From Thraustochytrium sp. TN22 (lineage: Eukaryota; Sar; Bigyra; Thraustochytrida; Thraustochytriidae): a DNA stretch of 53,050 bases. Positions 1-53,050 of this stretch are shown piece after piece. The notes under the pieces were generated by a model. That model did no database searches. It was given only the letters and a program-made list of their open reading frames with translations, and had not been told where the DNA came from. Within the stretch, counting starts at the first letter, position 1. Each line of letters opens with the position of its first letter. The position numbers and the translations under genes are program-made. The stretch is taken from NCBI GenBank assembly GCA_013306675.1, contig JABLUY010000253.1, forward strand, positions 1-53,050. Reading direction: 5' to 3'.

Positions 1-198
1 GTCGTTGGCGGCGACGAGGTCGTTGGCGGCGACGAGGTCGTTGGCGGCGACGAGGTCGTTGGCGGCGACGAGGTCGTTGGCGGCGACGAGGTCGTTGGCG
101 GCGACGAGGTCGTTGGCGGCGACGAGGTCGTTGGCGGCGACGAGGTCGTTGGCGGCGACGAGGTCGTTGGCGGCGACGAGGTCGTTGGCGGCGACGAG
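1..198. repeat. 18-bp tandem repeat, 11 perfect copies
   Basis: Eleven consecutive perfect copies of the unit gtcgttggcggcgacgag run from the first base of the window, so the array probably continues to the left. The unit length is a multiple of three, so an open frame passes through it as a six-residue repeat (MAATRSL-type). Nothing else suggests it is coded. It lies about 100 bp upstream of the LRR-NEL gene start and behaves as a minisatellite. Confidence 0.97.
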
Positions 199-215
199 GC
201 GAGCCGAGCCCAGAC

Positions 216-250
216 GTGACGTGACGTGACGTGACGTGACGTGACGTGAC
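216..250. repeat. GTGAC pentamer repeat, 7 copies
   Basis: Seven perfect GTGAC units lie about 48 bp before the start codon at 298. Each junction creates TGACGTGA, which resembles the core bound by CREB/ATF-type bZIP factors. A role as a promoter element is only a possibility; it may simply be a microsatellite. Confidence 0.9.
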
Positions 251-297
251 GGCCGCGGTGGCGTGCTCTCAGCCGGACGAGCAGCGCGATAGCTGGG

Positions 298-2757
298 ATG
301 GCGAGCGAGGAAGATGGCGAGCGGGCGGAGCGGCGGTCGTGGAGGCGGTCGACGCGCGTGCACGTGGCGGACGCGAGCAGGGCGCTGGTGCACGTGCTGG
401 GGCCGGTGCTGAGCGGGCAGAGGTTCCGTAGCGAGCGCGAGGCCTTGCGAAGCGAGCTGTCGCGGGCCATCGGGGAGCGCGAGGACGAGGCGGAGGTGGT
501 GGCGCCGCACCGGGCCTCGGACGACTGGGACGAGACGACGCGCGCGCTGGTACGCACGCTGGATACAGAGGTGGCCAAGGAGCTGGAGCGCTTCCGGCTG
601 TCGGTGGACGAGCGCGGGCGGCTCGTGGTGGAGCCGAATGTGAACCAGGAGGTGCGCGAGGCGGCCGCGCACAAGGAGCCGCGGTGCCGCGTGCTGCGGC
701 TGTCGCGCCTGACGGACGAGAGCGTCCCGCCGCTGGTGCTGCGGGACGTGGCGCTGTTTCTGCGCAACTGCCCGCTGCTGATCAAGCTGCCGGATGGGAT
801 GCGCATCGAGGGCAGCCTCATCATCGACCTGTGCCCGCGGCTCACGTCGCTGGGAGAGGGCTTCGAGCTGGCGGCCGGGTCGTGGTCCACGGAGGGGCTG
901 GCACACCTGCGCAGCGAGCTGCGGCACGCGCGGCCGCGCGCCTCGTGGGAGAACCTGCTCTGGGCCGGCGTGGACACGGTGCGGCGCGCCGAAGCGCTGT
1001 CGAACCGCGAGTGGTCCGACATCACGGCGCGACGCCGTAGCACGCTGACGGACGTGGACATTCCGCCCGAGTTCCGGGAGACGCTGCCGGACCTGATCGT
1101 GCCGTCGTCGGCGCTGCGCGCGCTGCCCTTGGCGCCGGACGGCTTCGCGGAGGTGGACTGCCGCAAGTGCCCGGCGCTGAGCGTGCTCCCGGGCGAGGAG
1201 CTGTGCGCGGAGGGCGACGTGAACCTGCAGTGGTGCCACTCCATCGAGGCGCTGCCCAAGAGGGTGGTGGTGGGCGGGAACCTGGACCTGAGCGTGTGCA
1301 AAGCGCTGCGCGAGCTGCCGGACGACCTGTCGGTGCAGGGCGACCTGGTGCTGCGCCAGGCCACCAGCCTGCACGCGCTGCCGGAGGCGCTCGAGGTGGG
1401 CGGCGACCTCAAGTGCGGCGGCCTGCGCGGCCTGGAGTCGCTCGGGCGCCGCCTCGTGGTGCACGGCAGCCTCGACTGCAGCGCGTCGCGCTCGCTCACC
1501 TCGCTGCCGGAGGGCCTGGTCGTGGACGGCGACCTCAACTGCAACTCGTGCGTCAACCTGGCCGGCCTGCCTTCGCGCATGACCGTGGGCGGCGACCTCT
1601 ACCTGGAGCGCTGCGAGGCGCTCGACTCGCTCCCGGCGGAGCTGCTCGGCTGGGGCCCGCGCGCGGACGGCGAGCCGCACGACGTCTTTCTCGGCAACTC
1701 CGCGCTCGGCGCCACCGCGCTCGAGTGGCTGCGCAACGTCGAGGCGCCGAACCTGCGCTTTCACGTCTCGCTGCGCGCCAACCGTCGCGACGAGGAGGTC
1801 GTCGACGTCCCGCCCTTTGCCAGCTTCGCGGAGGCCGTCGCCTTCTGGCGCTCGCACGCCGCTGGCGCCGACGGCGAGGTGATCGGTTTCGACTTCACGG
1901 TGGACGACGTCTTGGAAGCCGTCGACAGCGCCAGCCGCCGCGGCGTCCTGGTCTTCTTGTCGCGCCTGCGCGGCGCCAAGGAGTTTTTGCTCGCGGAGAT
2001 GCGCCCGCGCCTCGCCGTGCGCGTGCTCGAGGTGCTCGACACGCTCGTGCGCGACCCGGTCGCGCGCGAGGAGATCGTGCTGCGCATGGTCGACTCCACC
2101 GACGCCTGCGACGACAAGCCCATCTGGGCGCTCAACCAGATGCGCCTGCTCGTCGAAACGGCGCGCGCGCGCGGCGACGCCGACCGCCTGCGCGCGCTCG
2201 CGCGCCGCGTCATGAACCTGCAGGTCGTGCACGAGCACGCCATGGCCAAGTGCAACTCGCTCGGCTTTGTCGACGACGTCTGCGTCTACCTGCGCTTCGA
2301 GATCGCCCTGCTCGACGACCTCGACCTCCCGGTCTCCGCGGTCGCCATGCACTTTCCCAGCTTCATGGAGATCAAAGACTCAGAGATCGACGCGGCGCGC
2401 CAGCAGGCGCTCGCCATCACCGACGACCAGCTCGAGGACTTCCTCGCCAACTGGCCCGAATGGCAGCGCTTTCAGCGCGAGCAGGTCGCGGCCGGCGTCA
2501 CGTGGGACGACCTGCCCGAGGCTCCGGCCATCTCGCTGCGCCGCAGCCTCCGCAACCTCTTCGGCCAGACCGTTCCGGACCCCGTCATCTTTCGCGGCTC
2601 CCAGTGGAGCCTTGACGACTTTCTGCGCCATTGGGTCAATCACGGCGTCGACTTCAACAACGTCCCCGTCACCAGCAACGACCTTCTCGCCGGCCTCATG
2701 CGCCCGCGCCGCACGCGTCGCCAGTCCAAGCGCTTCTGGTCCCACTACATTGAGTGA
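298..2757 (+). CDS. LRR protein with C-terminal NEL-like E3 ubiquitin ligase domain
   Basis: 819 aa, intronless. Residues about 297-451 form seven consecutive 21-residue repeats of the form G-D-L-x-L-x-x-C-x-x-L-x-x-L-P-x-x-L-x-V-x, with one more degenerate unit before them. This is a bacterial-type short LRR. The C-terminal part (about 520-755) is helical. It matches the NEL (novel E3 ligase) domain of bacterial LRR effectors of the IpaH/SspH/SlrP class in the order and spacing of recognisable blocks. These include a C-x-D motif at C604-D605-D606, where NEL enzymes keep the catalytic cysteine, followed by a conserved F-V-D-x-V-x-V-Y-L block and a W-P-E-W block. If active, it would pass ubiquitin through C604 to targets chosen by the LRR. 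No signal peptide is seen. NEL homology is recognised by eye, without a profile search. The start at 298 is the first Met, and the charged N-terminus is not diagnostic. Confidence 0.75.
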   Translation: MASEEDGERAERRSWRRSTRVHVADASRALVHVLGPVLSGQRFRSEREALRSELSRAIGEREDEAEVVAPHRASDDWDETTRALVRTLDTEVAKELERFRLSVDERGRLVVEPNVNQEVREAAAHKEPRCRVLRLSRLTDESVPPLVLRDVALFLRNCPLLIKLPDGMRIEGSLIIDLCPRLTSLGEGFELAAGSWSTEGLAHLRSELRHARPRASWENLLWAGVDTVRRAEALSNREWSDITARRRSTLTDVDIPPEFRETLPDLIVPSSALRALPLAPDGFAEVDCRKCPALSVLPGEELCAEGDVNLQWCHSIEALPKRVVVGGNLDLSVCKALRELPDDLSVQGDLVLRQATSLHALPEALEVGGDLKCGGLRGLESLGRRLVVHGSLDCSASRSLTSLPEGLVVDGDLNCNSCVNLAGLPSRMTVGGDLYLERCEALDSLPAELLGWGPRADGEPHDVFLGNSALGATALEWLRNVEAPNLRFHVSLRANRRDEEVVDVPPFASFAEAVAFWRSHAAGADGEVIGFDFTVDDVLEAVDSASRRGVLVFLSRLRGAKEFLLAEMRPRLAVRVLEVLDTLVRDPVAREEIVLRMVDSTDACDDKPIWALNQMRLLVETARARGDADRLRALARRVMNLQVVHEHAMAKCNSLGFVDDVCVYLRFEIALLDDLDLPVSAVAMHFPSFMEIKDSEIDAARQQALAITDDQLEDFLANWPEWQRFQREQVAAGVTWDDLPEAPAISLRRSLRNLFGQTVPDPVIFRGSQWSLDDFLRHWVNHGVDFNNVPVTSNDLLAGLMRPRRTRRQSKRFWSHYIE

Positions 2758-3550
2758 GCCGCCAAAGGCGAAGGCCAGAGAGGTCAAATGCCAAGGTTCA
2801 GTCCAAGGGCCAGCCTTCTTGTGAACATGTCTTACAAACAATGCAATCCTGACCAGTAATTTCTTTTCGATGTTCTCCTTTTTTTGGATCTCGAGCAAAC
2901 GAAGGTTGCATTGATTCGAGGAAAGAAAGACCTGTACAATCTTCGAGTCGGGCGTACGCGTGATCTGAGTGGTTGCTGCCCCGTTCGGCGCAAAGTATGC
3001 GGAAGAGACCTGGAGGTGACAATGTAGTGAATTGAGCGCGGTATGCCTTGGAGTGTTCTTCTTGTTTACGAGCCATCTGTCCATGCTTCGGCCCGACCCG
3101 AGGCCAGAGCGGAGGCCCGGACCCGAGCACGGCCTTGCAGCGGAACATAGCCATGGCTGAAGCCTTGCACGGTGCTACCTCGGGATCCGGCGGCGGTCGC
3201 ACGAGTGCGCTTGATCACGCCACGTAGTGAATCGCCGAAGGACGCTAGCTTCTGGAGCAAGACCTTCTGCACCGCGCGGATGGGGCCGCATCCCTTTTTA
3301 ATTAATTTAAAAGCATCGAGTTGTCATCAGGGCGAGAGGCCGACTCCGGCGGGACTTGTGTTCCTGGCCACATCCGACAACCCAAACACTCCCCGCGTTA
3401 CCCTGTCTGGCCTTCTGGGCGGGAAAAAGAGAATCGGTGGCGGCGAGGCGCGGCGCGGGGCGCTGGGCGGAAAACCGCTGGCCGTGCGGGCGGGCAGGCA
3501 GAGCGGCAAACCACCTGGCGCTTGGCGCTTGGCGCTGAGCGCGTCGGGCC
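2758..3550. other. Intergenic region, LRR-NEL to NVL
   Basis: 793 bp between two plus-strand genes. It should hold the 3' UTR of the LRR-NEL gene and the promoter of NVL. Open frames here are short, overlap on both strands and have no family resemblance. An AT-rich patch (tttttaattaatttaaaag, 3296-3314) stands out against the GC-rich background about 240 bp before the NVL start. I see no RNA gene. Confidence 0.6.
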
Positions 3551-6309
3551 ATGGCCAAGAAGCGGCGGCGCCACGTGCCGGGCGGCGGGCCCCTGCGCGG
3601 AGACTCGGTGCTGGTGGGCCGCATCAACGCGGTGCTGGAGGGCGCCGAGGAGCGCATCACCTCGGACGCAGCCTACGACCTCTTGGTGAACAAGCACCGC
3701 GAGTACCAGCGCAAGTCAGAGCGCGCCATCAAGGAGCTCCTGTCGACCATCATCGTGGAGCGCAGGCAGCGGGAGGTGGCATCCACTGGCGGCGGTGGCG
3801 CCGGCACGCCGGCGTCGGTCGAAAGCGACAGCGAGGCCGAGGCGGACGTCGCCGACCAGCACAACCTGCTGAACGGCAACCTGTACGCAGCCGCGCGCAA
3901 GAAGTCTCGCTTGGAGTCCGTCACGGCGCAGCAGGCGTCCGGCGGCTCCATGAACGCGTCGCAGCTGCCCAAGGCCGCCGAGAGCGGCGCGGGGGCTGCT
4001 GGTCCGGCGGCGTCGGCGGCTTCTGGCGCCGGGGTCGGCGGTCAGCAGCAGGCGGCGCAGGATGGCGGTGCCGCCGCTGCTGCCGCCGCGGCCAAGCAGG
4101 CACGGCAGCGTGTGCGCGCTCGCAGCCGCATGGCGGCGCAACAGGCAGCCACGGCGTCCATGCCCAAACCGGCCGAGAGTCTTGGCGTGCAGGCGCAGCG
4201 GCCCGGCGTCCGTTTCAAGGACATGGGCGGCATTGACGCCTGCATCAAGGAGGTCCGCGAGCTCTGCGCGTACCCGCTCGTGCACCCGGAGCTGTACGCG
4301 CACCTGGGCGTGGACCCGCCGCGCGGCATCCTCCTCCATGGGCCGCCGGGGTCCGGCAAGACCATGCTGGCGCGCGCCATCGCCGGCGAGCTGGACGTCT
4401 CTTTTTACTCTGTGTCGGCGCCCGAGATTGTCAGCGGCATGAGCGGCGAGAGCGAGCAGAAGCTGCGCGGGCTCTTCGAGGCGGCGCGCGCGAGTGCGCC
4501 GGCCATCATCTTCATTGACGAGATCGACGCCATCACCGGCAAGCGCGACTCGAGCAGCCGCGGCATGGAGCGCCGCATCGTGGCGCAGCTCCTGACGTGC
4601 ATGGACTCACTCAAGAACGAGTCGGGAGACGATGACGCGGACGAGGCGCTGGACACGGACGGCGACGGCGAGACCTTGGCCGCAGCGCGGGGTTCTCGCG
4701 GGCCCAGCGTGCTGGTCATTGGCGCAACAAACCGTCCAGACTCGCTGGATCCGGCGCTGCGCCGTGCCGGCCGCTTTGATCGCGAGATCGCCATGGGCAT
4801 CCCGGATACCAGAGCGCGGGCGAAGATTCTTCGCTGCCTGTCGACCAAGATGCGGTTGTCGGGTGATTTTGACTTTGACGAAGTCGCGCGGCTCACGCCG
4901 GGTTTTGTGGGCGCCGATTTGGACGCGCTCTGCAAGGAGGCGGCTGTGCTGGCGGTGAACCGCGTTTTTCACACGCTCGGCGCGGACCAGGAGGTCTTGG
5001 GCAAGGTGGACGAGATGAGCACGCCGTTCAGCGAGGAGCAGCTCGCGCCGGTCTATGTGCTCATGGGGGACTTTCTCGAGGCGGTGAAGAAGGTGCAGCC
5101 CAGCGCCAAGCGTGAGGGCTTTGCGACCGTGCCATCGGTCACCTGGGACGACATTGGATCTCTTGGCGAGGTACGTTTGCGTGGCTGGCCCTGGCGTTGG
5201 CGAGCTAGATGTGGGTGGGTGGGTGGGTGGGAGGGAGGGAGGGAGGGCAGGACGGGAAGAGAGCGGGGCGGAGCGTCTTGTTGTGCTGTGATGATCACAT
5301 ATTAAACAGTCGTTTGAGGCAAGGTCCTATGAAACCCAATAACCTCCTACTCTATCTGAGCACGGCAAGACGCACCGAACGGGAAAGGGGCGGGAGTTGG
5401 GCGCGGAACGAGGCCAGGATATACACACGTGAAAGCGGCAAAAGAGACTGACGTTCACTTCTGATCGCGCGACAGATTCACGAGGAGCTGAGCATGGCCA
5501 TCACAGAGCCCATCCGACACCCGGAGCGCTTCCGTGCCATGGGCTTGACCGCACCCATGGGCGTGCTCCTGTACGGGCCGCCCGGCTGCGGCAAGACGCT
5601 GACGGCCAAGGCGATCGCCAACAGCAGCGGGTCAAACTTCATCTCGGTCAAGGGCCCGGAGCTGCTGAACAAGTATGTAGGCGAGTCGGAGCGCGCCGTG
5701 CGGCAGGTGTTCTCGCGCGCACGGACGTCGGCGCCGTGCGTGGTCTTCTTTGACGAGCTGGACGCGCTGTGCCCGCGGCGTGGCTCGGACGGCAGCAACG
5801 GTGTCAGCGAGCGCGTGGTGAACCAGCTGCTCACGGAGATGGACGGCCTCGAGGAGCGGCGCGAGGTGTTTGTGATCGCCGCCACGAACCGGCCCGACAT
5901 CATTGACCCGGCAATTCTGCGCCCCGGCCGCCTCGACAAGCTGCTGTACGTGCCGCTGCCGACGCCCAAGGACCGCGTGGACATCTTGCGCACCTGTGCG
6001 CGCAAGACGCCCATCGACCCGGCCGTGGACCTTGACGCCATTGGTTTGTCGTCGCGCCTGGAGCGTTTCTCCGGCGCTGACTTGAACGCACTCGTCAAGG
6101 AGGCGGCCATGAACGCGCTACGCCGGGTGCGGCTGGAGAACGCGGACGAGCCCGCCAAGGTGCAGCAGCCCGACTTTGACAAGGCCATGAACACGATCCG
6201 GCCTTCCATCTCCGAGAAGGACCAGCAGCTCTACCGCAACATGCAGAGCGCGCCGCGCGAACCCAGCGCTGCGCTCGAGCCGAGCCCTGCGCGGCCCACT
6301 TCGAAGTAG
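3551..6309 (+). CDS. NVL: NVL/RIX7-type double AAA ATPase (two exons)
   Basis: Exons 3551-5170 and 5476-6309 join in frame to give 817 aa. NVL (yeast Rix7) is a nucleolar type II AAA ATPase that remodels pre-60S ribosomal particles. The N-terminal ~75 residues are a basic helical domain, like the NVL N-domain. A low-complexity Ala/Gly/Gln linker follows. D1 has Walker A GPPGSGKT at 264-271 and Walker B with D323-E324. D2 has Walker A GPPGCGKT ending about 581 and Walker B with D633-E634, both intact. The D2 segment reads [16 protein letters not shown], typical of the NVL/CDC48 group. The presence of [10 protein letters not shown] in D2 points to NVL rather than CDC48. An acidic insert sits in D1 after the Walker B helix. 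The exon junction restores the conserved sequence leading into D2 (SLGE then IHEELSMAI), which fixes the splice sites. Confidence 0.95.
5171..5475 (+). other. GT-AG intron in NVL, with G-runs
   Basis: 305 bp intron starting GTACGT after codon 540 (gag) and ending in gcgcgacag before att. It is phase 0. It contains stop codons in the exon-1 frame. Near the 5' splice site, 5212-5247 holds repeated GGGT then GGGA units on the sense strand, a possible G-quadruplex. This is the only intron I can demonstrate in the window. Confidence 0.93.
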
Positions 6310-6479
6310 AGAGGCAAAGTCAATTGTGTGTACGTGTATCCTACCACGTGTAAGAATTGGAATGGTACAGGGCGGCGGCTTGTCAGGAGAAAGAAAAAAA
6401 AGAAAGAGGTGGTGGCGGGGTTTGCAGGAGGGGAGTGGGTCCGGGAGCGTCAGTCAGGGGTTGAAGCGAGCACGGCGGG

Positions 6480-7232
6480 CTAGCGCTGCTCGAGGGATTG
6501 GCGGAGCACGGCCTGGAGGATGGCATCCTCGTCATCCGCCTCCTGATAGTCCACGTACTCGTCGTAGGTGAATTTGTGGCGCAGGCGGATGTGGTTGACA
6601 ATGTCGCGCGAGACGTAGGATGGGTCGCCCCAGGGCATGGAAGCGCAGACTGGGCAGACTGCCGAGCAGGAGGTGCCGCGGTGCGCGACGTCAAAGTGCG
6701 CGATGAGGTCCTTGCCGTCGAGGTGGTCCGCCGGGCAGGCCGGGAAGGGGCACTTGAAGGTGCTCCTGTTGGGCCGCTGCGGCGCCCCGGGCCGAGTCTG
6801 CGCGCGCGCCTTGTCCACGGCCTCCTGCTCCGCCCTGCGCGCCGCGGCGCACGTCTCGCGGTGCTTGCGCATCTGCTTGGCCGGCACCTCCTGCTCGCAC
6901 GAGGCGCACTGTATGCGCAGCGCCGCGAGCGCCTTTTCCGCGTCCGCGTCCGCCTCCACGCTCGCCACGGCCTGTCTGCACAGCGGGCATCGCGCGGTCT
7001 CCGTTCTGGTCTTCGCCGCCGCCGCCGCCGCCGCCGCCGCCGAGGTCGAGGTCGAGGTCGTGGTCGAGGTCGAGGTCGGGGTCGCCGTCGAGCTCGCGGT
7101 CGCGGCGCCGCCGGCCGCGCCACCCAGGCAGGCGCCGCAGAACCGGTGCCCGCACGGGCGCACGCGCACGGGCGCCTCCAGCACCTCCAGGCAGATGGCG
7201 CAGTCCGCGTCCGCCGCCGCCAGCGCCGCCAT
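6480..7232 (-). CDS. RING-finger E3 ligase, RNF114/RNF125/RNF166 type
   Basis: 250 aa. A C3HC4 RING begins almost at the N-terminus (C11-x2-C14, then P-C-G-H-R-F-C-G-A-C, then C-P-L-C). The loop before the last Cys pair is stretched by a Ser/Thr/Ala-rich insert. After it come a C2HC zinc finger (C-A-S-C ... H-x3-C) and two C2H2/Di19-like fingers, including the hallmark C-P-V-C-A-S-M-P-W-G-D-P. The C-terminus (D-E-D-A-I-L-Q-A-V-L-R-Q-S-L) is a ubiquitin-interacting motif. This order is that of the RNF114/125/138/166 family of ubiquitin ligases. The substrate cannot be told from sequence. The gene faces away from the gene starting at 8534. The long open frame 6383-7522 in another minus frame is a GC-driven shadow. 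Confidence 0.9.
   Translation of the reverse strand: MAALAAADADCAICLEVLEAPVRVRPCGHRFCGACLGGAAGGAATASSTATPTSTSTTTSTSTSAAAAAAAAAKTRTETARCPLCRQAVASVEADADAEKALAALRIQCASCEQEVPAKQMRKHRETCAAARRAEQEAVDKARAQTRPGAPQRPNRSTFKCPFPACPADHLDGKDLIAHFDVAHRGTSCSAVCPVCASMPWGDPSYVSRDIVNHIRLRHKFTYDEYVDYQEADDEDAILQAVLRQSLEQR
7015..7077. repeat. GCC triplet and GAGGTC hexamer microsatellites inside the RING gene
   Basis: Nine GCC triplets (7015-7041) followed by about six GAGGTC-type hexamers encode poly-Ala and a Ser-Thr repeat in the RING loop of the minus-strand E3 ligase. The insert is likely variable in length between strains, because both units are perfect or nearly so. Confidence 0.85.
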
Positions 7233-8533
7233 CGCGAGCGCGCGCGCGAACCCGGTCTGCCGCCGCGCGCCCGCGCCGCTCCGGTCCAGCCCGCGTTCAC
7301 TGCGAGTCGACCGCGCCGAGGTACGCCGCGTTCCGCGCGTTCCGCAACAATGAACACCTGCGCGGCGCCGGCGCCGGCGGCACTGAGCGCGGCGTCCGGC
7401 GCCTTCAACGTGAACGTCAGGTTCTTGTTGAGATCGGTGACGAGGCGGCCGCCGTGACAGGCTCGGAGAACAAGACGATGATGACCAAGTCGGCGATTCC
7501 TATGCCGCAGGAGCCCTGGCAACGCGAGCTGACCGAGCTGAGCGCCGCCGAGGTGGCCGTCGCGGGGGGACGTAGAGGTAGAGTTACTGGTAGGGTATCA
7601 CCACCGTGGCGCTTAGCTTGATGACTGACTGACTGTGAGAGGAACGCAAGGCTTGAGGCAACGGCAACGCGACCAGCGCGATGAGCGCGGCCACGGTGGT
7701 GGCAAGTTACTGGTACCAGTACCAGTACCACGGGACAGGTGGGCGGTCGATCGTCGGAAGGGGATGGCTCGTTGCGTTGCTGGCTGCCACTGCCAGTGGC
7801 AGTGCGAGCGCTTGCGAGCCGGCCTGACCAGACGGCCTCTGTACAAGGGTGGTCTCGGCCCGGCCTCGAACGTCTCAGGCTTTCTGCCTGACTCAGCGCG
7901 CGACAGCCGCCACGTGGCCAGAGTTGGCTACTAGCTAGTAGCTCTAGCCTAGATCGCTGGCCACGCGCTTCTCTCACCAGCCAGTCGTGCGAAGGACGCG
8001 CGATCTGAGCTGGGTGTCATGGTTGCAGCTTGCCGCCCGCCGCCGCGGCGGCATCAGCGCATGGCACACGCCGCCGCACAAGGCGCACACCATGTCCCTC
8101 GCTCGCCCCCGGGTCCTCGGACTACCTCGCCGCCCCAATCGATCGATGCCGGCGATCGATTGCAGCCAGATGGTTCCAAGCAGACGTCGACCACCGCTCT
8201 CGACCGCTGGCCTGGGATCAGCTCGCAGTTTGGGTAGCCGTGGCCTCGCCCTTGTCGTTGCACGTCTCGGCCATGTCAATGCCGCTCTCCAAGCCAAGCC
8301 CTGCAAGTGGAGCAGAGCCCCGTTTGCGCACTTGGCGCGACGGCGCGCAAGGGCGCGTGCAAGTGGAGCATGGCGCGCGCAAGTGGCGCATGAGCACGCG
8401 TCACTGCAGCAGCGGCACGCGCCGCTCTCCGCCGTCGCCGCGCGCACGAGCGGCGTGGAGCAGACCCGAATCAACCACTCGCCCCGCGCGCGCTCGGCGG
8501 AGGGCAGGCGAGGGCGACGAGGAGGGCGGCGCG
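7233..8533. promoter_or_regulatory. Divergent intergenic region with two palindromes
   Basis: 1.3 kb between the divergently transcribed RING gene and the SH-W/TPR gene. It holds a perfect 14-bp palindrome tactggtaccagta (7708-7721). It also holds an inverted repeat with 9-bp arms CTGCCACTG/CAGTGGCAG around one base (7784-7802). Both could be binding sites for dimeric factors. An open frame runs into the downstream gene from 8030, but its Arg/Ser/Ala-rich translation looks like read-through of UTR. I find no separate gene here. Confidence 0.5.
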
Positions 8534-10456
8534 ATGGGCGCGTGCACGAGCGCGCCGGCGGCGGAGGATAACGCGGAGAGCAAGCACGTGTCGCACGGCG
8601 CCGGGCCGTACCTGGGGTTCGTGGCGCCCGACGCCGCGGACCTGCTGCCGCTGCTGGAGCTGAACGAAGAGGTGGAGCTGCCGGAGGTGGCGGTGGAGGA
8701 CCAGGGCGTGAGCCTGGCGTTCCTGAGGGACTTCGTGGAGGAGTACGGGCTCGATCGTGGCGCGGAATGGACGACGGTGCGCGTGTGCAAGGAGGTGGTG
8801 ATGGAGCAGACGCGAGACAGGGACTGCGCGCTGATCAATATGGTGCGCGAGGAGCTGCGGGGACGCGTGACCCACTTCGTGTCGCACCCGTGGAACAACC
8901 TGTTCAAGCACACGGCGTCGGCGGTGATGGAGGCGTGCAGCGAGTGGGAGGCGCAGACGGGCGAGAAGGCGTTCGTGTGGTTTGACATCTTTGCGGTGGA
9001 CCAGCACCGCATGAAGCGCATGGAGTACACGCAGGAGGAGATCAACGCGACGCTGCGGCGCGCCGTGCACAGCGCCTCGGCCACGCTGGCCTGCCTGTAC
9101 CCGTGGCGGGAGCCGGTGTACACCTCGCGCGCGTGGTGCCTGTACGAGGCGCACGAGGCGCTCCGGCGCGCTGAGCACGTGCACCGGCCGTCGTACCTGG
9201 AGCGCTCGCAGAGCCTGACGCTGGGCCTGAGCACGAGCGCCAAGCACGAGCTGCGCTTCATCCTGAGCCCCGACGCACGCGAGGAGTTCGAGGAGGAGGC
9301 GCTGTCCAAGGAGTTTGACAGCGTGCTGCAGGCGCTGGCCGACATTGACGTGCGGCGCGCCGAGGCGTACAAGCAGGAGGACAAGGACATGATCCTGGAC
9401 TCCATCGAGGGCTCGCCCGGCGGCTCCGCCGGCCTCAACCAGAACGTCGCGCTCAGCCTGCGCCGCTGGCTCGTGCGCAGCAGCCGCGACATCGTCGAGC
9501 GCCGCCGCCGCACGCACATGAACACGGCCAAGCTCTCGCAGATCCTCGTCAACTTTGGCCGCCTGCTCGGCGACCAAGCCCAGGGCAAGGAGGACCAGCG
9601 CGAGGCGGAGGCGCTCTTCCGCGAGGCGCTCAGCATCGACGACAGCATCCTGCGCCTGCACCGGCTCGACCCGGACGGCGACATCTCGCAGCAGCTGCGC
9701 AACGTCGCGCGCGACCACTTCATGCTCGGACTCTGCTTCTACGACCAGGGCAAGTTCTCCGAATGCCTCGAGCGCCTCACGCGCGCCGTCGCGCTCAACA
9801 AGGAGGCCAGCGCCGGCGCCGACGACCTCCTCATCGCGAACGTGCTCACGCGCATGGGGCCCGCGCAAATGAAACTCCAGCGCTGGAACGAGGCCACCGA
9901 GTCGCTGCGCTCCGCCGCCGCCATCTACAAGAAGCTCGCGGCCGACTCCCCAGACTACGCCGAGTGCCTCGGCTTCCTCGCCTACGTGCTCTCCAAGGCA
10001 CCGGAGCGCCAGCGCCACCCGGCCGAGGCCTCCGACATCCGCGGCCAGGTCCTCGACCTCCGCCTCCGTCTGCGCGGCGAGGACCACCCCGACGTCGCCA
10101 TGGCTCTGCGCGAGCTAGCCTCCCAGGAGCAGGCCGCCGGCAACACCCAGCTCGCTATCGACTACCTCACCCGCGCCGCCGCCATCTACCGCAAGATCTA
10201 CGGCGACGACCACAGCAAGACGCGCATCGTCGAGCACAAGCTCATCTCCATCTCCGCCGCGCAATCCTCCGTCGTCAAGCACGCCAGCCGCACCGCCGCC
10301 TCCTTACGCCTCTCCAAGCAGCGCAAGGACTCCCTCGCGCCCACCGACCGACCCGCGCTCGGCTTCCTACCCGACATGCTCTCCTCGCGCAATCTGCAGG
10401 CCATCGGCAACAACGGCCCCGGAGGAGACGACGACGACGATGACGATAATAACTGA
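8534..10456 (+). CDS. Probable lipidated SH-W (TIR-like) domain protein with TPR repeats
   Basis: 640 aa from M-G-A-C-T-S. This start is chosen over 8030 because Gly2 with Ser6 fits N-myristoylation and Cys4 fits palmitoylation, and because the upstream stretch is low complexity. Residues about 110-220 carry H-F-V-S-H-P-W ... W-F-D-I-F-A-V-D-Q-H ... Y-P-W ... R-A-W-C-L-Y-E. This pattern is common in uncharacterised algal and protist proteins and is reminiscent of a TIR-like fold; no standard name is certain. The second half has TPR-like helical pairs (A-x4-F-x-E-A-L; Y-D-Q-G-K-F-S-E-C-L; A-I-D-Y-L-T-R-A-A-A-I-Y) of the kinesin-light-chain/NB-ARC-TPR style. It ends in a Gly-Asp-rich tail. A membrane-tethered signalling or scaffold role is inferred. 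It converges with the first GREB1-like gene, 104 bp away. Confidence 0.7.
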   Translation: MGACTSAPAAEDNAESKHVSHGAGPYLGFVAPDAADLLPLLELNEEVELPEVAVEDQGVSLAFLRDFVEEYGLDRGAEWTTVRVCKEVVMEQTRDRDCALINMVREELRGRVTHFVSHPWNNLFKHTASAVMEACSEWEAQTGEKAFVWFDIFAVDQHRMKRMEYTQEEINATLRRAVHSASATLACLYPWREPVYTSRAWCLYEAHEALRRAEHVHRPSYLERSQSLTLGLSTSAKHELRFILSPDAREEFEEEALSKEFDSVLQALADIDVRRAEAYKQEDKDMILDSIEGSPGGSAGLNQNVALSLRRWLVRSSRDIVERRRRTHMNTAKLSQILVNFGRLLGDQAQGKEDQREAEALFREALSIDDSILRLHRLDPDGDISQQLRNVARDHFMLGLCFYDQGKFSECLERLTRAVALNKEASAGADDLLIANVLTRMGPAQMKLQRWNEATESLRSAAAIYKKLAADSPDYAECLGFLAYVLSKAPERQRHPAEASDIRGQVLDLRLRLRGEDHPDVAMALRELASQEQAAGNTQLAIDYLTRAAAIYRKIYGDDHSKTRIVEHKLISISAAQSSVVKHASRTAASLRLSKQRKDSLAPTDRPALGFLPDMLSSRNLQAIGNNGPGGDDDDDDDNN

Positions 10457-10560
10457 TTTTTAACTATGCTTGATTCGATATTTGATTGCTGCGAAGCACC
10501 AAGAGTTTGGTTGACGAACTGAGATTTCCTTTATCTTGCTAGCTAGCTAGAGCGCCGGGC

Positions 10561-13500
10561 TCAAGTGTTGCCGTCACTACCGGTTAAGGAGCGGAACATT
10601 CCCGTGAATTGTGCTAACCAGGATGAAGCTTGTGGTGCAGATTTGGGCACCGCCGAAGCCGGTGGTGCTGCTGCAGCGGACGTCGTCGACGAGGCCGACG
10701 AGGCCGAGGAGGAGGAGGAGGAAGACGACGACGAGGAGGAGGAAGAGGAGGAGGATGACGACGACGACGTCCGCACTGCCGCCATCCTGCGCCCAGAAGG
10801 CGTCTTCGTGCGCGCAGACACCGGGTCAGGCTTCTTTCTCATGCTGACAGAGGACGACTTGGTCGGGGTGCTTCGCTTCGTCGACCTGGGCGTTGGCGGT
10901 GCAGACGCCGTGGATGTCCCCGGGGAACGCTGCGTCGTGCGGGCTTCCTGCGCTGCTACGGCATTCGTCGGGAATAGCTTGCGGGTAAGACCGCGCTTGA
11001 GAGTATCGATGGCCGTGTTGAGCGAAGCCTCATCACACTGTTGGCCTTGTAGAACTTTGGCATGAGATACAGCTGTGAAGCTGATGTTCTTTGTGAATGC
11101 ACCGTATGTCTTGCTCTCCTTCAGCACAGAACGTGCATGCTGAAAGAACTTGAATGGAAGACGTTTCTCCTTCGTCTTCTTCTTGTTTAGCTCCTGCGCC
11201 TCCTTGAGCAAGCTGCTTATCTGCTTGCGAAGATCACTTGTGAGTTTGGCATCACGAGGCTTCGAGTCCGATTTTGCTGCAGCTGGAGACGTGCCTTTTG
11301 ACCGTCCAGCCGACGTTGGCGGACGCTTCTCCTTTTCCCGAGGCGGGGACGGCGACCGGTCCCGTTTCATACCGCGTGGCACTCGGGACTGAGATTCGGG
11401 ACGTTGGTGCGCCCGGGTCGCACTTTGCGAGCCTCTGCGAGCCTCCTTGGGTTTGCGCAAGACCTCCTCTTGCAGAGTTGGTGTGGCGACGTGTTCTTCC
11501 GTGCCGACTAGAAGCAGCAGCATCGGTTCAGATGCCGCCACCTCAAGTCGTTCATGAACACGGAGAGTCGTTCGCTTACGCTTGGCGAGAACGAATACGT
11601 CACGCTCGTCCTTGAGGTCCTCGAAGTGGCGAAGATCAGCCCGACGAAGGATGATGAGCGCCTTGGAGACATCCGGAAGCACGTGCTGAGCCAGGTAATT
11701 TAAGCTCTTGTCAGTTGACGCCTCCAAGAGACAAACAAGAAGCTGCTCCCTGCCCTTGGAGCTAGCGGACTCCTTCAGCCACTGGAACTCGCTTGCAGCC
11801 CAGAGTCGGTCCGCAGGGAAGTCCTCAGGCATCAGCTCCGACTTGAGCGCACCTTGCACCTTGAGGCCACCATGCAGAGCGCCAAGCTCCTTGAGCTTAG
11901 CTCGCAGCGCAGACGTCGTGGTCGCCACTGGTCGGGCAACCTGTGAATGCGCGGAGGATTTCAGGTTCTTCTTGTGGTGGAAGAAGCGGTTCACCTTGAG
12001 GCAGACCAGGCCAGCCTCGTCAACAAGGTGATTGAACTCCACGTCCTCCCAGAACGTCTTCACCGGGAAGAAGACCTTGGCCGCCACCGTGCTTGCCACG
12101 TTCAGGTACACGAAGGAGTACACAGAGTAGGACACCATGAAAGGGTGCTTCGGCTCCGTGCGCCGCGCCTGCGCATCGCGACGGATGCCAATCAGGCCGT
12201 ACTGGTCCTCCCCGCCGGTCAGCTCTCGCTTGGTCTTGGCGGCGGCTTTGGCCTCCGTTGGCGCACTTGCCTGTCGCAAAGTCGGGCCCTTGGCTGGCCA
12301 GACTCGCATCCGCTTCTTGCCCTGCAGGGACGCCGGCTTGGCCTGTTCGTCTTGAACGATGGCCTCGACGCCGGACATGACCGTCGCAAAGTCGCACGCC
12401 TCTGGCGACGCCTGCAGCGCGCCCTCCGGCACCTCCTCGTCGGTGAGCTTGCGCTCATAGCACACGTCCACGTTGTCGTCGAGGATCCAGACCCACGGCA
12501 GGCCCAGCGCGTGCGCGGCCAGCTGCACGAAGAGGCGCGCGTAGCCGATCCCGCCTCTCTCCGCGAAGACGCGATTCTTCTTGCCGCCTGACGCCTTGGA
12601 CGCCATGGACGGGGGCATGCCGATAACCATGTGCGCAGACCCGTAGGCGGTGACGTAGTCGTCAAACTGCTTGCCGCTGCGCACCACGATGCAGACCACG
12701 GTCGGTTTGCAGTTGTCCTTGCCAGAAGGCGCAGGGAGCGCCTGGTCGTAGTCGAGCAGCGCGACGCCAGCGCGGTTGTACGAGGGCACGAAGACCCAGC
12801 GCACCGCGTCGGCACCATCCGACTTGTCCACCTTGCGCTTGACAAGGTCAATGTCGAGCAGCAGGGTCCGCCCAGCACCTTCGTCTTCTTCCCGGAGGTA
12901 CGCCTGGACGTGGTCAGCGTCAGCGTGAACGCTGAGACCGTGGAAACCCGCGTACGGGACCGAGATGCAGGCGCCCTCACCGACCCACGTGAGGCCGGAC
13001 ACGACGTGCTGCTTCTTGCAGTAGGTCCTGTCAAAGCGGGGCGTGGGGGAGCTGGCAGCGACCCTAGCGTATGCCGACTGTTGCGAAGGCGAGACCATGA
13101 GGGCGGCGCCGCTGACGCTTTCATCGCGCTTGGGCTCCAACGGAAGGCCTCCGGCGGCTTGGCTGCCGCGTGCGCCTGCGTCCCAGAGCATGCTCTGCAC
13201 GTAGGCGCGCGCGCGCCGCACGCGCTGGCTAAACGACTGCCGGGCGTCGCTCAGGCCCGAGGGGCCGCTCTCGTTGTGACCGGGGAGCGACGCATGAAGC
13301 TTCTGCAGGGCGTCCGCGCTCTTGACGTACGCCTCCAGCGCGGCCTCCCAGTCCTTCTCCGAGAACCGCCCATCAAAGTTGATGCATCGAATTGCCACCT
13401 CAGGGTCTGAGCAGCCCTTGGCATCCAGCGGAGGGCTCGAGGCGCCACGCGAGAGTGCTTTCTCCAGCGCGTTGATTTTGCCGAGACCGGCCTTGCTCTG

Positions 13501-16500
13501 GATGTTCTCGCCGTCCTCCGCGCGCAGGTAGCCAAGGTAGGACTTCCGCCACGCGTTGCTCTCCTCGCTGGCCAGCATGAGGGCGAGAATACGCTGTTGC
13601 AGCACCGTCGCGTGGTATTGCCCCTGCCGAGGCTGGTTGTACATGCTACAGAGCGCCGGGAAGCCAGGTGGCTCGGTGCTCACCACGAGGTCGCGCCAGT
13701 AGGGAAGCGTCCAGGTGGCACTCGGGACGGGCGTCATTGGGCCAGGTGGAGCGGGAATGGCCCGCTCGATGGCATCCTTGAGCAGCTTGATGAAGTACAG
13801 GTAGGTGCCAGTCTTGCCTTGTTGGCACTGCGCCATGAGCAGGAGGCGCCGCGGGTCAACCTTTGGCGAAGAGTGCCCGCTGTCGTAGTGACCCTTGCCG
13901 CCGCCGCCGCCGCCGCCGCCACCGTCGCCTTCTGCCTCGGTGCCTCTCGCCCGGCCGCCGTCAGAAGGCTTTCTCGTCTTGTAGGCCTTGAAGTCGTGAA
14001 GCGGGTTCTCGACCACGGCGACATGGGACCCGTCCTCGAGCTTGACAAGCTCAGTGCAAGGTGGGGCTGCACTCTTGCCGCGGCCCATGCCCGCGACGTA
14101 GAGGTCAATCGGGCCTGGGATACACTGGTCGATGCGGTGCTCGCCCCACGTACCGCGGTACTTGTGCTCTATAGCTTTCTGCAGCTGCGCGTTGAAGCGT
14201 GTGCCGTTCATGAGCACCGTGGGCAGCACGTGCACGTAGCGTCGGGCTGTCCACGTGCCGAGACGCGCACAGGTCGCATCGCCGCTCCGCAGCGCATCAC
14301 GAAGCCTCGAGCGCAGCTGCTGCTCTGAGTCGACGTGGAAGCGAACCTGGTCGCCAGGGTCGATCACCGCGTAGCTGCCACCCTTGGCGAAGTAGCGACA
14401 CACGTCCTCGTCAGCGAAGAACTCGTTCAGGTCCGCGTTCAGCTCGTCCCAGCTGATGTCGCCCTTGTCCTCACTTGAGCCTTTCCCCTTTACCTGGAAG
14501 CGTCGCATGGTCTTCTCGTTCTTGTCCAGGCCCGGGTAGCGGCAGACGCGGCCGAACTCCTGCACGAAGGTCGAGTAGGTGGGCGACGAGCGCAGGCGGA
14601 TGTCGAGGAAGCGGAACGAGTGCGGGAAGGTGTCGCCCATGCGGCCCTTCTCGCAGAGGATGACAATCGTGGGCAGGTTCTCGAGGTCCTCGTACTTGGC
14701 GGTCTTCTGCAGCGCCTTGGGCTTGCGGCCCTTGTCCCGGGCGTCGCGCTCCTCGCGAGCGACCGCCTCAACGTGGGACCGGTTGACGCGGTCCACCACC
14801 GTCTCGCTCATGGACTCGTCGGCCTTCTGCTTTCTGCTGGCCGTCTCGTCCTCGCTGGCGGCGCGCACGCTCGGATGCCGCAGATCGCGCTTCCAGGTCC
14901 AGGGCTCCAGCTGCGTGAAGAGGCTGGTCGCGCGACGTGGCGCCTTGGACTTCTCCGCCTTGGAGCCCTTCCGGCCATCGCTGCCGCCTACGTCGGCTAC
15001 GACGCTGAGCAGGCCGCCGTGGGTCTTGTCCGTGAGGCCGAGCTTCTGGAGAGCGCTGCGCAGGCCGTCCTGGATGGAGAGGTTCTCGTCCGTCTCGTAG
15101 ACGCGGATGACGGCCATGCGGCCAGTGCGGTAGCGCGGGTGCACGTCAAGGAGATCGTGCATGAGGCGGTCGGTTTCGTTGTACCAGGCCTCCGAGGTGT
15201 TGCCTTGCAAAGTTGTGTGGTCCTCGCGGTTGCGCTCGAGTTTCTCCGAGATGATGTACTGCCAGGCGAAGCGCCAGTGCTCGGGGCTCGCCAAGGTCTT
15301 GCTGGTCGCGAGCTCCTTGACCGTGTCCACCCATTCGTTTCCAAGCCTGATGCGAAGCGCACCCTGCACGTCCTCGTTGCTCAGCTCGTGCCAAGCACCG
15401 TTTTGGCTTGCGTTCAGCAGTACGTCGAGAACGTGCTGGACGTTGGCCTTCTCGACGCCTCCTGCGATGAGGAATTTGCTGACCTCCTTGTCGGGCTGCG
15501 ACGTCTCGTTTGGCCACATCTTGTCCAGGAAGCCGAGGTGGGCTGCGAACGTTTTGAGCAGGCTCTCGTCGAGCGCGAGGCGCCCGACATCGTCCTGCTG
15601 CAGGGCCCGGAAGATGTCACGGCGCGGCGAGGTCATGTCCCAGAGGTTGGCGTGGTCGACGCGATAGACCGCGATGTAGGTGAGTGAGAGCAGGTAGTCG
15701 GCCATGATGATGTGGCCATCGAAGAGCGGCGTCGACGGCGCCACCTTGTACTCGTCACTCTTGCGCTTCTTGGTGGTTCGCTTGCCAAATGCCTTGTCGA
15801 TCAAACCCCGGATGGTGTCGAACGCTTGGTCCTTGAGCACGCGCTGCCTCCTCCGCGGCAGACAGTCCGCTGCAATGCCGGCGCGCTCTGCATCCTGTTC
15901 GGTGTCGCAAAGGAGCGGGACCCCAGAGCTCTGAATCGTGTACGTGCCCTTCTCACAGCTTGCCCTCTTTCTCGCGATCTTGTCCTGATCGTTGCCAAAA
16001 CCGAGCCAATGCATGAGGCCCGTTCCTGGCTGAAAGGCCTCCTCCGGGATGCTCACCTCCCTCGGCAGAGTCAGCTTCAGCTTCTCCTTGGTGCCCTTGT
16101 CCAGCACGAGGGTCCCCTTGTCTAGCTTCGCCACGACCTCCGGAGGAAGCGCCGCACGGGTTGCGAGATCGAGAACCTGGCAGAACGCCTTGTACTCGTG
16201 CATTGGGTACCGGAACGTGCGACCGAGCACGTCCACGTGAAGCCCGCGCGGGTTGACCAAGACATCAGCGGAGCCAGCAATGCTCAGCCGCAGCGGCTGC
16301 ACGGCCTCCGGCACGGCCCACGTGGCCGTCTCCACAAAGTAGTCCATGCTGCGGTACAGCGAGGCTTCCTTGAACCACCGGACGACGTTCTTGTCCTCCA
16401 CGCGAGAACGAGACGTGAGCACATTCTGCGGCGTCGCCGAGACCAAGAGCCGGAGGACGTTCTTGTTGTGGTCAAGTTTCTCGTTATTGAGAAACCAGTC

Positions 16501-17997
16501 TTGGGCGCCGTCCTTGGTGGGCGCGAAGTGGCACTCGTCAGCGATGATCACGAGGAGCGTGCGCGGATCGTCGACTTCGTCCTCCATCCACTCACGGTGC
16601 GAGTTCATGAGCGCCTTGGGCACCTTGGTGTGCTTGAGAACGCGGCCGCCCTTGAGCTTGGCCCTGGTGACGCGGTCCTCGGTCTGGGACTGCAGCGAGT
16701 TGAAGTTGGGCGTGAGCACGACGAAAGAGACCTTGTCGAACTTTGCGGCCCAGCTACCCCCGCCGTTCTCGCCGAATATGACCTCCTCGGCCTTTTGCAG
16801 CAGCTCCTCCGCCACCTCACGCTGTTCCGGATGCGCCACGTCGGGCTGCTCGGAGCCCGCGACCGGGCGACGCAGGGCCTCGCACACGTAGGCGTCCTTG
16901 GGGATGTTAATCTCGATGCACATCATGGCGCCCATCTCGTCCTCGCTCAGCTTGGCGTCTCGCGCGCTGTCGAGGCACGCAGTTACACCAGCGTCGTGAC
17001 GCTCCTGGAGGAGGATCCCGAAACTCGCAAGCGCCTGAGTGAGCTGCTCCCATGCCTTCTCCTTGCGCGCCTGCGCGGCAGCGTCGTCGGCTTTGACGAG
17101 CAAGTCGACGGCGAAGCGCGTCCGCTCGACTGTTTCGGTCGAGAGCGACGGCATGGTCAGCTCCAGCTCGCCCTCCTGGCCGTTCACCTCGCTTGGCCCG
17201 CTTGTGACGAAGGAGATCTGCACGCGCCGGTCCTCGCCGACCAGGTCGGTCTCGTCCTCCGCTTCGTCCGCAAAGTTCTCCTCGTCCTGGCTCTCGATAC
17301 TCTTCGCGAGTAGCGCCCTGGCCTGCTCGGCTTCGTCTTTGCTGAAGGCGACCAGGACGCTCTTGATATTCTCCCTGTCGCCCGATGCATGGATGACAAT
17401 GACACACGTCTCTGGATGACGCTGAAAGTAGGCCTGCATCTGGTCCTTCAAATTTGGCCCATCCTCGAACTCCATGAGGACCTTCTTCATGAGGCGAAAC
17501 CCCTTTTGCTCGCTCTTCCGGGTCAGCTTTCCCGTGCCCAGGTCCCAGAGCACCCCGAGCACGTAGCCCGTCTCCGCGCTCGCTGTGAGGCACGCAGCTC
17601 CACCTGACGTCGTCCCGAGCATCGGCTGGCCCTGGCCTGCCAGCACGCTCAGGCATCGTGCCACCAAGTCGAGGGCCTCCACGTGCGGAAACGACTTCTT
17701 GAGTCCATCGACATTCTCTAGCCCAGTCTCTCCGACAGCCACGTCGCCCTCCTTGCCTCCCTCTGGCACCCAGCACACGCGCAGCAGCTGCGAGAGCGCC
17801 TGCAGCTCCACGTCGCCGCTCTTGCTCAGCTCCTTGATGGCCTCGACGCTGTTCTCCACGTCATCCTCGTATTCTGTCGCCTTCTCTGCATTGAGGACCA
17901 GCACGAGCCGTAGCTCGTTCCTCTGCGCCTTCTGCGGCTTCTGCGGCTTCTGCTCCCCTGCATTACCAGCCAGCGTTGGCGCCGTCTTCAGGCTCAT
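10561..17997 (-). CDS. GREB1-like permuted SF2 helicase-glycosyltransferase, copy 1
   Basis: 2478 aa from the Met at 17997. An open frame continues upstream to 18162, but the paralogues align only from this Met onward. Helicase motifs occur in permuted order: a motif Ia-like L-T-P-N-F-N-S, DECH at 487-490, S-A-T-P, then motif VI Q-E-F-G-R-V-C-R (Q1146), and only afterwards a Walker A, Q-C-Q-Q-G-K-T (K1395). A glycosyltransferase domain follows, with D-D-N at 1840-1842 and a downstream W-E-D-V-E-F. This arrangement is that described for GREB1/TAGT proteins. The core is nearly identical to copy 2. The region after K-N-L-K (nt about 11960) is strongly diverged and carries a KKx basic stretch, one copy of the ~90-aa C-terminal module (about 2247-2344) and a poly-Ser tail. 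Probably nuclear and acting on nucleic acid; the substrate is unknown. Confidence 0.85.
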   Translation of the reverse strand: MSLKTAPTLAGNAGEQKPQKPQKAQRNELRLVLVLNAEKATEYEDDVENSVEAIKELSKSGDVELQALSQLLRVCWVPEGGKEGDVAVGETGLENVDGLKKSFPHVEALDLVARCLSVLAGQGQPMLGTTSGGAACLTASAETGYVLGVLWDLGTGKLTRKSEQKGFRLMKKVLMEFEDGPNLKDQMQAYFQRHPETCVIVIHASGDRENIKSVLVAFSKDEAEQARALLAKSIESQDEENFADEAEDETDLVGEDRRVQISFVTSGPSEVNGQEGELELTMPSLSTETVERTRFAVDLLVKADDAAAQARKEKAWEQLTQALASFGILLQERHDAGVTACLDSARDAKLSEDEMGAMMCIEINIPKDAYVCEALRRPVAGSEQPDVAHPEQREVAEELLQKAEEVIFGENGGGSWAAKFDKVSFVVLTPNFNSLQSQTEDRVTRAKLKGGRVLKHTKVPKALMNSHREWMEDEVDDPRTLLVIIADECHFAPTKDGAQDWFLNNEKLDHNKNVLRLLVSATPQNVLTSRSRVEDKNVVRWFKEASLYRSMDYFVETATWAVPEAVQPLRLSIAGSADVLVNPRGLHVDVLGRTFRYPMHEYKAFCQVLDLATRAALPPEVVAKLDKGTLVLDKGTKEKLKLTLPREVSIPEEAFQPGTGLMHWLGFGNDQDKIARKRASCEKGTYTIQSSGVPLLCDTEQDAERAGIAADCLPRRRQRVLKDQAFDTIRGLIDKAFGKRTTKKRKSDEYKVAPSTPLFDGHIIMADYLLSLTYIAVYRVDHANLWDMTSPRRDIFRALQQDDVGRLALDESLLKTFAAHLGFLDKMWPNETSQPDKEVSKFLIAGGVEKANVQHVLDVLLNASQNGAWHELSNEDVQGALRIRLGNEWVDTVKELATSKTLASPEHWRFAWQYIISEKLERNREDHTTLQGNTSEAWYNETDRLMHDLLDVHPRYRTGRMAVIRVYETDENLSIQDGLRSALQKLGLTDKTHGGLLSVVADVGGSDGRKGSKAEKSKAPRRATSLFTQLEPWTWKRDLRHPSVRAASEDETASRKQKADESMSETVVDRVNRSHVEAVAREERDARDKGRKPKALQKTAKYEDLENLPTIVILCEKGRMGDTFPHSFRFLDIRLRSSPTYSTFVQEFGRVCRYPGLDKNEKTMRRFQVKGKGSSEDKGDISWDELNADLNEFFADEDVCRYFAKGGSYAVIDPGDQVRFHVDSEQQLRSRLRDALRSGDATCARLGTWTARRYVHVLPTVLMNGTRFNAQLQKAIEHKYRGTWGEHRIDQCIPGPIDLYVAGMGRGKSAAPPCTELVKLEDGSHVAVVENPLHDFKAYKTRKPSDGGRARGTEAEGDGGGGGGGGGKGHYDSGHSSPKVDPRRLLLMAQCQQGKTGTYLYFIKLLKDAIERAIPAPPGPMTPVPSATWTLPYWRDLVVSTEPPGFPALCSMYNQPRQGQYHATVLQQRILALMLASEESNAWRKSYLGYLRAEDGENIQSKAGLGKINALEKALSRGASSPPLDAKGCSDPEVAIRCINFDGRFSEKDWEAALEAYVKSADALQKLHASLPGHNESGPSGLSDARQSFSQRVRRARAYVQSMLWDAGARGSQAAGGLPLEPKRDESVSGAALMVSPSQQSAYARVAASSPTPRFDRTYCKKQHVVSGLTWVGEGACISVPYAGFHGLSVHADADHVQAYLREEDEGAGRTLLLDIDLVKRKVDKSDGADAVRWVFVPSYNRAGVALLDYDQALPAPSGKDNCKPTVVCIVVRSGKQFDDYVTAYGSAHMVIGMPPSMASKASGGKKNRVFAERGGIGYARLFVQLAAHALGLPWVWILDDNVDVCYERKLTDEEVPEGALQASPEACDFATVMSGVEAIVQDEQAKPASLQGKKRMRVWPAKGPTLRQASAPTEAKAAAKTKRELTGGEDQYGLIGIRRDAQARRTEPKHPFMVSYSVYSFVYLNVASTVAAKVFFPVKTFWEDVEFNHLVDEAGLVCLKVNRFFHHKKNLKSSAHSQVARPVATTTSALRAKLKELGALHGGLKVQGALKSELMPEDFPADRLWAASEFQWLKESASSKGREQLLVCLLEASTDKSLNYLAQHVLPDVSKALIILRRADLRHFEDLKDERDVFVLAKRKRTTLRVHERLEVAASEPMLLLLVGTEEHVATPTLQEEVLRKPKEARRGSQSATRAHQRPESQSRVPRGMKRDRSPSPPREKEKRPPTSAGRSKGTSPAAAKSDSKPRDAKLTSDLRKQISSLLKEAQELNKKKTKEKRLPFKFFQHARSVLKESKTYGAFTKNISFTAVSHAKVLQGQQCDEASLNTAIDTLKRGLTRKLFPTNAVAAQEARTTQRSPGTSTASAPPTPRSTKRSTPTKSSSVSMRKKPDPVSARTKTPSGRRMAAVRTSSSSSSSSSSSSSSSSSSSSSASSASSTTSAAAAPPASAVPKSAPQASSWLAQFTGMFRSLTGSDGNT
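10700..10775. repeat. GAG/GAC triplet microsatellite encoding poly-Ser
   Basis: Runs of GAG, GAC and GAT triplets on the plus strand encode a run of about 22 serines, broken by alanines further on, in the C-terminal tail of GREB1-like copy 1 on the minus strand. Neither of the other copies has this run, so the tail grew after the copies separated. Confidence 0.85.
11960..17820. repeat. Near-identical paralogous block, copy 1
   Basis: This block matches 20800-26665 in direct orientation with only scattered base differences over most of its length. It covers the helicase and glycosyltransferase domains of copy 1. Similarity collapses sharply at the codons for K-N-L-K near 11960. Internal diverged patches lie at about 15290-15420 and around 15755-15785. 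Confidence 0.85.
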
Positions 17998-18606
17998 TTC
18001 CGGGAGGCACAGGCTGGCAGCACAGCCCAGCCCGGGCGTCGACCAGAGGCAGGCAGGCCGGCTGTAAGGCCGCTGGCCAGGGGCCGACCTTCGCGTTTTG
18101 CCCTTGCCTTGCAGCTTCGGCCGGGTCGCGGCAAAACCAGAGACGGCTCCGAATGCACTCACTGGCAGCCTGAGCTCCTACGTCACGGTACGGTACACCT
18201 ACGCAGCCCACGCCAGCCCACGGCAAGCCGGGGGCAAGATTTACAAGCACCAGTTCCGGTCTGTGGTGATCGAGCGAGAGCAGGTGCATGCTCAAGAACT
18301 TTGCGAAGGGTGTGCGTTTTTCAAGCCTGGTCTGGTATGAGAGGAAGATATCGGTGCCAAACACGCAGCAACGCGCAGGGGCCTCCGAGTCCAGCTCTGC
18401 CCTAGCTTGGCCTAAGGCGGCCTAAGGCGGCCTAAGTTAGCTCGAGGCATTCGCATAGTAGCCAGGCCGGGGGGGAACGCCTGTGTAGCGCGCTGCATGC
18501 CGCTGCAAGCGCTGCAGAGCTGGCTGCTTTGTGCAGCGCAGCTAGCCCAGCCCAGCTCAGCCTCCCTCCGAAATGTTCAAGTGGCAGCCAATCTCCTTCT
18601 TCAAAT
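17998..18606. promoter_or_regulatory. Gap between GREB1-like copies 1 and 2
   Basis: 609 bp holding the promoter of copy 1 and the 3' UTR of copy 2, both on the minus strand. At 18411-18436 the decamer cctaaggcgg is repeated (two full units plus a partial). Several CTGCA-rich words cluster at 18490-18545. I see no tRNA, no transposon end and no target-site duplication. Confidence 0.5.
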
Positions 18607-21600
18607 TTACTCTGTTTGTCGAAAGGTGGTGTAGAAGAACTTGCGCAGCGCACCGAGCGGATTGCTGAGCTTCTTCTTGTACTCGTCTTCGTTTGAGCTG
18701 TTGCTCTCCGAGACGTATTGGAGTAGCCGGCTCATCGTTAGCCAGTCGGTGACGTCCGTGCTCAGCTGGCTCGAGTCTACGCAAACACGGAGTGCTTCGA
18801 GGAACTCTTGTGGAAGTTCCTTCGGCTTGCTCGCTAGATACACGCGAATTTTCTTGCGCATGTCCTCGGTCACAGGAACTGGTGCCCTCCGGGCTGCGGG
18901 CGGTGATGCGGCTCCCAGTGCAGCCGGAGGCTGACGTCCTGGTGTGCTTGGGGGCATTGTTGAGCACGAGGTAGTCGAGGAATCAGGCAAGACCAAGCGG
19001 TCGAGTGACTGCTTGAGGGAGTTGATTGCAGTCTTGAGGTCGTCTTCGTTGTAGGTCGTCTCCTCCAGCACCCCGAGCCGCTTTAGCGCGCCAGGACTGA
19101 TTTGGCGCTTGAAAGTGCCGAAGTCGCTCTGCGTGGAGAGCGTTTTGCGCGCATGGGCGAAGAACGCAGCAGGGATGCGATTGTCCTTCTTTTCAGTCCT
19201 CCTGAGCCAGTCCTCGATGATGGTGCAGACCTCCGTGTTCAAGACAACCTCGGATGCCTTGCGGGCCGATGAAGCCGCCTCCGCTGGTTTAGCATCGGCT
19301 GCGCTGGGCTTCGGGGGGGTAACTGGGGGGTGGGAACCGGCAGCGGCTGCTGGCGTGTTGGCCTTGGAGGGTGCTGTGGACGCCTTGTGGGACGTCGCTG
19401 AAGTCGATGTCGTGGATGAGGCCGAGGGCGCGTCGGCCTGTTTGCTCGGTGTCTCCGTTCGTGGCGTCGCAGGGGCGCCAGGGGAGCGTACTGCTGCCGT
19501 GGGGTTTACCTCGTCCGCGTTGCTGGGAGAAATTTTGCGCGCAAGTCCATGTTTGAGGGTGTTGATGGCTGTCCTGAGTGCAGAATGGTCGATGCCTTCT
19601 TTCGGCAGCACCTTCTCTCGGGACAACGCTGCAAAGCCGATCTTCCTCGTGAACTCCCCATAGGTTTTGCTCTCCTCCAGCTTCGACTTGGCATGCTCGA
19701 AGAAGACAGACGGGAAACGCTGGTCGTTCAGCTTCGCCTTCTCCAGCTCAGCAAGGACGTTGGCGCGAATCTCGGTGGAAAGCACGGTGTCACCCAGCTT
19801 GGAGGCAGGTTCGTTATGTGCCGAGGACGAGCCAGTGGCCGGTGCTTGCGGCGCAGTGGGCACGCTTCGCGCAGTGGGCACAACAGGAGGAGGTCCCGAA
19901 CTGTCGATCCGAGCCTTCTTCGTCAACGGGGAAGGCTCGCTCTGGGTTTGCGAAGATGGCCGCTTCGGATCTCGCGGCGTGCTTGGGCTCGCAGATCCAA
20001 GGTTCGAGCCAGGTTCGTTGCTTGTCGAAGACGAGCCAGGAGGCGACGCTTGCAGCTCCGTGGGCACGACTCGCGCAGTCAGCACGGGTGGAGGTCCCTG
20101 ACTGTCAATCCGAGCCTTTTTCATCGGCGGGGAGGGCTTGCCCCGGTTCGGCAAAGATGGCCTCTTCGGATCTCGCGGCAACCTTGGGCTCGCAGGTGAC
20201 CGCGGCGACCTTGGCGCTGCTTCACTCCTAGCGCTGGAGTGCCGCCGTATGACGCGCCTTTTTTTCCTCGACCAGGCCTCCGGAGGTACCGTGCAAGCCT
20301 CGTCGGTGCTTACGAAAAAGAGGACGGCGGCGTGCGGCTTGTCCACCCATGCGGCGCGGTGCACGTAGAACTTGCGATTGGACCCGCCCTGCAAGTGCAG
20401 GCAGCCCTGGCCGTTTTGGATCTCCTGGAAAGCCTGTTCGTCACCGCTGCGCACCACGAGCAGGAGCGAGGAAGCCAGAGGCTGCGCGTGAAGGGCGATG
20501 AGATTATAGGCGGGCTGGGCCGAGGCCTCCAGGAAGCAGCAGAGCGGAGCGGGGCTGGGCGGTGAGGTGTCCGCCACAAGCGCAGAAGGCACGCGTCCTT
20601 CGCGGTCCACCCAGGCGTGCATAACCGCAGCCCAGCGGTTCTCCGGCGGGAAGAATGCTCTCAGGGGCCGGGAGAGCAGCGGCGCTGCCAAGAGTCCGCC
20701 GCAGGCGTTGCGAAAGTACTCGAGCGCCTCCATCATATGCTCGAAGTGGACCGGCAGCCCCTGAACCTCGTCTTGCGCCGTCTCGTCGGCAGAGCTCAGC
20801 TTGAGATTCTTCTTATGGTGGAAGAAGCGGTTCACCTTGAGACAGACCAGGCCAGCCTCGTCAACAAGGTGATTGAACTCCACGTCCTCCCAGAACGTCT
20901 TCACCGGGAAGAAGACCTTGGCCGCCACCGTGCTTGCCACGTTCAGGTACACGAAGGAGTACACAGAGTAGGACACCATGAAAGGGTGCTCCGACTCCGT
21001 GCGCCGCGCCTGCGCATCGCGACGGATGCCAATCAGGCCGTACTGGTCCTCCCCGCCGGTCAGCTCTCGCTTGGTCTTGGCGGCGGCTTTGGCCTCCGTT
21101 GGCGCACTTGCCTGCCGCAAAGTCGGGCCCTTGGCTGGCCAGACTCGCATCCGCTTCTTGCCCTGCAGGGACGCCGGCTTGGCCTGTTCGTCTTGGACGA
21201 TGGCCTCGACGCCGGACATGACCGTCACAAAGTCGCACGCCTCTGGCGACGCCTGCAGCGCGCCCTCCGGCACCTCCTCGTCGGTGAGCTTGCGCTCATA
21301 GCACACGTCCACGTTGTCGTCGAGGATCCAGACCCACGGCAGGCCCAGCGCGTGCGCGGCCAGCTGCACGAAGAGGCGCGCGTAGCCGATCCCGCCTCTC
21401 TCCGCGAAGACGCGATTCTTCTTGCCGCCTGACGCCTTTGACGCCATGGACGGGGGCATGCCGATAACCATGTGCGCAGACCCGTAGGCGGTGACGTAGT
21501 CGTCAAACTGCTTGCCGCTGCGCACCACGATGCAGACCACGGTCGGTTTGCAGTTGTCCTTGCCAGAAGGCGCAGGGAGCGCCTGGTCGTAGTCGAGCAG

Positions 21601-24600
21601 CGCGACGCCAGCGCGGTTGTACGAGGGCACGAAGACCCAGCGCACCGCGTCGGCACCATCCGACTTGTCCACCTTGCGCTTGACAAGGTCGATGTCGAGC
21701 AGCAGGGTCCGCCCAGCACCTTCGTCTTCTTCCCGGAGGTACGCCTGGACGTGGTCAGCGTCAGCGTGAACGCTGAGACCGTGGAAACCCGCGTACGGGA
21801 CCGAGATGCAGGCGCCCTCACCGACCCACGTGAGGCCGGACACGACGTGCTGCTTCTTGCAGTAGGTCCTGTCAAAGCGGGGCGTGGGGGAGCTGGCAGC
21901 GACCCTAGCGTATGCCGACTGTTGCGAAGGCGAGACCATGAGGGCAGCGCCGCTGACGCTTTCATCGCGCTTGGGCTCCAACGGAAGGCCTCCGGCGGCT
22001 TGGCTGCCGCGTGCGCCTGCGTCCCAGAGCATGCTCTGCACGTAGGCGCGCGCGCGCCGCACGCGCTGGCTAAACGACTGCCCCGCAACGCTCAGGCTCG
22101 AGGGGCCGCTCTCGTCGTCACCGGGGAGCGCTGCGTGGAGCTTCTGCAGGGCTTCCGCGCTCTTGACGTACGCCTCCAGCGCGACCTTCCAATCCTTCTC
22201 CGAGAACCGCCCATCAAAGTTGATGCATCGGATTGCCACCTCAGGGTCTGAGCAACCCTTGGCATCCAGCGGGGGGCTCGAGGCGCGGGTCGGGAGCGCT
22301 TTCTCCAGCTCCTTGATCCTGCGAAGGCCGACTTTGCTCTGGATGTTCTCGCCGTCCTCCGCGCGCAGGTAGCCAAGGTAGGACTTCCGCCACGATTCGT
22401 TGCTCTCCTCGCTGGCCAGCATGAGGGCGAGAATACGCTGCTGCAGCACCGTCGCGTGGTATTGCCCCTGCCGAGGCTGGCTATACACGCTACAGAGCGG
22501 CGGGAAGCCAGGTGGCTCGTTGCTCACCACGAGGTCGCGCCAGTAGGGAAGCGTCCAGGTGGCACTCGGGACGGGCGTCATTGGGCCAGGTGGAGCGGGA
22601 ATGGCCCGCTCGATGGCATCCTTGAGCAGCTTGATGAAGTACAGGTAGGTGCCAGTCTTGCCTTGTTGGCACTGCGCCATGAGCAGGAGGCGCCGCGGGT
22701 CAACCTTTGGCGCAGATCGCCCGCTGTCGTAGTGACCCTTGCCGCCGCCGCCGCCGCCGCCTTCTTCGGACTCGTCCGTATCCCCGGCACCCCTCGCTTT
22801 ACCACCATCCAAAGGCTTTCTCGTCTTGTAGGCCTTGAAGTCGTGAAGCGGGTTCTCGACCACGGCGACATGGGACCCGTTCTCGTGCTTGCCAAGCTCA
22901 GCGAAAGGTGGGGCTGGACTCTTGCCGCGGCCCATGCCCGCGACGTAGAGGTCAATCGGGCCTGGGATGCACTGGTCGATGCGGTGCTCGCCCCACGTAT
23001 CGCGGTACTTGTGCTCGACCGCCTTCTGCAGCTGCGCGTTAAAGCGCGTGCCGTTCATGAGCACCGTGGGCAGCACGTGCACGTAGCGTCGGGCTGTCCA
23101 CGTGCCGAGCCGCGCACAGGTCGTATCGCCGCGTCGCAGCGCATCACGAAGCCTCGAGCGCAGCTGCTGCTCCGAGTCGACGTGGAAGCGAACCTGGTCG
23201 CCAGGGTCGATCACCGCGTAGCTGCCGCCCTTGGCGAAGTAGCGGCGCACCTCCTCGTCGGCGAAGAACTTGTCCAGGTCCGCGTTCAGCTCGTCCCAGC
23301 TGATGTCGCCCTCGTCCTCACTTGAGCCTTTTCCCTTTACCTGGAAGCGTCGCGTGGTCTTCTCGTTCTTGTCCAGGCCCGGGTAGCGACAGACGCGGCC
23401 GAACTCCTGCACGAAGGTCGAGTAGGTGGGCGACGAGCGCAGGCGGATGTCGAGGAAGCGGAACGAGTGCGGGAAGGTGTCGCCCATGCGGCCCTTCTCG
23501 CAGAGGATGACAATCGTGGGCAGGTTCTCGAGGTCCTCGTACTTGGCGGTCTTCTGCAGCGCCTTGGGCTTGCGGCCCTTGTCCCGGGCGTCGCGCTCCT
23601 CGCGAGCGACCGCCTCAACGTGGGACCGGTTGACGCGGTCCACCACCGTCTCGCTCATGGACTCGTCGGCCTTCTGCTTCCTGTTGGTCGTCTTGTCCTC
23701 GCTGGCGGCACGCACGCTCGGATGCCGCAGATCGCGCTTCCAGGTCCAGGGCTCCAGCTGCGTGAAGAGGCTGGTCGCGCGACGGGGCGCCTTGGACTTC
23801 TCCGCCTTGGAGCCCTTCCGGCCATCGCTGCCGCCTACGTCGGCTACGACGCTGAGCAGGCCGCCGTGGGTCTTGTCCGTGAGGCCGAGCTTCTGGAGAG
23901 CGCTGCGCAGGCCGTCCTGGATGGAGAGGTTCTCGTCCGTCTCGTAGACGCGGATGACGGCCATGCGGCCAGTGCGGTAGCGCGGGTGCACGTCGAGGAG
24001 ATCGTGCATGAGGCGGTCCGTTTCATTGTACCAGGCCTCTGAGGTGTTGCCTTGCAAAGTCGTGTGGTCCTCGCGGTTGCGCTCGAGTTTCTCCGAGATG
24101 ATGTACTGCCAGGCGAAGCGCCAGTGCTCGGGGCTCGACCTTGACTCGCTCTCGGCGAGCTCATTCGCCTCACGCAGCCATGCATCGCCCAGTCTCGCGC
24201 GAAGTGCTGCCTGCACGCCGTCCTTCTCGAGCTCGGCCCAAGCAGCGTCGCAGGTGGCCTTGAGCAGTACGTCGAGCACGTGCTGGACGCTGGCCTTCTC
24301 GACGCCTCCTGCGATGAGGAACTTGCCGACCTCCCGGTCGGGCTGCGACATCTCGTTTGGCCACATCTTGTCCAGGAAGCCCAGGTGGGCTGCGAACGTT
24401 TTAAGCAGGCTCTCGTCGAGCGCGAGGCGCCCGACATCGTCCTGCTGCAGGGCCCGGAAGATGTCATGGCGTTGTGAGGTCATGTCCCACAGGTTGGCGT
24501 GGTCGACGCGATAGACCGCGATGTAGGTGAGCGAGAGCAGGTAGTCGGCCATGATGATGTGGCCGTCGAAGAGCGGCGTCGACGGCGCCACTTGTACGTC

Positions 24601-26799
24601 CTTCTCCTTCCGCATCTTGCCGGTGCGCTTGCCAAACGCCTTGTCGATCAAACCCCGGATGGCGTCGAACGCTTGGTCCTTGAGCACGCGCTGCCTCCTC
24701 CGCGGCAGACAGTCCGCTGCAATGCCGGCGCGCTCTGCATCCTGTTCGGTGTCGCAAAGGAGCGGGACCCCAGAGCTCTGAATCGTGTACGTGCCCTTCT
24801 CACAGCTTGCCCTCTTTCTCGCGATCTTGTCCTGATCGTTGCCAAAACCGAGCCAATGCATGAGGCCCGTTCCTGGCTGAAAGGCCTCCTCCGGGATGCT
24901 CACCTCCCTCGGCAGAGTCAGCTTCAGCTTCTCCTTGGTGCCCTTGTCCAGCACGAGGGTCCCCTTGTCTAGCTTCGCCACGACCTCCGGAGGAAGCGCC
25001 GCACGGGTTGCGAGGTCGAGAACCTGGCAGAACGCCTTGTACTCGTGCATTGGGTACCGGAACGTGCGACCGAGCACGTCCACGTGAAGCCCGCGCGGGT
25101 TGACCAAGACATCAGCGGAGCCAGCAATGCTCAGCCGCAGCGGCTGCACGGCCTCCGGCACGGCCCACGTGGCCGTCTCCACAAAGTAGTCCATGCTGCG
25201 GTACAGCGAGGCTTCCTTGAACCACCGGACGACGTTCTTGTCCTCCACGCGCGAGCGAGACGTGAGCACATTCTGCGGCGTCGCTGAGACCAGGAGCCGG
25301 AGGACGTTCTTGTTGTGGTCAAGTTCCTGGTTGTTGAGGAACCAGTCTTGGGCGCCGTCCTTGGTGGGCGCGAAGTGGCACTCGTCAGCAATGATCACGA
25401 GGAGCGTGCGCGGATCGGCTGCTTCGTCCTCCATCCACTCACGGTGCGAGTTCATGAGCGCCTTGGGCACCTTGGTGTGCTTGAGAACGCGGCCGCCCTT
25501 GAGCTTGGCCCTGGTGACGCGGTCCTCGGTCTGGGACTGCAGCGAGTTGAAGTTGGGCGTGAGCACGACGAAAGAGACCTTGTCGAACTTTGCGGCCCAG
25601 CTACGCCCGCTGCTCTCGCCGAATATGACCTCCTCGGCCTTTTGCAGCAGCTCCTCCGCCACCTCACGCTGTTCCGGATGCGCCACGTCGGGCTGCTCGG
25701 AGCCCGCGACCGGGCGACGCAGGGCCTCGCGCACGTAGGCGTCCTTGGGGATGTTAATCTCGATGCACATCATGGCGCCCATCTCGTCCTCGCTCAGCTT
25801 GGCGTCTCGCGCGCGGTCGAGGCACGCAGTTACACCAGCGTCGTGACGCTCCTGGAGGAGGATCCCGAAACTCGCAAGCGCCTGAGTGAGCTGCTCCCAT
25901 GCCTTCTCCTTGCGCGCCTGCGTGGCAGCGTCGTCGGCTTTGACGAGCAAGTCGACGGCGAAGCGCGTCCGCTCGCCTGTTTCGGTCGAGAGCGACGGCA
26001 TGGTCAGCTCCAGCTCGCCCTCCTGGCCGTTCACCTCGCTCGGCCCGCTTGTGACGAAGGAGATCTGCACGCGCCGGTCCTCGCCGACCAGGTCGGTCTC
26101 GTCCTCTGCTTCGTCCGCAAAGTTCTCCTCGTCCTGGCTCTCGATACTCTTCGCTAGTAACGCCCTGGCCTGCTCGGCTTCGTCTTTGCTGAAGGCGACC
26201 AGGACGCTCTTGATATTCTCCCTATCGCCCGATGCATGGATGACAATGGCACGCGTCTCTGGATGAAGCCGAAAGTCGGCCTGCAGCTGGTCCTTCAGAG
26301 TTGGCCCGTCCTCGAGCGCCGTGAGACGCTCACTCATCCTCATGAGGCGAAACCCATTTTGCTCGATCCTCCGGGTCAGCTTTCCCGTGCCCAGGTCCCA
26401 GAGCATCCCGAGCACGTAGCCCGTCTCCGCGCTCGCTGTAAGGCACGCAGCTCCACCTGACGTCGTCCCGAGCATCGGCTGGCCCTGGCCTGCCAGCACG
26501 CTCAGGCATCGTGCCACCACGTCGAGGGCCTCCACGTCCGGGAACGACTTCTTGAGTCCATCGACATTCTCTAGCCCAGTCTCTCCGGCAGCCACGTCGC
26601 CCTCCTTGCCTCCCTCTGGCACCCAGCACACGCGCAGCAGCTGCGAGAGCGCCTGCAGCTCCACGTCGTCGCCCTTGGTCAGCTCCTTGATGCCTTCTAC
26701 ACTGTTGTCTACCTCCTCCTGAAACTCCGTCGCCTTGTCCGCATTAAGCACCAGGACAAGCCTTGCCCCTGGCAGTGCCATGTTGAGCGCAGCTTGCAT
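18607..26799 (-). CDS. GREB1-like permuted SF2 helicase-glycosyltransferase, copy 2
   Basis: 2730 aa, the longest copy. Motif Ia-like L-T-P-N-F-N-S is followed by DECH at 472-475, SAT at 505-507, a motif IV-like stretch M-A-V-I-R-V-Y, and motif VI Q-E-F-G-R-V-C-R at 1131-1138. Walker A M-A-Q-C-Q-Q-G-K-T comes at 1374-1382, after motif VI. The glycosyltransferase has W-I-L-D-D-N at 1827-1829 (DDN) and W-E-D-V-E-F at 1970-1975, as expected for a GT-A fold with a metal/nucleotide-sugar site and a late acidic residue. After an accessory domain (about 1995-2165) comes a Pro/Ser linker with two K-K-A-R-I-D nuclear-localisation-like motifs, then three ~90-aa helical modules (about 2338-2427, 2518-2605, 2640-2730). 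A second Met is at residue 7, so the start could be 26781. The gene is head-to-head with the LRR gene at 27319. Confidence 0.87.
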   Translation of the reverse strand: MQAALNMALPGARLVLVLNADKATEFQEEVDNSVEGIKELTKGDDVELQALSQLLRVCWVPEGGKEGDVAAGETGLENVDGLKKSFPDVEALDVVARCLSVLAGQGQPMLGTTSGGAACLTASAETGYVLGMLWDLGTGKLTRRIEQNGFRLMRMSERLTALEDGPTLKDQLQADFRLHPETRAIVIHASGDRENIKSVLVAFSKDEAEQARALLAKSIESQDEENFADEAEDETDLVGEDRRVQISFVTSGPSEVNGQEGELELTMPSLSTETGERTRFAVDLLVKADDAATQARKEKAWEQLTQALASFGILLQERHDAGVTACLDRARDAKLSEDEMGAMMCIEINIPKDAYVREALRRPVAGSEQPDVAHPEQREVAEELLQKAEEVIFGESSGRSWAAKFDKVSFVVLTPNFNSLQSQTEDRVTRAKLKGGRVLKHTKVPKALMNSHREWMEDEAADPRTLLVIIADECHFAPTKDGAQDWFLNNQELDHNKNVLRLLVSATPQNVLTSRSRVEDKNVVRWFKEASLYRSMDYFVETATWAVPEAVQPLRLSIAGSADVLVNPRGLHVDVLGRTFRYPMHEYKAFCQVLDLATRAALPPEVVAKLDKGTLVLDKGTKEKLKLTLPREVSIPEEAFQPGTGLMHWLGFGNDQDKIARKRASCEKGTYTIQSSGVPLLCDTEQDAERAGIAADCLPRRRQRVLKDQAFDAIRGLIDKAFGKRTGKMRKEKDVQVAPSTPLFDGHIIMADYLLSLTYIAVYRVDHANLWDMTSQRHDIFRALQQDDVGRLALDESLLKTFAAHLGFLDKMWPNEMSQPDREVGKFLIAGGVEKASVQHVLDVLLKATCDAAWAELEKDGVQAALRARLGDAWLREANELAESESRSSPEHWRFAWQYIISEKLERNREDHTTLQGNTSEAWYNETDRLMHDLLDVHPRYRTGRMAVIRVYETDENLSIQDGLRSALQKLGLTDKTHGGLLSVVADVGGSDGRKGSKAEKSKAPRRATSLFTQLEPWTWKRDLRHPSVRAASEDKTTNRKQKADESMSETVVDRVNRSHVEAVAREERDARDKGRKPKALQKTAKYEDLENLPTIVILCEKGRMGDTFPHSFRFLDIRLRSSPTYSTFVQEFGRVCRYPGLDKNEKTTRRFQVKGKGSSEDEGDISWDELNADLDKFFADEEVRRYFAKGGSYAVIDPGDQVRFHVDSEQQLRSRLRDALRRGDTTCARLGTWTARRYVHVLPTVLMNGTRFNAQLQKAVEHKYRDTWGEHRIDQCIPGPIDLYVAGMGRGKSPAPPFAELGKHENGSHVAVVENPLHDFKAYKTRKPLDGGKARGAGDTDESEEGGGGGGGKGHYDSGRSAPKVDPRRLLLMAQCQQGKTGTYLYFIKLLKDAIERAIPAPPGPMTPVPSATWTLPYWRDLVVSNEPPGFPPLCSVYSQPRQGQYHATVLQQRILALMLASEESNESWRKSYLGYLRAEDGENIQSKVGLRRIKELEKALPTRASSPPLDAKGCSDPEVAIRCINFDGRFSEKDWKVALEAYVKSAEALQKLHAALPGDDESGPSSLSVAGQSFSQRVRRARAYVQSMLWDAGARGSQAAGGLPLEPKRDESVSGAALMVSPSQQSAYARVAASSPTPRFDRTYCKKQHVVSGLTWVGEGACISVPYAGFHGLSVHADADHVQAYLREEDEGAGRTLLLDIDLVKRKVDKSDGADAVRWVFVPSYNRAGVALLDYDQALPAPSGKDNCKPTVVCIVVRSGKQFDDYVTAYGSAHMVIGMPPSMASKASGGKKNRVFAERGGIGYARLFVQLAAHALGLPWVWILDDNVDVCYERKLTDEEVPEGALQASPEACDFVTVMSGVEAIVQDEQAKPASLQGKKRMRVWPAKGPTLRQASAPTEAKAAAKTKRELTGGEDQYGLIGIRRDAQARRTESEHPFMVSYSVYSFVYLNVASTVAAKVFFPVKTFWEDVEFNHLVDEAGLVCLKVNRFFHHKKNLKLSSADETAQDEVQGLPVHFEHMMEALEYFRNACGGLLAAPLLSRPLRAFFPPENRWAAVMHAWVDREGRVPSALVADTSPPSPAPLCCFLEASAQPAYNLIALHAQPLASSLLLVVRSGDEQAFQEIQNGQGCLHLQGGSNRKFYVHRAAWVDKPHAAVLFFVSTDEACTVPPEAWSRKKRRVIRRHSSARSEAAPRSPRSPASPRLPRDPKRPSLPNRGKPSPPMKKARIDSQGPPPVLTARVVPTELQASPPGSSSTSNEPGSNLGSASPSTPRDPKRPSSQTQSEPSPLTKKARIDSSGPPPVVPTARSVPTAPQAPATGSSSAHNEPASKLGDTVLSTEIRANVLAELEKAKLNDQRFPSVFFEHAKSKLEESKTYGEFTRKIGFAALSREKVLPKEGIDHSALRTAINTLKHGLARKISPSNADEVNPTAAVRSPGAPATPRTETPSKQADAPSASSTTSTSATSHKASTAPSKANTPAAAAGSHPPVTPPKPSAADAKPAEAASSARKASEVVLNTEVCTIIEDWLRRTEKKDNRIPAAFFAHARKTLSTQSDFGTFKRQISPGALKRLGVLEETTYNEDDLKTAINSLKQSLDRLVLPDSSTTSCSTMPPSTPGRQPPAALGAASPPAARRAPVPVTEDMRKKIRVYLASKPKELPQEFLEALRVCVDSSQLSTDVTDWLTMSRLLQYVSESNSSNEDEYKKKLSNPLGALRKFFYTTFRQTE
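19792..20196. repeat. Internal ~201-204 bp tandem duplication in copy 2
   Basis: Two units of about 67 codons each contain P-R-D-P-K-R-P-S, a Pro/Ser stretch, K-K-A-R-I-D-S-x-G-P-P-P-V, then G-S-S-S-x-x-N-E-P. They are diverged at many sites but remain collinear. Each carries one basic K-K-A-R-I-D cluster that could act as a nuclear localisation signal. Copy 3 has one comparable K-K-P-R-I-D, so the duplication is specific to copy 2. Confidence 0.85.
20800..26665. repeat. Near-identical paralogous block, copy 2
   Basis: Partner of 11960-17820, same orientation, offset about 8.84 kb. It spans the helicase-glycosyltransferase core of copy 2. The small offset changes along the block (8841 at the glycosyltransferase motif, 8844 at Walker A, 8847 at DECH) show only a few codon-sized indels. 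Confidence 0.85.
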
Positions 26800-27318
26800 G
26801 CTTTCAAGTTTGGAGTTTGCAAAGGCAGGCTGCTAGCTGCGAAGAACTTGCCAGTCAAGCAGGATCCAGGCCAGGCCAGTCTCTCCTTTTGCCAGTCTTG
26901 CAAGGGGGGGCATAACATTATAAGCACGGGTGTCGATCAACACTGACCAAGCCAAACTGGTGCTTTGGCCTAGTGGTAGGTCGACTTTGCCGAAAGTGGT
27001 CCTTTTCTAGTTGCACCTTGGAAAGGCTGAGCGACCAAAAAAAACAAACGCTGGCTGGGGAGAAGGTTCTGAAGGTAGTCAAAATGGAGAAGCTACGCGG
27101 TTCTTCTTGTACAAGCAACAGGGTCTCGATCTGATGATGTCCACAGATCTTTGAGGGTCCTGTTTTTGCTAAACAAGGAAGGGCTCGGAAGACCACCAAC
27201 ACTCCGGCCACCCCCGCCCCATGCAAAGATCGACATCGTTGCCGTGTGCATGGCATGGTAAACCCTTTTTGCACGATTTCCCTCGCTGGCCCTCATACCT
27301 TACAGTACTGTTATAGTC
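26800..27318. promoter_or_regulatory. Divergent promoter between GREB1-like copy 2 and the LRR gene
   Basis: 519 bp separate the start codons of two divergently transcribed genes, so a shared promoter region is expected. The segment is more AT-rich than its surroundings. It contains a short hairpin acttt-gccg-aaagt near 26984-26997. No TATA box or known operator can be assigned with confidence. Confidence 0.5.
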
Positions 27319-29508
27319 ATGGCGCGCAGCTCGCGGCCGCGGAGAGGCGCGGCGGCCTCGAGCAGCAGCACGGAGCAAGCTATTGACTTGCCGGAGGTGG
27401 TGGAGCTGGACACGGAGGAGAGCAGCGCGGGCGAGGTCGCGCCAGGCCTCGACCTGGCTGTGAGTGTGTTGCACTCTGCGTTTGCGAGCCTGCCGACGCT
27501 GGACCTTGGCGGGACGTTGCTAGGGGACGCCGGGGTGCAGCTGCTGGAGCCGGGGCTCTTCTCGGCGAGGAGTTTGACGCACCTGGACCTGAGCGCGAGC
27601 GGAGTCGGGGACCGGGGCACGCAGATGCTTGCGAAGGTGGTCATCGAGAACATGTATCTGCGCGAGGGCCTGAAGCAGCTCTCGCTGGCGCGCAACAAGG
27701 TCGGCAAGGACGGCGCGCAGGCGCTGGCAGACCTTCTGCGCAACAAAGGCAACTTCAAGTGCCTCGACCTTCGCGGGAATCACGGGCTGACCACGGACGG
27801 GGCTGCCGACCTCTTTGATGCAGCAATGCTTGGGCGCCCCGAGGAGCTCGTGCTCGCCGATTGCGCCCTGCAGGACAACGCGCTATGGGCCATGGCAGCC
27901 AAGGTCGAGTCCAAGGGCCACCCTTGGACCAAGGACGACTTCGCCAAGCAGCACCTCGACGCATGCGGAGGCTTTCAAGCCGTGCACCCGGATGCCCACA
28001 AGCGCAAGATCCGAGTGGACCTCGGCGGCCATCACTTCCCTGCGAATGTCCTCGAGGCCTTCTCGGCCAAGATTGCATGCCTCGAGACCTTTTGCACGGT
28101 CTTGGTCTCCATCGCCGATCCAGCCACATCAGGCGTGCTGAAGCCTCCCTTGGAGAGCAGCAGCGAACAAAGCAAGAGCAGCGAGCTCGCGACAGACCTG
28201 CTGCACCGCCTCGGTGCCGATGTAGGGATCGAGGTGGTAGAGCCTCTCTCGGCTCGAGCCCCCAACTTTGTCTCAAAACCCTGGGCGGCCGAGCTGGCGT
28301 CGGCCATCTGCCCACCAGATGGCGCCGCGACCTCTCAGAGAGCGCTCCAAGTGCGGCTCGTTGAGCTTTGCGAGAACCCGGAACTCACAGGCATACCCTT
28401 TGATCTTGAGGCAGCGTTTTCGGACCGGCATGTTGTTGTCGTCTTCCGCGTTTCGGACCGCGATGCGCTGAAGAACACGATCCTGGAGGCGCGGACGAGG
28501 TACCATCCGGAGCAGGTCCCGTGCATACATGATGGTGTGGAGCTCTGCGCTCTCGTCTTCCGGTCAACTGCGGCGGACCCGGAGCCGGTGCCAACGGCCC
28601 CAGGAACCCTTCCTCCTGTCGGAGTCGTGCCTGTGGCAATCAAGAACGAGGTCGGAGCACCGCTTCAGACTCCAGGGCCTCCTGCTTCGATACCAGGTTC
28701 GCCGGCGCCGAAGCAGACTCCGCGCAATTCCAAGCAAGACAAGGAGGAAATTCGCTCCAAGACGAAGAACTTCCTTGAAGGTCTACACGAGTCTCTGGAG
28801 CTTCCTTTCAGGCAAATGAAACCGGGCTTTTTCCTCAGCGAAGACAAGGACGGCAAGATGTCAGGTCGCAAAAAGCGGCGCGGCCAGGCGCGCAATATCG
28901 CATGCAGGGCCTTATGTGAGTTCTTTGTGACCTCCACGCCAAATCTCAAGCTGAAATGGGACCGGCTCGACCCCAAGGATCAAACCGATCTCCTCAACAC
29001 AGAAATCACCAATTGGAGAGCCAGGAAGGACCACGAATCAAAACGCATCGCGGGGCTCAAGGACCGGGGCGACCAGAAGTCGAAGCGTCCCGGAAAGGGT
29101 CCGCGCCAGGCACAGCGCGGGGCCCCGCCCAACACCAAGGCGACTCCGGGCCAATCAAGAGATGCAGCGTCAACGGCGTCCGTCTCGCCGAGGCCACCTG
29201 CCGAGGTCACCGCGCGCGAGACGATTGACTCAGCGGATGGACCCATTAGTGTCGATACGTCTTCCATTGAGCGCAACAAGACAGGAAAGAGGAAGAAGAC
29301 GATGACGGCAATCTCTGCTCCCGCCGGTGGGGCACCCACGACTACCCCGCGGCACCCCGTGCCTGCGTCATCGGAGACGTTGAAAAGAGGTCGGCCGGGG
29401 TCAGCAGACTCGTCCGCGTCTGCGCAGTCCAAGCGATCAAAGGGGCAAGACCAGCTCGAGGAGGCGAAGAACGTCGTTGCTCAAGATCGTGTCGGGAAGG
29501 ATGACGAC

Positions 29509-29551
<43 letters not shown>

Positions 29552-29658
29552 GCGACGATAATGGCGAGGAGGATATTATTTCCGTGGTCGAAACGCTAAG
29601 GGTCCCAAAGAACGTTTCCAGCAAGAAGCAGGACGTCATCAACATCGATCTCGACTGA
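27319..29658 (+). CDS. Ribonuclease-inhibitor-type LRR protein with basic tail and SIM-like motifs
   Basis: 779 aa, intronless. Residues about 45-190 carry RI-type LRRs (L-T-H-L-D-L-S-A-S-G-V-G-D-R-G; L-K-Q-L-S-L-A-R-N-K-V-G; L-D-L-R-G-N). The middle (about 200-430) is unrecognised. Residues about 470-590 are basic and helical with tryptophans, and could bind nucleic acid or protein. The Ser/Lys-rich tail has a 14-Gly run. Short hydrophobic-acidic strings resemble SUMO-interacting motifs: near the N-terminus (A-I-D-L-P-E-V-V-E-L-D), near the end (D-I-I-S-V-V-E) and at the extreme C-terminus (V-I-N-I-D-L-D). The gene is head-to-head with GREB1-like copy 2 and tail-to-tail with copy 3. A functional partnership with them is a guess from position. 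Confidence 0.75.
29512..29547. repeat. (GGC)12 microsatellite
   Basis: Twelve perfect GGC triplets encode most of a poly-Gly run in the tail of the LRR protein, between an acidic D-D-D-H and D-D-N. Similar GCC/GGC runs occur in the Gly linkers ahead of Walker A in GREB1-like copies 1 (about 13896-13920) and 2 (about 22740-22763). Confidence 0.9.
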
Positions 29659-30170
29659 GCCATCCTCACGGAATGAACTGAAGCACATACTCGGCATCGA
29701 ATGTAAGACAATACACGTAGGAACATAGAATACACTAGGGAGTCTGCGCCAAGTTGGGCGCCTTCGCAGCGGGGCAGGGCGCGGGGCAGGGCGCAAAGGG
29801 CGGCAAGTAGTTGCTGGAAGAAGGAAAGGCGCCGGGAGTTACTCACTTTGCGTTCATTTTTATGAATGAATGCCCAACTCTGCAAAGGTGCAAGGCGACG
29901 TCGCCCCTCCCCCCTCCGAACAGTCTGCACTCACATCAGCGAGCTGTAGAGGCAGGAGAAGATCGACATCATCAATCCTTCTGGGTAGCGGAGAGCAAGC
30001 GATCGCGGCACCGAACTTCCGCGACAAGGGCAGGGTCATCAAGGTCGCAGAAGTCAGTTGGCGAGTTGTGTTGTGTGATGTGATATTCTTTGGGAGTATA
30101 GGGCTCGCTTTCTCTGCACCTGGCCGTTCGCTTGCTAGTGCGAGCACTCTTCGCTCTTTGCAGCAGCAGC
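29659..30170. other. Convergent 3' region
   Basis: 512 bp between the stop codons of the LRR gene (plus) and GREB1-like copy 3 (minus). It should contain both 3' UTRs. It includes a short imperfect repeat ggggcagggcgc at about 29771-29794. No gene seen. Confidence 0.5.
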
Positions 30171-33100
30171 TTAGAGGCTCTTGGTCTTGCGGTTGAGCTG
30201 CTGCTTGAGGCTCTTGAGGGCTGTGATGAGAGCTGGCCTGTCGAAGGACTGGCTTCCAAACACGTTCTCCCGCTCGAGCACGCTGAGGCTGATCTGTCGG
30301 GTGAACTCGCTCAGGCTGCCGCAAAGCTTGAGTTGTGCCCGTGCGTAGGGGAAGAACGCCTCGGGAATGCGCTTGTCCTCAGCCTCAGAAACCCTGAGGC
30401 ACGCCTCGATGACATCGCGGCGAGCATCGTCGAGCAGGATACCGCCGGACGCGGACGTCTGGAGCGGCACAGCATCGCTAGCCGGTGTCGGAGGCTCGGC
30501 CTTAATCGGCGAGGACGTTCCCTTGGCTGTCGCCACCTCGGACTTGATGGATGTCAGCTGGTTTGGCGCAGTCTCCCCGGGCGTCGTTCCTTGCCCGCCA
30601 GGGTCAATCCGAGGCTTCTTCTGGCTGGATGAATTGCGCTCCGTCGGCGACGGGCTTCGCTTCTGGCGACCTGCTGCTGGCGACGCGCCCAAGAGCTCGC
30701 AACGCGTCGCAGCCCATGTGTTCGCTGGCACGGGCGACTCTTTGTTAGTTCCGACCAAGTGGAACTCGGTAACAAAGGGCTTGTCAGCGCGCGCCACGTG
30801 GTGGACGTGGAAAATGTGCTTGGACTTGCACCCGAGCTTCAGGCTGGGTTGGCCGTTGGTCTTGAGCTCCTCGAAAGAGTTGACCTCGCTACTACGAAAC
30901 ACGAGGAGAAGCGAGGTGACATCCGTCAAAGCTTGATAGATGCGGACAGCGAGAAGGTTACAGGCCGCCTGGTCAGATACCTCGAGGAAGCAGACCGGGA
31001 CCTGGTCGGTCGCCGGGAATGCCCGGTCCTTCATCACGGTGCCCTCCTGTACGACCCACTCGTGCGCGGCGGCAGCCCAGTGCAAAGTGGGAGGGAAGAA
31101 GGCCGGCATTTGCCTGGAGAGGAGCGGCACTGGGCGCAAGCCGCCGCACGCGGCGCGAAAGTACGCGAGCGCGTCCGACACTTCGCTAAAGTGCGCAGCG
31201 GTAGCCGCGGCGCGCTTACGTGCAGCGCTTGCTGCGCCCAACTTGAGGTTCTTCTTGTGATAGAAGAATCTGTTCACCTTGAGGCAGACCAGACCGGCCT
31301 CGTCGACCAAGTGGTTGAACTCGATGTCTTCCCAGAAGGTCTTGACCGGGAAGAAGACCTTGGCCGTGACAGTTCGCTCCACACTAAGGTAGAAGAAGGA
31401 GTGCACCGAGGCGGAAACCGAGAAGGGTTGCTCGGTCTCGCCGAGCAGAGCCTGCGAGTCGTGGCGAATGCCGATCAAACCGTACTGGTGCATGCCGCCC
31501 GACACGCTCGCCTTACTTTTGACGGGTTCGGCGCTGACTTGCGGGGCTACGCCTTGTCGCAGGGTGCCTGCTTTCGCCGGCCAGACCTCCATCCGCTTCG
31601 CGCCACGCCAGTGCTCGAGAGGGATCGACTTTTGGCCGCCGTGCACAACGTCTTCAACGCCCTCCATCACGGCAGTGAACGTGCACGGCTCTGGGCAGTC
31701 TTTATGGGCGTCTTGCGGCACGTCTTCGTCCGCGAGCCTTCGTTCGTAGCACACGTCAATGTTGTCATCCAGGATCCAGACCCACGAGAGCCGCAGGCTG
31801 TAGGCCGCGCGCTGGATGAAGTGTCGGGCGTATCCTATGCCGCCTCGGTCCGCGTACACGAGCGGACTCTTGCCATTGTACACGCTCCTGGGCCTGAATG
31901 AAGGTGGCATGCCAATGATGATGTGTGCAGACCCGTATGCCGCGACATAGTCGTCAAACTGCTTTCCACAGCGTACCACGATGCAAACGACGGCCCGCGC
32001 GCCGCTCTCAGATGCTGGAAGCGCTTTGTCATAGTCAAGGAGCGCGACGCCAGCGCGGTTGTACGAAGGTACGAAAATCCACCGCACGTCTCGCCCGATG
32101 TCGTACTCTGGCCGGTTCACCTCGCGCGTAGCTAGATTGATGCGCAGCAAAGGTGGCGCCGCGCTCTCACTCCTGGCGAGGTACGCATACGCAAAGCTCG
32201 CATCGGCGCGGACTGTCAGACCGTGAAAGCCTGCATAGGGCACTGAGATGGAGGCGCCCTCGCCAACCAGGCGGAGGTTGGACACGACGTACTGCTTTGC
32301 GTCATACCTGTCGTCAAACCGCGAGGTGATGGGCGCAGCCGCGAAGCTCGCATAGGCGATCCGGTGAGCTGGCGAAAAGGTGAGCGGGACTGAGGCCCCC
32401 TCGGTATCATCATCCGGGGCCAAGTCCTCGGCTTTGGCCTCGCCGCCGCTCGTAGCTCCACTGCACAGCTGGCTTTGTACATAGGCTCGCGCCAGGCGCA
32501 CGCGGTCGCCGAACGAAAGCGCTCTTGCCTCTTCTTTGTCGCCGTCGCTGTCGCTGTCGTTGGCGTTGCCGAGGTTGTCATCGTCGTCGTCGTGCTGAAG
32601 CAGACTAGACTCGAGCTCGGGCATGTGATCCCTTTTCCATGCCTTGGGCTTGATTTCCTTGCTTGAGACAGCCTCGTTGAGCTTCATCCGGGCGGTTGGA
32701 TCGCGCACGTACGTCTCCAACGCAGCTCGCCATTCCTTCTCGGAGAAGCGGCCATCAAAGTCGATGCAGCTGATCGCCATCTCGAGCGCTGAGCATTTGG
32801 TGGCGTCCAGAGGCGGGCCCGCGTCGCGAGGCACCGTGTCCTCCAACGCCTTGATCCTGTCGAGCCCGGCCCTGCTCTGGATGGCCTCCCCGTCCTCGGA
32901 GCGAAGGTAGTCCAGGTACGCCCTGCGCCAACTCATGCCACCGCCCTCCGTCGCAGCCAGAAGGAGCGCCAGCAGCCGCTGCCGCAGCACCGTCGCATGA
33001 TGCGGGCCCTTTTGGGGCCGGTCGTAGGCGCCGCGCAAGGCCGGGAAGCCGGGCGGCTCGCTGCTCACGACGAGGTTACGCCAGTAAGGAAGCGTCCAGG

Positions 33101-36100
33101 TGGGCCGAGGAACTGGCGGCAACGGGCCCGGAGGTGCGGGGATGGTGATCTCGACGGCGTCCTTTAGAAGCCGGAGGAAGTAGAGATAGGTGCCAGTCTT
33201 GCCCTGCTGGCACTGCGCCATGAGCAGGATGCGACGCGGGTCCCGGGCCTTGTCGGTCCGCGTGCTGTCGTAGTGGACCTGTCGAGAGGGCCTTTTGCGT
33301 TGGCCTGGGTTGCCCGCATGGGTCTCGTCCTCTTCGTTTGAGAGCGTCGAGGTCTTCTGCGACACCGGCTTTTTTGTTCGGTACGCGGCAATGTCGTGCA
33401 GTGGGTTGGAGACACGCACGCTGAGAGGCCCTTCTCCGCCTTCTTGTGACAGCTCCGCGCGTAGTGCTCCGCTGTGTGCCTTTTTGCCACGCCCGGGACC
33501 AGCCACATAAAGGTCGAGCGGGCCCGGGATGCATTGGTCGATGCGCTGATCACCCCACGCGTCGCGGTACTTGTGCTCGATGGCCTTTTGCATCTGCGCA
33601 CTGTAGCGCTGGGGGTTCATGAGAACGGTTGGAAGCACATGCACGTAGCGCCTTGCCGTCCACATACCAAAGCGCGCTCTCGCCCTCTTGCCACTGGCCC
33701 GCAGCGCGTCTTGGAAGCGAAATCGCAGCTGCAGCTCAGAGTCCGCGTGGAAGCGCACTTCTCCGCCCGGATCAATCATCGCGTAGCTGCCGCCCTTGGC
33801 AAAGTAGCGGCGGTTTTCGTCATCGGCAAAGAAGCCTGCTAGCTGCGGCTCCAGGAAATCCCAGCACACTTCGCCGGCTTTGTCCTCCGTCTCTCGCGAT
33901 GGGTCCAGGAAGTCCGGCAGCACCTCCTCAGACTCGCTAGAGAGGGCGGCAGAATCTCCGCTGTTGGCGCTTGGGGAGGCAGAATCTCCGCTGTTGGCGC
34001 TTGGGGAGGCGACCTCGACCTTGTCCTCGTCCACTGAGACTGGAATGACCTGGAAGATCGTGGACGCCTCGGGACTGACATCATCGAGACCGGGGTAGCG
34101 GCAGACCCGACCGGCCTCCTGCACGAAGGTCGAATAGGTTGGCGAGGAGCGCAACCGCAGATCCAGGAAGCGCAAGGAGTGCGGGAAGGTGTCCCCCATC
34201 CGGCCCTTCTCACAGAGGATGACGATGCTTGGCAGGTTCTCGAGGTCTGCGTACTTTGCGACCTTTTGCAGCGCCTTGAAGGGGCGGTTCTTCGCCTCTT
34301 TGTCGCGGTCCTCTCGCATACGTGCTTCGGCGTAAGAGAGGTTCACGCGATCCACCACGGTCTCCTTGGCCTCGGGATCGGCGGCCTGCTGGCTTGGGTG
34401 GCGCAGATCACGCTTCCAGGTCCAATCCTCCAGCTGCATGAAGAGGCTGGTCGCGCGGCGCGGGGCTCGCGACCGCTCGCCTTTGGCGCCCCTCTTGCCG
34501 TCGCTGCCGCCCACGTCCCCGACAACGCTGAGGAGGCCGCCGTGCGCGTCGTGGGTAAGGCCAAGCTTCTGTAGAGCGCTGCGCAGACCATCCTGGATCG
34601 AGAGATTCTCGTCGGTCTCGTAAACACGAATGACGGCCATCCGCCCAGTGCGAAAGCGCGGGTGCACGTCAAGTAGGTCGTGCACGAGGCGGTCCGTCTC
34701 ATTGTACCATGTCTGAGACGTGTTGCCCTGTTGAACGGCCCGGTCCTCCAAGTTGCGGACCAGCTTTTCAGAGATGATGTACTGCCAGCTGAAGAGCCAG
34801 TGCTTCGCGCTTGTCGTGTCCTCTCTCGTCGCGAGCTCTCCTGCCTCCTTCACCCAGGCATCGCCGAGGCGGGCGCGGAGCGACTCCAGGACGTCCTCCT
34901 TCTTGAGCTCGCCCTGCCAAACCTCGACATGACTTGCCACCAGCAGCACATCGAGGACGTGCTGAAGGTTGGCCTTTTCAACACCTCCGGCGATGAGGAA
35001 CTTGCCGACCTCGCGGCTTGGCTGCGGCCTGGCGTCCGCCGCCCCTGGCCACAGCTTGGCCGAGAACCCGAGGTGTATTGCGAACTCTTTGAGCAGACCC
35101 ACGTCGAGTGCAAGGCGCCCGACGTCGTCCTCCGTGAGCGTGCGGAAGACGTCCGGCCTCTCCGTGGCCGTGTCCCACAGGCAGTCTCGGTCGATGCGGT
35201 AGACCGCGAGGTAGGTCAACGAGAGGAGATAGTCGGCCATGATGATGTGGCCGTCGAAGAGCGGCGTGGAGGGTGCCACTTTGATTCCCTCCAGCTTGCG
35301 GTTCTTCCCTGTGCGCTTGCCAAAGGCGTTGTGGATTGCCGCGCGGACAGTGTCGAAGCTGTCGTCCACCAACACGCGCTGTCTCCTGCGTGGCAGACAG
35401 TCCGCGTGGACGCCAGTCCGGTCAGGGCTCTTATCCGTGTCACAAAAGAGCGGGATGTCCGAGGCAGTCACCGTGTAGGTCTTGAGCGCCCCTCGCTCCG
35501 CCTTGTGGATACGCTCTTCGTCACGGCCAAAGCCGAGCCAGTACATGATCCCGGTCCCAGGACGGAAGGCCTCGGCGGTGATGCTCACGCCTTTGGGAAG
35601 CGTCATTCTGATGTACTCCAGGCCGATAGGCTTCTCGAAGGCCGGTTTATCGCTCAGCGCGCTTGCTGCGTGCCGAGGAAGCGCGGATCGCGTCGCCACG
35701 TCGAGGACCTCGCAGAACGCCTTGTACTCGTGCATGGGGTACCGGAAGGCCCGACCATGGACGCCAACATGCAGGCCGTGCGGATCGACCTGGACGACTG
35801 TGGCGCCAGCGACCTTGAGGTGTAGGGGCGCCACGTCCGCCGGCACAGCCCAGGTGGCAGTCTCTACAAAGTAGTCCATGCTGCGATAGAGCGAGGACTC
35901 CTTGTACCACCGGATGATGTTCTTGTCCTCCACGCGCGACCGGGACGTGAGCACGTTCTGCGGCGTCGCCGAGACCAGTAGGCGCAGAACATTGCTGCTC
36001 TGCAGCTTTTCGTTGTTGAGGAACCAGTCCTGTGCGCCGTTCTTGGTGGGCGCGAAGTGGCACTCGTCGGCGATGATGACAAGCAGCGTGCGCGCGTCGG

Positions 36101-37493
36101 CAGCCTCCTGCTCCATCCAGTCGCGGTGGCCCTGCATCAGGGCGGCGGGCACCTTGGAGTGCTTAAGGACGCGGCCGCCCTCTAGCTTGGCCCTGGAGAC
36201 GCGGTCCTCCGTCTGAGAAAAAAGCGAGTTGAAGTTGGGGGTGAGCACAACGAAGGAGACCTTGTCGAACCTGTCTGCCCAGCTCGCCGCGGGGTCTGGG
36301 CCGAGGATCGCCTCCTGCGCCTTTCGTAGCAGCTCTTCCGCTACCTCGCGCTGCTCAGGGTACGTCACCTCCGGCTGCTCGGAGCTCGAGAGCGGGTTGC
36401 GCAGAGCCTCGCGCTCGACAGCGCCGCTCGGGATGTTGACCACGATGCACATCAGCGCAGCCATCTCGCTCTCGTTGAGCTTGGCATCGCGATCTATGTC
36501 GAGGCCCGTGGTGACTCGAGCGTCCTGCCGCTGGTGCAGCACAACGCCAAAGCTCGCGAGAGCGCGGGTCAGCTGACCCCATGCCTTCTCCGCGCGCGCG
36601 TGCGAAACCGCGTCGCCTTCCTTCGCGAGGAGGAGCCCCTGGGCCAGCTCGGTCCGTGTGCTGGGCTCCTGCGCCAGCGACGGCATGGTCAGCTCCAGCT
36701 CGCCCTCGTGGCCGTCGATCTCGCTTGGCCCGCGCGTCACGAACGAAACATGCACAGGCTGGTCGTCGCTTGCCGAATCAGTCTCGTCATCCGCCTCCTC
36801 GGCGAGATTCTCCTCATCCTGGCTGGCCTGGCTCTTGGCGAGCAGCTCCTGCACGAGCCCGGCGTCCTCCTGACCAATCACCACCAGGACGCTCTCGATG
36901 TTGCGACCTTCCTCTGCGCGAATCACAACAACGAGCGCGGATGTGGCAACTTTATCTAGCTCTGCCTCCAGCCTGGCGCCGAGATCCTCCGTGTCTTTGA
37001 GCTCCACCATTGTATCCTTTGTCATGGCCCGGAGCGGGAGGTGAATGATCTTGTTCTTGGGCAGCATGATCCCGCTCGCCACGTCCCGCAGAACGTCCCC
37101 CACGAAAGCGACTCTCTCCGGGACGTTCAAATGCGCTCCTCCATCTGGTGCACGCGCAAGGAAAGGGTGGCCCTTCTCGCTCGTCATCAAGCTCAGGCAG
37201 AGCGCCAGGAGCTCCAGGCCTTCCACCTGGCCGTACTTTCTCTTGAGCTTGCCGGCATCCTCAAGCCCGCTTCTGTCAACGTGTTGGCCGACCTCGCCCG
37301 ACTTGGCGTCGGCCTTGGCCTCCTTCACCCAGCACTCGCGCAGCAGCTGCGAGAGCGCCTGCACGTCCGCGGCGCCGCTCCGGGCGAGCTTCTGGACGGC
37401 CGAAGGGCTGTTGGCCACCTCCTCCTCGAAGTCCGTGGCAGCGTCCGCGTTGAGCACCAGCACCAGCGGCTTCTTCTTCTTTTCCTTCATCAT
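30171..37493 (-). CDS. GREB1-like permuted SF2 helicase-glycosyltransferase, copy 3
   Basis: 2440 aa from the Met at 37493, where the paralogues begin to align (M-M-K-E then L-V-L-V-L-N-A-D). The open frame runs upstream to 37757 without resemblance. It has the same permuted order: DECH at 476-479, motif VI starting Q1125, Walker A K1432, then D-D-N at 1909-1911 and W-E-D-I-E-F. It is clearly diverged from copies 1 and 2 throughout, so it is the older paralogue. Copy-specific inserts are a duplicated ten-residue S-P-S-A-N-S-G-D-S-type segment after motif VI and an acidic D-D-D-D-D stretch before the glycosyltransferase. The accessory domain after the glycosyltransferase resembles copy 2's more than copy 1's. 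A K-K-P-R-I-D basic cluster and a single C-terminal module (about 2350-2439) close the protein. Confidence 0.87.
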   Translation of the reverse strand: MMKEKKKKPLVLVLNADAATDFEEEVANSPSAVQKLARSGAADVQALSQLLRECWVKEAKADAKSGEVGQHVDRSGLEDAGKLKRKYGQVEGLELLALCLSLMTSEKGHPFLARAPDGGAHLNVPERVAFVGDVLRDVASGIMLPKNKIIHLPLRAMTKDTMVELKDTEDLGARLEAELDKVATSALVVVIRAEEGRNIESVLVVIGQEDAGLVQELLAKSQASQDEENLAEEADDETDSASDDQPVHVSFVTRGPSEIDGHEGELELTMPSLAQEPSTRTELAQGLLLAKEGDAVSHARAEKAWGQLTRALASFGVVLHQRQDARVTTGLDIDRDAKLNESEMAALMCIVVNIPSGAVEREALRNPLSSSEQPEVTYPEQREVAEELLRKAQEAILGPDPAASWADRFDKVSFVVLTPNFNSLFSQTEDRVSRAKLEGGRVLKHSKVPAALMQGHRDWMEQEAADARTLLVIIADECHFAPTKNGAQDWFLNNEKLQSSNVLRLLVSATPQNVLTSRSRVEDKNIIRWYKESSLYRSMDYFVETATWAVPADVAPLHLKVAGATVVQVDPHGLHVGVHGRAFRYPMHEYKAFCEVLDVATRSALPRHAASALSDKPAFEKPIGLEYIRMTLPKGVSITAEAFRPGTGIMYWLGFGRDEERIHKAERGALKTYTVTASDIPLFCDTDKSPDRTGVHADCLPRRRQRVLVDDSFDTVRAAIHNAFGKRTGKNRKLEGIKVAPSTPLFDGHIIMADYLLSLTYLAVYRIDRDCLWDTATERPDVFRTLTEDDVGRLALDVGLLKEFAIHLGFSAKLWPGAADARPQPSREVGKFLIAGGVEKANLQHVLDVLLVASHVEVWQGELKKEDVLESLRARLGDAWVKEAGELATREDTTSAKHWLFSWQYIISEKLVRNLEDRAVQQGNTSQTWYNETDRLVHDLLDVHPRFRTGRMAVIRVYETDENLSIQDGLRSALQKLGLTHDAHGGLLSVVGDVGGSDGKRGAKGERSRAPRRATSLFMQLEDWTWKRDLRHPSQQAADPEAKETVVDRVNLSYAEARMREDRDKEAKNRPFKALQKVAKYADLENLPSIVILCEKGRMGDTFPHSLRFLDLRLRSSPTYSTFVQEAGRVCRYPGLDDVSPEASTIFQVIPVSVDEDKVEVASPSANSGDSASPSANSGDSAALSSESEEVLPDFLDPSRETEDKAGEVCWDFLEPQLAGFFADDENRRYFAKGGSYAMIDPGGEVRFHADSELQLRFRFQDALRASGKRARARFGMWTARRYVHVLPTVLMNPQRYSAQMQKAIEHKYRDAWGDQRIDQCIPGPLDLYVAGPGRGKKAHSGALRAELSQEGGEGPLSVRVSNPLHDIAAYRTKKPVSQKTSTLSNEEDETHAGNPGQRKRPSRQVHYDSTRTDKARDPRRILLMAQCQQGKTGTYLYFLRLLKDAVEITIPAPPGPLPPVPRPTWTLPYWRNLVVSSEPPGFPALRGAYDRPQKGPHHATVLRQRLLALLLAATEGGGMSWRRAYLDYLRSEDGEAIQSRAGLDRIKALEDTVPRDAGPPLDATKCSALEMAISCIDFDGRFSEKEWRAALETYVRDPTARMKLNEAVSSKEIKPKAWKRDHMPELESSLLQHDDDDDNLGNANDSDSDGDKEEARALSFGDRVRLARAYVQSQLCSGATSGGEAKAEDLAPDDDTEGASVPLTFSPAHRIAYASFAAAPITSRFDDRYDAKQYVVSNLRLVGEGASISVPYAGFHGLTVRADASFAYAYLARSESAAPPLLRINLATREVNRPEYDIGRDVRWIFVPSYNRAGVALLDYDKALPASESGARAVVCIVVRCGKQFDDYVAAYGSAHIIIGMPPSFRPRSVYNGKSPLVYADRGGIGYARHFIQRAAYSLRLSWVWILDDNIDVCYERRLADEDVPQDAHKDCPEPCTFTAVMEGVEDVVHGGQKSIPLEHWRGAKRMEVWPAKAGTLRQGVAPQVSAEPVKSKASVSGGMHQYGLIGIRHDSQALLGETEQPFSVSASVHSFFYLSVERTVTAKVFFPVKTFWEDIEFNHLVDEAGLVCLKVNRFFYHKKNLKLGAASAARKRAAATAAHFSEVSDALAYFRAACGGLRPVPLLSRQMPAFFPPTLHWAAAAHEWVVQEGTVMKDRAFPATDQVPVCFLEVSDQAACNLLAVRIYQALTDVTSLLLVFRSSEVNSFEELKTNGQPSLKLGCKSKHIFHVHHVARADKPFVTEFHLVGTNKESPVPANTWAATRCELLGASPAAGRQKRSPSPTERNSSSQKKPRIDPGGQGTTPGETAPNQLTSIKSEVATAKGTSSPIKAEPPTPASDAVPLQTSASGGILLDDARRDVIEACLRVSEAEDKRIPEAFFPYARAQLKLCGSLSEFTRQISLSVLERENVFGSQSFDRPALITALKSLKQQLNRKTKSL
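33951..34010. repeat. 30-bp perfect direct repeat inside copy 3
   Basis: Two perfect adjacent 30-bp units (33951-33980 and 33981-34010) encode a doubled ten-residue Ser/Asn/Gly/Asp-rich segment in the linker after motif VI of GREB1-like copy 3. Perfect identity points to a recent slippage event. Confidence 0.93.
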
Positions 37494-38461
37494 CCTTCTC
37501 GCTTTCGATGACGATCTCGATCTGGCTGCAGTCACGGTGTACGGCCCTTGGCAGGATTTCGCGCCTCTACACAAGTTGGCTGCAAGTCGATGGGTGCCAC
37601 TTGCACTGGGGGGTTTTCTTGGCTCGCGCAGTCCGACAGCTGGCAGAGCTGGCAGAGGCATCAAGAAATGTGCAAATGCGCAAACGCGCCTCGGCCCTGC
37701 CAGTGGGGGGCCTGGATCATGCTGGATGCAGTGCGCACTGCGCACTGCGCAGCGCATGCCCCACCGCTGCTACCGCGGCTGCGTGACGAGCCTGACGTCA
37801 CTTCCATGAATGGAAAGCGGCTTCACTGCCAGTGCATTGGCACTGCACTGCACTGCACTGCAACTTCAAGTCACGCAGTAAAAAAAGGGCAGCAGTAAAA
37901 GTTGGTCGGTCTCCGAGTCCTCTCACTCAGACTCACTGCCAGTGCCAGGCGCGATTCGCCGCGCCGATCTTCCGCCGGCGGTCACTGCACTACTGGTCTT
38001 GCAGTGCTTGCCACGTTATAAGGTTACTAGTTGCGGCCAGTGCGGCTGCTCAGCTGCTCTGATGTGACAGGCGCTCGAGCTGTGGCACGGATGCGATGCG
38101 CCGAGTCTTGCCAGCCTGAGGCAGCTCGGCTTGGACGGCTGGCGCGCCGCGCGCAGGCAGCCAGGGTCGACTCGGCGACTGCCGCCGGACTGCGCTTGCG
38201 ACTGCGCTCCACGGCGCCCTTGCACTTGCGCGGCGTTTTGCGCTGGACGCCGCTCAGGCTGGACAGGCTGGCCTGTGTTCAGGTAGGCGTAGGCTCAACT
38301 CAGCGCAACGCATGATGAGTGATGATGACGAGCCCGCGGCGGCGTCAATGAGGTGGTCGCCAAGAAGTGGCAGCAAGCCTTCTACCTATTTCGCAGTTGC
38401 AACCAAAGAAAACCAAAAATACAACAACAAAATCAGCATCTGGCTGCGCAGGTTGGTCGTC
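37494..38461. promoter_or_regulatory. Upstream region of GREB1-like copy 3 with CACTG repeats
   Basis: 968 bp holding the promoter of copy 3 and the downstream flank of the first lipase, both on the minus strand. CACTGCCAGTG occurs at 37824-37834 and 37934-37944, and CACTG is repeated tandemly at about 37841-37861. The same 11-mer occurs at 7788-7798. CTGCGCA repeats lie near 37735-37755. No gene seen. Confidence 0.5.
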
Positions 38462-40123
38462 TCAGCAGCGGGGCTTGGGCAGGGCACGAAGGGTGCCAAA
38501 GAGACGCTGGAAAAAGTCGCGCTGATCGTCGAAGGCGTCGGGAAAGGGCACGACGGAGAGGTGGTCGTGGCGGTCGTCCATGAGGACGGTGTACTGGCCG
38601 GGGCCAAAGGGCGCCAGCTTGTGGTTGGTGCGCGGGCCGAGGTCGCGCTCGCGCAGTGTGGCGGGGCTCTCGAACTGAGCGAAGGTATGGCAGAGGCCGT
38701 CGCCGCCGCTGTCCAGGTACTCGTCGGCGGAGAAGGCCTGGGAGTGCTGCTGCTTGTCGAAGCGCAGCGTGTAGGTGGACCCGGCCACGCTGCTGGCGAG
38801 ATGGTAGACGAAGACGTCGCGCATGAAGAGCGTGGCGCGCCACGCGAGCGAGGGCTTGGCAGCATCCGCCGTCTTGGGCACGGCGTGGGCGTGGGCAAGA
38901 CATGAGGTGGTGGGCGCGGCGGCGCGCTCCGTGACGCGCTTCCTGAGCTGCGGCGCCGGGATACCGGCGTCTGCGGAGGCGATCTTGGCTGCGGCACGGA
39001 GCTCGTCAGCCTTGGGCTCGCCGACCTTGGCCTCGTCGCCATCGTGGGTGTCCAGATCGTCATCGTCGCCGCTGCTATCGTCGGCCTCCGAGGCGCTGGT
39101 GGAGGTGGCGGACGCGGACGCTGAGGAGAGCGAGGCGGCGGAGGGCGGGCGCAGCAGGCGGCGCGTGTGGCCCAGCAACGAGTACTTGAGGAGGTCCTTC
39201 TTGTTGGCGACGAAGTTGAACTCGATGTGGTGCGGGTCGTCACGCACGGCAGCGGCAATGCGCTCGTTCCAGTTCATGGCGGCCTGAACGGTCATGTCGT
39301 GAGCAGCATTGTCGCGCGCGCAGACGGCGGGCGTGCCGCCGCCGTTGGGCCCGCCCAGCAGGCTCTGCACGAAGAGGCGCGCGCCGCCCTCGGCGAGGCC
39401 CCAGTGCGCCATGCCAAAGTCGAAGTAGCGCGCCAGGCCCGTGCGGTGGCAAAAGAGCTCGTAAAAGTGCACGGTCATGCCGAGCAGATACCCCGGGCTG
39501 AACATGCGCACAGGGCGCTCCTCGGCGTGGTCTTCGGCGGCGCCCAGCTGGTAGGTGAGCAGCGAGCCTTTGAGCGGCGCGCTCAGCGTCGTGGTGCTGC
39601 GCACCCAGGCGGCCGTGGTGCCGGCACCGAAGTAGTCCGTGGCCACCAGGTACTTGAAGACGCGCACGGTGTTGCCGCCGAAGCTGTGGCCGACGAGGTG
39701 GATGGGCCGCTGCGCCGACCACCCGGGCACGAGGGCCTTGCCAGCAAAGTCGCTTCCAAAGCGCGCGTGGCCGGCCTCCTTGGCGTGTTCCTCGCCGTAG
39801 TCCACGCGCTCGCCGCGCAGCTGTGCGAACATCTCGCACGCGCGGTCGTGCGCGCTGCCCACGCACGACACGGGCATCACCACGACCTCCGACGTGTCCG
39901 TGCCGAGCTTGGTCGCCTCGCCCCAGTACATCCTGCACCACCCCTCATTATTCGGCCCCAGGAACCCGCTCACCAGCACCACGGGGCACGCCTCCGACCC
40001 GGCGGTGCCCTCGCCCTGCGCCTCCCTCTTCTCCGCCTGCTGCGCGTCCTGTGCGCCGTCCTGCGCGGGTCTCCAGCGCTTCAGCGCTCCGCGCGCGCGC
40101 CTCTGCTCCGCGCTCGCGCTCAT
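38462..40123 (-). CDS. Family I.5-like lipase paralogue 1 (soluble form)
   Basis: 553 aa. An alpha/beta hydrolase of the staphylococcal/Bacillus family I.5 lipase type. It has P-V-V-L-V-S-G-F-L-G-P near residue 47, the family block D-R-A-C-E-M-F-A-Q-L with V-D-Y-G-E-E-H-A and H-A-R-F-G, and nucleophile elbow G-H-S-F-G-G with S147. A late D-G-L-C-H segment supplies the likely catalytic Asp, and R-H-D-H-L-S-V-V-P-F supplies the His. Between the Ser half and the Asp/His half lies a Ser-rich and acidic loop, where the two downstream paralogues carry two membrane helices. There is no signal peptide, so it probably acts inside the cell on acylglycerols or phospholipids. It is the last of three tandem minus-strand paralogues. 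Confidence 0.85.
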   Translation of the reverse strand: MSASAEQRRARGALKRWRPAQDGAQDAQQAEKREAQGEGTAGSEACPVVLVSGFLGPNNEGWCRMYWGEATKLGTDTSEVVVMPVSCVGSAHDRACEMFAQLRGERVDYGEEHAKEAGHARFGSDFAGKALVPGWSAQRPIHLVGHSFGGNTVRVFKYLVATDYFGAGTTAAWVRSTTTLSAPLKGSLLTYQLGAAEDHAEERPVRMFSPGYLLGMTVHFYELFCHRTGLARYFDFGMAHWGLAEGGARLFVQSLLGGPNGGGTPAVCARDNAAHDMTVQAAMNWNERIAAAVRDDPHHIEFNFVANKKDLLKYSLLGHTRRLLRPPSAASLSSASASATSTSASEADDSSGDDDDLDTHDGDEAKVGEPKADELRAAAKIASADAGIPAPQLRKRVTERAAAPTTSCLAHAHAVPKTADAAKPSLAWRATLFMRDVFVYHLASSVAGSTYTLRFDKQQHSQAFSADEYLDSGGDGLCHTFAQFESPATLRERDLGPRTNHKLAPFGPGQYTVLMDDRHDHLSVVPFPDAFDDQRDFFQRLFGTLRALPKPRC

Positions 40124-41159
40124 CCCGCCGCCTGCGCGAGTGCGGCCAACAGGTTCTGCTGCCTGCCGGCCGGCTGCTGCCGCCGCCGCCCGCGCGCTTG
40201 CGGCTCGCGATCCCGACGCTTTGCCCTTTGCTTGCTCGCTCTCTCCTGCGCCGACGCGCCTAGTGCGCCCGCTGACTCAGCCTGACTCGGTGCCGCCGCT
40301 GGTCGCGCCCGACCCCGGCGCGGCGGCGCCGCCTCGGGTTTCGTCGCCGCCTCCTCGGGCTGCGGAGCGGCTCCGCGCGGCCAGCGCGCCGGCGAGCGAG
40401 GAGCTGCGCGGCGCGGGCCCCGGGAGGCAGGCGTGGGAGCCAGGCGATCTTGAAGTTGATGCCGGCAGCCGGCTGCGCTGGGCGGCGAGGGCGCCAGGCC
40501 TGGGAGGCTGTGGCTGCTGTCCACTGTGGAGAGGGGCTGTGGAAGGCGGCGCCGTGGAGCGCGGGGCGGCGCGGCGAGGGCCTGGAGGGAGGCTCAGGGG
40601 CAGCGATGCGCGTCAGCCCGACGCGCAGCGAGGAAGAAGGAGTGCTCCGTGAGATCAGGCTGAGCGAGGCGAGCCCGGCGGAGACGGGGTTCCTTCTTCC
40701 TCGTCGGCGAGCAGGGTTACTGGGACCGTACCACCCGGCAGCGGCGTGGTACCGCGTACTGGCAGGCATGGTACCGCGTGCTGACGTCGAATAGGCAGAA
40801 GTCTTCATTGCGGTGCGCTTGGGGAGCCACTGACGACTGCCTTCACGGCGTCGTCACGACGCGGAGGGCCCGGCGCGGCCGTCGTCGGGCTCAAAGATGC
40901 CAGGAGGCCGAGCCCTCCTCAGGGAAACGCGGGCGGGAGGGCGCGAGGCGTCGTGAGGTTCTCGAGGAAGCGGCGCTGGTCGCCTCGTAGGTGGTATCAG
41001 GTTGTCGTGGTGTGTTGGCCCTAGGCTACTTGCGCGCGCCGGGTCCGCTTCGGTGCGTGAGGCGTGCGACTGACTGCTTGCCGAAGCGTTCCTCGGTGCG
41101 ACATTCTCCGCTGGACGCATCGCGCACGAAGAGGCAAACCTAGCACTGCGACGCCATGT
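40124..41159. other. Intergenic region in the lipase array
   Basis: About 1 kb upstream of lipase 1. Open frames are GC-driven and overlap in several frames. tggtaccgcgt-like words recur at 40749-40780. Nothing with family resemblance is seen. Confidence 0.5.
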
Positions 41160-41470
41160 TGTCGAGGTGTCACATCAAGACCCACGGGCTCGCCGTTAAA
41201 GACAGCCAACGAAGCACGGCCCTGGTGTCGTCGTCGATGCCCCACTTCCGGACGTCAAAATTGAGCTTCATGTGGCTCGGATCCCGCGCCGCCACCTCGG
41301 CGAGATGCTCTGTTCGCCGTCATGGCACGAGACGAAAGGCGCTGCGGTCGCAAGGCGGCCACGCCCCAGTACACCTCGCTCCGATGCTCTCGCCATCCGA
41401 CGCCACAGGCCTCGCCGGCATAAGGTCCTCGTCCTCGACGGCGAGAGTTTTCCCTTGCGCTCTGCGCGAT
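41160..41470 (-). pseudogene. Decayed lipase relic
   Basis: On the minus strand, 41355-41433 translates as R-P-V-A-S-D-x-E-H ... V-Y-W-G-V-A-A, matching the N-terminal part of lipase 2 with the strand before it deleted. Then, in another frame, 41222-41311 translates as A-E-V-A-A-R-D-P-S-H-M-K-L-N-F-D-V-R-K-W-G, matching the segment just after the nucleophile half. The intervening part with the catalytic serine is missing and the two pieces are frameshifted. It lies directly downstream of lipase 2 and marks a fourth, dead copy. Confidence 0.7.
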
Positions 41471-41644
41471 CGTCGGGCCACCTCGATCGACCTCGACGGC
41501 CAGTCTCGTCCATGTTCACAACAGCATCGTCCATGTCAAGACGAGGCGCGTCCCTCCGGCCGCACCATCGCGACGGTGACTCGATCTTGCATCGCATCAG
41601 CATTATTCATTCGCAGTCCTTGACAGACTGCACGGTGAAATGGA

Positions 41645-43471
41645 CTAGAGGACTGCTCGACGCGCATCTTTGGCATGACCTGAACGAGACCAGTGGCGCG
41701 GCCACAGACGCTCGCTGTCGGTAAGGAGGTGGCGCGCGAAGCTGCGTGCGCGGCCATGAGTGGTCGCCGGTACGCTGCCGATGAAAGGTGCCTCTGCTCC
41801 GTCCCGAATTGCTCTCGTCGTTGTCGTTGCTGCTCCTGCTGCAGCAGGCGCTGCTGGCGGACGCGAGATTCGACGCAAGGTCGAGAAGAGGCGCTCGAAG
41901 AAGAGACGTTGGTCACGCACGGTGTCGGAAAAGGGGACGATGGAGCCGTGGCAGCGCGATGCGTCCATGGTAATTGCGTATTGGCCCGGGGCGAGCAGCC
42001 TGGGTGCGTCCAGGTCCGCCTCCACGAGCGAAGGCGTCGACTCGTACTGCGCGAAGCTGTGACAGAGGCCGTCCATGCCGCTGTCCGTGTAATCTTCGAT
42101 CGAAAAGGCCTCCGCGTGACGCTCATTCTCAAAGTGCAGCGCGTAGGTGGTCCTGCGCAGCATAAAAGTGGTCGTGATGTCGATGAGCGCATCGCGCGCG
42201 AGCAGCAAGCCCCATCGCGAGAAGCGCCGGGTCTTCTTGCGGCCACGCGACCCGGAGCGCATCCTTCTCCAGTGCCATGCGAGCGTCGCGGCGAACCCCA
42301 TGACAGCGAGCGCGGCCAGGAAAAGACGCAGCATCGAGCGCGCGAGCCCACGGCTTGCAGGAGGCGCATTCCGAGACGCCATCAGGTCAACGAGCCGGAG
42401 CAGGAGCAGCGCCAGCGCCAGGACGCAGACCAGCACCGCACCGCCAAGCATGGCGAGACGTCGCGTGGTGGCCCCGGCCCGTACGCGCTCCTCGAGGCCG
42501 CGCTTGCGGCTCACAAAGTTGAGCTCGACGTGGTTTGGGTCCCGGGCAGCCGCTTCGGCGATGCGGTCGTTCCATGCCATGGTTGCCTGCACGGTCATGT
42601 CGGCGGCAGCGTGGTCGCGCGCGAGGATCAAGGGAGTCTCCCAGGCATGGTAGACGCCGCCAAAGAGGCTCCGCACAAAGCCCATCACGCCTAGCTTGTG
42701 CAGCTCCCAGTAGCCCATGCCCATGTCGACCGTGTCGTTGAGCCCGTAGGCGTGGGCGACGATCTCGTAGAGGTGCAGGCTGAGTGCCGCGGCGCGAGCC
42801 CAGCACACCGCAGGGAGCTCATCGAAGCTGGCCAGGTTCTCGTTCCAGCCCATTGCATACGTGAGCAGCGTGCCGCGCAGCGGCGAGCTGATGGTGGTTA
42901 CGCTGCGCACCCATGCCGCCGAGGTGCCCACGCCCCAGTGGTCGCTCGCCAGCATGCACTTGAAGACGCGCGCCGTGTTGCCGCCAAAGCTGTGGCCCAC
43001 CAGGTGCACCGGCCGCTGCGCCGACCACCCAGGGTAGAGTGCCTTGCCGCGGTAATCCTTGCCGAAGCGCGCGTGACCAGCCTCCCGCGAGTGCTCCGCG
43101 CCATAGTCGACGACCTCCCCGCGCAGCTGCGCAAAGAGCTCGCACGCGCGATCGTGCACGCTGCCAGCGCTGCTGAGGCTCGCCATCAGCACGGGCGACC
43201 GTGCCATGGAGAGTCGCGACGCCTCGCCCCAGTACGCCCTGCCAATGTGCTCGTTGCTCGGCACGAGGAAGCCGCTCAAGAGCACGATCGGGCACTCGTC
43301 CGAGGCCACGGGCCGCTCATCAACGTGCGGCGGCTCGCGCGGTCTTTCGTCCTTGCCCGCCTCGGTCCGCGCTTCCTGCTGCCGCGGCCGCCTCGCGCTT
43401 CTCCGCAGCATGCTCAAGCTCTTGCGTGCCGTCCTGTCGGTGCTCGCGCGCGGCTCGGAGGCTGCCGTCAT
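41645..43471 (-). CDS. Family I.5-like lipase paralogue 2 with membrane hairpin
   Basis: 608 aa from M-T-A-A-S at 43471. This start is chosen because it aligns with paralogue 3; the frame is open to 43615. It has a basic N-terminus, P-I-V-L-L-S-G-F-L, the D-R-A-C-E-L-F-A-Q-L block, nucleophile elbow G-H-S-F-G-G with S161, and D-M-T-V-Q-A-T-M-A-W. Two hydrophobic helices follow, at about 334-364 and 380-403, separated by a short basic turn. The Asp segment (M-D-G-L-C-H) and His segment (C-H-G-S-I-V-P-F) come after the hairpin. An even number of helices leaves both halves of the active site on the same side of the membrane, presumably cytosolic because there is no signal peptide. Predicted membrane-anchored acylhydrolase. 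Confidence 0.85.
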   Translation of the reverse strand: MTAASEPRASTDRTARKSLSMLRRSARRPRQQEARTEAGKDERPREPPHVDERPVASDECPIVLLSGFLVPSNEHIGRAYWGEASRLSMARSPVLMASLSSAGSVHDRACELFAQLRGEVVDYGAEHSREAGHARFGKDYRGKALYPGWSAQRPVHLVGHSFGGNTARVFKCMLASDHWGVGTSAAWVRSVTTISSPLRGTLLTYAMGWNENLASFDELPAVCWARAAALSLHLYEIVAHAYGLNDTVDMGMGYWELHKLGVMGFVRSLFGGVYHAWETPLILARDHAAADMTVQATMAWNDRIAEAAARDPNHVELNFVSRKRGLEERVRAGATTRRLAMLGGAVLVCVLALALLLLRLVDLMASRNAPPASRGLARSMLRLFLAALAVMGFAATLAWHWRRMRSGSRGRKKTRRFSRWGLLLARDALIDITTTFMLRRTTYALHFENERHAEAFSIEDYTDSGMDGLCHSFAQYESTPSLVEADLDAPRLLAPGQYAITMDASRCHGSIVPFSDTVRDQRLFFERLFSTLRRISRPPAAPAAAGAATTTTRAIRDGAEAPFIGSVPATTHGRARSFARHLLTDSERLWPRHWSRSGHAKDARRAVL

Positions 43472-44067
43472 GATGAATTCGCGTGAAGGCCGCCTGTCAC
43501 GATCCCGATTTGCCCGCGCCTGCCGGCCGTTGACCTGCGAGGAGCTGCGAGAACTGCAGCATGCTGGGCGGCGCCCTGGCGCCCATGCGCTGAGCCGTGC
43601 GCCGTGGTGTCCCACACCGCCGCGCCAGGACCCCTGGAAGAAGTGGTCCGGCCGGCCGGCTCAGCTCGCGGACCCGGCTCGCCGCGCTGCGGTCGCCGCG
43701 CGGGACGTCGAGCGCGTCACTGCGGCGGCGCTGCGTCGAGACCCGGCGGAGGCTGCGAGCGTGATCGAGCCGTGGACAACGCAAGCTGGCTGCTGCCGAG
43801 GCCTGCCGAGACGCTGCAGCTTGTTCAAGTTTGTTGGTTGCCACAGCGCACGTTGCCGGGTGGGTACACGGACGGAGACGAGTAGAGCGGCAAGTTCCTG
43901 CAGCCTGGGTTCGTGTGCTGCACAATGCGCGTCACATCAGGTATCAGCGTGGTGGACAACGCCGTGATGAGATTCATCAACCAGTGCGTGCTCCGCGGCG
44001 AGTCATGAGCTGCTGGCTGCACTGCACGCACTGGCACTAGTTTTACCAGCCAACTCTTCACTACAGC
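43472..44067. other. Intergenic region between lipases 2 and 3
   Basis: 596 bp. It includes a plus-strand open frame overlapping the lipase 2 5' end, with no recognisable content. cactgcacgcactggcac near 44021-44038 repeats the CACTG word seen elsewhere in intergenic DNA. No gene seen. Confidence 0.5.
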
Positions 44068-45855
44068 TTAGACTATTAGAGGGGAAGGGCCGCTCGTGTG
44101 ACGTCGCGATGCGCGCGATCGGGGCCACATGCAGATGGAGTCGCGGGTGCTGTCGGCCAAAAGCTGGCGGCCCAGGCTAAGCGCGCGGCCGCGGACTGTC
44201 GTGCCCGAGGTCGTCAAGTCGTCGGCCGCCAGTGGCGGGGGACGCGGGAGGAGACGCAGGGTGTAAAAGAGGCGCTCGAAGAATACGCGCTGGTCGCGCG
44301 AGGTGTCCGTGAAGGGCACCAAAGAGTCGTGGCTGCGGCCCTCGTGCAGACGGATGGTGTACTGGCCCGGGCTGAGACGCAGCGGGGCGTCCAGGTCCGT
44401 CTCTACAAAGGCGGGCGGCGCCTCGGACTGTGCGTAGGCGTGGCAAAAGCCATCCATGCCGCTGTCTGTGTAGTCCTTGACCGAAAAGGCCTTGGCATGG
44501 CGTTCGTTGTCAAAGCGCAGCGCGAAGCTAGTCTTGCGCAGCATATACCTGGCGTTGACGTAGGTGAGCGTGTCCCGAACAAAGTGCGCGACCCACCGCG
44601 CGTGGCGCGAACCCCGCCAGCGGCCGCGACGGCGGCGCGAGCGGGCGAGCGCGATCCGTCCGGCCAAAAGGACCGCGGCCAGGACAATGACCGCGAGCAT
44701 GGCGGCGGCGAGACGCAGCGCGGAACGCGCGGGCCCGCGGCCAGCGGACTGCGTCGCGCCAGAGACAAGGTCCAGCACGCGGAGCAGGACGAGCGAGCAC
44801 AGCAAGACGGAGACCAGCGCCGTGCCACCAACCACAAGGAGGCGACGGGGCAGCGCGCCGGCCTCCACCTCCTGCTCGAGTCCGCGCTTGCGGCCCACGA
44901 AGTTGAGCTCGACGTGGTCTGGGTCCTTCTCAGCTGCTGCCGCGATGCGCTCGTTCCACTTCATGGCGCGCTGCACCGTCATGTCGCGGGCCGCGTGGTC
45001 GCCGGAAAGCACCCAGGGCAGCTCCCAGGGGCGGTGGACACCGCCCAGGAGGCCCCGCCCAAGGTAGCCCCAGCCGCGCTCGTTCAGGCCCCAGTGGCCC
45101 ATGCCCATATCCACATGTCTGTCGAGGCCCAAGGCCACGCCGAGAAACTCGACCAGGAGCAGGGCGCTCGCCTCAAAGCGAGCCCTGCACAGCGCGGGGA
45201 GCTGGCGGATCTTGGCCGGGTCCTCGCTCCAGCCGTGCGCGTACATGAGGAGCGTGCCGCGCAGCGGCGACGCGATCGTGGTGACGCTGCGCACCCAGGC
45301 GGCCGAGGTGCCGACGCCCCAGTAGTCGACCGCCAGCAGGTACTTGAAGACGCGCGCCGTGTTGCCGCCGTAGCCGTGGCCCACCAGGTGCACCGGGCGA
45401 TTCTCCGACCACCCAGGGTAGAGCGCCTGGCCGCGAAAGTCGCGGCCATAGCGCGCGTGGCCGGCCTCCTTGGCATGATCCTCGCCATAGTCCACGCGTT
45501 CGCCGCGCAGCTGCGCGAAGAGCTCGCACGCGCGGTCGTGCAGGCTGCTGGCACCCGACAGGCTCGCCACCAGCACGGGCGACCTGGCCGTCTTGAGCCG
45601 CGCCGCCTCGCCCCAGTACGCCCGGCACACCTGCGCATTGGTCGGCGCCAAGTACCCGCTCAGCAGCACGACCGGGCACTCGTCCGAGGCCACCCGCTTG
45701 CCGGCGTCCCGCTGCGGCGGCGACTGCGGCCTGGCGGTCTCCCTCGTCCTGGCGGTCTCATCGTCGGCGCCCTCCTTGCCGGCCGGCCGCGATCGCCGCG
45801 TCCGCAGGCTCTTGCGGGCGACCTCCTTGGCTGCGCGCGGCCACTGCGACGCCAT
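44068..45855 (-). CDS. Family I.5-like lipase paralogue 3, nucleophile Ser replaced by Gly
   Basis: 595 aa, collinear with paralogue 2 (basic N-terminus, P-V-V-L-L-S-G-Y-L, D-R-A-C-E-L-F-A-Q-L, two membrane helices, M-D-G-F-C-H and S-H-D-S-L-V-P-F). The nucleophile elbow reads G-H-G-Y-G-G: position 161, Ser in paralogue 2, is Gly (codon ggc). The neighbouring Phe is also changed to Tyr, which argues against a single sequencing error. His and Asp regions are kept. It is therefore predicted to be unable to form the acyl-enzyme, that is, a pseudo-lipase. The frame is fully intact, so a binding or regulatory role is possible. Confidence 0.85.
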   Translation of the reverse strand: MASQWPRAAKEVARKSLRTRRSRPAGKEGADDETARTRETARPQSPPQRDAGKRVASDECPVVLLSGYLAPTNAQVCRAYWGEAARLKTARSPVLVASLSGASSLHDRACELFAQLRGERVDYGEDHAKEAGHARYGRDFRGQALYPGWSENRPVHLVGHGYGGNTARVFKYLLAVDYWGVGTSAAWVRSVTTIASPLRGTLLMYAHGWSEDPAKIRQLPALCRARFEASALLLVEFLGVALGLDRHVDMGMGHWGLNERGWGYLGRGLLGGVHRPWELPWVLSGDHAARDMTVQRAMKWNERIAAAAEKDPDHVELNFVGRKRGLEQEVEAGALPRRLLVVGGTALVSVLLCSLVLLRVLDLVSGATQSAGRGPARSALRLAAAMLAVIVLAAVLLAGRIALARSRRRRGRWRGSRHARWVAHFVRDTLTYVNARYMLRKTSFALRFDNERHAKAFSVKDYTDSGMDGFCHAYAQSEAPPAFVETDLDAPLRLSPGQYTIRLHEGRSHDSLVPFTDTSRDQRVFFERLFYTLRLLPRPPPLAADDLTTSGTTVRGRALSLGRQLLADSTRDSICMWPRSRASRRHTSGPSPLIV

Positions 45856-47306
45856 GCCGCCGCGTGTGGCGCAGCGCGCGGCGCAGCACTCTGATCAGTG
45901 AGCACTCTCCCTCGTTCGAGCTTTGCAGTGCAGCCCAGCACGTGTGCAAGTCAGCAGCAAAGCCTGCCGTGGCCGACCGCCTCGAAGTCGAACTCGTCAG
46001 GGGGCGCCGCTCCAAGGTTTGGCTCTGGCTCAGGCTGGCTGCCGAGCTCTGCGCCGTGACGGCCGTGACAGCGCTGCAGCGCTGGCGCCGGCAGCGGACT
46101 TGAAGGCCTGCCTGCTGAGCTGACACGAGCGCCCAGGTCGTGCACGCGCCGAAGCCCGAGACGACCTGGTGGCCATGGCCTTGATGGCCATGCCCAACAC
46201 CGGCGCCGACGCCGACGCCGCGCCGCGCAGCGCAGGGCGCGGAGCTTGGAGCGCGGCGCCGCGCGGCGGCGGGCGCGGAGGTCGGCTGCGATCGCGCGAG
46301 GACCCGGCCGAAAGAAGCGCGCCGGGGAAAGGCCGAGTCTGAGTTGCAGCCGGACACAGGCGCGCTTCGAGTGCGTGGTCCGCGACGACCGCGAGGACGC
46401 CCGGTTCGCGTTTCCCGATCGTGACCGGGCGCTTGCCGGCGCGGCAGGAGACGAGCTTGCAGTGCTGCAATCGGGGTCGCGAGGCGTGTGGAGCGTGAGG
46501 CCAGGGTGGTATAGAGATGAAGTGAGTTTCTTGGGGAGCTTTGTTAAGAATCTGCAAACCGAGTCCGCGGGCAGATCGGGCGCGTCTGGACAGATCTGGC
46601 GAGTCTGCAGAAAGGTCGTGCGAGTCTGCAAAAAGGTCGGGCGAGTCCGCACAGGCTGGGCGAGTTACCCGCAGCCAAAGGCTTCGATAGGAGTCATGTT
46701 AAAAAACCGTCTTGGCGCGCTTGGAAACAATGGCAACTCCTTCTCTCTTTGACTGCTGCACAATCTCCGAGGCCTGAGAACCGCCCTGTCTCCTAGTGCA
46801 CTTGCAGCAGCATCCGCAAAGCTACTCCTCTTGCAATCATCATCAGCCTCCGCAAGCCAGCGCGGCCAAGGACTTCACATGCTCACATCATCAGCGTCGC
46901 GGTGATTCTCTTCAGCTCCCGCGCTGGCGGCGGTCAGGTCACGTTCAGGTTGACGACAGCCGCTCGGAGGACAGCGGCCTCCAGGCAGACATCCATCCAT
47001 CTGCCGCGATGATCTGCGAGTTCCTGGCGCTGTCCAGCTTGGCTGGGCCTTTTTCAACCGCTCGTGCCGTGGCGGGTACCAGTAGTAGCCGACGACGACG
47101 AAGAGGTCAAGCAAATCTCTATCTCCAAGTCGGCGCGCGCGGCCACGTCAGCGGCGCGGCGCGGGTGCGGCGGCGCAGCGGCGGGCGGCGGCGCGAGCGG
47201 GGCCGGCGAGGGAGCGCGCGCTCGCGCGCGAGCGGCGGCAGTCGTCCCGGCAGCGGCGGCGGCGGCGGCGGCGGCGGCGTGGGGCGATCGGGCGGGCGTT
47301 GAGATC
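45856..47306. promoter_or_regulatory. Intergenic region upstream of coatomer epsilon
   Basis: About 1.45 kb between divergently transcribed lipase 3 and COPE. Open frames (for example minus-strand 45951-46652) are Arg/Pro/Ala-rich shadows. It holds the 21-bp repeat at 46580-46660. The open frame leading into COPE from 47064 is Gly/Ala/Arg-rich and is taken as 5' UTR. Confidence 0.5.
46580..46660. repeat. 21-bp imperfect tandem repeat, about 4 units
   Basis: Units of the type gcgagtctgcagaaaggtcg recur at 46599, 46620 and 46641, with a more degenerate unit before them at 46580. They lie in non-coding DNA about 650 bp upstream of coatomer epsilon. Confidence 0.8.
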
Positions 47307-48194
47307 ATGGAGCTTGACAACGACAACCTGTACGCGCTGCGGAACCAGTTCTGGGTGGGCCACTACGAGGGCGCGGTGGACGAGGCGCTGCAGGCGCAGC
47401 CGAAGAGCGACCGCGAGCGCATCGACCGCGATGCGTACCTGTACCGCACGTACATCGCCATGGGCAACGGCAAGAAGGTGATCGATGAGGTGGGCGAGGG
47501 CTCGGCGTCGACGGACGTCATGGCGGTGAAGCTGTACGCGACCTTCGTGACGCACCCGGAGCGGCGCGAGACGGTGCTGGAGACCTTTGCGGAGTGGCTC
47601 TCGGACGAGACGTCCAAGGACAACCTGATGCTGCAGATCATGGCGGCCTCGGCCTTCGCGGAGGCAGGCGACACCAAGGAGGCGCTGCGTGCGCTGCGCG
47701 CCACCGGTAGCCTCGAGGTGCACGCGCTGCGCGTGCAGATCTTCGTGGGTATGAACCGCGTGGACTTGGCGCAGAAGGAGCTGCGCACCATGAACGAGAT
47801 CGACGACGACTCTGCGCTCACGCAGCTCTCTGCCGCTCGCATTCACCTCGCTTCGGGCGGTGGCAAGTACCAGGAGGCTGCCTACATTTACCAGGAGCAG
47901 ATTGACAAGACCTTTGCCAGCACGCTGCTGCTCAACGGCCTGGCCGCCAGCAACATGCTCATGAAGAAGTTCGCCGAGGCGGACAAGTACCTGGAGGAGG
48001 CGCGCGAGAAGAGCCCCAAGGACGTTGACGTTCTCGTCAACAGCATCGCCTGTGCCGTGCACCTCAGCAAGCCGGTCGACGCCCTGCTGCAGCAGCTTCG
48101 CCAGATCTCTGCCGTGCACCCCGTCCTGCAGCAGCTGGACGCCTGCCAGGCGGACTTTCGCAAGGCCGCTGCTGAGCACTCTGTGCCTGCATGA
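47307..48194 (+). CDS. COPE: Coatomer subunit epsilon
   Basis: 295 aa from M-E-L-D-N-D-N-L-Y. Epsilon-COP is the TPR-like subunit that pairs with alpha-COP in the COPI coat for Golgi-to-ER transport. The N-terminus (L-Y-A-L-R-N-Q-F-W-V-G-H-Y-E-G-A) matches the family start, and the length is the usual ~300 aa. Helical repeats follow, including the family blocks L-M-L-Q-I-M-A-A-S and A-Y-I-Y-Q-E, then N-G-L-A-A-S-N-M-L-M-K-K-F-A-E-A. The Met at 47307 is preferred over 47064 because the upstream stretch is low complexity. AATAAA follows 10 bp after the stop. Confidence 0.95.
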   Translation: MELDNDNLYALRNQFWVGHYEGAVDEALQAQPKSDRERIDRDAYLYRTYIAMGNGKKVIDEVGEGSASTDVMAVKLYATFVTHPERRETVLETFAEWLSDETSKDNLMLQIMAASAFAEAGDTKEALRALRATGSLEVHALRVQIFVGMNRVDLAQKELRTMNEIDDDSALTQLSAARIHLASGGGKYQEAAYIYQEQIDKTFASTLLLNGLAASNMLMKKFAEADKYLEEAREKSPKDVDVLVNSIACAVHLSKPVDALLQQLRQISAVHPVLQQLDACQADFRKAAAEHSVPA

Positions 48195-48837
48195 TTAGAG
48201 ATTGAATAAAGACAGTAATGTGCATGCGCGCCGCTGTTTGTCTTCTGCACGACATTGAGCTGCCAGTGCACGACGACAAGATTTGACCAGTGCACGACGA
48301 CAAGATTTGACGACGACAGAATCTCACGACGACAAAATTTCGCTTTCATTTTTCTTTCTTCTACGACAAGCAAGCAAGCAAGCGGAACAGGCTCGCCAGG
48401 CCCCATTGAAAGCAGGGGACCTGGCTTGTTTGCTTGCCTGCCTGCCTAGCCGTTCTTCGCCTTGCCTTGCCTTGCCCTGCCTTGCCCTGCGATGCCCTGC
48501 CTAGCCTTGCCCTGCCTAGCCTTGCTTGCTTGCCACACTACTCACTGTCCGCAACTACTGACTGGCTGGCTGCTCTACCTGGCTTGCTAGCTCTAGCTAG
48601 AGAAACAGACAGACCTACTGCATGACAGGAAAGGGCCTGGGGATCATCGGACATGAAGGCACGCACGTACGCGCACATGCACGCCCAAAGTCGGCTCTAC
48701 CAGCGTGCTGGCGAATCATGGGCGCCGACTCATCTCCAACCTTCATCGTCGCGGCCGGCAGTCCAAATCAGCCTGATCCAGCCAGAATGAAACGCTCACT
48801 CACCCGTCCATCCATCCATCCATTCACCAAGCAAAGC
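48195..48837. other. Convergent intergenic region COPE-RER1 with small repeats
   Basis: 643 bp. It contains a perfect 24-bp direct repeat (48263-48286 and 48287-48310) and a long CCTTGCCTTG-type imperfect pentamer tract (about 48425-48535). These are likely 3' UTR and spacer sequence. No gene seen. Confidence 0.7.
48205..48210 (+). terminator. AATAAA polyadenylation signal of COPE
   Basis: A canonical AATAAA hexamer lies 10 bp past the COPE stop codon, in a locally AT-rich stretch of an otherwise GC-rich region. Confidence 0.6.
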
Positions 48838-49425
48838 CTACAACGCGACGCCCTTGCCGACGGCGCCGCCACCAGGAGCGTTGACGGGCTCCTTCTTGCT
48901 GTAGGTCTTCTTGCCCCAGGAGACCGGGACATACTTGTGCTTGATCATGTGGGCGATCTGCTTGCGCATGGTCATGACGAAGAGCAGGATGAAGTAGATG
49001 AGCAGAATGGGCCAAAAGACCGGGATGTCGAAGAACTTGAAAAAGGTCATGAAGATGGAGACCAGGACGGCGTTGATGGAGCTGTGCCAAAACTTGAACT
49101 CCGGCACGCGGCGGCTAAAGGGCCGGAACTCCTCGCCGTCGCGGGTCGCCGTCGGCAGCACGGGGCCGTCCGTCTCCGGGTCGACCTGGGGCGACAGAAA
49201 GCCGATGAAGAGGTTGAGCAGGTAGATGCCCAGACCGTAGGTGACGATGAACCAGCCGTTCAGCAGGTACACGCGGATCAGGTAGAGCGCCAGCACGCCC
49301 ACGAAGGCCGCCCAGCGCGCCTTGAGGTGCACCGTCGACCTGTCCAGCAGGTGCTGGTACCGCCGTGCCGCCTGCGCGTAGAACTTCTCCACCGCCGACG
49401 GCGTCCGCGGCTCGCCGGCGTCCAT
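48838..49425 (-). CDS. RER1: RER1, ER retrieval receptor
   Basis: 195 aa from M-D-A-G-E-P-R-T-P. RER1 is a four-TM Golgi protein that returns escaped ER membrane proteins through COPI vesicles. Family signatures are visible: I-R-V-Y-L-L-N-G-W-F-I-V-T-Y-G-L-G-I-Y then L-N-L-F-I-G-F-L-S-P, E-E-F-R-P-F-S-R-R-V-P-E-F-K-F-W-H, and P-V-F-W-P-I-L. The basic C-terminal tail is present. The upstream in-frame extension to 50085 is Arg/Ala/Pro-rich and is rejected. The protein acts in the same COPI pathway as its neighbour COPE. Confidence 0.97.
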   Translation of the reverse strand: MDAGEPRTPSAVEKFYAQAARRYQHLLDRSTVHLKARWAAFVGVLALYLIRVYLLNGWFIVTYGLGIYLLNLFIGFLSPQVDPETDGPVLPTATRDGEEFRPFSRRVPEFKFWHSSINAVLVSIFMTFFKFFDIPVFWPILLIYFILLFVMTMRKQIAHMIKHKYVPVSWGKKTYSKKEPVNAPGGGAVGKGVAL

Positions 49426-49918
49426 CTTGCCTGCCTGCCCGCCTGCCTGCAGCCCCGCCTCGCCTCGCCTCGGCCCTCCGCCGCGCGCGCGCGCGCAGGC
49501 TCGCCTCCGCGTCCGAGCCGCCGCCCCGCGCGCGAGCCGCCAGCTCACGCCCCGCGCCGGGAGTCCGCGCTCGCCCCGCGCTCGCCCGCTCGGCCCGAGC
49601 CCAGCCCAGCCCAGCCGCCGGCCGCGGCGCAGCGCAGCCCCGGCACCGCCGCCGCCCCCGCTCGCTCGGCCGCCGCCCGCCCGAGCGCGTCTGCGCGCGC
49701 GCGCCGCCCGCCGCGCGCGGCGGCTCGGAGCCTGAGCTGAGGCGGCGCTGCCACGTTGCCGCCGCCGTTTCACCTTTTGCCCCCGCCGCCCCGGCCTCCG
49801 CGGGACGCGGGCCTTTGGATTCGGACCGTCGCGGACCGTCGCGGACCGTCGCGTACGTCGCGGACGCGCGCGCGCAGGCCGTAGGCAGAGCGCCGTCGCC
49901 GCCGCCGCCGCCGCCGCC
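49426..49918. promoter_or_regulatory. Divergent promoter between RER1 and the WW-GT7 gene
   Basis: 493 bp, extremely GC-rich, between two head-to-head genes. Three perfect copies of cggaccgtcg lie at 49822-49851, about 70 bp before the GT7 start. A CCG triplet run sits directly before the ATG at 49919. Confidence 0.55.
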
Positions 49919-51157
49919 ATGGACGCGCGCGCGGAGGGCGCCGCGGGCGCCGCGGGCGGCGAGGCGGGAGCGGCCGCGGCAGAGCCCGCGCCCGCGCCCG
50001 CGCCCGCGGGTGCGGCGAAGGGCGGCGAAGGCGATGAGCGGCAGGGCGCCGGCGTGGGCGAGGCCAAGGGCGAGGGCGACGGCAACGGCGGCAGCGCGCG
50101 GGAGGAGGAGGAGGAGGAGGAGGGGCGCGTGCCGGAGGGCTGGGAGCGGCGGCAGTCGAGGACGCAGCAGCGGACGTACTACTACCACAGGCGAACTGGG
50201 ACCTCGGTGTGGACCGTGGCGGAGGCGCTGCGTATGGAGGCGTCCTCGGCAGGGACGCGCAAGCGCGAGCGCGAGCGGGGAGGCGAGGGCGCCGCCGCCG
50301 CGGCGGCGGAGGGCGGCGCGGGGAGCAAGCGAGCACGGCCCGAGGGCGGGCGTGGGCGGCGCGTGGCCGTCATCGTGCCGTTCCGCGACCTGCATGCAGC
50401 GCAAAAGAGGCAGGAGCAGCTGGACCGCTTCGTGCCACACATGGAGGCCTTTCTAGGCAGGAACGCAGACGTGGAGGCTTTTCACGTTTTCATCGTGGAG
50501 CAGTCGGACGATGGACGCAAGTTCAACCGCGGCAAGCTGCTCAACATCGGCTTCCAACTCGCGCTGCAGCATGCCGACGCGCCCTTTGACTCGTTCATCT
50601 TTCACGATGTGGACCTGCTGCCGCAGGATCCGCTCTTGGAGTGGTACGCGAAGTTGCCGGTGCAGCCGCTGCACATTGCCAAGTGCTGGGGCCGCTACAA
50701 CAACAACCCCAAGTACTTTGGCGGAATCGTGGCCTTTAGCCAACGCGATTACGAGCTCATCGACGGCTTCCCCAACACGTTCTGGGGCTGGGGCGGCGAG
50801 GACGACGAGCTGCAGAAGCGAGTGGCTGCCGCCAGGCTGCGCATCGAGGCGCCGCCCGCCTCGCTGCCAAATGCGGTCGTTGACCTGGAAAACATGAACC
50901 TCAAGACGAAGCTCGACACGCTGCGCGCGACCGACTGGAAGTGCAACGTCAAGTGGGAGGCGCAGGAGGAATACAACAAAGCCCGGCAGCGCAGCGCTCA
51001 GGTGCCCTGGTGGGGTCTGCATGGCCTCAAATTTGAAAAGCTTCGTGAGACTCGGCTCGGCCCGCACGCCACCAAAATCACCGTTGACGTTCTCTACAAC
51101 TTCAACGCTGACGGCTCCGAGCACTGGGCCAACAAGAAGCTGCACTGGAAAGAGTAA
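49919..51157 (+). CDS. WW domain plus GT7 (beta-1,4-galactosyltransferase-like) protein
   Basis: 412 aa. After an Ala/Gly/Glu-rich N-terminus, residues 71-99 form a WW domain (V-P-E-G-W ... T-Y-Y-Y-H ... T-S-V-W, W75 and W98), a binder of proline-rich ligands. A basic stretch K-R-A-R (138-141) and G-R-R follow. The catalytic domain (about 147-400) has the GT7 signatures V-A-V-I-V-P-F-R-D, F-N-R-G-K-L-L-N-I-G-F, the D-V-D metal motif (230-232) and F-W-G-W-G-G-E-D-D-E-L (288-298). Animal relatives are type II Golgi proteins, but here no signal anchor is visible. A nucleocytoplasmic location is therefore inferred. Donor and acceptor are unknown. Intronless. Confidence 0.88.
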   Translation: MDARAEGAAGAAGGEAGAAAAEPAPAPAPAGAAKGGEGDERQGAGVGEAKGEGDGNGGSAREEEEEEEGRVPEGWERRQSRTQQRTYYYHRRTGTSVWTVAEALRMEASSAGTRKRERERGGEGAAAAAAEGGAGSKRARPEGGRGRRVAVIVPFRDLHAAQKRQEQLDRFVPHMEAFLGRNADVEAFHVFIVEQSDDGRKFNRGKLLNIGFQLALQHADAPFDSFIFHDVDLLPQDPLLEWYAKLPVQPLHIAKCWGRYNNNPKYFGGIVAFSQRDYELIDGFPNTFWGWGGEDDELQKRVAAARLRIEAPPASLPNAVVDLENMNLKTKLDTLRATDWKCNVKWEAQEEYNKARQRSAQVPWWGLHGLKFEKLRETRLGPHATKITVDVLYNFNADGSEHWANKKLHWKE

Positions 51158-51299
51158 CACATGGTTGGTTCTCTGAGAGAGTTTTATCCTCAGTTTTATA
51201 CAAGCGGTGTCAACTCTTCCGCCGCGGACGAATCCACTCGTTCCGAACTTGTCTGCGCCTGTTTGACGCTCCTTGCAACCCGACCTGCGCGACTCGTAA

Positions 51300-51490
51300 C
51301 ACCGGCTTCGTGGGACCCCTTCGCACGCCTTCGAAATCACCGTTGACGTCCTGTCCTCCACAACTCTGACGCTGATGACGCCTAGCTCTGGACCCACAAG
51401 AAAATGCCGCGCGCGCTCAGTTGGGTAGAGTTAAAAAAAACATAGCTGGCCCTCTGAGAGCGCCTTCTTTTCAACTTAAAGGTGTCGGCA
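51300..51490 (+). pseudogene. Degenerate duplicate of the 3' end of the WW-GT7 gene
   Basis: From about 51307, gcttcgtgggaccc then cgcacgcc, aaatcaccgttgacgt, and further matches run parallel to the last ~100 bp of the GT7 coding sequence. The 3' UTR words agagtta..., ctctgagag and aggtgtc also recur. The offset is about 260-270 bp. The copy is broken by substitutions and indels and has no open frame. Its far end overlaps the 3' end of the minus-strand seven-TM gene. Confidence 0.6.
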
Positions 51491-52535
51491 CGTCCGTCAC
51501 GGACGTATCCTCAGGCAGAATTTTTCGTTGCGAACTGGATCGCGCCGATTGGACGATCCTTGGAACTAGGCTTGACCTGCGTGACACGTCCTTCTTCGAG
51601 CCGTAGATTATCGCGCGCGCCGAGGGCTTCCAAACGGAGGCAGAGAGGTTCAACAGCCCTGCAATGTTTAGCACCATGTTCAAAGGCCCGAGCACCTGGT
51701 CCAGCATCAGTAAGGGGTACATGCTCATCGGAAGGCCACCGAGCTGGCGCATGATGGCCATGGTGGCAGGCGGTGTGAGCGTTGTCCAGGAGCTCACGAT
51801 GATGAAGGTACTCCAGAAGAAGTTGTTGCGAGCGACTGCCCTCAGCTTCCGCTGGCTTGCCGAAGGAGTCGCGTGTGCAAGGGTGTCCACTCGAGTGTGC
51901 TCCTTGACGGCCGAGTAGAACAGGTACAGGTAGCCCACCGAGAGCGACGAGTCGAAGGACGCGAACAGCAAAGTCACGCCCGCCGGGTAATAATAAATGC
52001 AAACGTCATTCGGAAGGAGACGGCCCTTATTGAGCACCACGGAGGTCACCGCCAACACTGGCAGGAACGGTACGCCCTTGGACAGATAAAAGGCCAACAC
52101 CTGCGAGCGACGGCTCATGGTCCTTCTGTCGCCGGCCTTCGCTCGCTGCTGAAAGATGGTGTACATGGCGTAGTGGCAGAGGCCATAAACGACCGGTCCA
52201 AGAGCCATGCAGACGGAGCATGGTAGCCAATTGGCTGGGGTGCCCTCGAACATGAGAGGCACGAGGATGAGGGCCATTGTCACGAGCGACCCGACGAGAA
52301 CCATGACGATCGCGCGAAAGACTGTCTGCTGCGCCTTGCTCCTTTTCAGGTTCCTGCTCACCAGGAGAAAGTACCCCAGCGTGGTTGCGAAGATGACGCT
52401 GCCCAGCACGCTGCTCGTGAACCGGGCAACGCGCATTCTTGCGAATCCGACCTCATTCTCCTCGAAATCATCCACAACTGCGTATACGTGCTCCTTCGAC
52501 CACGACAGGTACGTCTCCGAGAAGGACGCCGCCAT
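51471..52535 (-). CDS. Seven-TM (GPCR-like topology) membrane protein
   Basis: 354 aa from M-A-A-S-F-S-E at 52535. The frame is open to 52640, but that part is an Arg/Ala repeat. Seven hydrophobic helices are visible. They begin near F-T-S-S-V-L-G-S-V-I-F, A-I-V-M-V-L-V-G-S-L-V, S-V-C-M-A-L-G-P-V-V-Y, G-V-P-F-L-P-V-L-A-V-T, A-G-V-T-L-L-F-A-S-F, F-F-W-S-T-F-I-I-V-S-S-W, and L-G-P-L-N-M-V-L-N-I-A-G-L-L. A Ser/Arg-rich tail follows. This suits a GPCR-like receptor, but no class-defining motif is recognised. The function is unknown. Confidence 0.7.
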   Translation of the reverse strand: MAASFSETYLSWSKEHVYAVVDDFEENEVGFARMRVARFTSSVLGSVIFATTLGYFLLVSRNLKRSKAQQTVFRAIVMVLVGSLVTMALILVPLMFEGTPANWLPCSVCMALGPVVYGLCHYAMYTIFQQRAKAGDRRTMSRRSQVLAFYLSKGVPFLPVLAVTSVVLNKGRLLPNDVCIYYYPAGVTLLFASFDSSLSVGYLYLFYSAVKEHTRVDTLAHATPSASQRKLRAVARNNFFWSTFIIVSSWTTLTPPATMAIMRQLGGLPMSMYPLLMLDQVLGPLNMVLNIAGLLNLSASVWKPSARAIIYGSKKDVSRRSSLVPRIVQSARSSSQRKILPEDTSVTDVPTPLS

Positions 52536-53050
52536 CACCGCTCTCTTCGACGCGCTGCACGTCAGCACGCGAGCGCACGTGCGTGCGCGCGCGCGCGCTC
52601 GCGCGAGCCGCAAGCGTGAGTTCGCTAGTTGCGACCTCACCTCTTTCGATTGAGACGTCCGTTACGGGAACCATGGCGTCTGTGACATGTGACACCAGCA
52701 CTGCACTGCAGCGGCACCGGCAGTAGCCTTCGGGTGCCTGATCGCTGTACGTGCCGTGTTGTTTGAAGCTGGATAAAGACCAGCGCCAGAACAACTTGCT
52801 ATTATCCCGCGAAACCTCTTATTCAGGGGTTCTTTTTGTTTTCATTTTTTTTTTTGGCATTGCGACGTGCGGCGGTCACTGAGCGTCTACACTTTGGTTT
52901 CCGTTGACCTGCTCAGTGAGCTCAGCCCGGGTGAAAGCGAAAACTCTCTGATGACAGTGAGGCAAGTGTCGCTCACACCCTGGCAACGATATTGATTAAC
53001 ACCGAGTCAGTGGTATTCGTAGTAGGTGGCTCCACGTTGAGCTGAGGACT
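52536..53050. other. Upstream flank of the seven-TM gene
   Basis: 515 bp to the window end. It contains an Arg/Ala-coding GC repeat (52575-52610), a CACTGCACTGCAG stretch (52698-52710) and an AT-rich tract with a run of T (about 52829-52856). It probably holds the promoter of the seven-TM gene. No gene seen. Confidence 0.5.

Follow-up and report, generated by a model that had tools for sequence, protein, structure and literature searches.

Five GREB1-like genes and four LRR genes lie together in two clusters of this thraustochytrid genome. We put at about even the chance that they constitute a nuclear helicase-coupled glycosyltransferase system, which would be targeted by variable tails and LRR partners and whose acceptor would more likely be a chromatin or regulatory protein than a DNA base. 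In such a system the helicase would move on or remodel nucleic acid within the nucleus, the transferase would use a UDP-sugar to glycosylate an acceptor close by, and the variable C-terminal modules and LRR partners would set where the enzyme acts. The GREB1-like cpSF2-TAGT core is already a known kind. What appears to be new, judged from sequence, is the set of five motif-intact copies, their diverging C-terminal modules and a putative LRR partner family with which they have a domain in common.

The window, that is, the whole stretch of 53,050 bp that was analysed, is the entire contig C170 of an assembly of 37.9 Mb in 453 contigs. It contains three giant single-frame ORFs of 2528-2730 aa on the minus strand:

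10561..18162, minus strand, GREB1-like gene C1, 2533 aa from a GTG start or 2478 aa from the first ATG at 17997
18607..26799, minus strand, GREB1-like gene C2, 2730 aa
30171..37757, minus strand, GREB1-like gene C3, 2528 aa, or 2440 aa if the start is at 37493

The initial annotation had described three giant helicase-glycosyltransferase genes here and had assigned them to the GREB1-like cpSF2 and TAGT families, and both statements are confirmed by Pfam, since each of the two domains scores above its curated cut-off in all three proteins. The limit of 37493 that it gave is an internal ATG of C3, whose ORF runs to 37757. The cpSF2-GREB1 model (PF20692) gave 353-374 bits against a cut-off of 26.2, with E-values of 1.2e-109 (C1), 2e-111 (C2) and 4.8e-105 (C3), while the TAGT model (PF20691) gave 36.6-46.9 bits against a cut-off of 27.5, with E-values of 6.5e-10 (C1), 5.8e-9 (C2) and 4.2e-12 (C3). 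These values exclude chance as the source of the domain calls. A sequence search of the PDB with C2 returned no match. The domains, all on the minus strand, and their motifs are placed as follows:

13771..16839, minus strand, C1 cpSF2-GREB1 helicase core (Pfam and motifs), with DECH at 16528-16539, SATP at 16429-16440, QEFGRVCR at 14539-14562 and QQGKTGT at 13804-13824
11965..12795, minus strand, C1 TAGT glycosyltransferase (profile match 12367-12795), with PSYNRAG at 12766-12786, LDDN at 12472-12483, FWED at 12031-12054 and HKKN at 11965-11976
22615..25686, minus strand, C2 cpSF2-GREB1 helicase core (Pfam and motifs), with DECH at 25375-25386, SATP at 25276-25287, QEFGRVCR at 23386-23409 and QQGKTGT at 22648-22668
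20806..21636, minus strand, C2 TAGT (profile match 21265-21636), with PSYNRAG at 21607-21627, LDDN at 21313-21324 and FWED at 20872-20895
33162..36368, minus strand, C3 cpSF2-GREB1 helicase core (Pfam and motifs), with DECH at 36057-36068, SATP at 35961-35972, QEAGRVCR at 34098-34121 and QQGKTGT at 33189-33209
31248..32078, minus strand, C3 TAGT (profile match 31584-32078), with PSYNRAG at 32049-32069, LDDN at 31761-31772 and FWED at 31314-31337

The cluster of three had been understated, as it appears to include an LRR gene at 27319-29658 (+) and has two further copies on contig C442. A whole-genome profile search found five cpSF2-GREB1 loci, three on C170 and two on C442, and the five TAGT matches of the genome fall in the same five genes; the genome searches were intron-blind, so that their counts are lower bounds. 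The two additional genes are:

C442:119923-127866, GREB1-like gene C4 (whole-genome profile search)
C442:130810-137760, GREB1-like gene C5 (whole-genome profile search)

In all five copies DECH, SATP, QE[AF]GRVCR, QQGKTGT, LDDN and FWED each occur once and in identical order, the full series being DECH, SATP, QE[AF]GRVCR and QQGKTGT, then PSYNRAG, GG[IV]GYAR, LDDN and FWED[VI]EFN. Motifs II, III and VI and the Walker A motif, at residues 472, 505, 1131 and 1378 of C2, keep this order in every copy, and a Walker A motif placed after motif VI is the mark of an SF2 core in circular permutation. All five copies agree in the named catalytic residues, and the motifs checked are intact, as the initial annotation had stated for its three copies. 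Over all ten copy pairs dN/dS was 0.25-0.42 in cpSF2 and 0.16-0.25 in TAGT, the ratios being rough for the nine pairs other than C1-C2, where dS is about 0.9-1.7. We regard C1-C5 as active-looking GREB1-type enzymes, in which a permuted SF2 helicase or translocase is fused to a TAGT-family glycosyltransferase with a predicted GT-A fold and predicted metal dependence. The enzyme domains could instead have a scaffolding role alone, which has been suggested for the vertebrate GREB1 helicase. As none of the 5/5 copies has lost Walker A, DECH, motif VI, DDN or WED and dN/dS is low, we consider a purely structural role highly improbable. Basic stretches that resemble an NLS, with either K[KR]x[KR] or a run of four basic residues, occur in all eight proteins checked, a count made without a chance control, and a nuclear location is suggested by these stretches only.

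GREB1 and GREB1L of animals combine the same permuted SF2 helicase and TAGT, and the Pfam models that recognise both domains here bear the names of GREB1 and TAGT; the animal layout of cpSF2-GREB1 with TAGT is taken from PMC6163654. The thraustochytrid proteins differ from them in having no GREB1_N match, in forming five clustered single-frame copies, in having intact helicase motifs, and in that the C1-C5 type carries a post-TAGT domain common to its LRR partners. We know of no described GREB1 with a post-TAGT domain common to LRR partners. GREB1_N was sought in the genome, where no control gave a match either, and in the three window proteins at E <= 1, with no match in either.

C1 and C2 are 95.5% identical across 5,963 aligned positions, in a block that ends at the end of TAGT:

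11966..17909, minus strand, core block common to C1 and C2, C1 side
20807..26762, minus strand, core block common to C1 and C2, C2 side

Past the TAGT end dS between the two genes is 1.65 and then saturated, while the proteins are still recognisably related. The simplest reading is gene conversion of the enzymatic core, with each gene keeping its own tail; a recent duplication with tail replacement would look alike. Three of the tails contain a module that is presumed by eye to be helical:

10954..11205, minus strand, C1 tail module, one copy
19510..19761, minus strand, C2 tail module, copy 1
18967..19218, minus strand, C2 tail module, copy 2
30177..30410, minus strand, C3 tail module

The modules were located with an HMM of the tail repeats themselves, which was built from the same copies it found and serves only for counting them; none was detected with it in C4 or C5. 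The tails of the GREB1-like proteins also hold low-complexity and basic stretches.

The most informative clue in our view, absent from the initial annotation, is the LRR gene that lies between C2 and C3. It belongs to a single family of four genes with 30-37% identity:

27319..29658, plus strand, LRRa, LRR partner gene, 779 aa, with LRR_6 (Pfam), divergent from C2 with 519 bp between the ORFs
C442:128472-130730, plus strand, LRRb, divergent from C4 as LRRa is from C2
C442:138025-143322, plus strand, LRRd, divergent from C5 as LRRa is from C2
C442:104778-108160, LRRc, in two overlapping frames (an intron, a frameshift or an error), about 12 kb from C4

Three of the four thus start opposite a GREB1-like gene, and C1 and C3 have no adjoining LRR gene start. 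The LRR proteins have, after their LRRs, a domain that in the GREB1-like proteins comes directly after TAGT:

11617..11847, minus strand, post-TAGT domain of C1 common to the LRR proteins (hhalign)
20425..20679, minus strand, post-TAGT common domain of C2 (approximate)
30858..31121, minus strand, post-TAGT common domain of C3 (approximate)
28240..28554, plus strand, LRRa copy of the domain common to the GREB1-like proteins

Compared profile against profile in hhalign, the four LRR proteins and the GREB1-like proteins scored 42.9, whereas 200 column shuffles reached 19.5 at most, and the score stayed at 38.3-45.1 when any single GREB1-like copy was left out. Three LRR proteins gave 44.2, against at most 17.5 in 100 column shuffles, 13.9 on reversal and at most 18.1 for 44 unrelated windows. 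Single LRR sequences scored 36.4 (LRRd), 22.9 (LRRa) and 18.9 (LRRb) against the GREB1-like profile, only LRRd alone clearing the controls, and because these scores are mostly low the link is a profile-level result. A genome search with the LRRd copy of the domain at E <= 10 returned the four LRR genes, the fifth hit having an E-value of 0.08; the query, a single sequence and intron-blind, missed the GREB1-like copies, which are diverged. The two GREB1-like clusters, together about 66 kb of the 37.9 Mb, hold each of the four LRR-family genes found. Of the new findings, this clustering and the common domain argue most strongly that GREB1-like proteins and LRR partners may work together. The two kinds of protein may meet via the domain, although linkage of their genes does not prove interaction. 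Among the papers listed by our literature searches, none describes a link between GREB1-like and LRR proteins. Short hydrophobic and acidic stretches that resemble SUMO-interaction motifs were seen by eye at both ends of LRRa and in the tails of LRRd and C4.

The LRR partners recall NLR receptors (TIR/NACHT/LRR) in their LRR_6 repeats and, in LRRc, in having TIR-like and STAND-like segments ahead of the LRRs, whereas LRRa of the window consists only of LRRs, the common domain and a low-complexity tail. A role in immunity or self/non-self recognition could be envisaged, with NLR-like LRR receptors sensing foreign nucleic acid or virus and calling in the helicase-glycosyltransferase, which would mark or silence the intruder; conflict would then account for the multiple copies, the recombining tails and the low GC3. 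Consistent with this are the order of TIR-like (TIR_2, E 0.0077), STAND-NTPase-like (NPHP3_N, E 0.0015) and LRR segments in LRRc, the presence of the common domain in all four LRR genes, the near-identical core and diverged tails of C1 and C2, and a GC3 of 0.71-0.80 in the nine genes of the clusters on C170 and C442 as against 0.79-0.95 in 11 other genes measured. However, both the TIR_2 and the NPHP3_N matches are below the Pfam cut-offs, LRRc is split over two overlapping frames, the lysine normally present in a P-loop is, by eye, missing from the P-loop-like stretch of its first frame, no NTPase domain was matched by Pfam in LRRa, LRRb or LRRd, and PADLOC gave no match in the five proteins scanned. 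PDB hits of the second LRRc frame were LRR proteins; those of the first frame were disregarded, being confined to a glycine-rich run. On these weak scores LRRc may be a TIR-NTPase-LRR receptor, and we think an immune function unlikely. A bolder scheme, in which NLR-like receptors and GREB1-type enzymes matched via the common domain would detect foreign or selfish nucleic acid and silence it by glycosylating its bases or chromatin, and in which vertebrate GREB1 would be the tamed descendant, we hold to be a speculation with a small chance of being right.

If the five GREB1-like and four LRR genes do form a targeted nuclear glycosyltransferase system, its acceptor could be a DNA base or a protein. 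Kinship of the transferase to phage enzymes that glucosylate DNA is supported by matches to PHROG 842 (beta-glucosyl-HMC-alpha-glucosyltransferase) in both window proteins tested, with E-values of 8.5e-7 and 4e-9. The T6 ggt protein scored only 35.8 bits on the TAGT profile, yet its match took in all of the second part, to profile position 205. In the window proteins the match ends at position 103-145 of 205, the ED part beyond having been assigned by eye. Our own profile of the five TAGTs scored 27.8 against four phage TAGTs and did not exceed the 100 shuffles, which gave a maximum of 31.8 and a mean of 15.5; the single T6 sequence had an E-value of 0.014. By eye, the DDN of the window proteins corresponds to DDD in 4/4 phage sequences, their WED to an ED pair in 3/4 (a position not aligned by program), and their PSYNRA to PSYKRA in 1/4 and PTMGRA in another. 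Unlike the helicase-fused window proteins, the phage beta-glucosyl-HMC-alpha-glucosyltransferases stand alone and are about 260-280 aa long. Next to the three T-even-type phage copies lies a gene for a dCMP hydroxymethylase or one like thymidylate synthase, and next to the fourth phage copy a gene for 'pyrimidine hmase', whereas the GREB1-like genes here are without a known gene for a hydroxymethyl source.

The enzymes might act on DNA bases bearing a hydroxymethyl or other hydroxyl group, to which they would add a sugar once the helicase had exposed the base. Phage enzymes for the glucosylation of modified hmC in DNA are members of both the TAGT family (PMC13216743) and PHROG 842, and a helicase suggests a nucleic-acid substrate. 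The hydroxyl would have to come from a non-TET oxygenase, for example a PhyH-type 2OG-Fe(II) dioxygenase that is convergent with C4:

C442:117273-119750, PhyH-type 2OG-Fe(II) dioxygenase gene, convergent with C4 and ending 172 bp from its stop (PhyH E 2e-5, weak)

This protein has HRD...H...R residues (by eye), a basic N-terminal part and a GC3 of 0.790, near that of the cluster, and it is a candidate oxygenase partner. Against it, the score for PhyH is weak, contig C248 carries a related piece, and Pfam scans of 20 other window ORFs found no PhyH-type dioxygenase on the window's own contig. It had no sequence match in the PDB and no relative in the viral, prokaryote or phage sets. The substrate first proposed, hydroxymethylated bases, was not borne out: a search for TET/JBP gave no Tet_JBP match in the 37.9 Mb, a weak negative as no control genome gave a match, and the only gene found for PF00145 (C5-methyltransferase) has CFTKSY and PPCQPYSR stretches, which we take to resemble those of DNMT2, a tRNA enzyme. 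Glycosylation of DNA bases is in our view a possibility, but a rather doubtful one.

As the searches turned up nothing that would supply hydroxymethyl bases, a chromatin or regulatory protein appears a likelier acceptor than a DNA base. GREB1 is reported to O-GlcNAcylate the protein ER-alpha (PMC10908778) and is named among protein O-GlcNAc enzymes (PMC12645433). OGT-type (GT41) genes were also matched, on four contigs of the genome and strongly on three of these, so that the need for another nuclear protein glycosyltransferase is not obvious.

For GREB1, a hormone-response cancer gene, we read the literature cited as leaving both enzymatic role and origin unsettled, between a protein O-GlcNAc transferase and a relative of DNA-modifying enzymes. 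The thraustochytrid has this core motif-intact and in five copies, in a host that is probably unicellular and culturable, together with a partner family sharing a domain with it. The system gives a handle on the role of the unnamed C-terminal part and on the acceptor of the family, and the little-understood job of GREB1 proteins could become testable in a microbe.

A mobile element was considered as the origin of the cluster and rejected. The long repeats of the window are the three GREB1-like genes, three Lip_C genes and low-complexity runs, the sole inverted pair (64 nt, 78%) is formed by two such runs, Pfam scans of 20 ORFs gave no hit to a transposase, and both contigs carry ordinary eukaryotic genes (coatomer epsilon; EHD/dynamin). 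As to an origin from a giant virus or phage, searches of collections of viral, prokaryote, phage and plasmid sequences, none of them eukaryotic, yielded no relative; the peptide patterns used were narrow and the negative is weak.

Several other features of the DNA were recorded. The Lip_C (PF24708) proteins are three neighbours at 38462-45855 (-) of the window. An 819-aa protein at 298-2757 (+) of this eukaryotic contig has a C-terminal NEL domain (novel E3 ligase, PF14496, E 4e-23), a domain mainly known from bacterial LRR effectors. At the extreme contig end, positions 1-199, an 18-bp repeat is present in eleven perfect copies, and at 49919-51157 (+) a WW domain is joined to a galactosyltransferase-type (Glyco_transf_7) domain. 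Suggestive of a thraustochytrid, together with coatomer epsilon and the other eukaryotic genes, is an omega_3_PfaA (PUFA synthase) frame of 3044 aa elsewhere in the genome, which scores 2540 bits and lies beside an oppositely oriented frame of 2083 aa.
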